Shown piece by piece: positions 1-64,000 of a stretch of DNA of 64,000 nucleotides; position 1 is the first letter of the stretch, and each line of letters begins with the position of its first letter. The stretch lies in NCBI GenBank assembly GCA_947629675.1, contig CANREM010000001.1, positions 1-64,000 of the forward strand, in the 5' to 3' direction. The position numbers were made by a program, and so were the translations under genes. A model generated the notes under the pieces. It did no database searches. It worked only from the letters and a program-made list of their open reading frames with translations, and had not been told where the DNA came from. This stretch comes from an uncultured Clostridia bacterium (GTDB taxonomy: Bacteria > Bacillota > Clostridia > Christensenellales > Borkfalkiaceae).

Positions 1-143
1 TATTGTCTCAAAAAATTGACAGAAACTGTTTTTGCTCGCTTACAAAAGTGTTACAAAAAATCGTTTCTTTCTTATTCTATTTTTAATCTGCGTTATACGG
101 GCAACAGCCCGTGCTATCCGCCTCTCGGCACAGTAGCTTTCCT

Positions 144-172
144 ATTATAACATGGAAAATACACTCCGTCAA
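144..172 (-). promoter_or_regulatory. Leftward promoter for a gene beyond the left edge
   Basis: Read on the minus strand there is TTGACG, a 17-base spacer and TATAAT, a near-consensus vegetative promoter. Transcription would leave the window to the left. The leader (about 1-135) can form a small GC hairpin (GCACGGGC/GCCCGT). No gene start is visible in the leader, so the target lies outside the window. Confidence 0.6.
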
Positions 173-411
173 GCGATTTGCGACACTTTTTGCAAAATTT
201 TTCTGACGAATTATTTTGCATATTCTGTCGTTTCCTTTCGGACAGCTTGTTCATAATATCACACCGAATTTTGAAAGTCAACTGTTTTACGCGGCTTTTT
301 TTGAATTTTTTGCGATTTTTTTATACATTCTTTCCCGCCACAAGGTATTGTGTTTTCCCTCCGATTATGCTACAATTACGGGGAAAGTATAACACGAGAT
401 CGGAGAAAAAA

Positions 412-657
412 ATGAAAGCTCTTCGCATTGTCTCATGCGTCCTCGCCGCCCTCTCGCTGGCTGCGATCACCCCGGTCGGGATCTTCTGCCCGATCGAATA
501 CATTTCCGTTCCCATCGTCGCAACGGGCATCTTTGCCGCATTCATGCTGCTCGCGCGGAAAAAGTCGCCCCCCGAACCCCCGCAGAGCGTGAGCTTCATG
601 AATACCGACGAAGAGAACGAGGCCATCCGAAAGCAACAGGAACAGGAGAAAAAGTAG
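412..657 (+). CDS. Small membrane protein of unknown function
   Basis: 81 residues. The start is the ATG at 412, preceded by the purine stretch CGGAGAAAAAA and a TACAAT -10-like box at 371; the longer upstream reading frame is AT-rich and not protein-like. Two hydrophobic segments (about residues 5-25 and 30-48) are followed by a charged proline- and glutamate-rich tail ending EQEKK. This suggests a two-pass membrane protein with a cytoplasmic tail. I do not recognise a family. It faces the leftward genes as a single-gene unit. Confidence 0.55.
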   Translation: MKALRIVSCVLAALSLAAITPVGIFCPIEYISVPIVATGIFAAFMLLARKKSPPEPPQSVSFMNTDEENEAIRKQQEQEKK

Positions 658-736
658 GTTTCATCTTGATGCGTTAAGGCTTTTCGCAGTCTTATTCTAA
701 ATATTGTTCCCGCCCGCGCGCGAAAAGAGTGGTCAG

Positions 737-868
737 CGTCATTCTGAGCGGAGGCGAAGCCGAAGTCGAAGAATCCCCCAAATGAAAACGCGGACTTCGT
801 AGTTCGGGATCCTTCGGGAATGGATATGTACGAACTGCGTAAGAGCCGTTTCGGCTCAGGATGACGCG
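737..868. repeat. Interspersed palindromic repeat, family A
   Basis: The element begins GTCATTCTGAGC and ends in the inverted form GCTCAGGATGAC, so the termini are inverted repeats like a miniature element. The interior carries the recurrent block CGGACTTCGTAGTTCGGGAT. The gene-less stretch 658-974 holds this element and the terminator at 929-956; nothing else was seen in it. Confidence 0.7.
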
Positions 869-928
869 GTTCACCCTGTGTGGTAGGAGCGTCGTTCTGC
901 CCCACCTACACGTTTTAATTATATAAGA

Positions 929-956
929 AATGCGCCGCCGAAGGATGTTCGGCGGT
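929..956 (-). terminator. Probable terminator of the leftward ispE operon
   Basis: A GCCGCCGAA/TTCGGCGGT hairpin with a 5-base loop lies just past the stop of the gene at 975. On the minus strand it is followed by a modest T-rich stretch. It fits an intrinsic terminator, though the T run is short. Confidence 0.5.
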
Positions 957-974
957 GCACTGTTTTACCAAAAA

Positions 975-1892
975 TTACTCCTCTTCTTCCGCTTCGCCGA
1001 GGGCGAGGGTGAGGGCGGCAACGCGCTCGTCAAGCTCCGCGAGCCGCATGCCCGCATCGGTGGAGGAGAGCTTCTCGTTTGCCCTGCACATGCGGGCGGC
1101 GTTCACCGTCTTGAGAAGGTAGATGAGGAACACGACGAGCGTGATGACGGCGAGGGCCGCAAATACGATCGTGAGGATGAGGGGAAGGCTGTCCCCGCGC
1201 TTTAAGATGTAAGTCGCACTCACGGCGGCACCGACGGCGAGGGCGATGACGACGGCGAGGACGATCAATGTGCGGAGAAGGTAGTATCTGCGGTTTGCCC
1301 CGAATGCCTCGGCGCGCACCGCCTGTTCTCTTTCATAGCTCGTCCGAAGGGGCTTTATCTCCTCCAGAAGGGCGTCCCGCCTCTCGCGGATGCGGCCCTC
1401 GAGCTTTCCGAGCACCTCTGCCCGCACTTCCTCCTCTGCCCAATAAAATTCATGGGCGGCGTCGGGATCGGTGAAAACTTCGATGTCCTGATAGCCTTGC
1501 GTGCGGCAGTGCCAAAGTCCCCGCTTTGCCGTCCCATCGTCGCATTCATAGAGGGAAGCCTGTGCAAAGAGCGGCTCCGCGGCGGCAAGGTCGTTCTTCC
1601 CGAGGGCGGCGTTTGCCTCTCCCATCAGCTTTTCATATTCGGCGCGGGCGCGCTCCTCGGCGCGCTTCTTTGCCTCCATGCGGGCCTGCAGCTGGGAGGG
1701 GGTCAGCCCGACGAGATCCTCGTCATACTGCTCGTCCTCTTCGGGAAGTTCAACGATATAATCCGCCTCTTCCTCTTCGATGGCTCCCTCTTCCCCGTCG
1801 GGTGCAAGGGCGTCAACGACGTCCTCCCCTTCCGCGGTGTGCTTGATCTTGATCTTGCGAGATTCATCCTTATCGATCAATCTTTCTTCCAT
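975..1892 (-). CDS. Hypothetical acidic protein with coiled coil and two membrane segments
   Basis: 305 residues. An acidic N-terminal region (about 1-65) is followed by a charged helical region with an Ala-rich stretch resembling a single TPR-like unit (EYEKLMGEANAALGKNDLAA). Two transmembrane helices lie at about residues 205-225 and 235-258, and a C-terminal coiled coil ends in poly-Glu. The start at 1892 lies 4 bases past the stop of ispE, with a GAGGAG ribosome site inside the ispE end, so translation is probably coupled. No family is recognised. The membrane location is inferred from hydrophobicity only. Confidence 0.65.
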   Translation of the reverse strand: MEERLIDKDESRKIKIKHTAEGEDVVDALAPDGEEGAIEEEEADYIVELPEEDEQYDEDLVGLTPSQLQARMEAKKRAEERARAEYEKLMGEANAALGKNDLAAAEPLFAQASLYECDDGTAKRGLWHCRTQGYQDIEVFTDPDAAHEFYWAEEEVRAEVLGKLEGRIRERRDALLEEIKPLRTSYEREQAVRAEAFGANRRYYLLRTLIVLAVVIALAVGAAVSATYILKRGDSLPLILTIVFAALAVITLVVFLIYLLKTVNAARMCRANEKLSSTDAGMRLAELDERVAALTLALGEAEEEE

Positions 1893-1896
1893 GTTA

Positions 1897-2808
1897 TCAC
1901 TCCTCTATCTCATCCCCATCAAGAACGAAGGGGCTTCTTACTTTGTTTTTATGTGTCGCCCGCGGATCCACGCTCTTTAAGACGAGGGCGCGGCACTTTC
2001 CGCGGTATCTGCTCCTGGCCCAGAGGCAAAGCTCTCTGCTCTCGAAGGCGGCAAAGACGGCACTCCCCGACCCCGTCATGGAGACGCCGAGCGGGGAAAA
2101 CGCCTTGAGGGCGAGGTATGCCTCGCCGACGGCGGGGAGGATGCTCTTTGCCGCGCCGAAGAGGTCGTTGCCGAAACACTTCGCCGCCCATTCCCCGTTC
2201 CCGCCCCGAAGAAGCGAGACGGCCTCCTCCGTGCGCTTCCCGCCCACGCCTCCGCTCTCATCGAAAGCGGCATACGCCTCCCGCGTGGAGACGCCCTCTT
2301 TGGGACAAAGGACGAGAAAATACATGGGGAAGAAGGGAAGCTCTTCAACGCGTTCCCCCCGTCCGCGGATGCGGGCGAAGCCCCCCCGAAGGAGAAAGCC
2401 GCTATCGCTCCCCAAATCATCCGCAAGCGATTTGATGGCCCCCATGTCCGAAACGCCGTGCAGCCTACCCATGCCCGCGATCACCCCCGCAATATCGGCG
2501 GACGAGCCACCCATGCCCGCGCCGACGGGGATGTTTTTGTAGATGGTGATGTCCGCGCCGAAGCTCTTGAATTTCCCCACGAACGCCTCTGCCGCCTTGA
2601 GGGCATTGTTCTCCTCGGGGGGGATGTCCGACCCGAGGCCGTGCATCCTGACATTCACCAAGTCGTCCTTCCTCTTCCTTATGACGATGCGGTCAAAAAG
2701 GTCCACCGTCGTCACGAGGGAATCGAGCATATGGTACCCCCCCTCCGCGCCGACGATGTCGAGCGTGAGGTTGAGTTTGGCATAGGCGTTGAGCTTGACG
2801 GTGTTCAT
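1897..2808 (-). CDS. ispE: 4-diphosphocytidyl-2-C-methyl-D-erythritol kinase
   Basis: 303 residues, a usual length for IspE, the GHMP-family kinase that phosphorylates CDP-methylerythritol in the non-mevalonate isoprenoid pathway in the cytoplasm. The N-terminal LNAYAKLNLTLDI carries the family's active-site lysine region. The ATP-binding GHMP loop is PVGAGMGGSSAD at about residues 92-103, and a C-terminal MTGSGSAVFA glycine loop is present. I chose the start at 2808 (MNTVKLNAYAKLN) because it matches the family N terminus; a longer frame adds 12 residues of non-conserved sequence. ispE near veg is the Bacillus arrangement. Confidence 0.95.
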   Translation of the reverse strand: MNTVKLNAYAKLNLTLDIVGAEGGYHMLDSLVTTVDLFDRIVIRKRKDDLVNVRMHGLGSDIPPEENNALKAAEAFVGKFKSFGADITIYKNIPVGAGMGGSSADIAGVIAGMGRLHGVSDMGAIKSLADDLGSDSGFLLRGGFARIRGRGERVEELPFFPMYFLVLCPKEGVSTREAYAAFDESGGVGGKRTEEAVSLLRGGNGEWAAKCFGNDLFGAAKSILPAVGEAYLALKAFSPLGVSMTGSGSAVFAAFESRELCLWARSRYRGKCRALVLKSVDPRATHKNKVRSPFVLDGDEIEE

Positions 2809-2815
2809 CCACCCT

Positions 2816-2844
2816 ATTCTACCATGGATCGCGCGCCTTTGCAA
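2816..2844 (-). promoter_or_regulatory. Possible ispE promoter, giving a very short leader
   Basis: On the minus strand TTGCAA, a 17-base spacer and TAGAAT lie with only 7 bases between the -10 box and the ispE ATG. Those 7 bases (AGGGTGG) could act as a ribosome site if transcription starts further upstream, or the message may be leaderless. Confidence 0.45.
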
Positions 2845-2896
2845 GGGTTTTTTACGGAAAATCGGCCGCGGCAGGTCCGCCGCGGCCGGATACGGT

Positions 2897-4375
2897 CTAT
2901 CTTACGAGTGATTTTTTTCTGTAGACGATGACCCGCTGTCCCTCCTTCACAGGGAACTCGATATCGGGGTTGCTCGCCGAGACTTCCTCGGGGGATTTTT
3001 TCAAACTCTTCGCAAGCTCCCACAGCCCGTCGCCCGCGCGGGGGATGTAGACGCTCACCGCACTCTCGCTCATGAGGAGCCGTTCCCCCTCCTCCGCATT
3101 CGCGACAAGGCGAGCGGAGAGAACGCGCTTTTCCTGCAGGGTGATCTTGAGGGTCGCCTCGGCGTCGATCTCCCCTTCCTGACGCTGTCTCGCGGACATG
3201 CCGCACACCAAGACGGTCACAGCCGCATCCTTGGCGTCCACGGGAACGGAGAAGGGAAGGCTGAGTTCCACCCCGCGGTGTCCGCCCTCCGCATCTGCGA
3301 TGATGAGGGTCGCCATGGCGACGCCCTCCACCCTTTTGCCCTCTTCCGTGGAGACGAGGCTCGCCTCCGCCCGCTGCAGGGTGACGGCCTGCAGCACGTC
3401 CGAAAAGGCGATGGGGGAGGAGAGGGCGCACTTGCCCGCGACCCGCTCCGTGAGGCTCACGACATCCCCCACACCCCCGCTCTCCGCCGTCGCAAACGTC
3501 AACGTCGCGTTGTGGGTGGGGGAGAAGGCGTCCGTCACGGCGTCCACCGCCGTCTCCTCGTAGACGCTTCCCTCTGCCGAGAGGGTGATCTCCGCAAAGA
3601 TGCGGCACTTATTTCTCTCCTCGTCTGCCTCGGCGTGGATGGAGACGTTCATCACGCTCACATGCGCCTCCGCACTGCATCCATAGGAGGCAAAGTCGCA
3701 GGGGATGGCGATCTCAAAGGGGATGAGCCGTTCGAAAGAGACGAGCGCGCCGCTCGGCTTTAATGCGAGAATGCCGAGGCTGACTTCCCCCTCGAGTTTC
3801 AGGGTGCCCGTCTCGCAGACGATCTCCGAAAGGTTCACCGTCTCCGCATGCTGCAGAATGTCGCCAATGAATTCCGTCTCGAACTCGTCCTCCGTCTCCG
3901 CTGCCCCCGAGACGAGATGCGCGGAGAGGACTTTGACAGGCTCCCGCCGCATGATGAGATCTCCCCCCGAGAGATATTCGAAGCTCTGTTCGCCGTAGAG
4001 GGCGATGTCCGCCCCGAGGAGGGCCTGTGCGAACACGCTCGCCCCCTCCCGCCGCACGGCGATGTTTTCCACCGACAGAAGGGCGCGGGCGGAGAGTGCG
4101 GGGAAACAGAAGTCGTCCTTTGCGACCGCCGAAAATTCCACCCCCTTCTCCGCGCGGCAGACCTTCTTTTCGGCGTCCTCATAGACGAGGGAAAAGCGCG
4201 CCTTGCCGAAATAGCGCACCTCCCCGTTTCCCGCCTCCGCACCCGTGAGCGCGGCAGAGCAATGCGCCGCGAGGATGGTCTCGACCTCCTGCCCGAACCG
4301 ACATTCCACCGCCGTCTGTGCATGGATCTCCTTGCGCTTGCCATAGCCGCGGAATACCTGTGTTTCCGTTTTCAT
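2897..4375 (-). CDS. SipL-like spore coat morphogenetic protein (DUF3794 repeats plus LysM)
   Basis: 492 residues. The body contains repeated beta-rich DUF3794-type units; each ends in phrases such as SLVYEDAEKK, VNLSEIVCETGTLKLEGEV and ALVSFERLIPFEIAI. The last ~45 residues form a LysM module (YIPRAGDGLWELAKSLKKS then VKEGQRVIVYRKK). This is the architecture of Clostridium difficile SipL, which works with SpoIVA in spore coat assembly on the forespore surface; the equivalence is inferred from architecture. It lies 88 bases upstream of ispE on the same strand and may be partly co-transcribed. Start at 4375 gives MKTETQVFRGYGKRK. Confidence 0.8.
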   Translation of the reverse strand: MKTETQVFRGYGKRKEIHAQTAVECRFGQEVETILAAHCSAALTGAEAGNGEVRYFGKARFSLVYEDAEKKVCRAEKGVEFSAVAKDDFCFPALSARALLSVENIAVRREGASVFAQALLGADIALYGEQSFEYLSGGDLIMRREPVKVLSAHLVSGAAETEDEFETEFIGDILQHAETVNLSEIVCETGTLKLEGEVSLGILALKPSGALVSFERLIPFEIAIPCDFASYGCSAEAHVSVMNVSIHAEADEERNKCRIFAEITLSAEGSVYEETAVDAVTDAFSPTHNATLTFATAESGGVGDVVSLTERVAGKCALSSPIAFSDVLQAVTLQRAEASLVSTEEGKRVEGVAMATLIIADAEGGHRGVELSLPFSVPVDAKDAAVTVLVCGMSARQRQEGEIDAEATLKITLQEKRVLSARLVANAEEGERLLMSESAVSVYIPRAGDGLWELAKSLKKSPEEVSASNPDIEFPVKEGQRVIVYRKKSLVR

Positions 4376-4522
4376 GCTGATACCTCTCCCATATTTTGAC
4401 TTCCCTCTATCCTATGCGACGATCAAGGCCCCTATGCGTGCAATCTTTTGTCCCCCTTTGTCCTCCCCTGTCGATTTTTCGAGAAATTGCCTTGCGTCAT
4501 AAGGACGAAGACATATTTCTAA

Positions 4523-5098
4523 ATCGTCATGCTGAGCCGCGCGACACGCGCATTCGAAGCATCACCGCAATTATACCACGTCATCCGACACTTGCGTCAT
4601 CCTGAGGCGAACCGCGTCATCCTGAGGGAGCGTAGCGACCGAAGGATCCCGAGGATGAAAATTCGGACTTTGATTAACAATACTGTGCTTCCAAATAACG
4701 TCATTCCGAGCTTGTCGAGGAATCACATTATTCTTTTTCTGCGGTGATGCTTCGACTATGCTACTTCGTGCCCTTGTCGCCCCTGAAAGGGGAGATGTCG
4801 CTTTAGCGACAGAGGGGTTAACCCTTTCCCCCGCTTCGCGGGTACGGTCTCACGCGGGTAGTGCCCCGCGTTACTTCGCCTGCGGCTCGTGCCGCCCTTC
4901 GATGACGAATCAGAACGTGCGGGCGGGGCGGTCACCGTTCGCGCGGGCTTATGCGCTCACTCACCGCAAAACGCAGCACACGGCACACTGTGCCGATGTG
5001 CAAAATTGCGTTTTGCGACCCTTCCAGGGACAGCAAGCGGACTTCGTACTTCCGGATTCTTCGGCTTTGCCTCGGAATGACGCGTGCGGGCGGGGCAA
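4523..5098. repeat. Composite block of interspersed repeats
   Basis: The gene-less stretch 4376-5168 is mostly repeat. It holds several family A pieces (GTCATGCTGAGCC, GTCATCCTGAGG twice, GTCATTCCGAGC, and an end TCGGAATGACGCG), and at 4773-4845 a block with the hairpins CCCCTGAAAGGGG and TGTCGCTTTAGCGACA. That block recurs in inverted orientation at 31986-32072. The only other item is a TATAAT box at 5128 ahead of veg. Confidence 0.65.
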
Positions 5099-5168
5099 AA
5101 TGACGCTTATTCCCCCCTCCCCCCTTTTATAATGTATAAAACCCCCGGAAGGGGGCAAAAATCAAGGC

Positions 5169-5423
5169 ATGATAAAACCGAAACACGACATCGCGCAGGT
5201 GAAGGCGACCATCGCCGATTATTTTCAAAAGCAGGTGGACGTGACCGTCAACCTCGGAAGGAACAAGTTTTTGCGCTTCTGCGGCATGCTCTCGGGGGTG
5301 TACCCCGCCCTCTTCACGGTGGAGCCGTCGGACAAGAATTTTCTCGGAAAGACCTCCTACTCCTACGCCGAAGTGCTCTGCGGCAGCGTCTCCGTAAAGC
5401 CCGCAAAAGAGGTCTCCTCATAA
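5169..5423 (+). CDS. veg: Veg family protein
   Basis: 84 residues, matching the small Veg family of Firmicutes, which has a basic SH3-like beta fold. The family features are visible: a short helix (IAQVKATIADYFQKQV), VNLGRNKF in place of the usual glycine-arginine turn, a hydrophobic strand YPALFTVEP, and SYSYAEVLCG near the C terminus. Veg in Bacillus is abundant and linked to biofilm matrix control; its biochemistry is unclear. It sits near ispE as in Bacillus. A TATAAT box lies about 40 bases upstream and a strong bidirectional terminator follows directly. Confidence 0.85.
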   Translation: MIKPKHDIAQVKATIADYFQKQVDVTVNLGRNKFLRFCGMLSGVYPALFTVEPSDKNFLGKTSYSYAEVLCGSVSVKPAKEVSS

Positions 5424-5468
5424 AAAACATCCGTCCGAAGGAGCGTTTCCTTCGGACGGATGTTTTTT
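5422..5468. terminator. Bidirectional terminator between veg and parB
   Basis: A long perfect hairpin (ACATCCGTCCGAAG paired with CTTCGGACGGATGT) is flanked by A6 on the left and T6 on the right, so it can terminate veg on the plus strand and parB on the minus strand. Confidence 0.85.
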
Positions 5469-5482
5469 ATGACGCGTTTTTT

Positions 5483-5536
5483 TCCTTCCCCCATCCATGG
5501 GGGAAGGTGTCACGGCTTTGCCGTGACGGATGAGGG
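5483..5536. repeat. Double-hairpin repeat, family B
   Basis: CCTTCCCCCATCCATGGGGG with its closing AAGG forms a first hairpin. GTGTCACGGC and GCCGTGAC form a second, followed by the family's GATGAGGG tail. It lies between the terminator and the parB stop codon. Confidence 0.7.
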
Positions 5537-5575
5537 CCTTTCTGCACCCTATGCCTCGGACATGGTATGCCCGTT

Positions 5576-6481
5576 TTACTTCACATTGTCGAGAATGTCT
5601 AAAAGTTCGGAGAGCCTGTCGAGGTCGTCGCGGGTATAGTAATCGATGTAGATCCTGCCCTTCTTCTCCGTCCCGATGAGGGAGACCTTCGTCTTGAAGG
5701 TCGTGCGGAGACGCTCCACAAGGTGCTTGAGTTCGACGTTGGCGAGGGCGTTCTTCTTCTCCTTGTCCTTCGCGAGGACTTCGGGGGGATTGAGGAAGGA
5801 CTTGACCGCCCGCTCCATATCGCGGACCGACCAGCCGTTCTTCACGCACTCGCGCGCAAGTTCCACCTGCGATTCCTTGGGAAGGGGGACGAGCGTTCTC
5901 GCGTGCCCCGCCGAGAGCTTTCCGTCCTTGACGAGGGCGACGACTTCATCCGCAAGTGTCAGAAGGCGCATGGTGTTCGCGATCGCGGGACGGCTCTTGC
6001 CGATGCGCTCCGCAAGGACCTCCTGCGTCAGATTGTACTCCTCCATGAGCTTTTTCATGCCGTACGCGGCCTCGATGGGGTTGAGATCCTCGCGCTGCAA
6101 GTTCTCGATGAGGGAGATCTCCTGGATCTCGCGGCCGCTCATCTCCCGCACGATGACGGGGATATATTCGAGACCCGCACGCATCGCGGCGCGGTATCTC
6201 CTCTCGCCCGCGACGATCATGTAGGTGCCGTCGCCGTTCTTCTTGACGATGAGCGGGCTGATGACCCCGTGTTCCTTGATGGAACGGGTGAGATCGCCGA
6301 GCGCGTTCTCGTCAAAGAATTTCCGCGGCTGATCGGGGTTGGGGAACACTTTGGAAATGGGCACCTGCGCCGTCGCCTCGCCCTTTTCCTCCGGTTCCCT
6401 TTGTTCCGTCTTTTTTGCCGCGAAGTCGTCCTCCGTCTGGGTGAACAGGGCGGATAGCCCGCGTCCTAAACCTTTCGCCAT
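5576..6481 (-). CDS. parB: Chromosome partitioning protein ParB (Spo0J)
   Basis: 301 residues. ParB is the CTP-dependent clamp that loads at parS, spreads, and recruits SMC to the origin region. The N-terminal nuclease-like domain shows the CTP-binding motif AGERRYRAAMRAG (about residues 92-104) and ENLQREDLNPIEAA. The central helix-turn-helix is around LTQEVLAERIGKSRPAIAN, and the C-terminal dimerisation segment ends LSELLDILDNVK. It follows parA with 3 bases between genes and shares its transcription. Candidate parS sites are at 9588 and 9629. Confidence 0.95.
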   Translation of the reverse strand: MAKGLGRGLSALFTQTEDDFAAKKTEQREPEEKGEATAQVPISKVFPNPDQPRKFFDENALGDLTRSIKEHGVISPLIVKKNGDGTYMIVAGERRYRAAMRAGLEYIPVIVREMSGREIQEISLIENLQREDLNPIEAAYGMKKLMEEYNLTQEVLAERIGKSRPAIANTMRLLTLADEVVALVKDGKLSAGHARTLVPLPKESQVELARECVKNGWSVRDMERAVKSFLNPPEVLAKDKEKKNALANVELKHLVERLRTTFKTKVSLIGTEKKGRIYIDYYTRDDLDRLSELLDILDNVK

Positions 6482-6484
6482 AAT

Positions 6485-7261
6485 TTAATCTCCTTTTCCC
6501 TCTGTTTTTTTCAAAAATTCTTCTGTCAGTGCCTGGTATGCCCGCGCGCCCGCACATCTTTGGTCGTGGAGCAAAATGGGTTTTCCGTGGCTGGGTGCCT
6601 CCGTGAGGCGCACGTTGCGCGGAATGACTGTTTCATAGCGTTTCTTTGTGAAAAATTTCCCGATCTCCGCGGCGACCTGGCGCGAGATGAGCGACCTTCC
6701 GTCATACATCGTGAGTACCACGCCCTCCACTTCCAGCTCCCGGTTGAGGTGCCTTCTGACGAGTGCGATGGTGTTCATGAGCTGCGACAGTCCCTCGAGG
6801 GCGAAATACTCGCTCTGGATAGGAATGAGGACGCTGTCCGCCGCGGTCAGGGCGTTGATGGTGAGAAGCCCCAAAGAGGGCGGGCAGTCGATGAGAATAT
6901 AGTCGAACTTCTCCCGCTCCCTTTCGAGTGCCCCGCGGAGGACCTTCTCGCGATCCTTCTTATAGACGAGTTCCACCTCCGCACCGGCGAGGTCGATGTT
7001 GGCGGCGAGGAGCATCAGCCCCTCGATCTCCGTTTTGAGAAGATTCGCCTGTATGCTCTCCCCGTCGATAAGGACGTTGTAGACGGACTTTTTCAGTCCG
7101 CTCTTTGAGACCCCGAGACCCGTCGTCGCATTGCCCTGCGGGTCGAGATCGAGAAGTAAAACGCTCTTTCCTGCGGCAGCAAGATATGCCGCCATGTTTA
7201 CGCAAGTCGTCGTCTTACCGACGCCGCCTTTTTGGTTTGAGAAGGAAACGACCCTACCCAT
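6485..7261 (-). CDS. parA: Chromosome partitioning ATPase ParA (Soj)
   Basis: 258 residues, the usual length for chromosomal Soj. The deviant Walker A motif KGGVGKTT lies at residues 11-18, the Walker A' aspartate region is VLLLDLDPQGN, and Walker B is YILIDCPPSLG. Soj controls DnaA activity and segregation together with Spo0J. Its start codon at 7261 lies 12 bases from the ftsH stop, and no promoter is visible between them, so ftsH-parA-parB may be one transcript. A copy of the CATGTCCG motif overlaps the start codon. Confidence 0.95.
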   Translation of the reverse strand: MGRVVSFSNQKGGVGKTTTCVNMAAYLAAAGKSVLLLDLDPQGNATTGLGVSKSGLKKSVYNVLIDGESIQANLLKTEIEGLMLLAANIDLAGAEVELVYKKDREKVLRGALEREREKFDYILIDCPPSLGLLTINALTAADSVLIPIQSEYFALEGLSQLMNTIALVRRHLNRELEVEGVVLTMYDGRSLISRQVAAEIGKFFTKKRYETVIPRNVRLTEAPSHGKPILLHDQRCAGARAYQALTEEFLKKTEGKGD

Positions 7262-7273
7262 GTCCGAGACCTC

Positions 7274-9376
7274 TTATTCAGATTTGCCGTCCTCGTCGTT
7301 TTTCGGGGGTATTTCCTCTGTGTTTTGGACATGGTCCTCTTGTTTGCTCACTTCATTTTGCCCTTCGACGGAAGAAGTGGCACCCATGTCCGAAGAAGAA
7401 GCTTTAGATTTGCTATCCTCCGCCTCGATCGCCGCCGCGACCCTTCCGAAGGGGTTGTCGGGTGCGGTGCGGTCATGCTCTTCCATATAACGGATGACCT
7501 CTTCGTAGCTCGCCCCCTTCATGAGCATATCCACTTCGGCGGTGTAGATGGTCTCACATTCGACGAGAACGCGGGCCATGTTGTCGAGAATGGAACGGCT
7601 CTCGAGAAGGAGCTTCTTCGCGCGGGCATAGGCCCTGCCGACAATGGCCTTGACCTCTTCGTCGATGACGCCCGCAGTCTCCTCGGAGTAGGTGTTCCTC
7701 TCCTCGAAGTCGCGGCCGAGGAACACGGGGCCGTCGGAGCTGTAGGCGATGGGGCCGAGACGGTCGCTCATGCCCCACTCGGTGACCATCTTGCGGGCGA
7801 GTTGGGTGACCTTCTGAATGTCGTTGGAAGCACCCGCGGAGACGTCGTGGATGACGATCTCTTCGGCAACACGGCCGCCGAGTGCCATACAGATGAAGTC
7901 GTTGAGACGGTTAACGGTGTAACGGCTGTCGTCGTCCTCGGGACGGGTGAGCGTGTAGCCTGCCGCCATGCCGCGCGGGATGATGGAGACCTCCTGCACG
8001 TTGTCGTTGTAGGGGCAAAGCTTCGCAAGAATGGCATGCCCCGCCTCGTGGTAGGCGGTCGCCTTCTTGTCTGCCTCGGTGACGACGCGGCTCTTCTTCT
8101 GAGGCCCCATCGTGACCTTATTGATCCCCTCGTAGAGTTCAAGGTTTCCGATGAGCTTCTTTCCCACACGCGCCGCCAAAATCGCTGCCTCGTTCAAAAG
8201 GTTTGCAAGATCTGCACCGGAGAATCCGCTCGTCATACGCGCAAGCACCTTGAAGTTAACGTCGGGCGCAAGGGGCTTGTTGCGTGCATGGACCTTCAAA
8301 ATTTGTTCACGCCCCTTAACATCTGGCAAATTCACATAGATCTGTCTGTCGAACCTGCCCGGACGGAGGAGAGCGTTATCGAGAATGTCTGCGCGGTTGG
8401 TCGCCGCCATGACGATGATGCCCTCGTTCGTTTCGAAGCCGTCCATCTGCACGAGGATCTGGTTCAAGGTCTGCTCGCGTTCGTCATGTCCGCCACCGAG
8501 ACCCGCACCGCGTTGACGCCCTACGGCGTCGATCTCATCGATAAAGATGATACACGGCTGATTCCGCTTGGCCAAATCAAATAGGTCGCGCACACGCGAG
8601 GCACCGACACCGACATACATCTCAACGAAATCAGACCCGCTCGCCGAAAAGAAGGGCACGCCTGCTTCCCCTGCGACCGCTCTCGCAAAGAGCGTTTTCC
8701 CCGTTCCGGGAGGGCCGACAAGAAGAACGCCTTTGGGGATCTTCGCACCGAGATCGGAGAACTTCTTGGGATTCTTCAAGAACTCCACGACCTCGGCAAG
8801 TTCTTCCTTCTCTTCCTCCGCCCCTGCAACATCAGAGAAACGCACTTTGATATGCGAGGTGACATGTGCCTTCGTCTTTCCGAAGCTCGCGATCTTGCCT
8901 CCGCCGCTCGTCGCTCTGAGCACGACGATGAACATGATGATACCGACTGCAAGAATGGCAATGTAGAGGAAAGTACTCCATCCCGAACCAGCATTGGGGT
9001 CAGAATAATCAAAATCGTCAAGTTCACGGCCCTGCTCATTTTTGAGCTGCTCCTCCCATTTCTGAAGATATACCTCTGGGAAATAGGCCTGACCATTACA
9101 ATTTGTCCAATACTGCCTGTTGTTTTTGGTATAACCCTTTATTGTATAACCATCCACAACAACGCTAACGATTTGCTCATCATTGCTATACTTGCCGACC
9201 TTCTCTATCGTCTCATCAACATCATCGGAGGCCCACGCATCTAATACGCGTTCCTGGAATTCTTTGAAAGACAGCCTTCGGCTGTTTCGGACCTGGGAGG
9301 ATATGATAAAATAGGCCCCGATGCCGAGAACGGCGACAAGGATCACAGCGATGATGATCTTTGTAGTCTTGCTCAA
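7274..9376 (-). CDS. ftsH: ATP-dependent zinc metalloprotease FtsH
   Basis: 700 residues. FtsH is a membrane-anchored AAA protease that degrades misfolded and regulatory membrane proteins. Visible are two transmembrane helices (about 6-25 and 135-155) around an extracytoplasmic domain, Walker A GPPGTGKT near residue 219, Walker [12 protein letters not shown], the second region of homology including [17 protein letters not shown], and the zinc site HEAGH. The acidic-serine C-terminal tail is poorly conserved and carries the CATGTCCG motif in frame. The start is TTG at 9376, with AAGGAG 9 bases upstream. Confidence 0.95.
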
Positions 9377-9449
9377 TTCTTATCTCCTTTTATTATTTTT
9401 TTTGTTTCAAACGGTTCACTCACAAAGCTTGTGCAGTTCCGTATAATAT

Positions 9450-9478
9450 ATTGTATCACATCCGAATTCATTTGGCAA
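9450..9478 (-). promoter_or_regulatory. ftsH promoter
   Basis: On the minus strand TTGCCA, a 17-base spacer and TACAAT lie about 75 bases ahead of the ftsH start codon. Confidence 0.6.
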
Positions 9479-9587
9479 GTGTTCCATGGGAATCTTTTCC
9501 GCTTTTTCACAAATATCCTCAAATCCTCATAAACGGCTAAAATCAGCTCGTTTTGCCCTGTTTTTGGCCATTTTTTGGCAAAAACGA

Positions 9588-9603
9588 TGTTTCACATGAA
9601 ACT
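9588..9603. other. parS-like site 1
   Basis: TGTTTCACATGAAACT matches the Bacillus parS consensus TGTTTCACGTGAAACA at 14 of 16 positions and keeps most of the dyad. It lies 2.3 kb from parA. Confidence 0.75.
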
Positions 9604-9628
9604 GCCCCAGAATTTTTTCATTTTTCTC

Positions 9629-9644
9629 AATTTCACGTGAAACA
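9629..9644. other. parS-like site 2
   Basis: AATTTCACGTGAAACA matches the parS consensus at 14 of 16 positions, with a perfect TTTCACGTGAAA core. It is spaced 41 bases from site 1, close to four helical turns. Confidence 0.8.
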
Positions 9645-9668
9645 TTTGGTGCAAAATTTTAAGCCGAC

Positions 9669-9794
9669 TTATCCACGATACGCTATTTTTGATGTGGAAA
9701 AAGGAGTAAAATTGTTTATAAAACGCCCGCTCCGACCGATTTTTCGGTGCTTGGAGCGGGCGTTTTGCCACACAACCTTCTGTTTTTATCCACA
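9669..9794. promoter_or_regulatory. DnaA-box-like sites beside parS
   Basis: TTATCCACG at 9669-9677 (one mismatch) and a perfect DnaA box TTATCCACA at 9786-9794 flank the terminator at 9720-9766. The stretch 9377-9795 therefore holds the ftsH promoter, two parS sites, two DnaA boxes and a terminator. Confidence 0.6.
9720..9766. terminator. Terminator downstream of the CvpA-like gene
   Basis: AAAACGCCCGCTCC pairs with GGAGCGGGCGTTTT around a short loop. A and T runs at both ends would let it act in both directions. Confidence 0.75.
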
Positions 9795-9795
9795 A

Positions 9796-10326
9796 TTATC
9801 TCGGCGCATGGAACGCTTGAATGAACCAGCTTGAATTGTAGATCTTCCCAACGACTGCACTGTTTGCTATGAAATTATTGATACTTGCTGCGTTGACCCA
9901 TCTGAAGATCGCAAGAAGGATGAAGATGAACAGAAGTGCCTTCACGAGGCCCAAAAGTCCTCCCAGGATCTTATTGATGACCTTCACGGGACCGAATTTG
10001 TTCACCAAAAGTGTCCCAAGTTTTCCTATGAGCCATGCGCCCAGCTTGATTAGAATGACAAGCACGACGAAGCTGATGACCACTGCGCCCCAGCCCGCTG
10101 CCGTCGTTCCGCCCATCGCACTCGTGAGGCCGAACCAACTGTCGAGCTGATTCTTCATCGGAATGCAGAATGTGAAGGCGAAGATGACGGAAAAGATCGT
10201 CCCTGCGAGCTTGCAGATGCCCTTCACGAATCCGCGCCACACGCCAAACAATAGACCTAAAAGCAGTAGCGCGAAGAATACGACGTCCAGCGTCCAGCTG
10301 CTCGCGGATGCGGCAAGTATGTTCAT
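9796..10326 (-). CDS. CvpA family membrane protein
   Basis: 176 residues. The start at 10326 (MNILAASASSWTLDV) is preceded by GAAAGGAGGGAATCC; a longer frame upstream has no such support. Four hydrophobic segments (about 13-32, 40-60, 75-110 and 128-152) and a GxxxGxxxGFxKG-like stretch (LLFGVWRGFVKGICKL) match the CvpA family, named for colicin V production but of unclear general function at the inner membrane. A TATAAT box lies on the minus strand at 10346-10351. Confidence 0.75.
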   Translation of the reverse strand: MNILAASASSWTLDVVFFALLLLGLLFGVWRGFVKGICKLAGTIFSVIFAFTFCIPMKNQLDSWFGLTSAMGGTTAAGWGAVVISFVVLVILIKLGAWLIGKLGTLLVNKFGPVKVINKILGGLLGLVKALLFIFILLAIFRWVNAASINNFIANSAVVGKIYNSSWFIQAFHAPR

Positions 10327-10445
10327 GGATTCCCTCCTTTCCTCTATTATATCACCACTTTGGGAAAAAGTCATACCTTTTTTATAAACTCTATTATAAA
10401 AGAAATCTGTGTGGGCTAAAATCAAGGGCGCAAAGGGGGGAAGAT

Positions 10446-10997
10446 ATGGAATACGCTTTTCATTTTTATAATACGCTTGCGGAGACGGGGCTATATATGG
10501 CACTTGCCCGCCTCCTGGGGCCGCTCGAGGCCCCGCCCGTCATTCTCTGTATCGGGAGCGATCTCGCGGTGGGGGACAGCCTCGGACCTGTCACGGGGAC
10601 GATGCTCCGGGAGAAGAGGGGGGATTTTTGCGGCTTCATCTACGGAACGCTCAAGACGCCCATCACGGCGAAGGAAGTTCGCTACATGGAGAGCTTTTTG
10701 CGCAAGACGCACCCGAAGAGCAAGATCGTCGCCGTAGATGCCGCGGTGGGGGAGGCTTCGGACGTCGGCCTCCTGAAGGTGACAGACGGCCCTCTCCGCC
10801 CGGGGTCGGGAGCAAATAAGCGGCTCGGACGGGTGGGGGACGTGAGCATCCTCGGGATCGTCGCCCCGAAATCTGCCTTCTCTTATTCCCTCCTCGGCCT
10901 CACGCGGCTCAACATGATCTATACGATGGCGGGCATCGCAGCCGGAGCGATCTCCTCGCTCTCTTTTCATCCATTGTCGCAAGAAAAATGTTCGTAA
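10446..10997 (+). CDS. yyaC: YyaC family (DUF1256) sporulation protein
   Basis: 183 residues. The fold and length match YyaC, a protein related to the spore germination protease GPR. Family signatures are ILCIGSDLAVGDSLGPVTG near residue 35, YGTLKTPITAKEV, VAVDAAVG, and PGSGANKRLGRVGDVSI. The start at 10446 follows GGGGGGAAGAT. In Bacillus yyaC also neighbours soj-spo0J, and the same linkage is kept here. The function in spores is not firmly established. Confidence 0.85.
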   Translation: MEYAFHFYNTLAETGLYMALARLLGPLEAPPVILCIGSDLAVGDSLGPVTGTMLREKRGDFCGFIYGTLKTPITAKEVRYMESFLRKTHPKSKIVAVDAAVGEASDVGLLKVTDGPLRPGSGANKRLGRVGDVSILGIVAPKSAFSYSLLGLTRLNMIYTMAGIAAGAISSLSFHPLSQEKCS

Positions 10998-11080
10998 CTC
11001 ACAAATTAACATTTCTTCACATTCTTTTCGTGAAAATAAATTTCATTTTTGAGAATTTTTGAAAAAAGTTATCATTTTCC

Positions 11081-11109
11081 TTGACGGCAAAATTTTAGCC
11101 CGATAAAAT
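11081..11109 (+). promoter_or_regulatory. Promoter of the 45-residue peptide gene
   Basis: TTGACG, a 17-base spacer and TAAAAT lie about 34 bases ahead of the ATG at 11143. Confidence 0.6.
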
Positions 11110-11142
11110 AGAGGCGCAAAAACCGACAAGGAGGTAACGGCT

Positions 11143-11280
11143 ATGGTGAGACTTCTCATGTTCCATGCGCCCGTCGGGGATTCCTTCCTCTATATTTTTG
11201 GGGAAGAAGGTGCCGAAGAGGGCGAAACGGTCGGAAGGATGGCGAAAGATCACGAGAGCAGAAAGTTTTTCAGAAGATAA
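11143..11280 (+). CDS. 45-residue peptide of unknown function
   Basis: A strong ribosome site (AAGGAGGTAAC) precedes the ATG at 11143, and a good promoter lies at 11081. The translation starts MVRLLMFHAPVGDSFLYIFG and ends FFRR. The core GDSFLYIFGEEG resembles GDHFLYTNGGE of the next gene, so the two are probably related. It is too short to assign a function. Confidence 0.6.
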   Translation: MVRLLMFHAPVGDSFLYIFGEEGAEEGETVGRMAKDHESRKFFRR

Positions 11281-11462
11281 GAGCCTGCTTTTCCTGCCGC
11301 CGCAGACAGACATGTTCTTTTGTCACAAATAATTTCGTTTGCGACGTCAGATAATGAAAGGTTGTATCAAAAATCACAAATTTTTGAAAACTCATGCAGC
11401 ATTCTTGACGAAAAAATTTTCACTCGCTACAATAAAAGTACCTATAAAAGGAGGAGAAAGCT

Positions 11463-11693
11463 ATGGTAAAAACGACGAAAACCAAGACCTATGATACCGA
11501 GACCGCGACCGTTTTGAAGAAGGTGACCTTCGGCGCGTGGGGAGACCCCGCGGGCTATGAGATGACGATGTTTGTGACGCCGGAAGGGGACCACTTCCTC
11601 TACACGAACGGCGGCGAGGCTTCGCCCTACACGGCCGAGAAGATCACGACCTATTCCAAGGCCAATGCGAAAAAATGGCTTGAGGAAAACTGA
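11463..11693 (+). CDS. 76-residue protein of unknown function
   Basis: The start at 11463 is preceded by AAAAGGAGGAGAAAGCT, a strong ribosome site. The protein is a soluble, beta-rich-looking polypeptide with VTFGAWGDPAGYEMTM, GDHFLYTNGGEASPY and a basic helical C terminus ending KKWLEEN. It shares the GDxFLYxxGxE core with the peptide at 11143. A bidirectional terminator follows directly. I do not recognise a named family. Confidence 0.75.
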   Translation: MVKTTKTKTYDTETATVLKKVTFGAWGDPAGYEMTMFVTPEGDHFLYTNGGEASPYTAEKITTYSKANAKKWLEEN

Positions 11694-11695
11694 AC

Positions 11696-11738
11696 ACAAA
11701 AAAATAAGACCTGCTCCTGCGAGCAGGTCTTATTTTTG
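11696..11738. terminator. Bidirectional terminator
   Basis: AATAAGACCTGCTC pairs with GAGCAGGTCTTATT, with A7 on the left and a T-rich run on the right. It serves the small gene at 11463 and the jag operon converging on it. Confidence 0.85.
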
Positions 11739-11743
11739 CTTTT

Positions 11744-12661
11744 TTATTCTTCGGAGGGCGTTTCCGAAGGGTCATTCTCGGACATGGTAAGCTCGTTTTT
11801 CGTCACGGGGGTCACTTCTTCCTCCTCTTCTTTTCCGAGATAGGTGCCGAAAAATCCGCTGAAACCGCCCTTCTTGTAGCCGGGCGTGGTGCCGCTTGAA
11901 AAGCGCGTTCCGGAGCTTTCGGGGGTGTCCTCTTGGGGAAACTCTCTTTTGCCGTGCGGCTTTCTGTCGCCGCGCTCGCCCCTTCCGCGGCCCCTGCCGT
12001 CGCGGTCTCTGCCGTCCCGCTTGCCGCCACGGCCATCCCGCTTTTCGAAGGGCTTCATGTTCTTGGGGGTGATGACGACGAACCTCGCCGGCTCCTTGCC
12101 CTCCGAGCGCGTCGTGACTTCTTCGCTGTTCAAAAGGGCGGAGTGGATGATGCGGCGTTCATAGGGGTTCATCGGCTCGAGGCGGACGCGCTTGCCCGTC
12201 CTCACAGCCTTTGCAGCGAGCTTTAAGGCGAGATTTTTCAAGGTCTCCTCGCGCTCCTCGCGGTATCCTCCGCAGTCGACGACAACGCGTTTATACTCCT
12301 TCCTGCCCGTGTTGGCGACCGCTCCCGCAAGCACCTGCACGGCGTCGATGACTTCGCCGCGCCGACCGATGATGCCCTTGGTCTCTCCCTCAAGCTCAAT
12401 GACAATCTTCTCTTCCTCGGAGCCGAGGACGGGGTGCGCCTCCGACCCGATGAGGGGGAACAGCCCCTCGAGAAACTTCACCGCGCGCTGTCCGTCCGTG
12501 AGATTTTCTTTGATGACAAGTTCCACTTTCGCGGGAATGGAGCCGAAGAGCTTCTTCTTGCCTTCGTCGAGGACGGTCACCTCGACGTCCTCGCGGGCGA
12601 CGCCGAGCGTCTTCAGCCCGTTTTCGATCGCCTCTTCTACCGTCTTACCATGAAATTCCAT
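11744..12661 (-). CDS. jag: RNA-binding protein Jag (KhpB)
   Basis: 305 residues. An N-terminal Jag domain (MEFHGKTVEEAIENGLKTLG and LFGSIPAKVEL), a KH domain with the loop ETKGIIGRRGEVIDAV, and an R3H domain (EPMNPYERRIIHSAL) are all visible. A long Arg/Gly/Asp-rich disordered tail follows. The start at 12661 begins the conserved Jag domain; the longer frame is not conserved. KhpB binds RNA and affects cell elongation and division. It is the last gene of the rpmH-rnpA-yidD-yidC-jag block. The final 14 residues carry the CATGTCCG motif in frame. Confidence 0.93.
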   Translation of the reverse strand: MEFHGKTVEEAIENGLKTLGVAREDVEVTVLDEGKKKLFGSIPAKVELVIKENLTDGQRAVKFLEGLFPLIGSEAHPVLGSEEEKIVIELEGETKGIIGRRGEVIDAVQVLAGAVANTGRKEYKRVVVDCGGYREEREETLKNLALKLAAKAVRTGKRVRLEPMNPYERRIIHSALLNSEEVTTRSEGKEPARFVVITPKNMKPFEKRDGRGGKRDGRDRDGRGRGRGERGDRKPHGKREFPQEDTPESSGTRFSSGTTPGYKKGGFSGFFGTYLGKEEEEEVTPVTKNELTMSENDPSETPSEE

Positions 12662-12686
12662 AACACTTTCCTCTAACTTCCTGCGC

Positions 12687-14240
12687 TTACTTGCGCGATT
12701 TGGTCTTTGATTTCTTCTCTTTATCCTGCTTGTCCTTCCAAGCCAGCCTGTGGCCGTATCTTTCGCGGATCGCGTCATCCTCCTTCTTCTTGAAAACTCT
12801 CCCCAGGATGAGGTTGCAAAGGAGGGTTACGAGGAGGGAGACGACCGAGCTTATGATCATATAGATGGAGAATGCCGCACTGTACATGAACGCGAACACG
12901 CCGTAGATGAGGGGCATCAGAACGAGCATGAACTTCTGCGTCTTTGCGCCCTGTCCGTCCGCCGTCTGATACTTGTTCGCCTCCTTCTGGCTGCGCATCG
13001 TGATGATCTGCGAAAGGATCATCGTGCCGATGGAGAGGATGATAAGGATATAATAGCCGTTATATTGCTTCTTCTGATCGCCGAGCTGAGCGGTAAGACG
13101 AGTATAGTCGAGTGCGGAGATCGCCTTCGCATTGGGGGTGGACTTGGGGACCGGATGACGGTATGTCGCATCCGACTCCCAAACGTTCTTGATCCACAAG
13201 AATCCCATCTTATGGTGGAGATAATACTCCTTCGCCGCTGCCGCGCCCAAACTATCCACATAGTTTCTGCAAAGCGTCGCGATCTCCTGTTCGCTCTCCG
13301 CCTGCTTTGCGGGATCCTCTGCCGCCTTCTGCTCGCTCTCTTCGATGGCGGCAAGGGCGGCCTTGGCGTTCTCGTCCGATTCTTCCTTTCCGAGATAGTC
13401 CTTAAAGAGGTCTAAATCGATGGAATAATTGCGCTTGATATTTTCGGGGGCGACGGGAATAAACTGCGTTTTGACCTTCGCTTCGCCCTCTGCCGCCTCC
13501 GCATTATACGAATAGACGTAGCTGCCGAGAAGATAGCGGTATTGCAGGAAGATCCCCTCACCTTCTGAGGAGACGTCGAGATGCACGACCTTGTTCTCCA
13601 CCGTATCAACGACGGTGCCGTTCTCGTCCTTGATCTCCTGCTCGCCTTCCGACGCATAGACGACCTTGTAAGTGACGCCGTCCTTGCTTTGCTCCCAAGG
13701 GGTCTCCGCTTCGAGCGCGGCATTATCGAGAAGAATGGTGAGTTCGTCGTTGTCGACCCCCTCGATGGGGAGGTGCCAATCTTCTCCGTCGGTAGCATGT
13801 CCGAGGACGACCTCGTTGAACTCGCCCGTCATGTCGACAAACTGCTTCACGTTGGCATAGCGGGAATAGGAGTTGAATCCCTGGAATGCGACGATGAGGA
13901 TGACGAGGGACAAGATCATGGGAAGGCATGCCCCGAACATGCTGTAGCCGTTCTTTTTATACAGCTCCATCATCTTCTGGTTATAGGTCGTCTTGTCGTT
14001 CGCGTACTGCTTTTGCAGCTTGTCGAGGTCATCCTTCATGCCGCGCATGATGAGGGTCTGCTTGCGCGTCTTGTACCTCTGATACACGTCGAAGGGGAGG
14101 GTGATCGCCTTGAGAACGAGTGTAAAGACGATGATGCCGAGACCGATCATCCCGACGCCTTCGATGATCGCGCGCGCAAATTTCCCTAAAAAGTCCAGCC
14201 CCGCGAGCGAGGAGCTGATCACGGTATAATCGATTGCCAT
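12687..14240 (-). CDS. yidC: YidC/Oxa1 membrane insertase with large extracytoplasmic insertion
   Basis: 517 residues, about twice a typical Gram-positive YidC (SpoIIIJ about 261). The conserved core is present: TM1 with LKAITLPFDVYQRYKTRKQ, a cytoplasmic charged hairpin (about 60-100), MFGACLPMILSLVILIVAF as TM2, and three C-terminal hydrophobic segments from about residue 385. Between TM2 and TM3 lies about 250 residues of acidic, soluble sequence (about 130-380), facing outside by family topology. It inserts membrane proteins with or without SecYEG. Spacing to yidD (17 bases) and jag (25 bases) indicates an operon. Confidence 0.92.
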   Translation of the reverse strand: MAIDYTVISSSLAGLDFLGKFARAIIEGVGMIGLGIIVFTLVLKAITLPFDVYQRYKTRKQTLIMRGMKDDLDKLQKQYANDKTTYNQKMMELYKKNGYSMFGACLPMILSLVILIVAFQGFNSYSRYANVKQFVDMTGEFNEVVLGHATDGEDWHLPIEGVDNDELTILLDNAALEAETPWEQSKDGVTYKVVYASEGEQEIKDENGTVVDTVENKVVHLDVSSEGEGIFLQYRYLLGSYVYSYNAEAAEGEAKVKTQFIPVAPENIKRNYSIDLDLFKDYLGKEESDENAKAALAAIEESEQKAAEDPAKQAESEQEIATLCRNYVDSLGAAAAKEYYLHHKMGFLWIKNVWESDATYRHPVPKSTPNAKAISALDYTRLTAQLGDQKKQYNGYYILIILSIGTMILSQIITMRSQKEANKYQTADGQGAKTQKFMLVLMPLIYGVFAFMYSAAFSIYMIISSVVSLLVTLLCNLILGRVFKKKEDDAIRERYGHRLAWKDKQDKEKKSKTKSRK

Positions 14241-14257
14241 ACTCTATTTCCTTGATT

Positions 14258-14551
14258 TTATACGAGCCATTTCCGCTTCCAGGAAAGTTCGGGCGCGGGA
14301 TCCAAGCCCCCCTTCGAGAGGGGATTGCAACGAAGGATCCTCCAGATCCCCATCAAGATCCCTACAAGCACCCCGAAGTTGTTGATGCAACGCTTCGTGT
14401 ACTCCGAACAGGAGGGGGTGTAAAGGCAGGTGTGGTGGGAGAGCCTCCTCTGATAAAAGTTGATCATCCCGATGAAGATCCCGCGGAACCATAAAAGCGG
14501 GGCCTTGAGACGGCGGATGATCTTCCTTTTTCTTTCACTGACGCTCTTCAA
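14258..14551 (-). CDS. yidD: Membrane protein insertion efficiency factor YidD
   Basis: 97 residues. The family signature is clear: INFYQRRLSHHTCLYTPSCSEY, then GILMGIWRILRCNPLSKGG. No ATG is available; the best start is TTG at 14551, with AAGGA about 8 bases upstream, which overlaps the rnpA end by 17 bases. The overlap and the rnpA-yidD-yidC order are the common bacterial arrangement. YidD is a small amphipathic protein that assists YidC-dependent insertion. Confidence 0.9.
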   Translation of the reverse strand: MKSVSERKRKIIRRLKAPLLWFRGIFIGMINFYQRRLSHHTCLYTPSCSEYTKRCINNFGVLVGILMGIWRILRCNPLSKGGLDPAPELSWKRKWLV

Positions 14552-14864
14552 TGAGGTGTTCCTTCGCGAGAATTCTGCCGATATCGCGTGAAAATTCCGC
14601 AAAACAATAACTTTCCCTCTCCTTGGGGAGGAGCAGCACTTTGCAGGGGGAGGAAAGGGGCAAATAGCCGCGAAACGCCTCCCGAAGAAGGCGTTTGATA
14701 CGGTTCCTTTGGACGCTGCCCCCAAACTTTTTCCCGACGCATACGGCCATCTCCGTCTTTTCGGAAGGGGAGAGAACGAGGGTGAGCGTCCGCTCATGCC
14801 GATGCACTCCTCCCCGCAGGACGGCCGTGATCTGTTTTGCTTTTTTCAGCCGCAGATATTGCAT
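14535..14864 (-). CDS. rnpA: Ribonuclease P protein component
   Basis: 109 residues. The RNase P protein helps the catalytic RNA mature tRNA 5' ends. The RNR-type motif is visible as VQRNRIKRLLREAFR at about residues 51-65, with the upstream strand MAVCVGKKFGGS. It follows rpmH by 19 bases as is usual. The RNA subunit gene is not in this window. Confidence 0.94.
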   Translation of the reverse strand: MQYLRLKKAKQITAVLRGGVHRHERTLTLVLSPSEKTEMAVCVGKKFGGSVQRNRIKRLLREAFRGYLPLSSPCKVLLLPKERESYCFAEFSRDIGRILAKEHLIEERQ

Positions 14865-14883
14865 TGCGCGCCCTTTGATAAGG

Positions 14884-15018
14884 TCAGGCTGTGAGGTGCT
14901 TTCTGCCCTTGTTTCTTCTGCGCTTCAAGACCTTTCTGCCGCCCGTCGATGCCATGCGCTTGCGGAAGCCATGGACCTTGCTTCTCTGTCTCTTCTTGGG
15001 CTGATACGTTCTTTTCAT
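14884..15018 (-). CDS. rpmH: 50S ribosomal protein L34
   Basis: 44 residues, read directly from the minus strand: [18 protein letters not shown] at the N terminus, then [13 protein letters not shown] and a basic C terminus ending KHLTA. All are typical of L34. The ribosome site AAGGAAGG precedes the ATG at 15018. Confidence 0.95.
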
Positions 15019-15065
15019 GATGAGATCCTTCCTTATATGTTCGTTTTTTTATATTATCTTGTTTG

Positions 15066-15095
15066 ATTATAAATGATTTTCCACCCGTTCGTCAA
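15066..15095 (-). promoter_or_regulatory. rpmH operon promoter
   Basis: On the minus strand TTGACG, an 18-base spacer and TATAAT lie just past the dnaN stop codon, about 50 bases ahead of rpmH. Confidence 0.65.
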
Positions 15096-15099
15096 GCGA

Positions 15100-16197
15100 T
15101 TATGCGGCGTTTCTCACGGGTAAAATCAAATAGAGCGTCTGCTTCCCTTCCGCATTCTGCAAAATGAAGGGGGAGACGGGGCCGTTGAAGGAGATCACGA
15201 CCTCTTCCTCGTCGAGGGCGCGGAGGGCGTCGAGGAGGAATTTTGCGTTCATGGAGATGGTGAGATCGAGTCCCGTGACGCTTGCGTCCACCGTCTCGGA
15301 GACGTTGCCGTACTCGGACACGGAGGTCATCTTCACGCCGCTCGTCGAGATCTCGAGGGTGACGAGGTTATTCTTGTCCCCGCGGTTGAGGATCGCGGCG
15401 CGCTCCGCACTTGCGGCGAGATCTCCCCTTTTCAGGGTGACTTCCGTCGTGAACCGGGAGGGGATGACGTTCTCCTTCTTGATGAAATCCCCCTGATAGA
15501 GGCGGGAGACGACGGTGACCGATTCGCTGCGCACAAGCAGCATGCCACCCTGCGTATAGATGGTGATCTCCCCCTCGTCGTCGAGGAGCATCCTCGAGAT
15601 CTCGAGGAGGGTGCGGGCGGGACAGATGATGCTCTTTTCCCCGCTTTTTTGCACGATCTCCGCGGAAGAGAGGGCGAGACGGTACCCGTCGAGGGCGAGA
15701 ACTTCCAGCCTGTCCTTGAATTCCATGAGGCATCCCTTGAGAACGGGGCGGGAATCGTCCTGCGCACAGCAGAAAGTGGTCTCGGCGATGATCTTCTTGA
15801 GCGTCCCCTGCTTCATGATGAAGGAATTTTCCCCGATCTCCAGATCGAGGGAGGGGAATTCCTCCGCGGGCAAGGTCTGCATATAGGAGCCGGAATCGCG
15901 GTACTTGATCTCGAGTCCCTTCTCGCAGGTGGAAATGGAGATCTCCTCCCCGAGAAGTTTTGCGGTAAAGTCGGCAAAGAGTTTTCCGGGGACGCAGATC
16001 TCGCCCTCCTCCATGACCTCTGCCTTCATGCGCTTCAAGATGGAGAGTTCGCCGTCCGTCGCAAGGAGAGATACGCCTCCCTCTTCCGCCGTGATGCGGA
16101 TGCACTCCATGATGGGAGCCGTCGTCCTGACGGCACATGCCTTACTGACCTTCGAGACAGCCTCCGAAAGGCTCAGCCCGTCGCACACAAATTTCAT
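15100..16197 (-). CDS. dnaN: DNA polymerase III sliding clamp (beta subunit)
   Basis: 365 residues, the normal length for the beta clamp, which encircles DNA and gives processivity. The N terminus MKFVCDGLSLSEAVSKVSKA and the C-terminal VVISFNGPVSPFILQN before LYLILPVR match the three-domain clamp family. It is transcribed towards rpmH, and dnaA is not beside it; in most Firmicutes dnaA sits between oriC and dnaN. Confidence 0.95.
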   Translation of the reverse strand: MKFVCDGLSLSEAVSKVSKACAVRTTAPIMECIRITAEEGGVSLLATDGELSILKRMKAEVMEEGEICVPGKLFADFTAKLLGEEISISTCEKGLEIKYRDSGSYMQTLPAEEFPSLDLEIGENSFIMKQGTLKKIIAETTFCCAQDDSRPVLKGCLMEFKDRLEVLALDGYRLALSSAEIVQKSGEKSIICPARTLLEISRMLLDDEGEITIYTQGGMLLVRSESVTVVSRLYQGDFIKKENVIPSRFTTEVTLKRGDLAASAERAAILNRGDKNNLVTLEISTSGVKMTSVSEYGNVSETVDASVTGLDLTISMNAKFLLDALRALDEEEVVISFNGPVSPFILQNAEGKQTLYLILPVRNAA

Positions 16198-16304
16198 GAT
16201 GTTTCCTCCGTTATCTTGATGAAAGTATAAAAATGTTTTTTAGTGATAGAAATAGACGGCGTGGAAATGTGGACAAGTCCTCCCCGTCCGCGTGCGTTTC
16301 CTCT

Positions 16305-16333
16305 ATTATAAAGGAAAACGGCGAAAAATTCAA
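16305..16333 (-). promoter_or_regulatory. dnaN promoter
   Basis: On the minus strand TTGAAT, a 17-base spacer and TATAAT lie about 105 bases ahead of dnaN and inside the origin region, next to the DnaA-box-like site at 16268. Confidence 0.6.
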
Positions 16334-16545
16334 GTGTTTTGCCCTATTTTCGTAAAGAGGATAAAAATTTTCGGCCGTGGATGACGTGTGGACAGGCTGT
16401 GCAAAAAGAAGGGGTTGTCCACATCCCGTTTTCAAAAAATTCAAGGAGGAACGGAAGAGAAAACTGCGGGCAGAGGAGAGGGGTGAAAGTATCCACAGAG
16501 CTTTTCACAATGTGGAAAAATGTGGATATCTTTGCCGACATTGGG

Positions 16546-16574
16546 TTGATAAAAAAAAGAAGGTGTGATATAAT
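16546..16574 (+). promoter_or_regulatory. rsmG promoter, apparently leaderless
   Basis: TTGATA, a 17-base spacer and TATAAT end 6 bases before the rsmG ATG, so transcription would begin at or next to the start codon. No ribosome site is present. Confidence 0.6.
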
Positions 16575-16580
16575 TCGATC

Positions 16581-17267
16581 ATGGAAGTTTTTTCGCCGGA
16601 TTTTGCAAGATGCCGTGCCTTGCTCGAGAAAAACAGGGAAAAATTCGAGGAGTTTTCCACAATGCTCCTCTCCTTCAATGCGCGCTTCAATCTCACGGCG
16701 ATCACCCAAAAAGAGGAGATTGAGGGGAAGCATTTTCTCGATTCGCTTGCGGGGGAGCAGCTCTTTCCCCATGGGGCGAAGGCCGTGGAAGTGGGGAGCG
16801 GAGCGGGGTTTCCCTCCATCCCCCTCATGCTCGCGAGGGAGGATCTCGTATTTACCCTCATCGAAAGTACCAAAAAGAAGTGTGAATTTTTGAAGGCGGT
16901 CGTCTCACGGTTTGGCTTGCATGCCGAAGTGGCCTGCATGCGCGCGGAGGATGCGGGAAGAGATGCCGCTTACAGAGAGAAGTTTTCCCTCTGCTGTGCG
17001 CGGGCGGTCGCTCCCATGCCGACGCTCGCGGAGTACTGCCTTCCGCTTGTAAAGACGGGCGGGCTGTTTCTCGCCTATAAGGGGGAAAACTGCGAGGATG
17101 GGGAGAAGGCTTTTTCCGTTCTCGGCGGGAAGCGGGAGGGAAGGTATCGCTACGAACTTCCCGATAAGCTTGGCGGGCGCACCCTCGTCGCCGTCAGGAA
17201 GGTAAAAGCGACGCCCGCAAAGTATCCGCGCGGAAGGGGCGCGGAGAGGAAGGATCCCATCATATGA
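16581..17267 (+). CDS. rsmG: 16S rRNA (guanine-N7) methyltransferase RsmG (GidB)
   Basis: 228 residues. RsmG methylates G527 of 16S rRNA using S-adenosylmethionine. The SAM-binding motif is AVEVGSGAGFPSIPLM near residue 67. The N-terminal ARFNLTAITQKEEIEGKHFL and later CARAVAPMPTLAEYCLPLVK are family signatures. The start at 16581 matches the family N terminus but lies 6 bases from a -10 box. Its stop overlaps the next start (ATGA). rsmG is a common neighbour of oriC. Confidence 0.94.
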   Translation: MEVFSPDFARCRALLEKNREKFEEFSTMLLSFNARFNLTAITQKEEIEGKHFLDSLAGEQLFPHGAKAVEVGSGAGFPSIPLMLAREDLVFTLIESTKKKCEFLKAVVSRFGLHAEVACMRAEDAGRDAAYREKFSLCCARAVAPMPTLAEYCLPLVKTGGLFLAYKGENCEDGEKAFSVLGGKREGRYRYELPDKLGGRTLVAVRKVKATPAKYPRGRGAERKDPII

Positions 17268-17728
17268 ATGACGCGACGGAAAAAATTTGCGCCCTCACGG
17301 GACACAGAGAACTTCCCGAAAACTTCGACACGAACGCCCTCTACGACACGCTCGAAAAACTCATCGGCGAGGGGTATACCTACTTTTGCTGCGGCATGGC
17401 GAAGGGATTCGACCTCGTCGCCCTCGAATGTCTCGTGGACCTCAAACAGCGGTACCATGTCCGCATCGAGGCTTGTATTCCCTATGCGGGGTACGAACAT
17501 GGTATGCCCGCCGCGGGCAGGAAGAAATACGAGATGCTCCTCTCGTGGTGCGACGAAAAGAACGTTCTGTCCCCCGCCTTCTTCAATGGCTGTTTTCTTG
17601 CGCGCGACCGCTATATGGTGGATAAAGCCGATCTTGTCCTCGCCTATTGCAAGCGCGCGACGGGGGGAGCGGCCTATACCGCAAGGTATGCGGAAAGGAG
17701 CGGAAAGGAAGTGTACTTCCTCGAATGA
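17264..17728 (+). CDS. SLOG family protein (DUF1273/YpsA-like)
   Basis: 154 residues. The Rossmann-like SLOG signature is visible: CALTGHRELPENF at the N terminus, FCCGMAKGFDLVALE in the middle, and ADLVLAYCKRATGGAAYTARYA near the C terminus. These folds are proposed to bind nucleotides or nucleotide-derived ligands; Bacillus YpsA affects cell division. The start overlaps the rsmG stop by 4 bases, so it is translationally coupled to rsmG. Confidence 0.8.
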   Translation: MNDATEKICALTGHRELPENFDTNALYDTLEKLIGEGYTYFCCGMAKGFDLVALECLVDLKQRYHVRIEACIPYAGYEHGMPAAGRKKYEMLLSWCDEKNVLSPAFFNGCFLARDRYMVDKADLVLAYCKRATGGAAYTARYAERSGKEVYFLE

Positions 17729-17880
17729 ATAAAATTTTTAAGAATATCTCGGCACCTCGTCCTCGGACATGGGTGCTTTATTTTTCGTCATGTTTTCCCA
17801 AATTCTCTCAAACTTCGACAAAACACGCGCAGGAAAAACCTTTATAATCATACAAAAAACCTTGCAAAGGGGAGGGATCC

Positions 17881-18849
17881 ATGGCGTACGAAAAGCGCGT
17901 CTGCGTACTCAGACAGATCAAGAAGGGATTTTCCGCCGACGGGAGCGAGCTTTCGGGTGCGGTCTACTGCGAGAGGCTTGGAAGCGAACTCACCGTGACC
18001 CCCCGTATCCTCGGCATCGCCCCCGTGAAGGAGGGCCGCTACGTCCTCGCCATCCGCGCGGAGGGGGAGACAGCCCTTCTGGAACTTTGCGGAAATTCTC
18101 CTTTAAAAGTGAAGAGTTTCCCCTCCGTCAAGGCGGGTTTTTGCGTCCTTCTCGCATTCATGCGCGGGGAAGCGGAGCCGATCGCATTCGGCAGTTGCGG
18201 TGCGGAAAAAACGCACTATTCTACCCTTCTGGCCGCTTTTTCGCAGGAGAAGAGAAAGAAAAGAGACCCTCTTCCGCCTCCGCCCGATCCCGATAGGACC
18301 CCCATCCCGCTCTCGCCGAATACCCCCATTTTGCCGCAGGAGGAGGACCGTCCCTTTCGCGAGGAGGCCGCCGCAAGATATGACGACGAGGCCATTGCAG
18401 ACGTCAACTACTTCGGCGATGCGGGCGATGACGATGGGGAAACTGTGCCTCACCGTCAAGATGGCGAAAAGGAGAAAAAGGACGGGCAGAACGCTCCGCC
18501 TCATGCAGGCGATGAAATGCTCCGTCCGCGCGGCACGCTTACATACTATAACAGCGTCCGGGAAAAACTCGAGAGAGTCTTGAAAACCTTTCCCCGCGAT
18601 GAGAGACTGAAAGACATCTTCCCGAACTCGGAATGGGTGAAGGCGGACAAAAGCCTTCTCGGCGTCATCTATGAGGAGGGGATCCCGAAATATCTGTGTG
18701 TTGCGGCGGAGGATTCCGAGACCCTCCCGCCCGCCATGAAGGAACACGGGTGTTTCGTTCCTGTAAGCCCTCTCTCGGACATGGTGGGGGTGTACGTTGT
18801 CTTTCAGTCCGCCGACACCGGAGAGTATGTGACTGTTTCATCGGGCTGA
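17881..18849 (+). CDS. Hypothetical protein with disordered linker
   Basis: 322 residues. The start at 17881 follows GGGGAGGGATCC. An N-terminal globular beta-rich domain (about 1-118) is joined by a Pro-, Asp- and Lys-rich linker (about 125-215) to a C-terminal domain (about 220-322) that includes YNSVREKLERVLKTF and LSDMVGVYVVFQSADTGEY. No signal peptide or membrane helix is seen, so it is probably cytoplasmic. I do not recognise a named family. The CATGTCCG motif occurs in frame near its C terminus and again in the intergenic region upstream (17764). Confidence 0.75.
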   Translation: MAYEKRVCVLRQIKKGFSADGSELSGAVYCERLGSELTVTPRILGIAPVKEGRYVLAIRAEGETALLELCGNSPLKVKSFPSVKAGFCVLLAFMRGEAEPIAFGSCGAEKTHYSTLLAAFSQEKRKKRDPLPPPPDPDRTPIPLSPNTPILPQEEDRPFREEAAARYDDEAIADVNYFGDAGDDDGETVPHRQDGEKEKKDGQNAPPHAGDEMLRPRGTLTYYNSVREKLERVLKTFPRDERLKDIFPNSEWVKADKSLLGVIYEEGIPKYLCVAAEDSETLPPAMKEHGCFVPVSPLSDMVGVYVVFQSADTGEYVTVSSG

Positions 18850-19275
18850 TCGCATATAGGCTTCGAAATACTGCGTCGAAGGTGCGCTTTCCTTGGTCGC
18901 GTACAAAAAAGTACGCTCCCTGCGGAAATGCTCCTTCTCCTTGTCTTTCTTGCCTCTACGCGATTTAACGGCAACGGGTTTTGTGTCATTCCGAGACCCC
19001 GCAGGGCACCTGTCATTCCGAGGCTCGTAGAGCCGAGAGAATCCCCCCATACGAAGTCCGCTGTATCCCCGCGTCATGCCTTTTTCTCCTCATCTTGACG
19101 CCGAATAATATTTCCTCATCTCGACGCGCCGAAGGCGCGGAGGAGACCCCCTCTCAAAGCACTTTGTTGGGTTTGTAGGGATTCCCTCGGCTTCGCCTAC
19201 TTCGTGCCGTTGGCACTCGTGCCGCGCTTAGTCTACAAATAGAAGCTTCGCGCGGGGCAGAATGACTCGACCCCC
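18846..19275. repeat. Composite interspersed repeats (families C and A) after a stop codon
   Basis: Immediately after the stop codon TGA begins the family C unit TCGCATATAGGCTTCGAAAT, followed by ACTGCGTCG. A block ending CGCGATTTAACGG comes next, then family A pieces (GTCATTCCGAGACCCCGCAG, and a second with GAGGCTCGTAGAGCC). From 19115 lies a further unit with the block CAAAGCACTTTGTTGGGTTT, which recurs at 60850. The gene-less stretch 18850-19407 holds only this and the pckA promoter. Confidence 0.65.
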
Positions 19276-19313
19276 TAATCCCTAACTCCCTTTTCCTTTT
19301 TTTAACAAACTTG

Positions 19314-19342
19314 TTTACAATTCCCCCCTTTCGTGGTATAAT
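19314..19342 (+). promoter_or_regulatory. pckA promoter
   Basis: TTTACA, a 17-base spacer and TATAAT lie 65 bases ahead of the pckA start codon. Confidence 0.65.
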
Positions 19343-19407
19343 AAAATGGGACGAAAGGGGGTCCTTTCGCCTACGGCAATGGTTTTTTAAGGAGGATCTC
19401 AATCAAA

Positions 19408-21174
19408 ATGGCACTTACCGAAAACAAGAAAGTTCTTGATTTCGTCAAGGAAAGCGCGGAGCTTGCTCAGCCCGACAGGATCGTCTGGATCGACGGGAGC
19501 GAAGAACAGCTCGAAGAACTTCGCGCAGAGGGCGTCCGCACGGGGGAAATGATCAAGCTCAATCAGGAAAAACTCCCCGGCTGCTACTACCACCGCACCG
19601 CGCAGAACGACGTTGCACGCGTGGAGGACCGCACCTTCATCTGCTGCAAAAATAAAGAGGACGCAGGCCCCATCAACTATTGGATGGATCCCCAAGAGGC
19701 GTATGCGATGTGCAAAGAGATCGCCCGCGGGAAGATGAAGGGCCGTACCATGTACGTCATTCCCTATTCGATGGGCGTACTCGGCTCGCCGTTTTCCAAG
19801 ATCGGCATCGAGGTCACCGACTCCATCTATGTCGTCCTCAACATGGCGATCATGACCCGCATGGGCAAGGAAGTCTACGACTATTTGGGCAAGGACGGCG
19901 ACTTCATCAAGGGCTTCCACTGCAAGTGTGACGTCGATCCCGAGAAACGCTATATCATGCACTTCCCCGAGGACGACACCATCATCTCGGTGAATTCCGC
20001 CTACGGCGGGAATGTCCTTCTCGGCAAGAAGTGCTTCGCCCTGCGCATCGCTTCCTACCTCGGCAAGAACGAGGGCTGGATGGCAGAGCACATGCTCATT
20101 TTGGGCGTCACTTTCCCCGACGGCACGAAGAAATATCTCGCGGCGGCCTTTCCGTCCGCCTGCGGCAAGACCAACCTCGCCATGCTCATTCCCCCCAAGC
20201 ACTATCTCGAAAAGGGATATAAAGTGGAATGTGTGGGCGACGATATCGCATGGATCCGCGTGGGCGAGGACGGAAGGCTGTGGGCGGTCAATCCCGAGAA
20301 CGGCTTCTTCGGCGTTGCCCCCGGCACCAACCAGAAGAGCAACCCCAACGCCCTTGCGGCGACAAAGAGGGGGACCATCTTCACAAATGTCGCCATCGAC
20401 CCCGCCGACAACACCGTCTGGTGGGAGGGCCTCACCAAACCCGCGCCCGATCATCTCATCGACTGGCTGGGGAATGAATGGACGCCCGAGATGGGCACAA
20501 AGGCCGCGCACCCCAATTCCCGCTTCACCGCTCCCGCCGAGAACTGCCCCTGCCTTTCGGAGAAATTCAACTCCAAAGAGGGCGTGCCGCTCGACGCGAT
20601 CATCTTCGGCGGCAGAAGGGCGACGACCACCCCGCTCGTCTACCAGTCCCGCGATTGGGACCACGGCGTGTTCGTGGGCGCGATCATGAGTTCGGAGACG
20701 ACGGCGGCCGCAACGGGCGCGGTCGGTGTTCTCCGTCACGATCCCATGGCGATGAAGCCCTTCTGCGGCTATCACATGGCGGACTACTTCCAGCACTGGA
20801 TCGACATGGGCAAAAAGGTCACCCATCCCCCGAAGATCTTCAACGTCAACTGGTTCCGACAGGACGAAAACGGCGAGTTTCTGTGGCCGGGCTTCGGCGA
20901 CAATATGCGAGTCATCGAATGGATCTTGAAGCGTTGCGACGGCAAGGTGGACGCCCGCGAGACGGCGATCGGCTATGTCCCCTATGCGAAAGACATCGAC
21001 CTGGAAGGGCTGAATTATTCCCTGGAGACGCTTGAGAGCATCCTCTATGTCAACAAGGCGCGCTGGCGTGCCGAGGCGGACGAGATCGAGGGCTACTTCA
21101 AACAGTTCGGCGACCGTCTCCCCAAGGAGCTTCGCGAGAGCCTCGAGACCTTGAAGGCAAACTGCGAGAAATAA
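19408..21174 (+). CDS. pckA: Phosphoenolpyruvate carboxykinase (GTP)
   Basis: 588 residues, the size of the GTP-dependent PEPCK family. It interconverts oxaloacetate and phosphoenolpyruvate with GTP/GDP in the cytoplasm. The GTP-type P-loop is AFPSACGKTNLAML near residue 250; also typical are IAWIRVGEDGRLWAVNPENG, FGGRRATTTPLVYQ and NWFRQDENGEFLWPGFGDN. The start follows AAGGAGGATCTC. Most Firmicutes carry the ATP-type enzyme, so the GTP type is notable. It is a single-gene unit with its own promoter and terminator. Confidence 0.95.
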   Translation: MALTENKKVLDFVKESAELAQPDRIVWIDGSEEQLEELRAEGVRTGEMIKLNQEKLPGCYYHRTAQNDVARVEDRTFICCKNKEDAGPINYWMDPQEAYAMCKEIARGKMKGRTMYVIPYSMGVLGSPFSKIGIEVTDSIYVVLNMAIMTRMGKEVYDYLGKDGDFIKGFHCKCDVDPEKRYIMHFPEDDTIISVNSAYGGNVLLGKKCFALRIASYLGKNEGWMAEHMLILGVTFPDGTKKYLAAAFPSACGKTNLAMLIPPKHYLEKGYKVECVGDDIAWIRVGEDGRLWAVNPENGFFGVAPGTNQKSNPNALAATKRGTIFTNVAIDPADNTVWWEGLTKPAPDHLIDWLGNEWTPEMGTKAAHPNSRFTAPAENCPCLSEKFNSKEGVPLDAIIFGGRRATTTPLVYQSRDWDHGVFVGAIMSSETTAAATGAVGVLRHDPMAMKPFCGYHMADYFQHWIDMGKKVTHPPKIFNVNWFRQDENGEFLWPGFGDNMRVIEWILKRCDGKVDARETAIGYVPYAKDIDLEGLNYSLETLESILYVNKARWRAEADEIEGYFKQFGDRLPKELRESLETLKANCEK

Positions 21175-21185
21175 AAAGGAATAAA

Positions 21186-21217
21186 AAGAAAAAAGACGGC
21201 AACAGCCGTCTTTTTTC
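21186..21217 (+). terminator. pckA terminator
   Basis: A GACGGC/GCCGTC stem with a short loop and a T6 run lies directly after the stop codon. Confidence 0.8.
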
Positions 21218-21236
21218 ATGCGCAGTTTTCGAGAAA

Positions 21237-21372
21237 TTGCGTCAACCTGAGGCGTTTTGTCTATACCATGTCCGAAAGAGCCCATCCCCAAAGGATCCCG
21301 AAGTACGAAGTCCGTAAGCCCTCCCCCTCGGTGCGGGGGAGGGTGTCACGGCTTTGCCGTGACAGATGGGGT
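21237..21372. repeat. Family A fragment joined to a family B double hairpin
   Basis: GTCAACCTGAGG and AAAGGATCCCGAAGTACGAA fragments precede CCCTCCCCCTCGGTGCGGGG and GTCACGGCTTTGCCGTGAC, the two hairpins of family B. A CATGTCCG motif lies at 21267. Confidence 0.6.
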
Positions 21373-21428
21373 GCTCCCAATACGTTGCATCTCTTCGCGT
21401 GCGGAGGCGTCCGTCCGCGCGGAAAAAG

Positions 21429-22781
21429 TTACAGATCGATCCAAAGCGCGGGGACGATGCCGTTGCGGACAAAGTCGACATATTCGCCGCCGCCGATCCA
21501 CCAGTCGCCGCCTTGAACCTGCCCTTTTTCGGAGACTCGGTACACGGTCTTCCCCTTTGCCTGCTTTTCCGGGGTCCTGAGCCACCAACTGAAACACTCT
21601 GTGCCCTCTTGCGGCTGGATCCCTTGCACCTTCGCATAGTCCGTCGCTTTGAGCTGGCGCGTTGCGTCGGCGGACGAACTCGTCACAAATCCGTAAGATT
21701 CGTTTTCGACCTCGGCGGAACTCAAAAGAAATACCTTATCTTGCGTGTCCTCACAGGCATAGGGATTGTCCGATCCCACAGCATGAATATCTAATGTATG
21801 ATTGTCTACCGTCGTCGTCTCAATGATTGCTTGGGCGGTGCTGTCGAACGCCGTCTCGTAGAAGTTCTCCGTGAGCCACTTGCGAATATCGCTCTCCATA
21901 TAATTGTTGGGATACACCGTCACGTCGTCTTGGGTGCGCGACTCGCCGTTAGGATAAAAATGTCCGCCGTCGAGAATGATATTTGCCATGAGAAACGCTT
22001 TGCCGTCTTCGTTTTCGAGGACGCGCCATTCGATCGGCTCATACCGAAACCAATACACCGTATTTGTATTGTATCCGTTTTCGTCCTGATAGCTCAGGAT
22101 ATCGAAGCCTGTCCTGCAATTACGTTGCTTTGTAAAATACACCCCGCGGTAACGATCGCTTTGATAAGTTACGTCGATATACCACATGTAGTCGGTCACT
22201 TCGCCGCCGTAGTAATAGCCGTAGCTCGTCCATGCGCCCCATTCTTGTTCCGAAGGAAGGGTACCCGCCTTTTCCGTGAGGGCGGAAACGGTCGCCTCCT
22301 CCTTTACCTCGCTCTGCGGATATTCTCCGAAGTAGATCTTGGAGCCGTCCTCGCTCTTCGTGTAGAGGGGCGGTCTTGTTTTTCCGCACACCTCGCAAAT
22401 ATCGTCTGTCCCGTAGGTGTGATTTTGATGTTCATATTCGCAAGCTGTGCAAATTCCGTTTTTGTAAGCATGATCCGCGCTCACCGTCTTTTTGCAGACG
22501 GAACAGGTGTGCGCATGCCCCGTCTCCGTCTTGAAATATGCGCCGAAGGTATGCTCCTTGTGTTCATAGTTGCAGGTCGTGCATTTGCCGTTTTCGTAGG
22601 TGTGCGCGCCCTCGTCTGTGCGCTCCGAAGCGTGGGCGCAGGTGGCGGCGTGCCAATGTCCGCTCTCGTCGCTCGACCATGCCGTCGCATAGGTGTGCGT
22701 GTGAGCGCAACCCGCAAAGGAAAGGCAAAGGCAGAGGGCGGCTACGATCGCCGTGAAGGCGGTCAGAAACTTGTGTTTCAT
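21429..22781 (-). CDS. Lipoprotein with Cys/His repeats and a DUF6273-type domain
   Basis: 450 residues. A signal peptide with lipobox LSFAGC (Cys25) predicts a lipid-anchored surface protein. Residues about 28-137 hold three or four short repeats rich in Cys and His, of the form GxCxxCxYEHxxHTYG (for example NGICTACEYEHQNHTYG), likely metal-binding or disulfide modules. The C-terminal half, with IYFGEYPQSEV, YEPIEWRVLENEDGKAF, and WWLRTP before the closing PALWIDL, matches the DUF6273 type found on gut Firmicutes surfaces. The ligand is unknown. It is a lone minus-strand gene among rightward genes. Confidence 0.75.
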   Translation of the reverse strand: MKHKFLTAFTAIVAALCLCLSFAGCAHTHTYATAWSSDESGHWHAATCAHASERTDEGAHTYENGKCTTCNYEHKEHTFGAYFKTETGHAHTCSVCKKTVSADHAYKNGICTACEYEHQNHTYGTDDICEVCGKTRPPLYTKSEDGSKIYFGEYPQSEVKEEATVSALTEKAGTLPSEQEWGAWTSYGYYYGGEVTDYMWYIDVTYQSDRYRGVYFTKQRNCRTGFDILSYQDENGYNTNTVYWFRYEPIEWRVLENEDGKAFLMANIILDGGHFYPNGESRTQDDVTVYPNNYMESDIRKWLTENFYETAFDSTAQAIIETTTVDNHTLDIHAVGSDNPYACEDTQDKVFLLSSAEVENESYGFVTSSSADATRQLKATDYAKVQGIQPQEGTECFSWWLRTPEKQAKGKTVYRVSEKGQVQGGDWWIGGGEYVDFVRNGIVPALWIDL

Positions 22782-22867
22782 GTTCCTTTCTCCTTAAAAA
22801 GTATTTGCGGGCAAAAAAATAAGGACGCCTCAATCCGAGGCGCCCGCTCCGAGTATCCCCGAATTGT

Positions 22868-22956
22868 TGCGACACAATTTCCTATAAGCACATAGAGAAT
22901 AAGGATACACCGATGCCCGTTGTATCTTTGTACTTATAGTATGAAATTGTGTCGCA
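22868..22956. repeat. 89-base imperfect palindrome
   Basis: TGCGACACAATTTC at 22868 is exactly inverted as GAAATTGTGTCGCA at 22943. Inside this CTATAAG pairs with CTTATAG, and GATACA with TGTATC. It could be a hairpin RNA or the fused ends of a lost mobile element. It lies upstream of the DUF6273 lipoprotein gene. Confidence 0.7.
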
Positions 22957-23019
22957 GGTTCTATTTTACCAAAGAAAAAAGATTTTTACAACACTTTTAT
23001 TGAAAATAGTTAAACCCAC

Positions 23020-23192
23020 GCGAAAAGGGGAGGTGTCACCACAGGTTACTGATGAGGGTAGGGCTTCTAAATCACGTCATGCTGAACGCAGTTGAAGCAT
23101 CACCTTATTATTCGGACTTCGTACTTCGGGATTTTTCGGAGAGGGGCTTTCGCGGACAGCCGTATTTTCTCTATCGGCTCAGAATGACGCGA
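23020..23192. repeat. Family B fragment and family A element
   Basis: AAAAGGGGAGGTGTCACC with ACTGATGAGGG is a family B fragment. At 23077 a full family A element starts GTCATGCTGAAC and ends GGCTCAGAATGACGCG. The gene-less stretch 22782-23334 holds these, the palindrome at 22868 and the hppA promoter. Confidence 0.6.
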
Positions 23193-23273
23193 ACTCCTAA
23201 TCACTACTCACTAACCCCTAACCACTTATAAATACAATGTCGCGGAAAAAATTTTCCAAAACATGACGAAAAA

Positions 23274-23302
23274 TAGACAACTTTTTCAAAACGTGCTATA
23301 AT
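23274..23302 (+). promoter_or_regulatory. hppA promoter
   Basis: TAGACA, a 17-base spacer and TATAAT end 32 bases ahead of the hppA ATG. Confidence 0.65.
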
Positions 23303-23334
23303 ACTTTCACAAAAGATTTTGCAAGGAGCAAAGT

Positions 23335-25572
23335 ATGGATCTCAATCTACTCATCATCATTGTGATGTTTGCGGTCGTACTCGGGCTTGGATATGCCGCG
23401 CTCAACTTCTTCCTCACGAAAAAGCTCAAAGAGGGGAACGAGCGCATGCAGCATATCGCGGCTAAGATCCGCGAAGGCGCGAATGCCTTCATCTTCTATG
23501 AGTATAAGATCGTCGCAATAATCGGCTCGGTCGTCGCCGTCGTTTTAGGCCTTTTCATCGCGTGGGAGGCGGGCGTTGCCTTCCTCATCGGCGCGGTGAT
23601 GTCGGCGACCGCCGGCTTTATCGGCATGAAGATCGCGACCTACGCCAACGTGCGTGTCACCAACACCGCCAACGAAACGAGGAACGTCGGCAAGACCTTG
23701 AAGGTCGCCTTCCGCGGCGGCTCCGTCATGGGGCTTTGCGTGGCGGGCTTCGCCCTTCTCGGCGCGATCATCGTCTACTGCTGCTTCGGCTGGGCGGGCG
23801 GCATGATCAATGTGAAGGGGACAGAGCTTGCCGACATCGTCGTCGAGCATGTCAACCCCATCACGAAGCAGGGATATAACCTCTCCATCATCCTCTCCGG
23901 GTACGCGCTCGGCTGCTCCATCATCGCCCTCTTCAACCGTGTGGGCGGCGGCATCTACACGAAGGCCGCGGACATGGGTGCCGACCTCGTCGGCAAGACG
24001 GAGGCGCACATCCCCGAGGACGACCCCCGCAACCCCGCCACCATCGCGGATAACGTCGGCGACAATGTGGGCGACGTCGCGGGCCTCGGCGCGGACCTTT
24101 TGGAGAGCTACATCGGCGCGATCATGGCGAGCGTCATTCTTGCGATCGAAGTGTTCTGCCATGCGACCAATTTCACCTCACCCACCCTTTTGCAGAAGAT
24201 GACCCTCTTCCCCATCCTCTTTGCGGGGATCGGGCTTCTCGGTTGCATCTTCGGCATCTCCTATCCGCTCCTCAAGCGAAAACTTTCGGACAATCCCCAT
24301 TTAGAGCTCAACCTATCCACATGGATCTCCGCGGGCGTAACGCTCATCGGCGGATTTCTGCTCTCCTTCTTCCTGTTTAAGGGGGAGGATGCGGCACAGC
24401 TCTCTGCGGCGAAGATGCGCATCGGCGCGGTCACTCCCTGGGTGTGTGCGGCCGTCGGCATCGTCGCGGGCATCGTCATCGGCATCATCTCCGAATACTA
24501 CACGAGCGACGCCCACAAACCCACCAAGAACATCGCACAGGCGAGCAAGGAGGGCGCGGCCCTCACCGTCACGCAGGGCATGGCCACGGGCATGATCTCC
24601 TGCATGCTCCCCGTCGTCGTCCTCGGCGTTGCCATCTTTGCGACGTACGCCCTCGGCGGCATGTTCGGCGTCGGGTGCGGCGCGATGGGCATGCTCTCCT
24701 TCGTTGCGGCGACCGTCTCCGTCGATACCTACGGTCCCATTTCCGATAACGCGGGCGGCATCGCCGAGATGAGCATGCTCGACGAGGAAGTGCGCGACAT
24801 CACCGATAAACTGGACGCCGTCGGCAACACGACCGCGGCCATCGGCAAGGGCTTTGCCATCGGCTCCGCCGCACTTGCGACCCTCTCCATGATGTCGAGC
24901 TATCTCTTCGCGGGCGGCCTTGTGACGACGGTGGAAAACGGCCTCGATATCTTCCTCAACATCATTCGCGGCGACGTCATCGTCGGCGCGATCATCGGCG
25001 CGGCCATTCCCTTCCTCTTCTCGGGGATGCTCATCAACGCCGTTGCGAAGGCGGCGAGAAAGATGGTGGATGAAGTCCGCCGTCAGTTCCATGATAATCC
25101 CAAGATCTTAACGGGCGAAGAGGACCCCGATTCCACCAAGTGCGTCGAGATCTCCTCGAAGGGCGCGATCCGCCAGATGATCGTTCCCTCCGTCGTCGCC
25201 ATCGCCATTCCCGTCGCGTGCGGATTCATCTTCGGCGCGGGCTTCGTGGGAGGCATCCTCATCGGTGCGACGCTCGCCGCCATCATGCTTGCCATCTACA
25301 CGGGCAATGCGGGCGGCGCATGGGACAATGCCAAGAAGTACATCGAAAAAGGCGGCGTCGAGGGCGTGAAGAAGGGCGAAGAGGGCTACGACGCCGTGCA
25401 TGATGCGGCCGTCGTCGGCGACACCGTGGGCGACCCCTTAAAGGACACCGTCGGCCCCTCCCTCGACATCCTCATCAAGATCATGTCCACCGTCTCTCTC
25501 GTCTGCGTCGTCGTGTTCCAGGAGTTCAACCTCATGTCCGTCTGCGGTCTCGGCTCCATCTTCGGCGCGTAA
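23335..25572 (+). CDS. hppA: Membrane-bound ion-translocating pyrophosphatase
   Basis: 745 residues with about 16 hydrophobic segments. The enzyme hydrolyses pyrophosphate and pumps H+ or Na+ across the membrane. The catalytic loop is intact: GADLVGKTEAHIPEDDPRNP followed by DNVGDNVGDVAGLGADLLES. In GNTTAAIGKG the residue after NTT is Ala, the hallmark of K+-dependent enzymes (K+-independent ones have Lys there). The H+ versus Na+ preference cannot be read reliably. The start at 23335 follows AAGGAGCAAAGT. Confidence 0.95.
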   Translation: MDLNLLIIIVMFAVVLGLGYAALNFFLTKKLKEGNERMQHIAAKIREGANAFIFYEYKIVAIIGSVVAVVLGLFIAWEAGVAFLIGAVMSATAGFIGMKIATYANVRVTNTANETRNVGKTLKVAFRGGSVMGLCVAGFALLGAIIVYCCFGWAGGMINVKGTELADIVVEHVNPITKQGYNLSIILSGYALGCSIIALFNRVGGGIYTKAADMGADLVGKTEAHIPEDDPRNPATIADNVGDNVGDVAGLGADLLESYIGAIMASVILAIEVFCHATNFTSPTLLQKMTLFPILFAGIGLLGCIFGISYPLLKRKLSDNPHLELNLSTWISAGVTLIGGFLLSFFLFKGEDAAQLSAAKMRIGAVTPWVCAAVGIVAGIVIGIISEYYTSDAHKPTKNIAQASKEGAALTVTQGMATGMISCMLPVVVLGVAIFATYALGGMFGVGCGAMGMLSFVAATVSVDTYGPISDNAGGIAEMSMLDEEVRDITDKLDAVGNTTAAIGKGFAIGSAALATLSMMSSYLFAGGLVTTVENGLDIFLNIIRGDVIVGAIIGAAIPFLFSGMLINAVAKAARKMVDEVRRQFHDNPKILTGEEDPDSTKCVEISSKGAIRQMIVPSVVAIAIPVACGFIFGAGFVGGILIGATLAAIMLAIYTGNAGGAWDNAKKYIEKGGVEGVKKGEEGYDAVHDAAVVGDTVGDPLKDTVGPSLDILIKIMSTVSLVCVVVFQEFNLMSVCGLGSIFGA

Positions 25573-25686
25573 GCGGCTTTCGGTCGGCGATGATCGCCGG
25601 CAACGAAAATTTGCGAAAAACAACAACTACAAAAGGGGCGTCGGACGGCGTCCCTTTTCATGAGAAAAATCTACAGAGGAAATCCT

Positions 25687-26508
25687 ATGAGTTTTGTCGA
25701 CGCGCTTCTTGTCATCTGCTTTCTCTTCTTTGTCGGCTCCGTGCTGGGCTGGTGTATCGAGGTCGTGTTCCGGAGGCTGTTCACGGCAAAGAAATGGATC
25801 AACCCCGGCTTTCTGACGGGACCCTATCTGCCCCTCTACGGATTCGGCGTCGCGGGGCTGTTTGGCATCTCCCGTATTCCCCTGAACACGGGCATGGTAT
25901 GGCTGGACGCCCTCCTCATCATCCTCATCATGGGAGTGGCGATGACCCTCATCGAGTACATCGCGGGACTCATCTTTATCAAGGGGATGAAGATCAAGCT
26001 CTGGGACTACTCCAACCGCTGGGGGAATATCCAGGGCATCATCTGCCCGCTCTTCTCTCTCTTCTGGCTACTCGTCGGCGCAGCGTTCTACTTCGTCTTT
26101 GACGGCCCCGTCGTGGAGGCGGTCGTATGGTTCGTGCATCATATCGAATTCGCCTTCGTCGTCGGGATCTTTTTCGGCGTGTTCTTTGTAGACCTCGGGC
26201 ACTCTTTGCACCTCGCGACACGCATCAAAAAGTTCGCCGAGGAACACGGCATCGTCGTCCACTACGAAAAACTCAAAGAGGAGGTCGGCACGCGCAAGAA
26301 GGAGATCAAGGAGAGGGTGAGCTTTCTGTTCCCTCTTAAGTCACTCTCGGAGCTGAAAGAGGCCCTTACCGGGCGCATGAAGAAGTTCTCCACCGAGCGC
26401 AAGGAGAAGAAAAAGAAGGAAGCGAAAGACGCGGCACCCATGTCCGAGGAACTCCCCGCCGAAACGCAGTCCGAAGTCGCCATGACCGAGGACAAGGACA
26501 GCGAATGA
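25687..26508 (+). CDS. CmpB-type putative ABC transporter permease (PF06541-like)
   Basis: 273 residues. The start at 25687 (MSFVDALLVICFLFF) follows AGAGGAAATCCT. About six transmembrane helices lie in residues 5-185. The family phrases VLGWCIEVVFRRLFTAKKWI, NPGFLTGPYLPLYGFG and LWDYSNRWGNIQGIICP are present. A long basic then acidic cytoplasmic tail (about 195-273) is less conserved and carries the CATGTCCG motif in frame. The ABC-permease label is a family name only; no ATPase partner is nearby and the substrate is unknown. Confidence 0.8.
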   Translation: MSFVDALLVICFLFFVGSVLGWCIEVVFRRLFTAKKWINPGFLTGPYLPLYGFGVAGLFGISRIPLNTGMVWLDALLIILIMGVAMTLIEYIAGLIFIKGMKIKLWDYSNRWGNIQGIICPLFSLFWLLVGAAFYFVFDGPVVEAVVWFVHHIEFAFVVGIFFGVFFVDLGHSLHLATRIKKFAEEHGIVVHYEKLKEEVGTRKKEIKERVSFLFPLKSLSELKEALTGRMKKFSTERKEKKKKEAKDAAPMSEELPAETQSEVAMTEDKDSE

Positions 26509-26510
26509 CC

Positions 26511-26700
26511 TGCGTCATTCTGAGGCGAAACGACTCTACGAAGTCCATGCGAGCAACTCTTCGAAGAATCCCCTGATACGAAGTCCGTTGCCCCCTCCCG
26601 AGGAGGGGGGTAGGGGGTGGGTACGAATTCAAAACACGCCCCACCTTAGTCACGCTCCCGCGTGACAGCTCCTCCCACGGAGGAGCTTTTTTCCTTAAAC
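26511..26700. repeat. Family A fragment and GC-rich hairpin repeats
   Basis: GTCATTCTGAGGCGAAACG and AGAATCCCCTGATACGAAGT are family A parts. CCCCTCCCGAGGAGGGG followed by TAGGGGGTGGG, and GCTCCTCCCACGGAGGAGC, are related hairpin blocks seen again at 28017 and 41450. Confidence 0.6.
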
Positions 26701-26724
26701 CCCCACACAAGCGAACCGCGCACA

Positions 26725-26755
26725 CAAAAAAACAGCCCCGTGCGGGGGCTGTTTT
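26725..26755. terminator. Terminator of the DeoR regulator gene
   Basis: AACAGCCCC pairs with GGGGCTGTT, with A7 on the left and T4 on the right, just past the minus-strand stop codon. Confidence 0.75.
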
Positions 26756-26769
26756 CACATTATAACATG

Positions 26770-27528
26770 TTACATGACGACGATGTTCCTGTTCGTGAAT
26801 TTGTCCTTGAGATCGTTGGGGAAATTGTCGTCCGTGATGAGGACGTCGATGTCCTCGAGCCGTGCGAAGGTGTAGGGCATGATCTTGCCGATCTTGGAGC
26901 TATCCAGCATCATATACATCGCCTTTGCCTTCCGCCTCGTGAGTTTGAGAAGGTCCGCCTCGATCTGCGAAGCGCAGGAAAAACCGTTCTCGGGGGTGAA
27001 CGCCGCAGCGGAGATGATCGCGAGTTCGAAGTTGGTATTGTCGAAATAGGAACGCGCGACGGGCGAGGCGGTGGAGAGGTTGTCCTTCAGGACCTGTCCG
27101 CCCAGAATGGTGAGGTGGATGTTCTTCTTTTGCGCAAGTTCGATGGCGACGGCAAGCCCGTTCGTGAACACATGCACGTTGATATCGGGCATTTCCTTCG
27201 CAAGATACATTGCCGTTGTCCCGCCGTCGATGAAGAGGGAAGTGTTCTCGTCGATGAGATGGGCGGCCTTCTGTGCGATGCGGATCTTCGCATCCATCTG
27301 AATGGCAGTCTTTTTTGTGTAAGGCTCGCCCGAGACTTTTTGCACCTCTTTGACGGACATCGCGCCGCCGCGGACGCGGATGATGCGGCCCTCCTGTTCG
27401 AGTTGGAAGAGGTCGCGCCGTAGCGTCATCTGAGAGACATGGGGGAAGTAGTCGTCAAGTTGTTCAAGGGTGAGTTTGCCGCGTTTGTCCAGAAGCTCGG
27501 CGATCTCTTCAATACGGTCGCGTTTCAT
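26770..27528 (-). CDS. DeoR family transcriptional regulator
   Basis: 252 residues, the usual DeoR length. The N-terminal winged helix-turn-helix (about 1-57) shows RGKLTLEQLDDYF and the family signature VSQMTLRRDLFQLEQEGRI. The C-terminal DeoRC sugar-phosphate sensor domain has SLFIDGGTTAMYLAKEM. Such regulators usually repress sugar-use operons and respond to a sugar phosphate, but no sugar genes lie beside it, so the regulon is unknown. Confidence 0.9.
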   Translation of the reverse strand: MKRDRIEEIAELLDKRGKLTLEQLDDYFPHVSQMTLRRDLFQLEQEGRIIRVRGGAMSVKEVQKVSGEPYTKKTAIQMDAKIRIAQKAAHLIDENTSLFIDGGTTAMYLAKEMPDINVHVFTNGLAVAIELAQKKNIHLTILGGQVLKDNLSTASPVARSYFDNTNFELAIISAAAFTPENGFSCASQIEADLLKLTRRKAKAMYMMLDSSKIGKIMPYTFARLEDIDVLITDDNFPNDLKDKFTNRNIVVM

Positions 27529-27759
27529 GGATTTCCTCCAAAATTATTATTCCGTGTAAGATTTTAACATACTTTTGTAAATTATGCAAGTGTTTCGGCA
27601 AAATAATACGAAAAATTTTTTCGTGTTGAACTTTGATGAACAAAACGAACGATACTTTCTAACATTTTTGCGCATTTCTGCCTTTCTGCTGCCCTTCGAT
27701 CACATTTTTTCACCTTTCTGACCGCTTCCGGGCCGCTCCCGCCCCACCCATGTCCGCGG

Positions 27760-28095
27760 GTATATGCAAGGCTTCCCCTATCCATGGGGGAAGCTGTCAC
27801 GCATCGCGTGACTGATGAGGGTAACTGCGTCATCCTGAGGGAGCGTGGCGACCGAAGGATCCCGAGGATGAAAACAGGAACTTGATAAACAGCACCCCCA
27901 TTCCAAATTCGTCATGTTGAGCGAAGTCGAAATATCACATTATTATAATGCGGTGATGCTTCGACACGCGCGTACCGCGCGGCTCAGCATGACGATTCGG
28001 AAACCTCGAACCATGCCCCCTCCGTGGGAGGGGGTAGGGGGTGGGGCGGTGCTTCCAAATACGTCATTCCGCACCCGCAGTCATGTTCGGCGCAT
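27760..28095. repeat. Composite repeat block (families B and A)
   Basis: A family B double hairpin (CTTCCCCTATCCATGGGGGA and GTCACGCATCGCGTGAC) is followed by family A elements starting at 27829 (GTCATCCTGAGGG) and 27910 (GTCATGTTGAGCG), the latter closing with GGCTCAGCATGACG. A GC hairpin block with TAGGGGGTGGGG follows at 28017. The gene-less stretch 27529-28349 holds these and the promoter at 28259. Confidence 0.65.
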
Positions 28096-28258
28096 CGTTC
28101 TACTATAATATAAATGTATCGCGCCCGCCTCCGTCATGGGGATAAAATGGCGGCGCGTATCCGATCCCAAGGGCGTGCATCTCCCCTCAAAAATTCCCCA
28201 AAAATTCAACAAATTCGACAAAACAATTCAATTTGTTTATATTTTTTCATAAAAATTC

Positions 28259-28288
28259 TTGACAAATGGGTACGGGGGGGGGTATAAT
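28259..28288 (+). promoter_or_regulatory. Promoter with nine-G tract in the spacer (copy 1)
   Basis: TTGACA, an 18-base spacer ending in nine consecutive G (28274-28282), and TATAAT. The same layout occurs at 29795. Slippage in the G run would change the spacer length and so promoter strength. Confidence 0.75.
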
Positions 28289-28349
28289 GGGGAAAATCAT
28301 ACCCCGATTTCGGGAGAGTATGAAAAAAAAGATAAGGAGATTTGTAACT

Positions 28350-28883
28350 ATGTTTTGCAAAAACTGTGGTGCGCAGAACGAAGACGGAACGAGATTCTGT
28401 TCCAAATGCGGTGCCCCCCTCGAAACACAACAGAATGTTGTGCAACCCCAGACGGTGATCATCCAGCAGACCGTTCAGCCGAAGCCGAAGAGAAACGGCG
28501 GTTCCCTTGCTTGCGGCATCATCGGGTTCATCTTCTCCGTTGTCGGCGCGTTCGTTTGGATCCTCATCTTCTCCGCGATGGAAGAGTGCGCGAGTGCGAT
28601 CAACGTTCCCCATTCCGAGATCACGATCCGTCTCGCAGTGATCGCCGTATTCGGCATCGGCGGCGCGATCGTCGGTATTGCGGGTGCTGCTCAGGCGTTC
28701 AAGTATAACCGCGTTCCCGGCATCGTCTGCACAGGCGTCGGCCTTGCATCCCAGATCGCAGTGCTCATCACCGAAGTTGTTGATATCGGTTTTGCTGCGA
28801 TCCTCGACATCTATACGATCTTCGCGCTCATCCTCTTCGCGGTTGCATTCGGTCTTTCCTTCCTGAAGCCCAAGAAGGACTGA
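28350..28883 (+). CDS. Zinc-ribbon membrane protein
   Basis: 177 residues. The start at 28350 follows AAGGAGATTTGTAACT. An N-terminal zinc ribbon (CKNCG and CSKCG, residues 3-22) is joined by the linker PQTVIIQQTVQPKPK to four hydrophobic helices (about 55-80, 92-117, 125-145 and 150-170). The ribosome-site region and linker (TVIIQQTV) are shared with the gene at 29892, so the two are paralogues. Its function is unknown. Confidence 0.8.
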   Translation: MFCKNCGAQNEDGTRFCSKCGAPLETQQNVVQPQTVIIQQTVQPKPKRNGGSLACGIIGFIFSVVGAFVWILIFSAMEECASAINVPHSEITIRLAVIAVFGIGGAIVGIAGAAQAFKYNRVPGIVCTGVGLASQIAVLITEVVDIGFAAILDIYTIFALILFAVAFGLSFLKPKKD

Positions 28884-28905
28884 GAACTGAAGAAAACAGG
28901 GAACC

Positions 28906-29682
28906 ATGTACTCATCCTTTACCGTAGCGGGATATACCTTCTATCTCTATTCGATCATGATGGTCGTGGGGGCGATGGCGTGCCTCGGTATTTTCACCGG
29001 GCTTACGTTCTACCGTCATAGAGGGAACACTGCGGAAAACACATTTTCACTTGGAATGCTTGTCATAGCTATGGCGGCGGCTTTGCCCGCCGCCATGGTT
29101 TTTGACGCGCTCTTCAAGATGGGGGAAAACGGCGGGCGGTTCATCCTCAAGGGGGCGACCTTCTACGGGGGCCTTTTGTGCGCACTTGCCCTTTGGCCGC
29201 TGCTTTTGCTCTTTTGGAGAAAAAGGAAGGTCAGCATCTACCAGCGTCTCTCCGACCTTGCCGTCGCGATCCCCGCAGGACACTGCTTCGGCAGGATCGG
29301 GTGCTTCCTCGGCGGATGCTGTTTCGGCGCGCCGACATCGGGGCCGTTCGGCGTCGTCTTTCCCGAAGGTTCCCCGCCCTATGAGTACTACGGCGGAGCG
29401 GTGGCCATTCACCCCACCCAGCTCTATGAGGCGGCGGTGCTCCTTTTCATCTTCGTCATCCTCTTCTTTTTTGCGAAGAAGGAGGCCTTCCCGCTCTATC
29501 TGATTTTGTACGGGATCGCGCGGTTCATCATCGAATGTTTCCGTGCGGATGACCGCGGCGGGGTATTCGGGCTTGCACTCTCTCCCGCGCAGATCATCTC
29601 AATCCCGCTCATCCTCTTCGGCCTCATCATCCTTCTCATCCGCTCTATCCGGCAATATCGGGGAGCGGGAAAAAAGACGTGA
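28906..29682 (+). CDS. lgt: Prolipoprotein diacylglyceryl transferase
   Basis: 258 residues, a normal Lgt length. Lgt moves diacylglycerol from phosphatidylglycerol to the lipobox cysteine of prolipoproteins at the membrane. The Lgt signature GRIGCFLGGCCFGAPTS lies near residue 126, and GIARFIIECFRADDRGG holds conserved basic residues. Several transmembrane helices are evident. It begins 22 bases after the zinc-ribbon gene, so it probably shares the G-tract promoter at 28259. Substrates in the window include the lipoproteins at 21429 and 38052. Confidence 0.92.
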   Translation: MYSSFTVAGYTFYLYSIMMVVGAMACLGIFTGLTFYRHRGNTAENTFSLGMLVIAMAAALPAAMVFDALFKMGENGGRFILKGATFYGGLLCALALWPLLLLFWRKRKVSIYQRLSDLAVAIPAGHCFGRIGCFLGGCCFGAPTSGPFGVVFPEGSPPYEYYGGAVAIHPTQLYEAAVLLFIFVILFFFAKKEAFPLYLILYGIARFIIECFRADDRGGVFGLALSPAQIISIPLILFGLIILLIRSIRQYRGAGKKT

Positions 29683-29732
29683 GGAGCTTGCGGCCAAGGG
29701 TCACCTCATGATGAAAACGTCATAACGAAACC

Positions 29733-29771
29733 GAAGGGCCTCCCCCTTGTAAAGGGGAGGGCTTTTTTTAT
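29733..29771 (+). terminator. lgt terminator
   Basis: GGCCTCCCCCTT pairs with AAGGGGAGGGC around a short loop, followed by T7. Confidence 0.75.
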
Positions 29772-29794
29772 AAAAAAATTTTTTCACAAATCTC

Positions 29795-29824
29795 TTGACA
29801 AAGTGGTACGGGGGGGGGTATATT
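29795..29824 (+). promoter_or_regulatory. Promoter with nine-G tract in the spacer (copy 2)
   Basis: TTGACA, an 18-base spacer ending in nine G (29810-29818), and TATATT. The spacer differs from copy 1 only by a TG/GT swap. Confidence 0.75.
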
Positions 29825-29891
29825 AGTAGCAGGTCGCCATGCGATTTTTTTGTGTGCGCGGCCGAATATGAAAAAAAGGAGATTTGTAACT

Positions 29892-31049
29892 ATGTATTGC
29901 AAACATTGCGGCGCACAGAACATTGACGGATCGGCCTTTTGCGCAAATTGCGGTCAATCCCTGGCGGACGCACCCGTCGGGCAGCAACAGCCCGCACAGA
30001 CGATCATCATCCAACAGACCGTCGATAAGTCCGGAAAGCCCGTCGAACCCCCGGAACCCGCTCCCACAGGGCTAAAGAAGGTCTTGTACCTTGTCGGCTC
30101 GATCTGCTCCTTCGTCGCGCTCGTGCTTCTCTTCGGCCTCTTCCTCGGCAGCGGCCTTGCCATAGACGCAGGTCCCTTCGGCAAGCAGAACGCCCTCACG
30201 ACGATCGACGTCTTTAAGCCCGAAGGACTTTGGAAGGTCATCATCGACGGCCTCAAGAGCGGCAAGAACGGCATTGCCTCCGTCATCGGCGACCTGTTCA
30301 CCATGATCATGATCCTTGCCGGGCTCATCACCCTCATCGTGTATCTCATCATCGGCATCGTGAAGTTCGTCAAGGCGATGAAGGGAACGGACTATCGCGG
30401 AGTCACCAAGACCGCCATCAAGGCCTATTGCACGTTTGCGACCATCGAGCTTCTCAGCATGTCTTTCCATGCTTCCAACGGCTTCGTATTCAATGACGTC
30501 GCACTCGCCGCCTTCTGCCTCTGCGCCATCCTCATTGGTGCGAACTTTGTTCTTCACCTTGTCGGGAACCTCAAGGAGAATCTCGGCCTCAAGAAGCTTC
30601 TCGGCCTTGTGTTCACCGTCTGCCTCGTCGTGGTCGGCGTCATCGTCGCCGCGCTTGCAGCTGGCCCCGTCATCAACTACAGCGGCGAGAAGAGCAACTT
30701 CTTCCAGGAATTCATCAATGCGGCGATCATGTCCGCACCCAACAAGATCGCGATCCTCACGATCCTCGGCTGGTTCTCCTCCTTTATTCTCGTCGTGTTC
30801 GGCGTCAGCCTGATCCAGCAGATGTTCCTCAACATCGCGAACCATGTCGACGGAAGAAAGTCCAAGAAGAGCGGAGCGGGCCTTCTCATCACCTCCTTCA
30901 TCTTCGCGCTTCTCCTCGTCGTCGTGACCTATCTCTATGGCAAGGAATGCGATGCGACGGTCAACGGCGCGCTTCCCATCGTCATCATGGTGTTCTCGCT
31001 TGTCGGCACCGTGCTTGCCTTCGTCAAAAAGAAGGTCTTTGACAAATAA
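29892..31049 (+). CDS. Zinc-ribbon polytopic membrane protein
   Basis: 385 residues. The start at 29892 follows AAAGGAGATTTGTAACT, the same leader as the gene at 28350. The N terminus has a zinc ribbon (CKHCG and CANCG), then the paralogue linker QTIIIQQTVDKSGKP. Eight or so hydrophobic segments follow from about residue 60. No catalytic motif is seen and the role is unknown. It is a single-gene unit between its own promoter and terminator. Confidence 0.78.
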   Translation: MYCKHCGAQNIDGSAFCANCGQSLADAPVGQQQPAQTIIIQQTVDKSGKPVEPPEPAPTGLKKVLYLVGSICSFVALVLLFGLFLGSGLAIDAGPFGKQNALTTIDVFKPEGLWKVIIDGLKSGKNGIASVIGDLFTMIMILAGLITLIVYLIIGIVKFVKAMKGTDYRGVTKTAIKAYCTFATIELLSMSFHASNGFVFNDVALAAFCLCAILIGANFVLHLVGNLKENLGLKKLLGLVFTVCLVVVGVIVAALAAGPVINYSGEKSNFFQEFINAAIMSAPNKIAILTILGWFSSFILVVFGVSLIQQMFLNIANHVDGRKSKKSGAGLLITSFIFALLLVVVTYLYGKECDATVNGALPIVIMVFSLVGTVLAFVKKKVFDK

Positions 31050-31059
31050 GAAACGAAAA

Positions 31060-31092
31060 AAATATCCGTCCTTCGGGGCGGATATTTTTTTA
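31060..31092 (+). terminator. Terminator of the zinc-ribbon gene
   Basis: ATATCCGTCC and GGGCGGATAT form the stem with a TTCG loop region, followed by T6. Confidence 0.8.
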
Positions 31093-31176
31093 TGCCAAAA
31101 AGACGCCCTGCCGCCGAAGAGGGCCGCTCCCCGACATCCGGAATGAGGAAAAGGTGCATTCCCCATCCGAAATCGG

Positions 31177-31205
31177 TTGCTTTTTCGAGAATCAAACGGT
31201 ATAAT
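31177..31205 (+). promoter_or_regulatory. cysE promoter
   Basis: TTGCTT, a 17-base spacer and TATAAT lie about 50 bases ahead of cysE. Confidence 0.55.
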
Positions 31206-31257
31206 GATTGCAAAGAGCGTGTGCGCATAATAAGGTCGCGCGCACATAGAATATCCT

Positions 31258-31902
31258 ATGTTTTTCAAAAAGCTCAAAAAAGACATTGCCGCCGCAAAGC
31301 GGAACGATCCCGCCGCAAGAAGCTTTTTCGAGATCTGGCGGACATATCCCGGGGTGCGCGCCCTCATCTGGCACCGCCGCGCCGCCCTTCTTTGGAAGTG
31401 GAAACTGAGGTTCCTCGCGCGCTGGGTCTCGGAGCGGGGAAGAAAAAAGACGGGCATCGAGATCCATCCCGCGGCAAAGATCGCCCCCGGCGTCTTTATC
31501 GACCATGGCGCAGGCGTCGTCATCGGCGAGACGGCGGAGGTGGAAGAGGGCGTCGTCATCTATCAGGGGGTGACGCTCGGCGGCACGGGAAAGGAGAAGG
31601 GCAAACGCCACCCGACGGTGAAGAAAAACGCCGTCATCTCCTGCGGCGCAAAGGTGCTCGGCGGTTTTACCGTGGGCGAGGGTGCCCGCATCGGCGCGGG
31701 AGCGGTGGTCTTGAAGGAAGTTCCGCCATTTGCGACCGTCGTGGGCGTGCCCGGCCGCGTCGTGAGGATCGGCGGGGAGCGAACGCAGGACCTTCTTCCC
31801 GAGAAGGAGGACCCCGTCCAAAAGGAACTCTGCGCCCTCCGCGAGCGCGTCTTTGCTTTGGAGGAAGAAGTACATTCTCTTCGTCATCACGACGAAAAAT
31901 GA
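31258..31902 (+). CDS. cysE: Serine O-acetyltransferase
   Basis: 214 residues. It makes O-acetylserine from serine and acetyl-CoA for cysteine synthesis. The left-handed beta-helix hexapeptide region runs from IEIHPAAKIAPGVFIDHGAG to VGVPGRVV, with the active-site histidine region FIDHGAGVVIGETAEV and the acetyl-CoA loop GVTLGGTG followed by KRHPT. A C-terminal coiled coil (about 185-214) follows. No clear ribosome site precedes the ATG at 31258. It is upstream of cysS as in many Firmicutes, but separated by repeats. Confidence 0.92.
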   Translation: MFFKKLKKDIAAAKRNDPAARSFFEIWRTYPGVRALIWHRRAALLWKWKLRFLARWVSERGRKKTGIEIHPAAKIAPGVFIDHGAGVVIGETAEVEEGVVIYQGVTLGGTGKEKGKRHPTVKKNAVISCGAKVLGGFTVGEGARIGAGAVVLKEVPPFATVVGVPGRVVRIGGERTQDLLPEKEDPVQKELCALRERVFALEEEVHSLRHHDEK

Positions 31903-31915
31903 CCACACCATGCCG

Positions 31916-32075
31916 AAAGGCTTACCCCTTCATAAGGGGGAAGCTGTCACCGCAGGTGACTGATGGGGGTTGAACCTCGCTGTCCCTTTAGGGAAAGTAC
32001 CTGCGCAGCGGGGGAAAGGGTTCTTAACCCCTCTGTCGCTTGCGCGACATCTCCCCTTTCAGGGGCGACAAGACG
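31916..32075. repeat. Family B double hairpin plus a second repeat block between cysE and cysS
   Basis: The first part is the family B form (CTTACCCCTTCATAAGGGGG and GTCACCGCAGGTGAC, then TGATGGGGGT). The second, at 31986-32072, holds AACCCCTCTGTCGCTTGCGC, then CCCCTTTCAGGGG and CGACAAG, and is the inverted form of 4773-4845. Confidence 0.7.
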
Positions 32076-32102
32076 CATTCAACCCAAAAGGAAACAGTGA
32101 AT

Positions 32103-33491
32103 ATGAAGATCTATAATTCGCTCACAAGAAGAAAGGAAGAATTTATCCCCCTCGAGGAGGGGAAGGTCAAGATGTATGCCTGCGGGATCACCGTCTCGGG
32201 AGAGGCGCACATCGGGCACGGCTTCCAGGCCCTCGTCTATGATGTATTCCGCAAATATCTCGAAAAGCTCGGCTATGAGGTCACCTATGCCCGCAACTAT
32301 ACGGACGTGGACGACAAGATCATCGCAAAATCGCATGAGACGGGCATCCCCGCCGACAGATACGCCGCGATGATGATCGAGAAAATAGACGCCGTCATGG
32401 CGAAGGCGCACATCGACGAACCCACCCTCTGGCTCAAGGCGACCGAGAACATCCAGAACATCATCTCCTTCATCCAAGACCTCATCCGAGGGGGGCATGC
32501 CTACGAAGGGGGCAACGGAGACGTGTATTTCGACGTGGACAGCTTCCCCGCCTACGGGCAGCTTTCGGGCAGGAGCAAGGAGGACATGCTCGACGGCGTG
32601 CGCGTGGAAAACGACGAGTGCAAGAAGAACGCCTATGACTTCGCCCTTTGGAAGGCGGCGAAGGAAGGGGAGATCTTTTGGGATTCCCCTTGGGGGAAGG
32701 GCAGGCCCGGCTGGCACATCGAGTGCTCCGCCATGAACAGGGCGGCCTTCGGCGACCGCATCGACATCCACGGCGGCGGAAGGGATCTCATTTTCCCTCA
32801 TCATGAGAACGAGATCGCGCAGTCCGAGGCCCTTACGGGCAAAAAATTTGCCAACTATTGGATGCACAACGGCCTCATCAAGGTGAACGGGCAGAAGATG
32901 TCCAAGTCGGTCGGCAACGTCCTCCTCATGGAGGACATCCTTGCGAAGTATTCGGATGAAGCACTCAAGTTCGCGCTGCTCTCTTCCAACTACCGCGCCG
33001 ACCTCAACATCACGGACAACCTTTTCCCCGACGCCGAGGCACACCTCGTGCGGTTCTATACCCTCATCGACAAGATCGAGACCGCCTTCACGGCGGAGGA
33101 GGGGGGCATGCCCGAGATCGACGAGAAATTCAACGCCGCCATGTCGGACGACTTCAACACTGCCCTCGCCCTCTCGGACCTCTTCGGATACTTCAAGGAG
33201 GCGGGAAAACTTCTCGCCGAAAACGACCCGGCGGCGAAGAGGATCGTAAACCAAATTCGTAGGACATACGGCCTTTTGGGCCTCTTCAAAAAGGACGCGA
33301 AGGAGTATCTTGCGGCCTACGCCCCCAAGGGGGAGGACGTGCCCGAGGAAGTGCAGGCCGTCGCCGAGGAGCGGAAGGCCGCCCGCGCCGCCAGGGACTG
33401 GGCGAGATCGGACGAACTCCGCACCCGCCTTCAGTCCATGGGCTACGCCGTCAAAGACACCAAAGATGGCTACGAATTGACGAAGATCTAA
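32103..33491 (+). CDS. cysS: Cysteinyl-tRNA synthetase
   Basis: 462 residues, a typical length. It charges tRNA-Cys. The HIGH motif appears in YACGITVSGEAHIGHGF and KMSKS in KMSKSVGN. Zinc ligands are seen in YACG, WHIECSAM and FPHHENEIAQ. The start at 32103 gives MKIYNSLTRRKEEF, the family N terminus. The N-terminal HIGH loop (ITVSGEAHIGHG) differs from the more common PTVYDxxHIGHAR. Confidence 0.95.
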   Translation: MKIYNSLTRRKEEFIPLEEGKVKMYACGITVSGEAHIGHGFQALVYDVFRKYLEKLGYEVTYARNYTDVDDKIIAKSHETGIPADRYAAMMIEKIDAVMAKAHIDEPTLWLKATENIQNIISFIQDLIRGGHAYEGGNGDVYFDVDSFPAYGQLSGRSKEDMLDGVRVENDECKKNAYDFALWKAAKEGEIFWDSPWGKGRPGWHIECSAMNRAAFGDRIDIHGGGRDLIFPHHENEIAQSEALTGKKFANYWMHNGLIKVNGQKMSKSVGNVLLMEDILAKYSDEALKFALLSSNYRADLNITDNLFPDAEAHLVRFYTLIDKIETAFTAEEGGMPEIDEKFNAAMSDDFNTALALSDLFGYFKEAGKLLAENDPAAKRIVNQIRRTYGLLGLFKKDAKEYLAAYAPKGEDVPEEVQAVAEERKAARAARDWARSDELRTRLQSMGYAVKDTKDGYELTKI

Positions 33492-33517
33492 GGACGAAAG
33501 CTTCCCCCTTTAATAAC

Positions 33518-33618
33518 GTCATTCCGAGGGGCATAAGCCCCGAGAGAATCCCCTAAATGAAAACAAAAAGCCGGACATACGTATTAGGGGATACACTCGC
33601 CTTCGGCTCGGTATGACA
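33518..33618. repeat. Family A element between cysS and alaS
   Basis: GTCATTCCGAGGGGCATAAG with GAGAGAATCCCCTAAATGAA opens the element, and CTCGCCTTCGGCTCGGTATG with ACAG closes it. The interior TAGGGGATACACTCGCCTTC is shared with 52405. Confidence 0.65.
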
Positions 33619-33665
33619 GCATCCCTAAAACCAAAAACAACATTCCAAAAAATGGAGCAAGAAAT

Positions 33666-35471
33666 ATGATCACAGGAAAAGAACTCAGGCAAAAGTGGCT
33701 GGATTTCTACAAGAGCAAGGGGCACGTCGACATCGGCGCGGTGTCCCTCATCGGCGACGGCTCGACGGGCGTCATGTTCAATGTGGCGGGCATGCAGCCG
33801 CTCATGCCTTACCTTCTCGGCGCACCCCATGCCCAAGGGAAACGCCTCTGCAACGTGCAGGGCTGCGTCCGCACGGTGGACATCGACAGCGTGGGCGACG
33901 CCTCCCACTTCACCTTCTTCGAGATGATGGGCAACTGGTCGCTCGGCGACTATTTCAAAAAAGAAAAGACGGCGTGGACGTTTGAACTTCTCACCAAAGT
34001 TTTCGGTCTCGACAAGGACAAGCTCTGCACCACCGTTTTTGAGGGCAACGCCTCCGCCCCGCGCGACGAGGAGACGGCAAGCCTTCTCATCGGCCTCGGC
34101 GTGAGACCCGAACATGTCTTTTACCTCCCCAAAGAGGACAATTGGTGGGAGCTTGAGGGCACCGTCGGCACCCCCTGCGGCCCCGACAACGAGTGGTTCT
34201 ATCCCATCAAAAACCTTGACGATCCCGTCTTTCCCGACGACTATGTGGAGATCGGGAACGACGTCTATATGCAGTATAAAAAGACGGCGGCGAGCTACGA
34301 ACCGCTCACCAATAAGAACGTGGACACCGGTTTCGGCTTCGACCGCATGCTGCTCTTTCTGAACGGCCTTTCCGACGGCTACAAGACCGACCTCTTTTCC
34401 TCCGCCATTCGCGAGCTTGAGAAGCTCTCGGGCAAAGTTTACGACGAGGGAGGAGAGCCGCAGCGGGCGATGCGCATCATTGCCGACCATACCCGCACGA
34501 CGGTCATGCTCATCGGGGACAGGAACGGCATCCTTCCCTCCAACGTGGGGGCGGGCTACATCCTTCGCCGCATCATGCGCCGCGCCATCCGCTACTGCCG
34601 CCAGCTGAATATCTCCTCGGAGGCGATGTGCGCCGTCGCGAAGATCTTCATCCACGAAGTCTACGGCGAGGCCTATCCGCTCCTCCTCGAGAAGGAGGGC
34701 TACATCCTCGACGAGATCAAGAAGGAGGCCGACCGCTTCGAGGCCACCCTCGTCACGGGCATGAAGGAGTTCGAGAAGTGCCTTCAGGGCATCGCCCGCA
34801 AGAATGCGTTCATGAAGGGGCAAAACCCCGAATATGTTGAAGAGACGGTCATCGGCGGCAAACAGGCCTTCCGCCTCTACGACACCTACGGCTTCCCTTT
34901 GGAACTCACCGAGGAACTTGCCGCGGAGAGGGGGCTTACCGTGGACACTGCGGGCTTCGAGGAGGCCTTCAAGGAACATCAGGAGAAGAGCCGCGTCATC
35001 CAAAAGGGCGAGGCGAAGGGCGGCCTCGAGAGCCACAGCGACATCGCCGTGAAGTATCATACCGCCACACACCTTCTCAACGCCGCCTTAAAGCGCGTTC
35101 TCTCCCCCGACTGCAACCAGAAGGGGTCGAACATCACCGACGAGCGCATGCGCTTCGACTTCAACTTCGAGCGCGCCATGACGGCGGAGGAGATCAAGGC
35201 CGTCGAGGACCTCGTCAACGAGAAGATCGAAGAGGATATCCCCGTCGTATTCCGCGAGATGTCCCTCGAGGAGGCAAGGGCGGAACAGTTCGTCGGCGTC
35301 TTTGACAGCAAGTACGGCGAAGTGGTCAAGACCTACTCCATCGGCGACTTCTCCAAGGAGATGTGCGGCGGCCCCCATGTCCAAAGCACGGGCGTCTTGG
35401 GGCACTTCCGCATTGTAAAGGAGCAGTCCTCCTCGGCGGGCATCAGAAGGATAAAGGCGGTTCTGGAATAA
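33666..35471 (+). CDS. alaS: Alanyl-tRNA synthetase lacking the C-terminal domain
   Basis: 601 residues; most bacterial AlaRS have about 870. The class II catalytic domain (GVMFNVAGMQPLMPYLLG, FFEMMGNWSLGDYFKKE, GFGFDRML) and tRNA-recognition helices are complete. The editing domain retains its zinc ligands, HTATH (residues 465 and 469) and CGGPH (567 and 571). The protein ends at SSSAGIRRIKAVLE, the normal end of the editing domain, so the oligomerising C-Ala domain is missing. A family C repeat begins directly at the stop codon. It probably still aminoacylates and edits. Confidence 0.93.
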   Translation: MITGKELRQKWLDFYKSKGHVDIGAVSLIGDGSTGVMFNVAGMQPLMPYLLGAPHAQGKRLCNVQGCVRTVDIDSVGDASHFTFFEMMGNWSLGDYFKKEKTAWTFELLTKVFGLDKDKLCTTVFEGNASAPRDEETASLLIGLGVRPEHVFYLPKEDNWWELEGTVGTPCGPDNEWFYPIKNLDDPVFPDDYVEIGNDVYMQYKKTAASYEPLTNKNVDTGFGFDRMLLFLNGLSDGYKTDLFSSAIRELEKLSGKVYDEGGEPQRAMRIIADHTRTTVMLIGDRNGILPSNVGAGYILRRIMRRAIRYCRQLNISSEAMCAVAKIFIHEVYGEAYPLLLEKEGYILDEIKKEADRFEATLVTGMKEFEKCLQGIARKNAFMKGQNPEYVEETVIGGKQAFRLYDTYGFPLELTEELAAERGLTVDTAGFEEAFKEHQEKSRVIQKGEAKGGLESHSDIAVKYHTATHLLNAALKRVLSPDCNQKGSNITDERMRFDFNFERAMTAEEIKAVEDLVNEKIEEDIPVVFREMSLEEARAEQFVGVFDSKYGEVVKTYSIGDFSKEMCGGPHVQSTGVLGHFRIVKEQSSSAGIRRIKAVLE

Positions 35472-35645
35472 GCGAATCGCATATAGGCTGCGAAATACTG
35501 CGTCGGGTAACCGCGTCATCCTGAGCGGAGGCGAAGCCGAAGTCGAAGGATCCCCTGATACGAAGTCCGCGTTTTCACCAAGGGGATTCTTCGGAAAGTT
35601 GCTTTATCGGACAACTGTATTGTCCTTTTCGCCTCAGAATGACGC
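35469..35645. repeat. Family C plus family A composite after alaS
   Basis: TAAGCGAATCGCATATAGGC overlaps the stop codon, then GTCATCCTGAGCGGAGGCG through GCCTCAGAATGACGC forms a family A element with inverted ends. Confidence 0.7.
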
Positions 35646-35665
35646 CCATCCCCAAAAGGAGTTTT

Positions 35666-36217
35666 ATGACCGAAAAAGAAAAAATGCTCGCGGGGGAGCT
35701 ATACGACAGTTTCGACCCCGAACTCATAGCCCTGCGCGACCGCACACGCGATCTGTGCGAGGAATATAACCGCACGCCGGGCAGCGACAGGGAGCGGCAA
35801 AATGTCCTTCTCGATACCCTCCTCGGCGGACATGGTACCACTGTCCACCTTGAGTCAAACGTCTGGTTCGACTACGGCTTCAACACAAAAGTGGGGGAAA
35901 ACTTCTATTGCAACCACGACTGCGTCTTTCTCGATTGCAACGAGATCATCTTCGGCGACAACGTCCTCATCGGCCCGCAGTGCGGATTCTATGCGGCAAC
36001 GCACCCCACGGATCCCGCCGTTCGCCTGAAAGGTCTCGAATATGCGAAACCCATCCACATCGGGAGCAACGTCTGGATCGGCGGCGGTGTGAAGGTATTG
36101 CCCGGGGTCACCATAGGGGATAACTGCGTCATCGGTGCGGGATCGGTCGTCGCGCACGACATTCCCGCGGGGAGCGTCGCCGTCGGCAACCCCGCCAAAG
36201 TCATTAAAAAGGTATAG
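35666..36217 (+). CDS. Maltose/galactoside O-acetyltransferase family protein
   Basis: 183 residues. The N-terminal helical Mac domain (EKEKMLAGELYDSFDPELIA) precedes hexapeptide repeats forming a left-handed beta helix. The active-site histidine region is YAATHPTDPAVR, and the acetyl-CoA binding end reads IGDNCVIGAGSVVAHDIPAG then GNPAKVIKKV. The family acetylates sugars or sugar-like acceptors; the substrate here is unknown. The start at 35666 follows AAAAGGAGTTTT. Confidence 0.88.
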   Translation: MTEKEKMLAGELYDSFDPELIALRDRTRDLCEEYNRTPGSDRERQNVLLDTLLGGHGTTVHLESNVWFDYGFNTKVGENFYCNHDCVFLDCNEIIFGDNVLIGPQCGFYAATHPTDPAVRLKGLEYAKPIHIGSNVWIGGGVKVLPGVTIGDNCVIGAGSVVAHDIPAGSVAVGNPAKVIKKV

Positions 36218-36296
36218 CTGGCGAAAAGAAAGCATTTTCGCGCAAAAATAATTGCCGAAAAAGCGAAAATTTCTTAAAAACCAAAGTCAAAACAGC

Positions 36297-36325
36297 TTGA
36301 CGGAACTTTTTTCACGCCCTATAAT
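36297..36325 (+). promoter_or_regulatory. rplM-rpsI promoter
   Basis: TTGACG, a 17-base spacer and TATAAT start an approximately 105-base leader before rplM. Confidence 0.7.
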
Positions 36326-36331
36326 AAAGAG

Positions 36332-36430
36332 GTAGTCGGCAAGAAGAGGCAGGCGGCGCAAAGAATACGCGCTTTCATTCGGGGGCCGACCCCACAAGAT
36401 ACTGCCTTCGGACATGTGCAAGGAGTACAC
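36332..36430 (+). ncRNA. Possible L13 leader (ribosomal protein autoregulation)
   Basis: The leader between the promoter and rplM has complementary pieces GTCGGC/GCCGAC, AGGCAG/CTGCCT and GCGC/GCGC in an interleaved, pseudoknot-like order. Firmicutes commonly have a structured L13 leader here. The family assignment is by position and pairing only. Confidence 0.4.
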
Positions 36431-36435
36431 AAATT

Positions 36436-36867
36436 ATGAAAACCTATATGGCAAACGCGCAAACGGTTGAGAGAAAGTGGTACGTCGTCGATGCGGACGG
36501 AGTCCCTCTCGGGAGGCTCGCATCCAAAGTCGCGGCAATTTTGCGCGGCAAGAATAAGCCTACATTCACCCCCAATGTGGATACGGGCGATTTTGTGATC
36601 ATCATCAACAGCGATAAAGTACTTCTCACGGGCAAGAAACTCGAGACCAAGTACTACCGCTATCATACGGGCTACATCGGAGGACTCAAGGAGATCTCCT
36701 ACGGCAAGATGATGGCGGAGCGGAGCGACCTCGCGGTTTACGAAGCGGTGCGCGGCATGCTCCCCAAGAACTCTCTCGGAAGAGCTATGGCCAAGAAGTT
36801 GAGAGTATATAAGGGACCCGAACACAACCACGCGGCGCAGAAGCCCGAGACGCTGAAATTATTTTAA
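36436..36867 (+). CDS. rplM: 50S ribosomal protein L13
   Basis: 143 residues. The N-terminal [20 protein letters not shown], central [20 protein letters not shown] and C-terminal [15 protein letters not shown] are canonical L13 sequence. The start at 36436 is preceded by AAGGAGTACACAAATT. It heads the conserved rplM-rpsI operon. A CATGTCCG motif lies 20 bases upstream, in the leader. Confidence 0.96.
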
Positions 36868-36882
36868 GGTGAGGGAATAAGA

Positions 36883-37296
36883 ATGGCTAAGGCGACAATC
36901 AAGAAGAAATTGCAGTTCTGGGGAACGGGCAGGAGAAAGAAGGCGATCGCACGCGTCCGCCTCATTCCCGCAGGCAGTGGTGCCATCCTCATCAACGACC
37001 GCGCGCTCGAAGATTACTTCCCGCAGGGCACCACGCAGTATGTCGTGAAGCAGCCCCTCGTAGAACTTGGCGCAGAGGGCAAGTACGATATTTTCGTCAA
37101 CGTCATCGGCGGCGGCTACACCGGGCAGGCGGGTGCCATCCGTCTCGGCATCGCGAGGGCACTTCTCGAGGCCGAACCCGATTCGCGCCCCGCACTCAAG
37201 AAGGCGGGCTTCCTCACGAGGGACCCCCGCGTCAAAGAGAGAAAGAAGTACGGCTTGAAGAAAGCACGCCGCGCTCCTCAGTTCTCCAAGCGTTAA
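36883..37296 (+). CDS. rpsI: 30S ribosomal protein S9
   Basis: 137 residues. The [17 protein letters not shown] terminus and the [18 protein letters not shown] terminus, which reaches the P-site tRNA, are both canonical. It lies 15 bases after rplM, with GGTGAGGGAAT as the ribosome site. Confidence 0.96.
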
Positions 37297-37307
37297 GCAG
37301 AAAAATT

Positions 37308-37332
37308 CCGACCCGCACGGGTCGGTTTTTTT
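37308..37332 (+). terminator. rplM-rpsI terminator
   Basis: The stem CCGACCCG/CGGGTCGG is followed by T7. Confidence 0.85.
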
Positions 37333-37337
37333 GCTTA

Positions 37338-37545
37338 AAATAAGCGAATCGCATATCTGCGGTGCCATACTTCGTCGGGTAATCGCGTCATTCCGAGACC
37401 CCGCAGGGGTCGAGAGAATCCCCTTATACGATGTCCGCTTGCCTCTCCGCGATTTAACGGTGACTGAACCCCCACCACCGCCTGACGGCGGAGCCTCCCC
37501 CTTGGGGAGGGTGTCGCCCTCGGGCGACGGGTGGGGGAGTATTTC
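37338..37545. repeat. Family C, A and B composite
   Basis: TAAGCGAATCGCATATCTGC opens, GTCATTCCGAGACCCCGCAG with GGGTCGAGAGAATCCCC follows, then CTCTCCGCGATTTAACGG. A family B form (CTCCCCCTTGGGGAG, then GTCGCCCTCGGGCGAC) closes the block. The stretch 37297-37549 holds nothing else apart from the terminator at 37308. Confidence 0.65.
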
Positions 37546-37549
37546 CCAC

Positions 37550-37876
37550 CTATCCCTTTTTCACGCGGCCGGTGGCGGCCTCATGTCGGGCGAGGAACTT
37601 GTCATAGGCATTTTTCGCGGAGGGCGCACCGGCGTTCTCTCCCGCCGGCGGGAGTGCTTCTCCCGTCGGCGGGAGAGTGTTTTCCGACCTCTTTTCCGCA
37701 TCGGTGGTCTCGATTTTTGCGCCGTATACGGGCGGGGCAAACGCCGCATCCGGCCGCTTTTCTCTCGAAAAATTTTCCTCACTCTCGCCCTCGGGCGGGG
37801 TGGGGGAGGTCTCCGAGACCGCCTGCGTGACCGCGGAGAGTGCGTCGAGCAGTTCAAAGATCCCGAATTTTTCCAT
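37550..37876 (-). CDS. Small hypothetical protein
   Basis: 108 residues. The start at 37876 is preceded by GGAAGGAGGAGACC, a strong ribosome site. The N terminus MEKFGIFELLDALSAVTQAV looks like an amphipathic helix; the remainder is Pro-, Glu- and Ala-rich and probably disordered. The DNA carries a perfect 16-base palindrome (37639-37654) and a near copy at 37660-37675 inside the frame, which encode the repeats LPPTGEALPPAGE. No family is recognised. Confidence 0.5.
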   Translation of the reverse strand: MEKFGIFELLDALSAVTQAVSETSPTPPEGESEENFSREKRPDAAFAPPVYGAKIETTDAEKRSENTLPPTGEALPPAGENAGAPSAKNAYDKFLARHEAATGRVKKG

Positions 37877-38051
37877 GGTCTCCTCCTTCCAAAGGCGCGT
37901 TTTGGCAAAATTTCTCGAAGAAAAGTCACGTTTTCACGAGTTTTTAATTGCAAAAAGCTTTGCTTTGGGTTATAATGGAATACGTATCACTAATATAGAA
38001 GGGCAACTCCACTTTTAGAACTCAATTCCGAAAACACGGAAGGAAATCAAT

Positions 38052-40445
38052 ATGCGGAAATCTATCAAGAAACTTTTAGCGTTTGCGTCTGCCGCAGTCC
38101 TCGCGTGCGGCGCATGCTCGCTTGCCGCCTGCGGAACGAACTTTACACCCCCCTCGGGCGGTCCCGCCGCCGATGCTCTCGTCACCTCCAACGGCGGGTT
38201 CATCGTTGAGAAGGGCGACTACTACTACTTCATCAACGGCAAGGAGACGTACACCTCGGACAACACTTACGGCAAACCCGTCAAGGGTGCCTTGATGCGT
38301 GCGAAGAAGGCGGACGTCCAAAGCGGCAAGGGCGACGCCGAGACAGTCGTTCCCTCTCTGATGGTCGCAGGTTCGTATAACGGCGGTCTGTTCATCTACG
38401 GGGATCGGGTCTATTATGCGACGCCCACCAACGTCAAGGACACGAGCGGCGTCGTGCAGAACGCCTTCCTCGACTTCGTGAGTGCGAAGCTCGACGGGAC
38501 CGCGAGGGAAGAACACGTCCGTGTCTCTGCCAACAACACCGACTATCGTTATATCGAGGAAAACGGTGTCGTCTATCTCGTCTATTACGATTCTGCCAAC
38601 ACTGCGCTCCACTCCTTCAATACGAAGGACGGGACAGACGTCGTCCTCGCCGAAGGCCTCACGTCCAATCCCGTGTTCCACAAGACGGACAAGGGCAACA
38701 CCGACATCTACTACACGATGACGGTCAGCGACGGGCTGGACAGCGACTCTCCCACCGATTATTCGGGGAACTACAATCAGATCTACCGCGTGACCGCAGG
38801 CACGACCGAGTCCCCCTACACCTATGAATGGGACAAAGACTATCTCAAGGAACACGACGGAGAGGAGCCGTACGTCAACCTCGGCACCCTCGTCCTCGAC
38901 GGCAGGGGTTCGACGCTGGATAAGACGCAGTTCAACCAGAGCAAAGAAGATCCCAAGAACAACCTGTACGGCTACACCTACACCCTTCGTTCCTTCGAGA
39001 ACGGCGGCATCTACTTCACCCGCAAACAGACGCAGACCAAGGGCGCGCTCTACTTCCTCCACGAGAATGTGTCCAAGGCAGACGGCTGGGATTCCGTCAG
39101 CGGGAACGAACAACTCGAGAAGATCGCGAGCGGCATCTCCGCAGACGACAGCCAGCAATCCGCGACGGCGACGGCGGACGCCCTCTACTACTATGATACG
39201 GTGGAGGGGAAGCGCGTCCACCACTATATCTATGTGGACGGGAAGAACATCATCCGTGCCGACATCAAGAATGGAGACATTGAGAAGGAGACCAAGATCG
39301 CCCTCAATGCGGAGGGTGCGACCCTCGCTTTCCTCGATCCCATCGAAGAGGGCGACACCTACGGCTATGTCTACTATACGATCACGACGGACGGCAATGA
39401 GGCACTCTACCGCGCCGTCTACGACAACAAGGACCATACGGCAGACGACTATTTCTACAACCATCTCCCCGATGCGGGATTTGCGGACAAGAGCAACTAT
39501 GAGGAATGCCGCGTGCTCGATCTCGTCCATGCGTCCGATTGGTACGGCTATGAGCTCATCGGTAACGATCTCTTCTTCGCAGATGCGGATTCGAAGGTGA
39601 ACGGCACCTCCATGAACTATGTGAGCCGCGTCTCCCTTGCAAACAAAGAGGGCCAGCTCATGACCAACAGCGAGCTGAAGGAATTCGACAGCAAGCTCAA
39701 CGCGATCATCGGCTACGACAGCAAGCTGCAGAAATACAGCCTCATCAGCGACATCTCCGAAGAGATGGAGGACGACGTCCTCGCGAATGCCGTCAAGTAT
39801 TACTTCTACACGGGCAAGCGCGACCTCGTCGATGAGAACTCGAAGGAATACAAGGACGCGGTCAAGGCGAACGAGGAAGCGGACGGCGACGAGGAGATCG
39901 TCGACCCCTACACCGACAACGTTCTCACGAAATTCAAGGACTTCATTGATGGCAAGGATCTCACCTACAACAAGCACGAATACAAAGAGTATGAGACCAC
40001 CCGCTCCGCCTTCGTCACCCGTTTGGGGAAGATGAGCGATGCGGACGAGGAGTCGGCAAAGAACTATTGGCAGACCACCGTACTCGACAGGTACACCCCT
40101 CCTGCAGTGGAAAAGGCGCACGGCCTTGCGGGCTGGAAGATCGCGCTCATCGTCGTTGCATGCGTGCTTGCCCTCGGCGGCGCGGCGGCGGCAGTGACGG
40201 TTGTCCTTCTCAAAAAGAAGCAGAAGGAGAACGCGCCGAAGAAAGTCCGCATGCAGGTGGATACGACGGACGACAGGGACATCGACGTCTATGCGACCGA
40301 CGAGGTTCAGCCGGAAAGCGAACTCGAGGAGGATGGCGAACTGCCCGAAGAGGAAGTCCCCGCAGAGGAAGTCTCTGAAGAGGACGCTCCCGAAGCAGAG
40401 GGGGAAGTCGCTCCCGAGGATGACAGCGATCCTTACAACGAGTAA
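38052..40445 (+). CDS. Large surface lipoprotein with C-terminal membrane anchor
   Basis: 797 residues. The signal peptide ends in the lipobox SLAAC (Cys27). A large extracytoplasmic region (about 40-680) has repeated short beta motifs such as KGDYYYFINGKETY, GDRVYYATPTN and NGVVYLVYYDSANT, resembling DUF5050-type or beta-propeller blades. A single transmembrane helix (WKIALIVVACVLALGGAAAA, about 697-720) is followed by a basic then strongly acidic cytoplasmic tail. A protein anchored by both lipid and helix is unusual. The start at 38052 follows GGAAGGAAATCAAT. The function is unknown. Confidence 0.8.
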   Translation: MRKSIKKLLAFASAAVLACGACSLAACGTNFTPPSGGPAADALVTSNGGFIVEKGDYYYFINGKETYTSDNTYGKPVKGALMRAKKADVQSGKGDAETVVPSLMVAGSYNGGLFIYGDRVYYATPTNVKDTSGVVQNAFLDFVSAKLDGTAREEHVRVSANNTDYRYIEENGVVYLVYYDSANTALHSFNTKDGTDVVLAEGLTSNPVFHKTDKGNTDIYYTMTVSDGLDSDSPTDYSGNYNQIYRVTAGTTESPYTYEWDKDYLKEHDGEEPYVNLGTLVLDGRGSTLDKTQFNQSKEDPKNNLYGYTYTLRSFENGGIYFTRKQTQTKGALYFLHENVSKADGWDSVSGNEQLEKIASGISADDSQQSATATADALYYYDTVEGKRVHHYIYVDGKNIIRADIKNGDIEKETKIALNAEGATLAFLDPIEEGDTYGYVYYTITTDGNEALYRAVYDNKDHTADDYFYNHLPDAGFADKSNYEECRVLDLVHASDWYGYELIGNDLFFADADSKVNGTSMNYVSRVSLANKEGQLMTNSELKEFDSKLNAIIGYDSKLQKYSLISDISEEMEDDVLANAVKYYFYTGKRDLVDENSKEYKDAVKANEEADGDEEIVDPYTDNVLTKFKDFIDGKDLTYNKHEYKEYETTRSAFVTRLGKMSDADEESAKNYWQTTVLDRYTPPAVEKAHGLAGWKIALIVVACVLALGGAAAAVTVVLLKKKQKENAPKKVRMQVDTTDDRDIDVYATDEVQPESELEEDGELPEEEVPAEEVSEEDAPEAEGEVAPEDDSDPYNE

Positions 40446-40460
40446 AATTTATCAAAGAAC

Positions 40461-40493
40461 GGCCTCTCCGCAGATGGCGGGGAGGTCTTTTTT
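40461..40493 (+). terminator. Terminator of the surface protein gene
   Basis: GGCCTCTCCGC and GCGGGGAGGTC form an imperfect stem followed by T6. Confidence 0.7.
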
Positions 40494-40626
40494 GCGGCCG
40501 CGAAAAAAAATTTTACAATTTCGCAAATTTTTTTGCAAAAGGTATAAAAAAAGAGTTTACAAAAAAAATAAATACAAATATAATTTATTAGCCTATGACA
40601 GGCACCCGAAGAAGAGGTGGAAAATT

Positions 40627-41121
40627 ATGGTACGCTATATCAAGTGTCCGCGGTGCGAACTCAACTACATCGACGCGGAGAAACAGGAATATTGCGACGT
40701 CTGCATAAAGGAAATGAAGGGGATCCCCAGCGACATCGACGAGGTAGAGGAAGAGGAGGACGAACTTCTCCCCACCGAACTCTGCCCGGTCTGCGGGGAG
40801 AACATGATGCGCCCCGGCGAAAAGATGTGCGACGAATGCCGCCGCAAATCCGAATACGAGGATGACTCGGAGGATTCCGAAGAGGACGACGAGTGGCGCG
40901 AATATCTCGACGACGACGCGGACGCCGATCTCGACTCGGAGATGGGCGAACTCGACGAAGAATTCGAGGGCGAGTTCGAACCCGAAGAAGAGGAGGAAGA
41001 AGAGGAAGAGGAGCCGGAAGAGGAGGAAGAGGACCTCGAGTATGTCACGGGCGACGAGATCTATTCTCTCGCGGGCGACGATGACGACGAGGACGAAGGG
41101 GCCGACGACGAAGATTTTTAA
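40627..41121 (+). CDS. Double zinc-ribbon, highly acidic protein
   Basis: 164 residues. Two Cys4 zinc-binding units are visible: CPRC with YCDVC (residues 7-30), and CPVCGENMMRPGEKMCDEC (about 56-74). The remaining half is almost entirely Glu and Asp, with an uninterrupted Glu run near residue 125. There is no membrane segment. The start at 40627 follows AAGAGGTGGAAAATT. The acidic tail suggests a protein or nucleic-acid mimic or a metal store, but this is speculative. No family name is recognised. Confidence 0.75.
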   Translation: MVRYIKCPRCELNYIDAEKQEYCDVCIKEMKGIPSDIDEVEEEEDELLPTELCPVCGENMMRPGEKMCDECRRKSEYEDDSEDSEEDDEWREYLDDDADADLDSEMGELDEEFEGEFEPEEEEEEEEEEPEEEEEDLEYVTGDEIYSLAGDDDDEDEGADDEDF

Positions 41122-41134
41122 GTTCATGCAAGCA

Positions 41135-41164
41135 AAGGGGTTGGCCTCTCGCCAACCCCTTTTT
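41135..41164 (+). terminator. Terminator of the acidic protein gene
   Basis: AAAGGGGTTGGC pairs with GCCAACCCCTTT, followed by further T. Confidence 0.8.
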
Positions 41165-41194
41165 GAATGTCGTTCCGCTCCATATCCCGCCAGA

Positions 41195-41495
41195 CGCCTG
41201 TCATTCCGAGACCCCGCAGGGGTCGAGAGAATCCCCTCATACGAAGTCCGAAAAAAGCTCCTCCTCGGGGAGGAGCTGTCACGCTCTGCGTGACTGAGGT
41301 GGGGTGAAACGTCTCCCGCGTCATCCTGAGGGGCAAAGCCCCGAAGGATCCCGAGGATGAAAACACGGACTTCGTACTTCGGGATTCTTCGGAGAGTTGC
41401 TTTTACGGACAGCCGTACCATCAATATCGCCTCAGAATGACGCGACTACCCTACCCCCTCCCCAAGGAGGGGGTAGGGGGTGGGGCGCACTCTTC
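41195..41495. repeat. Family A elements and GC hairpin blocks
   Basis: GTCATTCCGAGACCCCGCAG opens the first element, and a family B form (GCTCCTCCTCGGGGAGGAGC, then GTCACGCTCTGCGTGAC) follows. A complete family A element runs from 41318 (CGTCATCCTGAGGGGC) to about 41444 (GCCTCAGAATGACGCG). A hairpin block with TAGGGGGTGGGG ends the stretch. The gene-less interval 41122-41509 holds only these and the terminator at 41135. Confidence 0.7.
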
Positions 41496-41509
41496 ATGCT
41501 TGATTTTTA

Positions 41510-42286
41510 ATGCCTATGAAGTTCTTAGATTTTTTCAAGAAAAAACTTAAAAAGTACGACGACGAAGTCAATTTCACCTGCGATATTTGCGGGCGGGAAG
41601 TGTTCGACGGAGCGCGTGTGTGCCACCCATGTCTGAAGTTGCTCCCCTGGAACGACAAAAACATCTGCCCGTTCTGCGGCAGAAAGGTGGTGGAAGAGGG
41701 GACATGCCTGGAGTGCAAACAGCAGCCCCTCAAAGTGAAGAAGGCCCGCTCCGCCCTCCTCTACGAAGGCGACGCGGCCAGGCTCGTTCTGCGCTTCAAA
41801 ACAGGCGAGAAATTTCTCTTCCGCACCTTCGCCGAGCTATCCATGCCCGTCATTCAAAGGGAATTTCCGATGTGCGACGCCGTCACTTTCATCCCCATGA
41901 CGCGCAAGGCGGAAAAGCGGCGCGGCTACAACCAATCCCGCCTCTTTGCCGAGGAGATCGCCGCCCGCACGGGAAAGGAGCTTCTCTCCGTTGCAGTGAA
42001 ACGGCGAGAGACGGGCGCGCAGAAGTTTCTCGGCCGCACCGAGCGGGAGAAGAACCTCGAGGGAGCCTTCCACATCAACGACCGCAAGGCGGTGAAGGAC
42101 AGGCGCATCCTCATCATCGACGACACCCTGACGACGGGCGCGACCGTCTCCGAACTCGCGGACGCCCTGCTCCGCGCCAAGGCGAAGGAGGTGTATGCGT
42201 TTACCCTCACCTCCGCCGAGAACAAACATCCCTACGGCCTTCCGCCTCTCGAAAAGGCCCCCGCCCGTCCCCCGGTGATCGACTGA
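41510..42286 (+). CDS. comF: ComF family phosphoribosyltransferase-like protein
   Basis: 258 residues. An N-terminal zinc-binding region has three CxxC-type pairs (CDIC, CPFCG, CLEC), then a phosphoribosyltransferase fold with VTFIPMTRKAEKRRGYNQSR and the PRPP loop RILIIDDTLTTGAT. ComF proteins are needed for DNA uptake in competent bacteria, although many non-competent species carry one. The first ATG (41510) and a second two codons on (41516) are both possible; neither has a good ribosome site. No other competence genes are in the window. Confidence 0.88.
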   Translation: MPMKFLDFFKKKLKKYDDEVNFTCDICGREVFDGARVCHPCLKLLPWNDKNICPFCGRKVVEEGTCLECKQQPLKVKKARSALLYEGDAARLVLRFKTGEKFLFRTFAELSMPVIQREFPMCDAVTFIPMTRKAEKRRGYNQSRLFAEEIAARTGKELLSVAVKRRETGAQKFLGRTEREKNLEGAFHINDRKAVKDRRILIIDDTLTTGATVSELADALLRAKAKEVYAFTLTSAENKHPYGLPPLEKAPARPPVID

Positions 42287-42431
42287 AATTTTCCCCGCAA
42301 ACATATCTGCTTCCCAAGGCGAATAGAGATAGAGGGAAGAAGCGTTTGTGAAATATGACAAAATGACAAAGATTTTGACATACTCCCTCTCGCTTCGCGC
42401 AAAAATTTCTGATAGGATACAGGTATTCGGA

Positions 42432-43202
42432 ATGAAGTTTATCACCTTCCGTCTTCGGCCCGTCGCCCTTGCCGCAGCCCTCTGCGCCCTGCTCGCCGCC
42501 TCTGCCGCCACCGCTTATGCCGCCGACGCAGGGGAAGTGTATTGGAGCGGCGCGCGTTCTCTGCCCATCTACTGTGTGGACAGGAGCGACAACAAAGTCG
42601 CCCTCTCATTTGACTGCGCATGGGGGGTGGATTCCACCGATAAGATCCTCGAAACGCTCGCCTCCGAGAAGGTGCATGCCACCTTCTTCACCGTGCAGTT
42701 CTGGGCGGAAAAATATCCCGAATATCTCAAAAAGATCGTGGACGGCGGACACGAAGTGGGCACCCACAGCGCGACGCATTCCTACATGTCCCGCCTGTCC
42801 GAGACGGAGATCCGCACCGAGCTGGAAACATCCTCTGCCGCCATCACGAAGATCACGCAAAAGAGCGTCGAACTCTTCCGCCCGCCCTACGGCGACTACG
42901 ACGACCTGCTCATCGACACCGCAAACGCGATGGGGCTGTATCCCATCCAATGGGATGTGGATTCCCTCGACTGGAAGGATCTCTCCGCATCCGACATCGC
43001 CGCCCGCATCACCTCGCGGGCAAAGAGCGGCTCCATCATCCTGATGCACAACAACGGCTTGCATACGGCGGAGGCCCTGCCGCTCGTCATCGACACCCTG
43101 CGCGCAAACGGCTTCGAGTTCGTGCCCATCGGCGAACTCATCTATCGGGAAAATTACTCCATAGACGCGACCGGCAAGCAGATCCCCAAAGGGACTGCTT
43201 GA
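42432..43202 (+). CDS. pdaB: Polysaccharide deacetylase, PdaB-like
   Basis: 256 residues. A signal peptide (about 1-32, ending TAYA) predicts export. The NodB-type deacetylase domain has the metal site SFDCAWG (the usual TFDDG in the PdaB variant), GTHSATHSYMS supplying the two histidines, and RPPYGDYD. The ending ILMHNNGLHTAEALP is also typical. PdaB in Bacillus is needed for stable spore cortex. The start at 42432 begins a proper signal peptide; the longer frame does not. PdaB assignment is by the FDCAWG motif and length. Confidence 0.85.
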   Translation: MKFITFRLRPVALAAALCALLAASAATAYAADAGEVYWSGARSLPIYCVDRSDNKVALSFDCAWGVDSTDKILETLASEKVHATFFTVQFWAEKYPEYLKKIVDGGHEVGTHSATHSYMSRLSETEIRTELETSSAAITKITQKSVELFRPPYGDYDDLLIDTANAMGLYPIQWDVDSLDWKDLSASDIAARITSRAKSGSIILMHNNGLHTAEALPLVIDTLRANGFEFVPIGELIYRENYSIDATGKQIPKGTA

Positions 43203-43605
43203 AAGAGCGAATCGCGTATAGGCTACGAAATACACCGTCGTGCTTCCGCGTCATTCCGAGACCCCGTAGGGGTCGAGAGAATCCCCTGATACGAAGTCCA
43301 TTACGCGGGTTGCGAAAAGCCTCGCACTCCTTGTCTTTCTCGCCTCTCCGCGATTTAACGGTAACCAATGACGGGATATAATCTGCATTGTGTCAAACAT
43401 GTCATTCCGAGACCCCGTAGGGGTCGAGAGAATCCCCTGATACGAAGTCCGATGTGCTGCCGCGTCATGCTGCCCCGCACCACCGCGTCATCCTGAGCAA
43501 AGCGAAGGATCCCAACTACGAAGTCCGCATTTTCATCAAGGGGATTCTTCGGAGAGTTGCTCTCATGGAAAGTTTTATTGGCTTTATCGCCTCAGAATGA
43601 CGCCA
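43203..43605. repeat. Family C and several family A units
   Basis: GAGCGAATCGCGTATAGGCT starts 3 bases after the pdaB stop. GTCATTCCGAGACCCCGTAG units occur at 43250 and 43402, the block CTCTCCGCGATTTAACGG at 43340, and a final element from 43484 (CGTCATCCTGAGC) to GCCTCAGAATGACGCC. The gene-less stretch 43203-43667 holds only these. Confidence 0.7.
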
Positions 43606-43667
43606 ACCCCTAATCACTCAACACTCAAAACTCAACACGAACCAGCTCAATGGAGGTACTTATCAAT

Positions 43668-44351
43668 ATGGATCACATGGCGGAAAAAAACAACAAGGTC
43701 TACATTTCGGGCGAGATCGTCTCCGAGGCCACCTTCTCACACGAGGTCTACGGCGAGGGATTTTACGAATTTTTCGTGCGCGTCATGCGCCTTTCGGGAC
43801 AGGCAGACATCCTTCCCGTCACCATCTCCGAGCGTCTCATCCACAGCAGTGACTTAAAAGTGGGCAGTACCCTCTCCGCGGTGGGGCAGTTCCGCAGTTA
43901 TAATAAATTGGAAGGGGGCAGATCCCGCCTCATGCTCACCGTCTTTGTGCGTGAACTTGTCGAGGCGGGCGAGGGGAAGAACCCCAACGGCATCGTCCTT
44001 TCGGGCTACATCTGCAAGCCTCCCATCTACCGCACTACTCCCTTCAACCGTGAGATCGCCGATCTCCTTCTCGCCGTCAACAGGGCGTACAACAAGTCGG
44101 ACTACATTCCCTGCATCGCATGGGGCCGCAACGCCCGCTTTGTGCAAAATCTCAAGGTGGGGGACAGGGTCGCACTCTCTGGCAGGATCCAGAGCCGGGA
44201 ATATCAGAAGCGTCTTTCGGAGGAAGAGACGGTCACCATGACCGCGTACGAGGTCTCCATTTCCAAGCTCGCCGCCTTCGAAGAGGGGGAGCGGTTTGAC
44301 CTCGAGAGCGAGTTCGACCTCTACACCCTTCCGCACGACGGGGCGATTTGA
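43668..44351 (+). CDS. ssb: Single-stranded DNA-binding protein with two OB folds
   Basis: 227 residues. Two OB-fold units are visible: one starting NKVYISGEIVSEATFSHEVY, the second NGIVLSGYICKPPIYRTTPF, which contains the family phrase REIADLLLAVNRAYNKSDYIPCIAWG. This two-domain form is known in Clostridia as an SSB-like protein. The start at 43668 is chosen because GGAGG lies 12 bases upstream; the earlier ATG at 43650 overlaps that ribosome site. The tail lacks the acidic DDDIPF-type end of canonical SSB, so it may be an accessory paralogue. Confidence 0.8.
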   Translation: MDHMAEKNNKVYISGEIVSEATFSHEVYGEGFYEFFVRVMRLSGQADILPVTISERLIHSSDLKVGSTLSAVGQFRSYNKLEGGRSRLMLTVFVRELVEAGEGKNPNGIVLSGYICKPPIYRTTPFNREIADLLLAVNRAYNKSDYIPCIAWGRNARFVQNLKVGDRVALSGRIQSREYQKRLSEEETVTMTAYEVSISKLAAFEEGERFDLESEFDLYTLPHDGAI

Positions 44352-44414
44352 CCCGAAAACGAAAAAAATATCAAAAAAAATTAAAAATCTGCGCAGTTAT
44401 TTTTTGAAATAGGG

Positions 44415-44443
44415 TTGACAAGCCGTTAAATATGTAGTATCAT
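44415..44443 (+). promoter_or_regulatory. Promoter of the GFGGFG-repeat zinc-ribbon gene
   Basis: TTGACA, a 17-base spacer and TATCAT end about 38 bases ahead of the start codon. Confidence 0.65.
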
Positions 44444-44481
44444 ACTATTGTTTCATTGAAATATACTAGGAGGGAATGTTC

Positions 44482-45315
44482 ATGGCAAAGTTCTGTCGTT
44501 TCTGCGGAAAGGAACTCGCTGATAGCGACCACGTCTGTCCGCATTGCAAACACGAAGTGGTAGAGACCTGTGCGTACTGCGGTACCCAGCTCTACAATAA
44601 CGAGGCGTTCTGCCCCGGCTGCGGGAAACCCGTTGTGGTGAAGTGCGCAGGCTGCGGTCAAGTCGTCTACAGCGGCGAGCGTTTCTGCCCGTATTGCGGC
44701 ACGAGAAACGATGTCGCATATCCCGAGGTCGCTCCTCTTTCTTACAACCTTCCGATGCCTCAGTACAATGGCTTCGGCGGATTCGGTACGAACGGCTTCG
44801 GCGGATTCGGCGGCTTTGGAACGAACGGTTTCGGCGGATTCGGCACGAACGGCTTTGGCGGATTCGGCGGTTTCGGCGGATTCGGCAGCCCCGTCGTTCT
44901 CCCGCCCATCACCCTTGACGGCACCCAGCAGGCAGGTGAGCAGCCCGTTGCGATCGAACGCACGCGTCCCGCTCCCTATACCGCACCCGCTCCCGTCGTT
45001 GAGAAACCCGCAGAACCCGTGGTGGTAGAGGTCGTTGATGAACCGAAGAAGAGCAAACTCGGCGTTGTCGGTTTCGTGCTTTCCCTTCTCTCCTTGATCA
45101 TTCCTATCTTCTTCCTCTTCGGCATCCCGGTCAGCGCGGTTGCAATCAAGAAGGATAAGCAGCACAGGGGTCTTGCGATCGCCGGCCTCATCATCGGTCT
45201 CATCGTTCTCATCCTCTGGGTCGCTTTGATCGTATGGGTAGTTGCTCTCGACGGTCTTGCATGGTTCAACGCCAACATCTTTGGGCCGTGGTTCAACGTC
45301 ACCTTCGAGCTTTAA
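44482..45315 (+). CDS. Zinc-ribbon membrane protein with Gly-Phe tandem repeats
   Basis: 277 residues. Three zinc-ribbon-like units lie in residues 3-75 (CRFCG/CPHC, CAYCG/CPGCG, CAGCG/CPYCG). A low-complexity stretch of GFGGFGTN repeats spans about residues 95-135. A Pro-rich linker precedes two transmembrane helices with KKDKQHRGLAIAGLIIG between, matching DUF4190. The start at 44482 is 8 bases after AGGAGGG; an in-frame ATG at 44476 is too close to it. The function is unknown. Confidence 0.8.
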   Translation: MAKFCRFCGKELADSDHVCPHCKHEVVETCAYCGTQLYNNEAFCPGCGKPVVVKCAGCGQVVYSGERFCPYCGTRNDVAYPEVAPLSYNLPMPQYNGFGGFGTNGFGGFGGFGTNGFGGFGTNGFGGFGGFGGFGSPVVLPPITLDGTQQAGEQPVAIERTRPAPYTAPAPVVEKPAEPVVVEVVDEPKKSKLGVVGFVLSLLSLIIPIFFLFGIPVSAVAIKKDKQHRGLAIAGLIIGLIVLILWVALIVWVVALDGLAWFNANIFGPWFNVTFEL

Positions 45316-45326
45316 GGAACTAAAAT

Positions 45327-45353
45327 AAAAAACGGGCCTTGTGCCCGTTTTTT
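45327..45353 (+). terminator. Terminator of the GFGGFG-repeat gene
   Basis: The stem AACGGGC/GCCCGTT is flanked by A and T runs (T6). Confidence 0.8.
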
Positions 45354-45428
45354 CATGCCCATTCGCTTGACAGAAAGGGGAAGCGGGCGTAAAATGAAAG
45401 AAACTTTAAGTTCAAGGAGTTTACAAAT

Positions 45429-45989
45429 ATGGACAAGAAAAAGACAGCCATTCTCGTCGTGGATATGCTCAATGATTTCGTGACGGGAGCTTTGAAGTGC
45501 GACAGGGGGCTTGCGATCGTCCCCAAGACGCAGGAACTTTTGCGCGGTGCAAGGCGTGCGGGTGTCCCCGTCATCTTCTGCAACGATGCGCACCTGAAGG
45601 GCATCGACCGTGAGTTCGAAGTCTGGGGCGAGCACGCCGTCGCGGGAACCAAGGGCGCGGAGGTCATTCCCGAACTCGAACTCTGCGAGAAGGACTATGT
45701 CGTCCCCAAGAGAAGGTATTCGGGCTTCTTTCACACCGACCTCGACCTGCTCCTTCGCGAACTCGGCGTCGATACCGTCGTCATGACGGGCCTCCACGCG
45801 CACATGTGCGTGAGGCACACCTCGGCGGACGCCTTCCAGCTCGGCTACAACGTCGTCGTTGCCACCGATGCGACCGACTCCTTCACCGAGGAGGACTACA
45901 AGATCGGCATCAAATACCTTCACGAGGTCTACGGAGCCAGCCTTGTGACCGTGGACGATCTCCTCAAAGAATGGGGAACTGAAAATTGA
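45429..45989 (+). CDS. Isochorismatase-family cysteine hydrolase
   Basis: 186 residues. The catalytic triad of the family is visible: Asp12 (LVVDMLNDF), Lys94 (VVPKRRYSGFF) and Cys127 (GLHAHMCVRHT). The metal- or substrate-region phrase HAVAGTKGAEVIPEL is typical of nicotinamidase-like members. The family hydrolyses amides such as nicotinamide; no NAD genes are adjacent, so the substrate is open. The start at 45429 follows AAGGAGTTTACAAAT. A bidirectional terminator follows. Confidence 0.88.
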   Translation: MDKKKTAILVVDMLNDFVTGALKCDRGLAIVPKTQELLRGARRAGVPVIFCNDAHLKGIDREFEVWGEHAVAGTKGAEVIPELELCEKDYVVPKRRYSGFFHTDLDLLLRELGVDTVVMTGLHAHMCVRHTSADAFQLGYNVVVATDATDSFTEEDYKIGIKYLHEVYGASLVTVDDLLKEWGTEN

Positions 45990-45996
45990 GAATGAA

Positions 45997-46041
45997 CAAA
46001 AAAACCGCCCCGAGGCAAAACGCCTCGGGGCGGCGGTTTTT
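45997..46041. terminator. Bidirectional terminator between hydrolase and glyS
   Basis: The stem CCGCCCCGAGGC/GCCTCGGGGCGG is flanked by A-rich and T-rich runs and serves the two convergent genes. Confidence 0.85.
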
Positions 46042-46050
46042 ATCAAAAAC

Positions 46051-47427
46051 TTAAAATGCGCATTTCTCCATGAGGAAGGTGGGAAGTTCGTCCATCGAAA
46101 GGCGGATCTGCGACATGGTATCCCTGTCGCGCACCGTGACGGTGCCGTCCTCGAGGGTGTCGAAGTCGATGGTGATGCAGTACGGCGTGCCGATCTCGTC
46201 CTGACGGCGGTACCGCTTGCCGATGGAGCCGGCCTCGTCATAGGTGACGGAGAAGTGTTTTTTCAGCTTTGCGAGCAGTTCCTTCGCCTGCGGGGCGAGA
46301 TTCTTCTGAAGGGGCAGGACGGCAGCCTTATAGGCCGCGAGCGCGGGGTGGAAGTGGAGGACGTTGCGCACATCTCCGCCCTCGAGCGTCTCCTCCTCGT
46401 ACGCCTCGGAGAGAACGGCGAGCATGAGACGGTCCGCCCCGATGGAGTACTCGATGACGTAGGGGATGAACTTCTCCCCCGTGACGGGATCGAGGTAGGT
46501 GAGCGACTTGCCCGAATACTCCTGATGGCGGGTAAGGTCGTAGTCCGTGCGGTTGTGGATGCCGTTCAGCTCCTGCCAGCCCATGGGATAGAGATATTGG
46601 ATGTCGCACGCCTCCTTTGCGTAGTGGGCGAGCTTCTCGTGATCGTGGAAGCGGAGATGTTCCGCCTTGAAACCAAGGTCGAGCAAAAATTGGAGGGCGC
46701 GCTTTTTGTATTCCTGATAGAACTCTTCATCCGTCCCTTCCTTGCAGAACCATTGGTGTTCCATCTGTTCGAACTCGATGGTGCGGAAGATGAAATTGCC
46801 GGGGGTGATCTCATTGCGGAACGCCTTGCCGATCTGTGCGATGCCGAAGGGGACCTTCGCCCGCGTCGTGCGCTGCACATTCATGAAGTTGACGAATTCC
46901 CCCTGTGCCGTCTCGGGACGGAGATAAATTTTATTCTGGCTCTCGTCGGTCACGCCGCGGGAGGTCTCGAACATCAGATTGAAGGTGCGGATGGGGGTCC
47001 AATTGAAGTTTCCGCACACGGGACAGCAGACATGGTGTGTCTCGATGTACTCCTGCATCTCCTCGTTCGTCAAAAGGTCGGTGTCCACCGTACCCTTGGA
47101 ATGCGCCTCGATGAGGTTATCCGCGCGGTGACGGGTCTTGCAACTCTTACAGTCCATCTTGGGGTCGGAGAAGGAGGTCGTGTGCCCGCTTGCCTCCCAC
47201 ACGCGCGCATTCATGAGAATGGCCGCATCCACGCCGTAGCTATTGTCGCTCTCCGAGACGAAGCGTTTCCACCACGCCCGCTTGATGTTGTTCTTGATCT
47301 CCACGCCGACGGGGCCGTAGTCCCACGTGTTGCCCATGCCGCCGTAGATCTCACTGCCGGGGAAGATGATCCCCCGCGCCTTGCAAAGGGAGACGAGCTT
47401 TTCCATCGTGACCGCACTGTTTGCCAT
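46051..47427 (-). CDS. glyS: Glycyl-tRNA synthetase (single-chain dimeric type)
   Basis: 458 residues. This is the alpha2, archaeal/eukaryotic-like class II enzyme rather than the two-subunit bacterial form. Motifs include FPGSEIYGGMGNTWDYGPVG, LRPETAQGEFVNF, GIAQIGKAFRNEITPGNFIF and the motif 3 region YSIGADRLMLAVL. A zinc-binding insertion (CKSCK then CCPVCG) is present. It is on the minus strand against the replication-aligned majority, with its own promoter region. Confidence 0.93.
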   Translation of the reverse strand: MANSAVTMEKLVSLCKARGIIFPGSEIYGGMGNTWDYGPVGVEIKNNIKRAWWKRFVSESDNSYGVDAAILMNARVWEASGHTTSFSDPKMDCKSCKTRHRADNLIEAHSKGTVDTDLLTNEEMQEYIETHHVCCPVCGNFNWTPIRTFNLMFETSRGVTDESQNKIYLRPETAQGEFVNFMNVQRTTRAKVPFGIAQIGKAFRNEITPGNFIFRTIEFEQMEHQWFCKEGTDEEFYQEYKKRALQFLLDLGFKAEHLRFHDHEKLAHYAKEACDIQYLYPMGWQELNGIHNRTDYDLTRHQEYSGKSLTYLDPVTGEKFIPYVIEYSIGADRLMLAVLSEAYEEETLEGGDVRNVLHFHPALAAYKAAVLPLQKNLAPQAKELLAKLKKHFSVTYDEAGSIGKRYRRQDEIGTPYCITIDFDTLEDGTVTVRDRDTMSQIRLSMDELPTFLMEKCAF

Positions 47428-47539
47428 AACAAAAGCACCTTCTTATATATGTTTTTATTTGTAAATATTATAGTGCAATCCTCCCCCGCGGTCAAGCAAA
47501 TTCCCGCCCGCAAGCGGGATTTTTACGTCAACCTTAGCC

Positions 47540-47700
47540 GAAGGACAGCCCCTCCGCGGGAGGGGTGCGTGAAAAAACAGCGTCATCCTGAGCCGACCAA
47601 GCCTTACACAGTTCATGAGAGCTTATCCTCGAAGGACCTCGATATTGAAACCGCGGACTTCGTACCTCGGGATTCTTCGGCTGCGCCTCAGAATGACGCG
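47540..47700. repeat. Family A element with a GC hairpin
   Basis: CCCCTCCGCGGGAGGGG forms a hairpin. GCGTCATCCTGAGCC opens and GCCTCAGAATGACGCG closes a family A element with inverted ends. The 290-base interval 47428-47717 holds nothing else recognised. Confidence 0.65.
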
Positions 47701-47717
47701 GGGGCAAGGCGAACCGC

Positions 47718-48566
47718 TTATATCCTGAACAGCTTGAAGAGCGCATTCGCAAGCAATGTTGCGGCACCGACAAGAAGGAACCAGCGGAGGAAGTACAGAC
47801 CCGTGTTATCGGGCAGAAAGACGAAAACAAGGTATACCATGCCCGCGACAAGCCCTCCGATCGGGATGCGGAGGAGCCGTTTCCACGACCACTTCGGTGC
47901 CTCATACCGAAGGAGAGAAGTGAGCGGCATAAAGACGGCCGCACCCGCCAGAAGTCCTCCCGTCATCAAAAGGTCCTTTTCGGGGAAGAAGGGGATAAAA
48001 CAGATGACGGCGGCGGCAAAAAAGAGCATGATGAGGTGTCGGCTGCGATAGGCATAGCGGAAGATGATCTCCCAAAAGACGGCGACCGCAACGCCGAGCG
48101 CAAGTCCCGCCAAAAGGTCGGTGGGGTAGTGCACACCGAAATACAGCCTCGAACAAAGGATGAGCAGGATGAGGGGGATCGTAAGCAGCCACATCCACCA
48201 CTTTTTCAGCCGGAGGCTGCTGCCGACGAGGGCGGCGGAGGAGGTCTGCGCATGCCCGCTGGGGAAGGAGAGGAAGTCCCCGAGTTCCCTTGTCGAAAAG
48301 ACGGGCGTGTCCACATCCAGCCGCTCCACCACGCCTTTCACATACGGCCTCGGCCGCGCCACCGTCACCTTCAGGACGCTGTTGAGTGCCGCCGAAGAGA
48401 CGGCGGTAAAGAGGAGTTGTTCGCCCGCCCTTCCCCACAGCCAATAGAGCAGAATGACGATGCCCGACACGATCATCCCCTCGCCGAGGGTGGAAAAGAT
48501 CCCGAACACCACGGTGAGTGCGGGCGAGCGGATGCCTTCGAAGAATTTGAGTATGATTTCGTCCAT
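47718..48566 (-). CDS. PAP2-superfamily membrane phosphatase
   Basis: 282 residues with about seven hydrophobic helices. The acid phosphatase signature is complete: KVTVARPRP (motif 1), FPSGHAQ (motif 2) and SRLYFGVHYPTDLL (motif 3). Members dephosphorylate lipid phosphates such as undecaprenyl pyrophosphate or phosphatidate at the outer face of the membrane. The substrate is not clear here. A TATAAT box ends 6 bases ahead of the ATG at 48566 (minus strand), so the message may be leaderless. Confidence 0.88.
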   Translation of the reverse strand: MDEIILKFFEGIRSPALTVVFGIFSTLGEGMIVSGIVILLYWLWGRAGEQLLFTAVSSAALNSVLKVTVARPRPYVKGVVERLDVDTPVFSTRELGDFLSFPSGHAQTSSAALVGSSLRLKKWWMWLLTIPLILLILCSRLYFGVHYPTDLLAGLALGVAVAVFWEIIFRYAYRSRHLIMLFFAAAVICFIPFFPEKDLLMTGGLLAGAAVFMPLTSLLRYEAPKWSWKRLLRIPIGGLVAGMVYLVFVFLPDNTGLYFLRWFLLVGAATLLANALFKLFRI

Positions 48567-48572
48567 ATCGCG

Positions 48573-48578
48573 ATTATA
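48573..48578 (-). promoter_or_regulatory. -10 box of the PAP2 gene, apparently leaderless
   Basis: TATAAT on the minus strand is followed by 6 bases and then the start codon. The -35 region is weak (ATATCT at a 17-base spacing). Confidence 0.45.
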
Positions 48579-48632
48579 ACATATTTTGCGAAAAAAGATA
48601 TGAAAAAACTATCATTTTCGTAAATTATATGT

Positions 48633-48638
48633 TATAAT
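48633..48638 (+). promoter_or_regulatory. -10 box of glnS
   Basis: TATAAT lies about 70 bases ahead of glnS in the divergent PAP2-glnS intergenic region. No good -35 is seen. Confidence 0.45.
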
Positions 48639-48709
48639 TAACGTGGATATTTATTTACTGCCTCAAGTCCCGGGAGCGGGAAAGGGGCAAGGCGTATGCG
48701 GAGGGCGTT

Positions 48710-50335
48710 ATGGCAGAAGCGGAGAATTTCATTCAGGCGATCATCGACGAGGATCTGGCGGCGGGAAGGGTCTTGGCCGTGCAGACGCGCTTTCCGCCCG
48801 AGCCGAACGGCTACCTTCACATCGGGCATGCGAAGAGCATGTTCGTCAACTTCGGCACCGCATTAAAATACGGCGGCAAGTGCAACCTCTATTTCGACGA
48901 CACCAATCCCTCGAAGGAAAAGACGGAGTATGTCGACGCCATTCGCCGCGACATCGAATGGCTGGGCTACCATTGGGAGAAGGAGACGTACGCCTCCGAC
49001 TTCTTCGATGAGATCTACGCCTATGCGGAACAGCTCATAAGAGCGGGCAAGGCGTATGTGTGCGACCTCTCCCCCGAGGAGATCAAGGCGACGCGCGGGA
49101 CGCTCACCGAACCGGGAACCGAAAGCCCTTACAGGGGCAGGACGCCCGAGGAGAATTTGCAGCTCTTCCGCGAGATGAAGGCGGGCAAATACGCCGACGG
49201 GGAGAAGTGCCTGCGCGCAAAGATCGACATGGCCTCCCCCAACATCAACATGCGCGACCCCGTCATCTACCGCATTCTGCATGCGACCCATCATCGCACG
49301 GGGGACAAGTGGTGCATCTACCCCATGTACGACTACGCCCATCCCATCGCAGACTATCTGCAGGGCGTGACGCACTCCCTCTGCACGTTGGAATTTGAGG
49401 ACCACCGCCCGCTCTACGATTGGGTGGGGATCGAGCTGGGATTTTCCCCCAAGCCGCGGCAGATCGAGTTCGCACGGCTCAACCTCACCAACCTCGTGAT
49501 GAGCAAGCGGTATTTGAAGAAGCTCGTCGAGGAAGGCTCGGTGCATGGGTGGGACGATCCCCGCATGCCCACGCTCGCGGGGCTTCGCAACCGCGGGATC
49601 CCTGCCGAGGCCATTCTGGACTTCTGCGAGAGGGCGGGCATCACCAAGGCAAATTCCGAGTGCGAGATCGGCTACTTCGAGGCCGTCGTCCGCGATTATC
49701 TCAATGCCCGCGCTCCCCGCGCCATGGCCGTCGTAGAGCCTCTGAAACTTACGATCACCAACTATGAGGGGGAGGAGGAGACGGAGTTCGAAGTAAACCA
49801 GCTCGACGAGAATGCGGGCACCCGCAAGATCTCCTTCGGAAGGGAGCTTTACATCGAAAAGAGCGATTTCTCCCTCGATCCGCCCCCCAAATATCACCGT
49901 TTGAAGCTCGGGGGCTATGCCCGTCTGAAGAGTGCCTACATCGTCCGTGCCGACGAGGCCGTGACGGATGCAAACGGGGAGGTCGTCGAGGTGAAATGCA
50001 CCTACTTCCCCGAGAGCAGGAGCGGCTCCGATACGAGCGGGATCAAGGCAAAGGGCGTTCTGCATTGGGTGAATGCCGCAAATTGCGTGGAAGCAGAGCT
50101 TCGCAAATACGATCATCTTCTGCGCGATGCGGACTACAGCGGGCAGGATTTTTCCGAACGCATCAATTTAGACAGCGAACACATCTTTGCCGTCAAGGCG
50201 GAACCCTATCTTGCGGAGGCGGCGGAGGGGACCGCATTCCAGCTCATGCGGACGGGTTACTATAAGAAATGCACGGAGGGGGGGAAGCTCGTCCTCTCCG
50301 AGATCGTGTCCTTGAAGGACAATTTCAATAAATAA
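48710..50335 (+). CDS. glnS: Glutaminyl-tRNA synthetase
   Basis: 541 residues. The class I HIGH motif is PEPNGYLHIGHAKS and the KMSKS equivalent is VMSKRYLKKLVEEG. Phrases RFPPEPNGYL, CSLTHS-like THSLCTLEFEDHRPLYDW and RGIPAEAILDFCERAGI point to GlnRS rather than GltX. A two-part C-terminal anticodon-binding barrel follows. Many Firmicutes lack GlnRS and use transamidation; its presence suggests acquisition by transfer in the lineage. The start at 48710 follows CGGAGGGCGTT. Confidence 0.93.
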   Translation: MAEAENFIQAIIDEDLAAGRVLAVQTRFPPEPNGYLHIGHAKSMFVNFGTALKYGGKCNLYFDDTNPSKEKTEYVDAIRRDIEWLGYHWEKETYASDFFDEIYAYAEQLIRAGKAYVCDLSPEEIKATRGTLTEPGTESPYRGRTPEENLQLFREMKAGKYADGEKCLRAKIDMASPNINMRDPVIYRILHATHHRTGDKWCIYPMYDYAHPIADYLQGVTHSLCTLEFEDHRPLYDWVGIELGFSPKPRQIEFARLNLTNLVMSKRYLKKLVEEGSVHGWDDPRMPTLAGLRNRGIPAEAILDFCERAGITKANSECEIGYFEAVVRDYLNARAPRAMAVVEPLKLTITNYEGEEETEFEVNQLDENAGTRKISFGRELYIEKSDFSLDPPPKYHRLKLGGYARLKSAYIVRADEAVTDANGEVVEVKCTYFPESRSGSDTSGIKAKGVLHWVNAANCVEAELRKYDHLLRDADYSGQDFSERINLDSEHIFAVKAEPYLAEAAEGTAFQLMRTGYYKKCTEGGKLVLSEIVSLKDNFNK

Positions 50336-50366
50336 ATTTCCGCAATAAGGGAAAAGGAGGAAGGGG

Positions 50367-51446
50367 ATGCTATCCGATCTACTCATTTCGAGTCAGGCAA
50401 CGATGGGGATCATCATTGCGGCCGCTTGCGTCTTTGGAGTCGCCCTCATACTTTACGGCGTCTTTAAGAAGTTCAACCAAATGGGGTGGCTGCCTTGGCA
50501 GATCCTTGTCATCTTTGCCGTGATGCTCGTGACGAAATTTATTCCCACGACGCTGGAACCTACGCTGCGCCTCGGGGTGATCTGTGCGATCTTTCTCATC
50601 GTCACCGCCCTCGTCATCGGCGCGGGGGAGGCGATCCGCCACGTCATGCTCGTGCGCGTACGGCCTGCAAATCTCTTCCTCAGGATCTGCAACAGGCTGC
50701 TCGGCGCGGTCACGGGAGTGCTGGGCCTCGCCGTCGTTCTCGTCGCCGTCGCGGGCTTCGCCCTTCCAATCTGCCAATTCGCCATTCCGCCCGCACGCGA
50801 CATCCTCGGCCCCATTCTCTTTGAAAATGCCGTCTATCAGTCCCTGTCGCAGTATCTCTTTGATTTCTTCCTCATCGCCTTCCTCGTGAGTACGGTGCAT
50901 GCCGGCTATCGCGTCGGCCTCGGAAGGGGACTTCTCACCCTCCTGATGTGCGTATTCGCACTCGGGGCCTTGGCTCTCGCCATCTATTTCGCCGTTGCCG
51001 TTCCCGGTCTCAAGAATTTGAGTTCGGAGATCGGCGGGGCCATCCGCGGCAACCGTGCGGTCGCCACGCTCGTCGGCTACCTCATCTCCATCCTCATCTG
51101 GTTCACGCTCATCTTTACCGTTCTCTCCCTCTTCGGGTGGCTCATCCATCTGCTCATCAGAAAGATCCGCTATGTCCGCCCCTTCGCGGTCATCGGCGGG
51201 ATCATCATGGCGATCATCTTCTTTGTCCTCGTCCTCGTCATCTTCAGCGGGGTAGGCGCGGTCGTTTCGTGGATGTCCTCGGGCGGCCTTCGCAAAGCCA
51301 TCGAAGGGACGGGCGTCGGAGGGCTTGAGAGCCTCATCTCCACCATTGAGCAGTACGCGCGCGGCATTGCCGACGCCTTCACTTCCTCCCCGTTCGGAGC
51401 GGCACTCTACAACGGGAATGCGATCACGGGTCTGCTTCCCTCATAG
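50367..51446 (+). CDS. Polytopic membrane protein of unknown function
   Basis: 359 residues with about eight hydrophobic helices from residue 10 to 305. The start at 50367 follows AAAAGGAGGAAGGGG, a strong ribosome site 31 bases after glnS, so it is likely in the glnS operon. Some glycine-rich helical segments resemble the CvpA family (MGWLPWQILVIFAVMLVTKF), but I cannot assign it. Confidence 0.75.
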   Translation: MLSDLLISSQATMGIIIAAACVFGVALILYGVFKKFNQMGWLPWQILVIFAVMLVTKFIPTTLEPTLRLGVICAIFLIVTALVIGAGEAIRHVMLVRVRPANLFLRICNRLLGAVTGVLGLAVVLVAVAGFALPICQFAIPPARDILGPILFENAVYQSLSQYLFDFFLIAFLVSTVHAGYRVGLGRGLLTLLMCVFALGALALAIYFAVAVPGLKNLSSEIGGAIRGNRAVATLVGYLISILIWFTLIFTVLSLFGWLIHLLIRKIRYVRPFAVIGGIIMAIIFFVLVLVIFSGVGAVVSWMSSGGLRKAIEGTGVGGLESLISTIEQYARGIADAFTSSPFGAALYNGNAITGLLPS

Positions 51447-51496
51447 GGGCAATGGGTGCATGAATTTTCCCGCCGCGCCCATACTGCCCGTAGGGT

Positions 51497-51856
51497 ATGT
51501 TGGACGAACTTTCCATTCAGCTTTTGTCCGCGCTTGACAAGCTCGCGGGGGGCGGAAACTTTGCGGTCGTAGAGGAGGAGGACATTCTGCGCCTCGTCCC
51601 CGCAAATGCGGAGGAGATCGCAAGGCGGATGTCCTATCTCGAGGACCGGCAATTCATCGACATCAGGTATGCCGAAGCGGGGGAATATTGCGTGCGTGTC
51701 CTTGCCGCGGGCCGCGGATACGGTGCGACCGTCGCACGGGAGAAGCGCGAGGTGCGGCGCGAAAGGCGCGATCTCTTCCTCGCCGCGACCGTCGGTGCCT
51801 TTGCGGGCGGCGCGCTCTCGGGATGTATCGTCCTCTTATTGTCCCTTGCGGTGTGA
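51497..51856 (+). CDS. Winged-helix-like protein with C-terminal membrane anchor (copy 1)
   Basis: 119 residues. Residues about 1-72 read as a small helix-rich winged-helix-like domain (ILRLVPANAEEIARRMSYLE then a hairpin FIDIRYAEAGEYCVRV). A basic stretch (REKREVRRERRD) leads to one transmembrane helix. No clear ribosome site precedes the ATG at 51497. The next gene has the same layout and begins 1 base after this stop codon. Confidence 0.65.
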   Translation: MLDELSIQLLSALDKLAGGGNFAVVEEEDILRLVPANAEEIARRMSYLEDRQFIDIRYAEAGEYCVRVLAAGRGYGATVAREKREVRRERRDLFLAATVGAFAGGALSGCIVLLLSLAV

Positions 51857-51857
51857 T

Positions 51858-52229
51858 ATGAGGAGTGAAAAGCTATCTGCACGGGAGAACGCGGTCATGG
51901 GTGCCATCTTTTCGCTCTCACAGGGGAAGGAACGCTTTCTCGTCTCCCCCTATGAGATCCTCGCGGTCCTCCCCGAAAAGGGAAAGTACGACGAAGAAAA
52001 ATTGGAGCGCATCCTGCACGCACTCGAGATCGACGGTTACTTCGAACTCATCTTTTCGGACAGGAAGGGGGAAAAGACGTACTGCATCCACATGCGCGAG
52101 GCGGGGCTTGCCTTCCGAAGACAGGACATCCAGCGAAGGCGCGACACGGTCTTGCGTCTCCTCTTTGCGGCGGTATGCGGGCTTCTCTCCGCCGCGATCG
52201 GTATCCTTCTCAAAGCGATCCTATCCTGA
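51858..52229 (+). CDS. Winged-helix-like protein with C-terminal membrane anchor (copy 2)
   Basis: 123 residues. The layout matches copy 1: an N-terminal helical domain (ILAVLPEKGKYDEEKLERIL, then YFELIFSDRKGEKTYCIHM), a basic linker (FRRQDIQRRRDTVLR) and a terminal hydrophobic helix. The start at 51858 lies in GTGTGATATG, directly after the copy 1 stop. The two are probably co-translated and may form a pair. The function is unknown. Confidence 0.65.
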   Translation: MRSEKLSARENAVMGAIFSLSQGKERFLVSPYEILAVLPEKGKYDEEKLERILHALEIDGYFELIFSDRKGEKTYCIHMREAGLAFRRQDIQRRRDTVLRLLFAAVCGLLSAAIGILLKAILS

Positions 52230-52299
52230 CCCGCCCGAAAACGCTTGACAGCCGTTGAGCGTTTCTGTTATAATGAAACATATGTTTGACGCACCCTCT

Positions 52300-52690
52300 C
52301 GTCATCATGAGAAGACCGAATGGGGAACCTGTCATTCCGAGACCCCGCAGGGGTCGAGAGAATCCCCTCCATGAAAACACAGTCTTACGTTTTAGGGGAT
52401 ACACTCGCCTTCGGCTCGGTATGACGCGTTTGACACTTGCCCACCCCTTGAGGGGTGGGTGTCACGGCAACGCCGTGACGGAAGGGGTGTCTACCGCGTC
52501 ATGATGCGTTATCGCTTACGTAGGGATTCCCTCGCCCGCTTCGCGGGTTCGGAATGAGGAAAAAAGGCTTCCCCCTTATGAAGGGGGAAGCAGTCACGCA
52601 TCGCGTGACTGATGAGGGTTGTGCTTCTGAATACTTGCGCGAGCAGGGTCCCCCTGCGCTACGCGCCCCCATTTGCTAAGCCACCGCACG
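52300..52690. repeat. Family A element, family B units and GC hairpins
   Basis: GTCATTCCGAGACCCCGCAG at 52330 opens a family A element closing at CGGTATGACGCG (52427). ACCCCTTGAGGGGTGGGTGT with CACGGCAACGCCGTGACGG (52446) and CTTCCCCCTTATGAAGGGGG with GTCACGCATCGCGTGAC (52568) are family B units. The gene-less interval 52230-52832 also holds the uvrB-proximal hairpin at 52758. Confidence 0.65.
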
Positions 52691-52757
52691 CTTAATGTCT
52701 TTGAGGGCAATTCGGGTCGCGGGCGATAACGCTTTGAGATGTCGATATTTAACCCCT

Positions 52758-52820
52758 CGCAAATTTCTTTGCCCTTGGTGTTGCCCCGCAGGGGGCTTCT
52801 ATAAAAAAGAAATTTGCGAA
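52758..52820 (+). promoter_or_regulatory. Large hairpin just upstream of uvrB
   Basis: TCGCAAATTTCTTT at 52758-52771 is exactly inverted as AAAGAAATTTGCGA at 52807-52820 around a 35-base loop, which itself contains the small stem GCCCC/GGGGC. The structure ends 12 bases before the uvrB ATG, and there is no ribosome site in between. It could control uvrB translation or be a cis-acting transcription element. Confidence 0.6.
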
Positions 52821-52832
52821 AAAACCTTTTAT

Positions 52833-54794
52833 ATGGATCACTTTGACTTCAAACTTCATGCGCCGTTTGAGCCGACGGGCGACCAGCCCGAAGCCATCCA
52901 AAAACTCACCGAAGGGGTTTTGGACGGGATCCGCACGCAGGTCCTCGTGGGGGTCACGGGGAGCGGCAAGACGTTCACCATGGCCAACGTCATCAAAAAT
53001 GTCGGCCGCCCCGCCCTCGTCATCGCACACAACAAGACGCTCGCCGCACAGCTGTGCAACGAGCTTCGCGCCTTCTTCCCCGAGAACCGCGTGGAATATT
53101 TCGTCTCCTACTACGACTACTATCAGCCCGAGAGCTACATCCCTTCCACCGATACCTATATCGAAAAGGACCTCTCGAAGAACGACGAGATCGATAAACT
53201 GCGCAACGCCGCGACCTGTTCCCTCGGAGAGCGGGACGACGTCATCGTTGTCTCCTCCGTCTCCTGCATCTACGGTCTCGGCGCGCCCGAGGAATTTTTC
53301 CGCCTCGGCGTCTCCCTCCGCCCCGGACAGCAGATGGAGCGTGGGGAACTTCTCTCCCGTCTTGTTGACATCCAATATTCCCGCAACGACATGGATTTCA
53401 AGCGTTCCACCTTCCGCGTGCGGGGGGACGTCGTGGAGATCTTTCCCGCATCCAATTCCGAGGTCGCCATCCGCGTGGAATTCTTCGGGGATGAGATCGA
53501 CCGCATCTGCGAGGAGGACGTCACGACGGGGAAGATCATCTCCGAGCTGAAGCACGCCGTCATCTTCCCCGCTTCGCACTATGCGGTGGGGAGCGAAAAA
53601 CTTGCCCTCGCCCTCGCCATGATCGAAGAGGACATGGAGGGGGAGGTGAAGGCCTTCGAACAGGAGGGCAAGCTCCTCGAGGCACAGCGGCTGCGCCAGC
53701 GGACGGAACACGACCTCGAGATGATGCGGGAGATCGGCTACTGTTCGGGCATCGAGAACTATTCCCGCTACTTCGACGGCAGAAGCCCCGGTGAGCCATC
53801 CTTCACCCTCCTTGACTATTTTCCCGAGAACTTCCTCGTCTTTATCGACGAGAGCCATATGACCATTCCGCAGATCCGCGCCATGTATAACGGGGATCGG
53901 GCGCGCAAGATCAACTTGGTGGAGTACGGCTTTCGGCTAAAGTCCGCCTTCGACAACAGGCCGCTCACCTTCGAGGAATTCGACGAGCGGGTGCCCCAGC
54001 TCATCTGCGTCTCCGCGACCCCCGCTCCCTATGAGTTGCAGGAGGCGGGACAGGTGGTGGAACAGCTCATCCGCCCGACGGGACTTTTGGACCCTCCCGT
54101 CACCGTGAAGCCCACGCGGGGACAGATCGACGACCTCCTCTCCGAGGTGCGCACCACGGTCATGGGTGGGGGACGCGTTCTCGTGACGACGCTCACCAAG
54201 CGCATGGCGGAGAGCCTCACGGACTACATGAAGGAAAACGGCGTCAAGGTACGCTACATGCACTCGGACATCGATACCCTGGAGCGGGTGGAGATCATCG
54301 ACGGCCTCCGCTCGGGGGAATTCGACGTTCTGTGCGGCATCAACCTCTTGCGCGAAGGGCTGGACCTCCCCGAGGTCAAACTCGTCGCCATCCTCGACGC
54401 AGATAAAGAGGGTTTTTTGCGGAGCGAGACCTCCCTCGTGCAGACGATCGGCCGCGCCGCCCGCAACGCCGAAGGACGGGTCATCATGTATGCGGACGAG
54501 ATGACGGGCAGCATGGAGCGGGCGATCGGCGAGACCAACCGCCGCAGGGCGAAGCAACAGGCCTACAACGAGGCGCACGGCATCATTCCCAAGACCATCA
54601 TAAAGGACATCAAGTCCACTTTGAACATCACGGGCAAGGTGAAAAAGAGTGCGGAGATCTCCCAAAAGGACATTCCCGAGGAGATCGAAAAGCTCAAGAC
54701 GCTCATGCGCATCGCCGCGAACGCCCTCGACTACGAGCGGGCGATCGAGATCCGCGAGACCATCAACGACCTGAGAAAACGCATGCGAAAGTGA
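52833..54794 (+). CDS. uvrB: UvrABC system protein B
   Basis: 653 residues, the usual UvrB length. UvrB is the DNA-loading helicase-like subunit of nucleotide excision repair. Walker A is GVTGSGKTF near residue 39, the damage-probing beta hairpin contains [19 protein letters not shown], and DESH is seen at [13 protein letters not shown]-terminal UVR (UvrC-binding) helix pair is present at [17 protein letters not shown]. The start at 52833 ([16 protein letters not shown]) matches the family. No LexA-type box is evident upstream. Confidence 0.95.
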
Positions 54795-54809
54795 GAAGGG
54801 GAAACACCT

Positions 54810-55400
54810 ATGAAGATCGCAGTTGACATCGACGATACCTTGAATATCCTCGACCGCGTCGGGCGGGCGGGGGAATATATCAAGCGGAAAAATCTTCCCT
54901 TCAAGCTCAAAGACCCGAACTCCTGCGCCTTTGTCGAAACTTACGATTGGAAGGAAGAGGACGTTCTAAAGTTCATCCGCGAGGGCGGCATCACCGCCTT
55001 CACCGACGCCGAGGCGAGGAAGGGCGCGCGCGAGGCCCTCGAGGGGTGGCGAAAGGACGGGCACGAGGTCGTCATCCTCACCGCCCGCAAGAAAAATTGG
55101 TTCGAAAACCCCGAAAAGCTCTCCCGCGATTGGCTGGAGAAGCGGCACATCCCCTACGATGAACTCGTCGCGGACGTGGCGTTCGGCGACAAGGGCAAAT
55201 ATTGTGCGGAAAACGGCATCTCCGTCCTCGTTGACGACAGCATCGAGGCCTGCCTCGACGCCGAGAAGCACGGCGTGCATGCGGTGCTTGCGGTGGGCAA
55301 ACACAACATTGCGCGGGCGAAGGAAGTGCGCTATGGCGGTGTGAATTGGCGTCAGCTCGACGCCGTCGTCCGCCACCTCGCCGCCATTCTCGAAGGGTAG
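54810..55400 (+). CDS. 5'-nucleotidase, deoxy (NT5C-like HAD phosphatase)
   Basis: 196 residues. The HAD active site is AVDIDDTLNI (Asp6, Asp8) with motif VVILTARKKNW and the C-terminal aspartates in SVLVDDSIEACLDA. These match the deoxyribonucleotidase-like NT5C family, which dephosphorylates (deoxy)nucleoside monophosphates; the true substrate is not known. It begins 16 bases after uvrB and separates uvrB from uvrA. The start follows GAAGGGGAAACACCT. Confidence 0.85.
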   Translation: MKIAVDIDDTLNILDRVGRAGEYIKRKNLPFKLKDPNSCAFVETYDWKEEDVLKFIREGGITAFTDAEARKGAREALEGWRKDGHEVVILTARKKNWFENPEKLSRDWLEKRHIPYDELVADVAFGDKGKYCAENGISVLVDDSIEACLDAEKHGVHAVLAVGKHNIARAKEVRYGGVNWRQLDAVVRHLAAILEG

Positions 55401-55404
55401 AAAA

Positions 55405-55560
55405 TGGAGGAAAAAGGCTTCCCCCTTGAAAGGGGGAAGCTGTCACGAAGTGACTGATGAGGGTTAGTTCCCAAAAAGGTCGTTCATCGTCCCTCATCCG
55501 TCACGGCAAGGGCGGCCGTGCCACCTTCCCCCATGGATGGGGGAAGGCTTCCAACGCCTT
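55405..55560. repeat. Two family B units in inverted orientation
   Basis: CTTCCCCCTTGAAAGGGGGA with GTCACGAAGTGAC and TGATGAGGG is one unit. From 55491 CCCTCATCCGTCACGG with CTTCCCCCATGGATGGGGGA is the other, reversed. A CATGTCCG motif follows at 55571. Confidence 0.65.
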
Positions 55561-55600
55561 CTCCCCATACCATGTCCGCGATATAACATCGAAAACTACC

Positions 55601-58414
55601 ATGAAAGACTACATTTTTGTCAAGGGTGCAAAAGAGAACAACCTCAAGAACATCGACGTGAAGATCCCGCGGGACAGCCTCACCGTCTTTACGGGGCTTT
55701 CGGGCAGCGGGAAGTCTACGCTCGCCTTCGATACCATCTTTGCCGAGGGACAGCGGCGGTATATGGAGAGCCTCTCTTCCTACGCCCGTCAATTCCTCGG
55801 CATGATGGAGAAGCCGAATGTGGAATATATCGACGGTCTCTCTCCGGCCATCTCCATCGATCAGAAGACGACCTCGCATAACCCCCGTTCCACCGTGGGG
55901 ACGGTCACCGAGATCTACGACTATCTCCGCCTCCTCTTTGCGCGCGCGGGAACGCCGCACTGCCCGAATTGCGGCAGAGAGATCCGCCGTCAGACGGTGG
56001 ACGAGATCGCCGACCGCGTCATGGGCATGCCCGCGGGGAGCAAGATCCTCCTTCTCGCCCCCGTCGTCCGCGGCAAGAAGGGGGAGTATAAGAAGGAACT
56101 CGCCTCCTACCGCAAGAGCGGCTTTGCCCGCGTGAAGATCGACGGCATCATCTACGATCTGCAGGAAGAGATCGCCCTTGAAAAGAATATCAAGCACAAC
56201 ATCTCCGTCGTCGTGGACAGGTTGGTCGTCAAGGAGGGCGTCCTGAAGCGGCTCACCGAATCGCTCGAGACCGCCTTGAAACTTGCCGACGGACTTGTCT
56301 CCGTCGATTGCGAGGGGGAGGAGACCCTCTATTCCTCCCGCTACGCCTGCCCCGATTGCAACATCTCCATCGAGGAGATCGAGCCTCGCCTCTTCTCCTT
56401 CAACACCGTCTGGGGAGCTTGCCCGACCTGTTCGGGCCTCGGCTTCACGCAGAAGGTGGACGACGGTCTCATCTGTCCCGACCGCACCAAGTCCCTCCGC
56501 GACGGGGCAATTAAGATCAGCGGCTGGAACCTCGACAGCTCCTCGGTGACGCAGGCATATCTTGCCGCCCTCTCCCGCCACTTTGGCTTTTCTTTGGACG
56601 TCCCCGTAAAGGACCTTCCCGAGGGGGTGTACGACATGCTCATGTATGGCAGCGGCGACGAGAAGATCGAGATGGATTACAGCACCAAGACCTTCCACAC
56701 CCACTACCGCGCGCCGTGGGAGGGGTTTGTGAGAAATCTGCAGCGCAGGTACGAGCAGACCTCCTCGGTGAGCGTGAAGTGGGACATCGAACGCTACATG
56801 CGCACCGCAGACTGCCCGGACTGCAAGGGGAAACGTCTCAAGCGCGAGGCCCTCGCCGTCACGGTGGGGGAAAGGAACATCGCCGAAGTGTGCGACATGC
56901 CCGTGCGCGCCATTCTCTCCTTCCTCGAAGGACTGCAGCTCTCGCCGACGCAGCACGCCATCGCGGACGGCATTCTCAAGGAGATCCGCGCCCGCCTCAA
57001 CTTCCTTGCGGGGGTGGGGCTGGACTATCTCACCCTGTCGCGCAGTGCGGCGACGCTCTCGGGCGGGGAGAGCCAGCGCATCCGCCTCGCCACGCAGATC
57101 GGCTCCGCCCTCTCGGGCGTCCTCTATATTTTGGACGAACCCTCCATCGGACTTCACCAGAGGGACAATCAAAAGCTCCTCACATCGCTGAAGGGGCTTC
57201 GCGACCTCGGCAACACCCTCATCGTCGTCGAGCATGACGAGGAGACGATGCGGGCGGCGGACTTTATCGTGGACATCGGCCCCATGGCGGGCGTGCATGG
57301 GGGAGAGGTTGTCGCCTGCGGCAGCGTGGAGGACATCATGAACTGCCCCGCATCCATCACGGGGGACTTTCTCGCAGGACGGAGAAAGATCCCCGTTCCC
57401 GCCGTGAGAAAACCCTCGGACGGACGCTTCCTTCGCGTACATGGGTGCCGCCAAAACAATCTGAAGGGCATCGACGTCGCCATTCCCGCGGGGCTGATCA
57501 CCCTCGTCACGGGGGTGAGCGGATCGGGGAAATCCTCCCTCGTCAACGAGATCATCCTTCCCATCCTTGCAAACAATCTGAACGGGGCACGCCTTCCCAC
57601 GGGCAAGGCGGACAGCTTCGAAGGGCTGGAATATTTTGACAAAGTCATCGCCATCGACCAATCGCCCATCGGCCGCACGCCCCGCTCCAACCCCGCGACC
57701 TATACGGGCGTGTTCACTGCCATCCGCGAACTCTTCGCCGCGACGACAGACGCCAAGACGATGGGCTTCAAGGCGGGAAGGTTCTCCTTCAACATCGCGG
57801 GCGGCAGGTGCGAAAACTGCGAGGGGGACGGCATCATGAAGATCGAGATGCATTTCCTTCCCGACGTCTACGTCCCCTGCGAAGTGTGCGGCGGCAAGCG
57901 TTATAACCGCGAGACGCTCGAAGTAAAATATAAAGGGAAGTCTATCTCCGACGTCCTCGAGATGACGGTGGAGGAGGCGTGCGAGTTTTTCAAGAACCAG
58001 CCCTCCATCTACAATAAGATCAGGACGCTGAATGAGGTGGGGCTGGGCTATATCAAGCTCGGCCAAAGCTCGACGACGCTCTCGGGCGGCGAGGCACAGC
58101 GGGTGAAGCTCGCGACAGAGCTTTCCAAACGCCCGACGGGAAAGACGGTGTATATCCTCGACGAACCCACGACGGGGCTTTCGAGCTACGATGTGGAAAA
58201 GCTCGTAAAGATCCTTCTGCACCTGCGCGAGAGCGGGAACACGGTCATCGTCATCGAGCATAACCTCGACGTCATCAAGATCGCCGACCACATCATCGAC
58301 CTCGGTCCCGAGGGGGGAGACGGCGGCGGCACGGTCGTGGCCGTCGGCACCCCCGAAGAGATCGCCGCCTGCGACCAGAGCTACACCGGCCAATTTCTGA
58401 AAAATCTCCTGTAG
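55601..58414 (+). CDS. uvrA: UvrABC system protein A
   Basis: 937 residues, a typical UvrA. UvrA recognises DNA damage and recruits UvrB. Two ABC ATPase units are complete: Walker [14 protein letters not shown] and [13 protein letters not shown]; signatures [20 protein letters not shown] and [16 protein letters not shown]; Walker [12 protein letters not shown] and [11 protein letters not shown]. Zinc-binding cysteines are at CPDCNIS with CPTC, and CENCEGDG with CEVCGG. The start at 55601 ([15 protein letters not shown]) matches the family; no ribosome site precedes it. It may be read with uvrB, although repeats lie between. Confidence 0.96.
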
Positions 58415-58439
58415 CGGCCTTGGAATGAGGAAGCGGAAC

Positions 58440-58740
58440 GATCGCGTCATCCTGCCCCGAATTGCCAATACGCAGTCCTCGCGAGAAATTCCCTGAAGGA
58501 TCCCGAGGATGAAAACACGGACTTTGATAAACGACAATCCATTCTAAAATTCGTCATGCCGAGCGTAGTCGAAGCATCACCTTATTATAATCGGACTTCG
58601 TATGAGGGGGTTCTTCGGAGAGGTGCTTTTACGGAAAGCCGTATTTACTTTATCGGCTACTTCGTACTAAAGTGCTTGTGCCGCGCTTAGTCTACAAATA
58701 GAAACTTTGCGCGGGGCAGAATGACGCTTCCCCCTGACCC
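58440..58740. repeat. Family A elements after uvrA
   Basis: CGTCATCCTGCCCCG, then AGGATCCCGAGGATGAAAAC (shared with 4650 and 27860), CGTCATGCCGAGCGTAGTCG, and a right part with AGTCTACAAATAGAAACTTT before GCGGGGCAGAATGACGC (shared with 19230). The gene-less interval 58415-58781 holds only these. Confidence 0.65.
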
Positions 58741-58781
58741 CTGATCCCTCACACACATCACGACAATAAAGAGAGGCTTAT

Positions 58782-59963
58782 ATGTTCAATCAAGAATTGC
58801 AAAAGTTAGGCGCGGAGCATTCCGCCATCCGCGAATTGTTCGAATACGCGATCAAAAGAAAGAAGGAGATCGGCGAGGAGAACGTCTTTGATTTCTCCCT
58901 CGGCAACCCCAATGTGCCCGCCCCCGCCTGCGTCACGGAGGAACTTCTTCGGCTTATCAACGAGATGCCGCCCGAAAAGCTGCACGCCTACTCTTCCTCG
59001 GCCGGCATTCAGGAGGTCCGCGCAGCCATCGCACAGTACATAGAGAACTCGTTTGGGGTACCCATGTCCGAGGATCTCATCTGCATGACCTGCGGCGCGT
59101 CCGCCTCTCTCGTCAGCGTCCTCTCCGCGCTCGTCCTGCCCGGGGAGGAGGTCATCCTGCCCGCGCCCTATTTTCCCGAATACACCGTCTTTATCGGCCA
59201 ATCCGGCGGAAAGATGGTGCCCGTTCCCACGGATGAAAAGTTCCACCTCGACCTTAGTGCCATCGAGCGGGCCATCACCGAAAAGACGAAGGCGATCCTC
59301 ATCAATTCGCCCAACAACCCCACGGGCGCGGTGTATACAAGGGGGGAACTCGAAGGCCTTGCCGCGCTCCTCGAGAGGGTGAATCGTACGCGTCAAGAGC
59401 CGATTTTCCTCCTCTCAGACGAGCCGTACCGCGAGCTTTGCTACGGGGAAAAGCCCACCTTCCCTCCGACCGTCTATCCGCACACCGTTGTCATGTATTC
59501 CTTCTCCAAGGTCATCTCTCTCCCCGGGGAGCGCATCGGCTATGTCGCCGTTCCGCCCGCATGCTATCATGCGCAGGATCTCTTTCACGCCGTCCGCGGC
59601 GCGGCGCGCCACCACGGCTTTGTATGCGCACCCACCCTCTTCCAGCGTGTCGTCGCACACTGCCAGGGGATGACGAGCGACCTTGAGATCTATCGGCGCA
59701 ATCGCGACCTTCTGTATGGGGCACTCACGGACATGGGGTACTCTTGCACCGTCCCGGAGGGGGCATTCTTCCTCTTTGTGAAGGCGTTGGAACAAGATGC
59801 AAAGGCGTTCTGCGCGCGGGCAAAAAGACATGAATTGCTCCTCGTGCCCTCCGACAGTTTCGGCACAAAGGGGTATGTCCGCATTTCCTACTGCGTGAAA
59901 CGGGAGACCATCGAAAGAAGCCTTCCCGCCTTCCGCGCCCTCATACAGGAATACAACGGCTAA
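58782..59963 (+). CDS. Class I/II PLP-dependent aminotransferase
   Basis: 393 residues, the normal size. The PLP lysine lies in YSFSKVISLPGERIGYV, and other fold-type I phrases are INSPNNPTGAVYTRGEL, LSDEPYRELCY and the N-terminal FSLGNPNVPAP. The family moves amino groups between amino and keto acids; the aspartate aminotransferase-like subgroup is likely but the specific substrate is not readable. The start at 58782 follows AAAGAGAGGCTTAT. It stands alone. Confidence 0.85.
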   Translation: MFNQELQKLGAEHSAIRELFEYAIKRKKEIGEENVFDFSLGNPNVPAPACVTEELLRLINEMPPEKLHAYSSSAGIQEVRAAIAQYIENSFGVPMSEDLICMTCGASASLVSVLSALVLPGEEVILPAPYFPEYTVFIGQSGGKMVPVPTDEKFHLDLSAIERAITEKTKAILINSPNNPTGAVYTRGELEGLAALLERVNRTRQEPIFLLSDEPYRELCYGEKPTFPPTVYPHTVVMYSFSKVISLPGERIGYVAVPPACYHAQDLFHAVRGAARHHGFVCAPTLFQRVVAHCQGMTSDLEIYRRNRDLLYGALTDMGYSCTVPEGAFFLFVKALEQDAKAFCARAKRHELLLVPSDSFGTKGYVRISYCVKRETIERSLPAFRALIQEYNG

Positions 59964-59975
59964 GCCCGCTTTTTC

Positions 59976-60004
59976 GCATAAATATTTTCCGCCTCCGCAT
60001 AATG
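59976..60004 (+). promoter_or_regulatory. Candidate sigma-G/sigma-F promoter for spoVT
   Basis: GCATA, a 17-base spacer and CATAATG resemble the forespore sigma-G consensus (GHATR and CATNHTA; one mismatch at the end). spoVT is sigma-G-dependent in Bacillus. Confidence 0.5.
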
Positions 60005-60025
60005 CGTTTATACGGAGGTTTTTTT

Positions 60026-60571
60026 ATGAAGGCAACGGGTATCGTGCGTCGCATCGACGAGCTGGGCAGGGTGGTCATCCCGAAGGAGATCAGGCGGACG
60101 CTCCGCATCCGCGAGGGGGATCCCTTGGAACTCTTCACCGACCGCGACGAGCTAATGCTCAAGAAATATTCTCCCATCGCATCGGTGGAACGCTTTGCGG
60201 AGGGCACGGCAAGATCTTTGAACGAACAGAGCGGCTATCTCGCCGCGATCACGGACAATGACACCGTTCTCTCTGCCGCGGGCAACGGAAAGAAGGGACT
60301 CGTCGGAAAGACGGTCTCGGATAAGCTCACCGAGATCATGCAGTCGCGCAGAAGCTTTCTCGCAAACAAGGCGGAGAGCGGCGAGGTGTGCAAGATCGCG
60401 GAGGACGAAGAGGAGGGATACACGGCGCAGATCGTCGTGCCCATCGTCGCGGGCGGGGACTGCCTCGGCTCGGTCATCCTGCTCTCCCGCGAGGAGGGTG
60501 CGGTAATGGAGGGTGCGGCGGTGAAGTTGGCCCGCCTGACCGCTGATATTATTGCCAATCAGTTTGAATGA
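60026..60571 (+). CDS. spoVT: Stage V sporulation regulator SpoVT
   Basis: 181 residues. The N-terminal AbrB-type swapped-hairpin DNA-binding domain (MKATGIVRRIDELGRVVIPK, then EIRRTLRIREGDPLEL) is followed by a GAF-like domain (about 55-178). This matches SpoVT, the forespore transcription regulator downstream of sigma-G. The start at 60026 follows ACGGAGGTTTTTTT. The gene order spoVT-yabM-yabN is conserved with Bacillus. A family C repeat begins at its stop codon. Confidence 0.92.
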   Translation: MKATGIVRRIDELGRVVIPKEIRRTLRIREGDPLELFTDRDELMLKKYSPIASVERFAEGTARSLNEQSGYLAAITDNDTVLSAAGNGKKGLVGKTVSDKLTEIMQSRRSFLANKAESGEVCKIAEDEEEGYTAQIVVPIVAGGDCLGSVILLSREEGAVMEGAAVKLARLTADIIANQFE

Positions 60572-60950
60572 CGAATCGCGTATAGGCTACAAAATACTGC
60601 GTCGGGTAACCGCGTCATTCCGAGACCCCGCAGGGCACCTGTCATTCCGAGGCTCGTAGAGCCGAGAGAATCCCCTTATACGAAGTCCACGTTTTCATTA
60701 AGGGGATTCTTCGGAGAGTTGCTTGGTCGGACAATTATATTGGCGTTATCGCCTCAGAATGACGCTTTACCTCATCTCGACGACACGATAGTGGCGCACG
60801 AGCCGAAGGCGAAGTACGCAGCTATCGCGGCGGAGGAGATCCCCTCTCAAAGCACTTTGTTGGGTTTGTAGGAAGCATCGCCTTATTATAATTGGACTTT
60901 GTATCAGGGGATACACTCACCCGCTATGCGGGTTCGGTATAACATAAACC
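60569..60950. repeat. Family C and A composite after spoVT
   Basis: TGACGAATCGCGTATAGGCT overlaps the stop codon. GTCATTCCGAGACCCCGCAG, a second GTCATTCCGAGGCTCGTAGA, the closing GCCTCAGAATGACGC and the block CAAAGCACTTTGTTGGGTTT follow. The interval 60572-61034 also has the small inverted repeat TCGCGCGT/ACGCGCGA (60982 and 61010) upstream of the next start. Confidence 0.65.
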
Positions 60951-61034
60951 GACCCTATTAAGGCGCAACCGCCCATTCGCCTCGCGCGTATTTATTTTCG
61001 AAGAAAAAAACGCGCGAAACCCCTACATATCGTC

Positions 61035-62486
61035 ATGCAGCACAAGACCTTTCTCAAAAGCGTTGCGGTGATCACGGCGGGGACCCTCTTTGCAAAGGGC
61101 ATCGGGGCACTCTACCGCATCCCGCTCATGGGACTTCTCGGCGGCTACGGCATGGGACTGTATCACATGGCCTATCCGCTCTTTCTCCTCCTTCTCACCT
61201 TCTCGTCGGCGGGGATCCCGTCGGCGTTTTCGCGTATGATCGCAGAGGAGCGCGCACGCGGCGTGGAGGACGGCTCGACGGTCAAAAGTGCTCTCGGCCT
61301 CTTTGCCGTCCTCGGATTTTTCGGAAGCGTTCTCATGTGTCTCTTCGCCCCCGAGATGGCAAAACTGCAACAGGATCCCGCCCTCGTCACCTGCTATTAT
61401 GCCCTCGCGCCCTCTGTCTTTCTCGTCGCCCTCATCGCCGTCTTTCGCGGCTATTTTCAGGGGAAGAACAACATGCTCCCCACCGCCTTTTCCGAAATTT
61501 TGGAACAGCTCTTCAAGGCCGCGGCGGGGCTGTATTTTGCATATCGCTACCGCTTGGAGCCGCAAAAGGCTGTCACCTACGCGCTTGCCGCCGTCACCCT
61601 CTCCGAGCTTTGTGCCCTCCTCTACCTCGCCCTTCGCTATCGCGGGGAATGGCGGGCAAAGCGGCTCTGCGTGCAAAGAAGAGGGGGAGCGAGCATCCTC
61701 TCCTCCGCCTTTCCCGTCATGGCGGCCGCCGCTCTTTTGCCTCTCTCGCAGATGGTGGACAGCATCGTCATCGTCCGACTTCTCTCCCGCCACACGGCGC
61801 GGGCGGTCTCCCTCTACGGCCTCTTTTCGGGGGGAGCGTTGGGACTTGTCAATCTGCCCGCAACGCTCTGCTACGGCCTTGCGGCGGCGAGCGTCCCCGC
61901 CGTCTCCTCTGCTTTTGCGAGGAAAGATCAGGAGGAGGGGAGAAGGAGGGCGATCTATGCCTTGGCCCTCGCCCTCGCGCTCGCCATCCCCTGTTCGGTG
62001 GGGCTGTATCTCTTTGCGAGGCCCCTTGCGGGCATCCTCTATCCCGCCCTCCCGGAGGGGGACCGCGCCGTCCTTGTTTCCCTCATCAAAACGGTCTCCG
62101 TCTCCGCCGCAACGCTCGCGGGCGTGGAGACGCTTGCAGCCACGCTCACGGGCATGGGTAGGGCGAAATACGCCGCCGTCTCCATGCTCACCGCCGTCAC
62201 CGCAAAATTTTTGCTGCAATTTCTGCTCGTCGGGAGTGCGCGCTACTCCATTCTCGGCGCGGCCGCGGCCGCAAATATCTGCTATTTGATTGCTTTTTCC
62301 CTCGATTTGTTCTATACTGTAAAAAAAGACAGGACGGGAAAGAGAGATGATAGCGATCGTAGGGATCGGCGTAGAAGAGGGAGATCTCACCGCGAAGGCA
62401 CTCGAAACGCTGGGAGCGGCGGACAGAGTGTTTGTGCGGACAGCGTCGTGTGCAAAAAATCTGGAGCTTGCGGGCATTCCGTTTGA
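61035..62486 (+). CDS. SpoVB/YabM-like polysaccharide flippase
   Basis: 483 residues. Residues 1-430 hold about 12 hydrophobic helices with the MVF/SpoVB phrases FLKSVAVITAGTLFAKGIGA, SRMIAEERARGVEDG and VFRGYFQGKNNMLPTA. It is thought to flip lipid-linked precursors across the membrane. The last ~52 residues (from KKDRTGKRDD) are hydrophilic and read the start of mazG in another frame, overlapping it by 140 bases, so the tail is probably a read-through extension. The homologues have 14 helices and about 520 residues. No ribosome site precedes the ATG at 61035. Confidence 0.8.
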   Translation: MQHKTFLKSVAVITAGTLFAKGIGALYRIPLMGLLGGYGMGLYHMAYPLFLLLLTFSSAGIPSAFSRMIAEERARGVEDGSTVKSALGLFAVLGFFGSVLMCLFAPEMAKLQQDPALVTCYYALAPSVFLVALIAVFRGYFQGKNNMLPTAFSEILEQLFKAAAGLYFAYRYRLEPQKAVTYALAAVTLSELCALLYLALRYRGEWRAKRLCVQRRGGASILSSAFPVMAAAALLPLSQMVDSIVIVRLLSRHTARAVSLYGLFSGGALGLVNLPATLCYGLAAASVPAVSSAFARKDQEEGRRRAIYALALALALAIPCSVGLYLFARPLAGILYPALPEGDRAVLVSLIKTVSVSAATLAGVETLAATLTGMGRAKYAAVSMLTAVTAKFLLQFLLVGSARYSILGAAAAANICYLIAFSLDLFYTVKKDRTGKRDDSDRRDRRRRGRSHREGTRNAGSGGQSVCADSVVCKKSGACGHSV

Positions 62487-63744
62487 GACGTTCGACGCGC
62501 TCTATGCAAAGAGCCGCACTTACGATACCCTCGCAAAAAATATCGCAAGAGAAGTTCTCTCCGCCGCAAAGACGGGGAGCGTCTGTTACTGTGTGGACGG
62601 AGGCACCCTCGAGGACGCCGCCGCCCGCATTTTGCGTACAAAGAAGGGGGTCGTCACCGTCGAAGGGATTTCAAAGGCGGCGCACTTTGCGGCAAGGGCA
62701 GCCCTTTCCCGCTACTATGCCGTCTCCGCCTTCGAACTTCAGGAGGGGGAAATGGCTCTTCCCCTCGTCATCTACGATTTGACCGACGACAATGCGGGGG
62801 ACGTCAAACTCTTCCTCGCCGAGAAGTACGGCGACGAGGCCCCCTGTATCTACCTTTCGGGGGAGGGGGAGGAGCGCATTCCCCTCTATGAGATGGACAG
62901 GAGGAAGTGGCAAGAAGGGTGCGCGCTCGTCCTTTCGGAGGTCCCGCTCCTCGAAAAGCACCGCTTCTCCTTTGAGGACTTCCTCGCCGTCATGCGCCGC
63001 CTGCGCGCCCCCGACGGCTGCCCCTGGGACAGGGTACAGACGCACGAGAGCATCCGCATCAACGCCATCGAGGAGGCATACGAACTCGTGGACGCCATCG
63101 ACAGGAAGGACCCCGACCGCATCTGCGAGGAGGCGGGGGATGTTCTGATGCAGGCCGTCTTTCACACCCTCATGGAGGAGGAAAAAGGGAACTTCACGAT
63201 GGGGGATATGCTCACCCACCTCACGGAAAAGCTCATCACGCGGCACACGCATGTATTCGGGACGGATGCAAGAGCCGCCACGGCGGAGGGCGCGCTCGCC
63301 GTCTGGGACAAAAATAAGATGGCGGAAAAGGGGCAAAAGACCTATTCGGACGCCGTGAACGACGTGCCCGCCTGCTTCCCCGCGCTCCTGCGCGCGCAGA
63401 AGGTCGCAAAGCGCGTGGAAAAGGGCGGCTGGGATGCGGCGACATTCGAAAATTTCGAAAAAAAATTCCGCGAGGAATACGCAGAACTTCGGGCGGCGGT
63501 CGCCGCGGGAGATAAAAGTGCGGCGGAGGAAGAGCTGGGCGACGTCCTCTTCTGTGCGGTGGAACTCGGCCGTGCAGTCGGCGCGGACTGCGAGCTGGCC
63601 CTCCTCGAGACGGTGAAGAAGTGCGCGGCGCGATACACCGCCTACGAGGCCCTTGTCCTTCAAGACGGTAAGGATGTCCACACCCTCTCCGAGGAGGAGA
63701 AAAACGAATATTACAGGCGGGCAAAAGATGCTGCACGAGGTTGA
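62347..63744 (+). CDS. mazG: YabN-like fusion: tetrapyrrole-methylase-like domain plus MazG pyrophosphohydrolase
   Basis: 465 residues. The N-terminal ~200 residues resemble a SAM-dependent tetrapyrrole methylase (MIAIVGIGVEEGDLTAKALE, CYCVDGGTLED). From about 208 is a MazG domain: RLRAPDGCPWDRVQTHESI, NAIEEAYELVDAI and CEEAGDVLMQAVFHTLM, with metal-binding acidic residues; a second MazG unit is near LGDVLFCAVELGRAV. MazG hydrolyses NTPs to NMP and pyrophosphate. The fusion is typical of Bacillus YabN, which follows the flippase as here. The start at 62347 is inside the flippase frame. Confidence 0.9.
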   Translation: MIAIVGIGVEEGDLTAKALETLGAADRVFVRTASCAKNLELAGIPFETFDALYAKSRTYDTLAKNIAREVLSAAKTGSVCYCVDGGTLEDAAARILRTKKGVVTVEGISKAAHFAARAALSRYYAVSAFELQEGEMALPLVIYDLTDDNAGDVKLFLAEKYGDEAPCIYLSGEGEERIPLYEMDRRKWQEGCALVLSEVPLLEKHRFSFEDFLAVMRRLRAPDGCPWDRVQTHESIRINAIEEAYELVDAIDRKDPDRICEEAGDVLMQAVFHTLMEEEKGNFTMGDMLTHLTEKLITRHTHVFGTDARAATAEGALAVWDKNKMAEKGQKTYSDAVNDVPACFPALLRAQKVAKRVEKGGWDAATFENFEKKFREEYAELRAAVAAGDKSAAEEELGDVLFCAVELGRAVGADCELALLETVKKCAARYTAYEALVLQDGKDVHTLSEEEKNEYYRRAKDAARG

Positions 63745-64000
63745 GATCGCGGGCATGGTATGCCCCAACAACGTCTTTCTTGCCCCCCTTGCGGGGTATA
63801 CCAACTACCCCTTCCGCAAGATGTGCATCTCGCTCGGCGCGGGCCTCACCTTCACGGAGATGGTGAGCGCGAAGGGGCTTTACTATGGCAATGAGGAGAC
63901 AAAACAGCTCCTGTATTGCGGCGAGGAGACCCCCAAGGCCGCCCAGATCTTCGGGAATGACCCCGAGATCATGCGTTGGGCGTGCGAGAGTGAGGAGCTT
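63728..64000 (+). CDS. dus: tRNA-dihydrouridine synthase, N-terminal part (runs off the right edge)
   Basis: The first 91 residues are seen. VFLAPLAGYTNYPFRKMCIS is the FMN-binding Dus signature, and LTFTEMVSAKGLYYGNEETK with AQIFGNDPEIMRWAC follow as in DusB-type enzymes. The start at 63728 overlaps the mazG stop by 17 bases, so translation is coupled. It reduces uridines in tRNA. Confidence 0.9.
   Translation, partial: MLHEVEIAGMVCPNNVFLAPLAGYTNYPFRKMCISLGAGLTFTEMVSAKGLYYGNEETKQLLYCGEETPKAAQIFGNDPEIMRWACESEEL

Follow-up and report, generated by a model that had tools for sequence, protein, structure and literature searches.

A dispersed asymmetric element of about 45 bp, crowded beside parABS in a genus of gut Clostridia, as a possible chromosome-addressing site

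Dispersed recognition sites that extend over a whole chromosome are known in few lineages, with a reader of its own in each. Chi- and KOPS-like signals are polar, and HIP1 of cyanobacteria is an over-represented, clade-specific word of the octamer class, like the word described here in its clade-specific excess but palindromic and denser. The Noc sites of Bacillus and Staphylococcus (about 70 copies of a 14-bp palindrome, with a ParB-family reader) are described as scattered, read by a chromosome-handling protein and sparse in part of the chromosome (PMC4726725); the element reported here has the same layout, but is asymmetric, about 45 bp long and present in more than 250 copies in genome G000. 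The 24-52 palindromic sites of the TetR-family protein SlmA in E. coli are described as scattered and uneven along the chromosome (PMC4726725), as are the approximately 250 asymmetric sites here. The ram sites of RacA in B. subtilis are described as dense near the origin and present elsewhere (PMC6593407), a density pattern shared by the present element; the likeness is one of site distribution. The uptake signals USS of Haemophilus and DUS of Neisseria, as described in PMC7811141, resemble the element in having a strong short core, weaker flanks and many copies (1,465 and 1,892 core copies, respectively, versus 257 here).

Core motif, wider element and copies in the window

The window (the whole 64,000-nt stretch analysed, from genome G000, rated 91% complete) contains 22 copies of CATGTCCG on the two strands versus 2.1 expected (mean 2.14 and maximum 7 in 100 dinucleotide shuffles), every one at the coordinate listed by eye in the initial annotation, which had called the word over-represented. 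Genome-wide, there are 348 copies (167 forward, 181 reverse) versus 8 of the reversed control word (3 and 5), which extends the reported excess to the genome. The suspected extension of the motif is likewise real: the true core is the 9-mer CCATGTCCG (257 versus 2 in the genome; 87 versus 4.3 expected in a 462-kb sample). This core forms the strongest segment of an element of about 45 bp that is degenerate, asymmetric and non-palindromic and comprises GAC(G/C) 15-18 bp and an A/T step 10-12 bp before the core, the centre (T/A)(A/C)CCATGTCCG(A/C)(G/A)(A/G), and a TC..GAAA-like stretch 19-25 bp past the core. Position weight matrices of the element, similar across five genomes, show base preferences at 17 bp before the core and about 24 bp past it. 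When trained on three other genomes, a flank model tells G000 sites and controls apart (AUC 0.94), fits 17 of the 22 exact copies in the window, and adds nine copies with variant cores.

Scores below are those of the flank model. Near the left end of the window, a CATGTCCG core at 2443 (2423..2470, + strand, score 19.6), kept in the related genome G009, is followed by a variant core, CATGCCCG, at 2470 (2450..2497, +, 17.8). The recurrent origin-proximal site has its core at 5557 (5537..5584, -, 37.7), 11 bp past the stop of its neighbour parB (5576..6481, -; PF02195, PF17762), in DNA that is unalignable in G009. The junction of the parA start and the ftsH end carries a core at 7259 (7239..7286, +, 28.2), kept in G009 and resembled by sites in G055, G046, G002 and G050. 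The core at 7385 (7365..7412, +, 35.5), in the C-terminal tail of the protein named FtsH in the initial annotation, is kept in G009 although the tail has diverged there. The site with its core at 11779 (11759..11806, -, 45.1) lies in the C-terminal tail of Jag, a protein with Jag_N and R3H domains; it too is kept in G009, as are the 8-mer at 13796 in a YidC-type (60KD_IMP) gene (13776..13823, +, 15.2), the site at 17456 in a YpsA-family gene (17436..17483, +, 29.2) and the site at 18776 (18756..18803, -, 32.9) in the gene at 17881-18849. An intergenic core at 17764 (17744..17791, -, 33.2) is unalignable in G009, and another at 21267 (21247..21294, +, 24.4) adjoins a REP-like repeat. Further exact cores lie at 23969 (23949..23996, -, 18.2), at 26439 in the C-terminal tail of a CmpB-like protein (PF06541; 26419..26466, +, 31.4), at 27749 between genes (27729..27776, +, 18.2) and at 35827 (35807..35854, -, 19.7).

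The impression that copies thin out from 40 to 64 kb is correct for exact copies, only three of which lie there, but eight variant-core copies occupy the same region. The exact cores are at 55571 (55551..55598, +, 19.4), intergenic by gene call and upstream of the gene earlier named uvrA, at 59063 (59043..59090, +, 25.1) and at 59728 (59708..59755, -, 17.1). The variants are CATGTCTG (41608..41655, +, 14.1, at the cut-off); CATGACCG at 44237 (44217..44264, +, 24.1), overlapped by a weak CATTTCCA at 44258 (44238..44285, +, 14.2, at the cut-off); a second CATGACCG (51872..51919, -, 23.9); CATGTACG (57416..57463, -, 17.5); and three further copies of CATGCCCG (47818..47865, +, 22.3; 62129..62176, -, 14.9; 63730..63777, -, 22.2).

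Five of the 22 exact 8-mers lack the wider element, score below the cut-off and may be chance occurrences: 3193..3200 (-) and 8485..8492 (+), which are lost in G009 and probably are chance, and 25533..25540 (+), 30728..30735 (+) and 36409..36416 (-). A search of the window against Rfam gave no match, and among the literature matches listed, in which papers containing CCATGTCCG were judged by title, the motif was unreported in this group.

The lack of orientation bias seen in the window extends beyond it, with 28 + and 24 - copies in the 164 kb at the start of contig C1, 40 + and 40 - on the 448-kb contig C1 of G041, which begins near the origin, and 117 and 115 in the whole G041 genome. Spacing is like random (CV 1.15 versus 0.80-1.23 simulated), with mild overdispersion per 10-kb bin (variance/mean 1.6). 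A recombination or DNA-processing signal (Chi-like, a self mark against a defence nuclease, or a methylation-linked mark) would fit a motif that is over-represented, conserved and variable between species, but the equal strands on the 448-kb contig lack Chi/KOPS polarity, and base preferences at distances of 17 and about 24 bp from the core exceed what is expected of short signals; such a signal is unlikely.

Coding context, conservation and spread among relatives

Of 117 copies examined, 98 lie within predicted genes and 19 are wholly or partly intergenic, in keeping with approximately 15% non-coding DNA. Control of a large regulon by one transcription regulator could account for the few copies at gene starts or in leaders, such as those at the parA start and upstream of the so-called uvrA; however, the absence of any higher density in intergenic than in genic DNA makes this reading, put forward in the initial annotation as a global regulator, very unlikely.

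Two reading frames dominate the genic copies (M-S on the sense strand, D-M on the other), as would be expected if the motif were a product of codon or protein-sequence preference, and existing proteins do favour the word already (18.2 copies of the 9-mer in synonymous shuffles versus 6.2 in codon-order shuffles of predicted genes). Nevertheless, the predicted genes contain 70 copies versus 18.2 (sd 3.7) in 200 synonymous shuffles, so codon use, raised at the outset as a possible explanation, does not account for the excess. The upstream flank positions, moreover, are common to the main frame classes and to intergenic copies: within each of the four main frame classes, as well as among intergenic copies, 55-82% have A at -17. 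The chance that codon or protein preference produced the motif is therefore negligible.

G009, at 79.5% identity to G000, keeps 18 of 26 G000 sites where flank identity predicts 4.7, and in the reverse comparison 18 of 22 G009 sites are kept in G000 versus 5.2 expected; control words are kept in 330 of 1298 cases (25%). The codon-position comparison proposed in the initial annotation yielded only a slight excess, with 22 of 30 fourfold-degenerate positions conserved in the core versus 277 of 442 nearby. Conservation between G000 and G009, the excess over synonymous shuffles and the shared A at -17 support the suggestion that the copies are maintained by selection at the DNA level.

Sites in alignable DNA that are not shared by G000 and G009 differ by point changes, and 11 of 12 have no gap within 25 bp. 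Insertion of a mobile small repeat (REP/RPE-like) into genes and intergenic DNA is suggested by some intergenic copies of G000 that are embedded in REP-like repeats having TACGAAGTCC relatives, but this origin is rejected for the alignable copies by their gap-free differences, some intergenic copies, such as those at 5557, 17764 and 21267, being unalignable. G009 and G016 carry the motif, yet the REP family is not among their top words, and 98 of the 117 copies lie within predicted genes; a mobile repeat is a very unlikely source.

Strong enrichment was seen in one genus only, in which copy number is graded between species, with relatives of 333 and of 7 copies, and several species are motif-poor. 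Certain sites are common by descent to different clades, and the genomes are therefore not fully independent. The seven richest are G000, G009, G016, G050, G046, G002 and G041.

Distribution along the chromosome

Across the seven richest genomes, the ori/FtsH loci contain 42 sites versus 19.4 expected, an approximately twofold enrichment near oriC and parABS, whereas ftsZ loci contain 2 sites versus 16.2 expected and dnaG loci 5 versus 17.4. In 22 origin loci, there are 58 sites versus 26.9 expected, and the seven ftsZ/dnaG loci (L222-L228) that were fetched before their site counts had been seen hold a single site versus 11.0 expected. The uneven map is not compositional, because second-order Markov expectations are nearly equal in the three locus classes (0.0117, 0.0108 and 0.0112 per kb; GC 56-59%). 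Of 14 genomes with 53 or more copies, 12 carry the 8-mer within 800 bp past the parB stop, as does none of the eight with fewer than 40; the copies near parB in G015 and G005 have weak flanks.

Large site-poor blocks exist around ftsZ and dnaG. The dnaG block of G015 is not depleted (at least 8 sites in 120 kb versus about 5 expected), and the poor blocks of G000 and G009 are only partly so, since their mapped stretches of 80 and 120 kb hold 8 and 7 sites. A terminus placed at the C2/C4 junction of G041 from converging gene strands was abandoned, since further stretches showed no convergence. A scan for dif-like sequences gave one match at the 8-mismatch limit, which was not accepted as dif, and of three pairs of dyad 28-mers common to L015 and L144 none was convincing.

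The sites of ParB are of another kind. The element differs in sequence from the parS palindrome TGTTNCACGTGNAACA read by ParB, and parS-like sites with at most two mismatches occur apart from the element in all 22 origin loci, including two palindromes in the window (9588..9644, two mismatches each). A single ParB_N match is present in every one of the seven richest genomes, G000 among them at 91% completeness, and a second ParB (Noc) is rejected as the reader for these genomes; the search for a second ParB in them yielded no reader protein. Of the three initial proposals, a nucleoid or segregation protein is the best fit as regards the enrichment of copies at oriC and after parB, but not in the version of Noc as a ParB-family protein, given the single ParB_N match and the nearby parS-like sites.

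Uptake signalling versus chromosome handling

The main rival, doubtful on balance, is an uptake signal, whereby element-bearing DNA would be preferred and biased uptake with recombination would multiply the element, as for the USS of Pasteurellaceae and the DUS of Neisseriaceae. It would account for a core that is short and strong between weaker flanks, as described for the H. influenzae USS (PMC7811141), for the marked genome-wide over-representation of that core on both strands, graded between species and without strand polarity, for point-change differences between relatives, and for the presence of copies both within genes and between them. ComEC is found in 39 of 41 genus genomes, among which its presence fails to separate rich from poor, and motif-rich G041 has pilus genes (PF00482 and PF00437). 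Unlike the hosts of USS and DUS, however, six of the seven richest genomes (G000, G009, G016, G050, G046 and G002), three of them rated 99% complete, are missing the pilus inner-membrane protein PF00482, and the PilB/PilT/ComGA ATPase (PF00437) is not convincing in these six, with one marginal match in G002. PF00482 is present in 11 of the 41 genomes, 9 of which have at most 35 copies of the motif. The uptake reading is weakened by this missing pilus, and the map is uneven with its peak at parABS. Pasteurellaceae and Neisseriaceae are, moreover, the groups named in PMC7811141 as having such uptake preferences.

The crowding of sites at the origin and their rarity in other blocks suggest that a putative protein probably uses the copies for chromosome handling. 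We tentatively favour, at a little under even confidence, the reading that the CCATGTCCG element is the site of a putative sequence-specific protein that acts on the whole chromosome, in nucleoid organisation, origin segregation or the coupling of nucleoid and division. This DNA-binding protein would read the element, the many weakly selected sites would act jointly, and the uneven map would itself be the function, as with the sites of Noc, SlmA and RacA. By analogy, the best reading is that the element would work like the sites of these proteins without being classed with any of the three. Several features weigh against this reading: about 250 sites exceed the approximately 70 of Noc and the 24-52 of SlmA, the element is no palindrome, and several motif-poor species do without it. 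More speculatively, the genus may possess a novel chromosome-addressing system, in which a putative protein would recognise the asymmetric 45-bp element at roughly 140-330 positions, with an anchor next to parABS and exclusion from large blocks, and would organise or occlude the nucleoid without Noc; such a system would have been lost repeatedly within the genus.

To our knowledge, no uptake signal was known before in Firmicutes; if the element were one, DNA would have to be taken up by a route that dispenses with the usual pilus. For the favoured reading of chromosome handling, this genus of gut Clostridia, with relatives of 333 and 7 copies, is a test bed in which comparison of gene content should reveal the reader and would also tell whether occlusion of the nucleoid or anchoring of the origin arose anew here.

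The over-represented word and its wider element

The source genome G000 (1.57 Mb in 37 contigs, completeness rated 91%) contains 348 copies of the 8-mer CATGTCCG and 8 of the reversed word. All 22 positions assigned to it by the initial annotation of the window were as placed, and the 2-3 copies expected there agree with shuffles of the window (2.14 copies, maximum 7, n = 100). The 9-mer CCATGTCCG predominates, occurring 87 times in a 462-kb G000 sample versus 4.3 expected, and 257 times in the whole genome versus 2 for the reversed control. Most one-letter variants of the 9-mer are background-like in the 462-kb sample; those above background are CCATGCCCG (35 versus 7.8 expected), CCATGTCTG (10 versus 1.8) and CCATGTCCA (12 versus 2.4).

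Aligned copies have common positions well beyond the core, forming an asymmetric element of ~45 bp: GAC(G/C) at -18 to -15 (with A at -17 in 61-76% of copies), A/T at -12 to -10, and a TC..GAAA-like segment at +19 to +25. The flank pattern recurs in the congeneric genomes G009, G016 and G041, and less cleanly in G050; A at -17 is found in all four main frame classes and in intergenic copies. A flank-only model trained on 71 sites of G016, G050 and G041, with the bases adjoining the 9-mer excluded, separated 87 G000 sites from 825 control-word sites (AUC 0.94, p = 1.6e-41). Good flanks often accompany the three core variants too, so elements are more numerous than exact copies. Within the window, the score threshold of 14 is exceeded by 17 of the 22 exact copies and by 9 variant-core copies (8 of them past 40 kb), but by nothing in the reversed window sequence.

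Conservation and placement of copies

In a 148-kb alignment of G000 with G009 (79.5% identity), CCATGTCCG is conserved at 18 of 26 G000 sites versus 4.7 predicted by flank identity and, reciprocally, at 18 of 22 G009 sites versus 5.2, while 400 permuted control words are conserved at 330 of 1298. Copies in poorly conserved protein tails had initially been read as a sign of selection at the DNA level, and the FtsH and Jag tails have indeed diverged in G009 with their sites intact. Several intergenic sites are not alignable between the two genomes. Of the unshared sites in aligned DNA, 11 of 12 have no gap within 25 bp, and the four found only in G009 reflect a one-base difference each. Codon use does not explain the excess (70 copies in genes versus 18.2, s.d. 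3.7, after synonymous shuffling); a narrower test, of fourfold sites inside the core (22 of 30 conserved versus 277 of 442), is weakly positive.

Of the 117 8-mer copies sampled, 98 lie within genes as delimited by our approximate gene prediction (48 sense, 50 antisense), 17 are intergenic and 2 partial, a genic share proportional to the 85% coding density; inter-site spacing is compatible with randomness. Three copies in G041 (fetched stretch L198, 14809-14877) are spaced at exactly 30 bp, within sequence that translates to what looks like a repeated S/P-D-M-D peptide. Near 7161 of stretch L001, one copy occupies the loop of a hairpin that, judged by eye, is terminator-like, and an open frame of ~8907 codons (G000 contig C2, 273-26996) has just 2 8-mer copies across 27 kb.

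G000 also carries a REP-like repeat family (words TACGAAGTCC, TACGCAGTCC and GTCATTCTGAG/GTCATCCTGAG), located at 792, 5039, 19050, 21304, 26537, 26577, 35559, 41240, 43290, 43517 and other window positions. TACGAAGTCC occurs 16 times in the window and 56 times in the 462-kb sample, and the family is among the top words of G012 but not of G009 or G016. Overlapping 12-mers with 17-18 copies each in the G000 sample appear to form a single longer repeat that runs from GTTTGAGAGCC to GATGTAAC and may be a CRISPR repeat.

Distribution among genomes and along the chromosome

Copy number ranges from 7 to 333 across 41 genus members. Of the 151 genomes surveyed in the order, only members of the genus combine 130 or more copies with a tenfold excess relative to the reversed word; mild cases outside it have 49 copies versus 0 (G151), 32 versus 2 (G149) and 29 versus 0 (G173). 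Some genomes of three families of the same order (f11, f22 and f4) contain 56-104 copies of CCATGTCCG, outnumbering the reversed word about three to five times. On a midpoint-rooted tree of three proteins from 22 genomes, some branches of which are weak, rich genomes occupy at least two positions and G012 (11 copies) clusters with rich G050, G041 and G046, suggesting that the motif has likely been lost or has decayed more than once in the genus.

Sites are enriched at the origin/FtsH loci of 22 genomes, each locus covering 14-20 kb, relative to each genome's own average: 58 sites versus 26.9 expected, or 50 versus about 23.6 when G000, whose window prompted the work, is left out. The window, positions 1-64000 of G000 contig C1, includes the origin region, with dnaN, rnpA, yidD, a yidC-type gene, jag, parA and parB, identified by domains, and ftsH, as named in the initial annotation. 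Of the 14 genomes with 53 copies or more, 12 have an 8-mer copy at most 800 bp past parB, versus 0 of 8 poorer genomes; the parB-proximal copies of G015 and G005 have weak flanks. In the seven richest of the 41 genus members (G000, G009, G016, G050, G046, G002 and G041), the origin loci have 42 sites versus 19.4 expected, the ftsZ block 2 versus 16.2, and the dnaG block 5 versus 17.4, with near-equal Markov expectations per kb across the three classes. The latter two blocks were chosen because G041 has a desert there (1 site from 94 to 219 kb of contig C2 and 2 in the 94 kb of C4, the remaining fetched contigs being ordinary), and some of their stretches in G016, G050, G000 and G009 were already known by then; the seven loci retrieved before their counts were known (L222-L228) have 1 site versus 11.0 expected. 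As counter-cases, G015 shows no shortage in its dnaG block, where 8 sites are listed over 120 kb against an expectation of about 5, and the mapped poor-block stretches of G000 (8 in 80 kb) and G009 (7 in 120 kb) are only partly poor. A placement of the terminus at the junction of C2 and C4 in G041 is refuted by the gene strands, which do not converge there.

Candidate readers of the element

A DNA-uptake signal of the USS/DUS type would account for the architecture, spread and graded loss of the element, and G041, among the seven richest genomes, possesses both the pilus inner-membrane protein PF00482 and a pilus ATPase; however, PF00482 is absent from the other six of these seven genomes, and none of them has a convincing pilus ATPase, G002 having one marginal match. 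G153, also rich and outside the PF00482 survey, has one clear match to the pilus ATPase family PF00437. ComEC is present in 39 of 41 genus genomes and PF00482 in 11 of 41, which suggests a possible ComEC role separate from pilus-driven uptake.

Polar signals do not match the balanced strands (for example, 167 forward and 181 reverse 8-mer copies in G000), which bear out the lack of orientation bias noted initially. The Noc-like option of the initial annotation is excluded, in its second-ParB form, for the seven richest genomes. parS-like sites are found at all 22 origin loci, with a perfect palindrome at 17; those of the window, at 9588 and 9629, have 2 mismatches each in G000. From this analysis, the best remaining candidate for the putative reader is a chromosome-handling protein of a family other than Noc-type ParB. 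Noc and SlmA sites are described as under-represented around the terminus (PMC4726725, PMC6549158) and RacA sites as dense close to the origin (PMC6593407); an uneven map with an origin peak would thus be the expected trace of such a chromosome-handling system.
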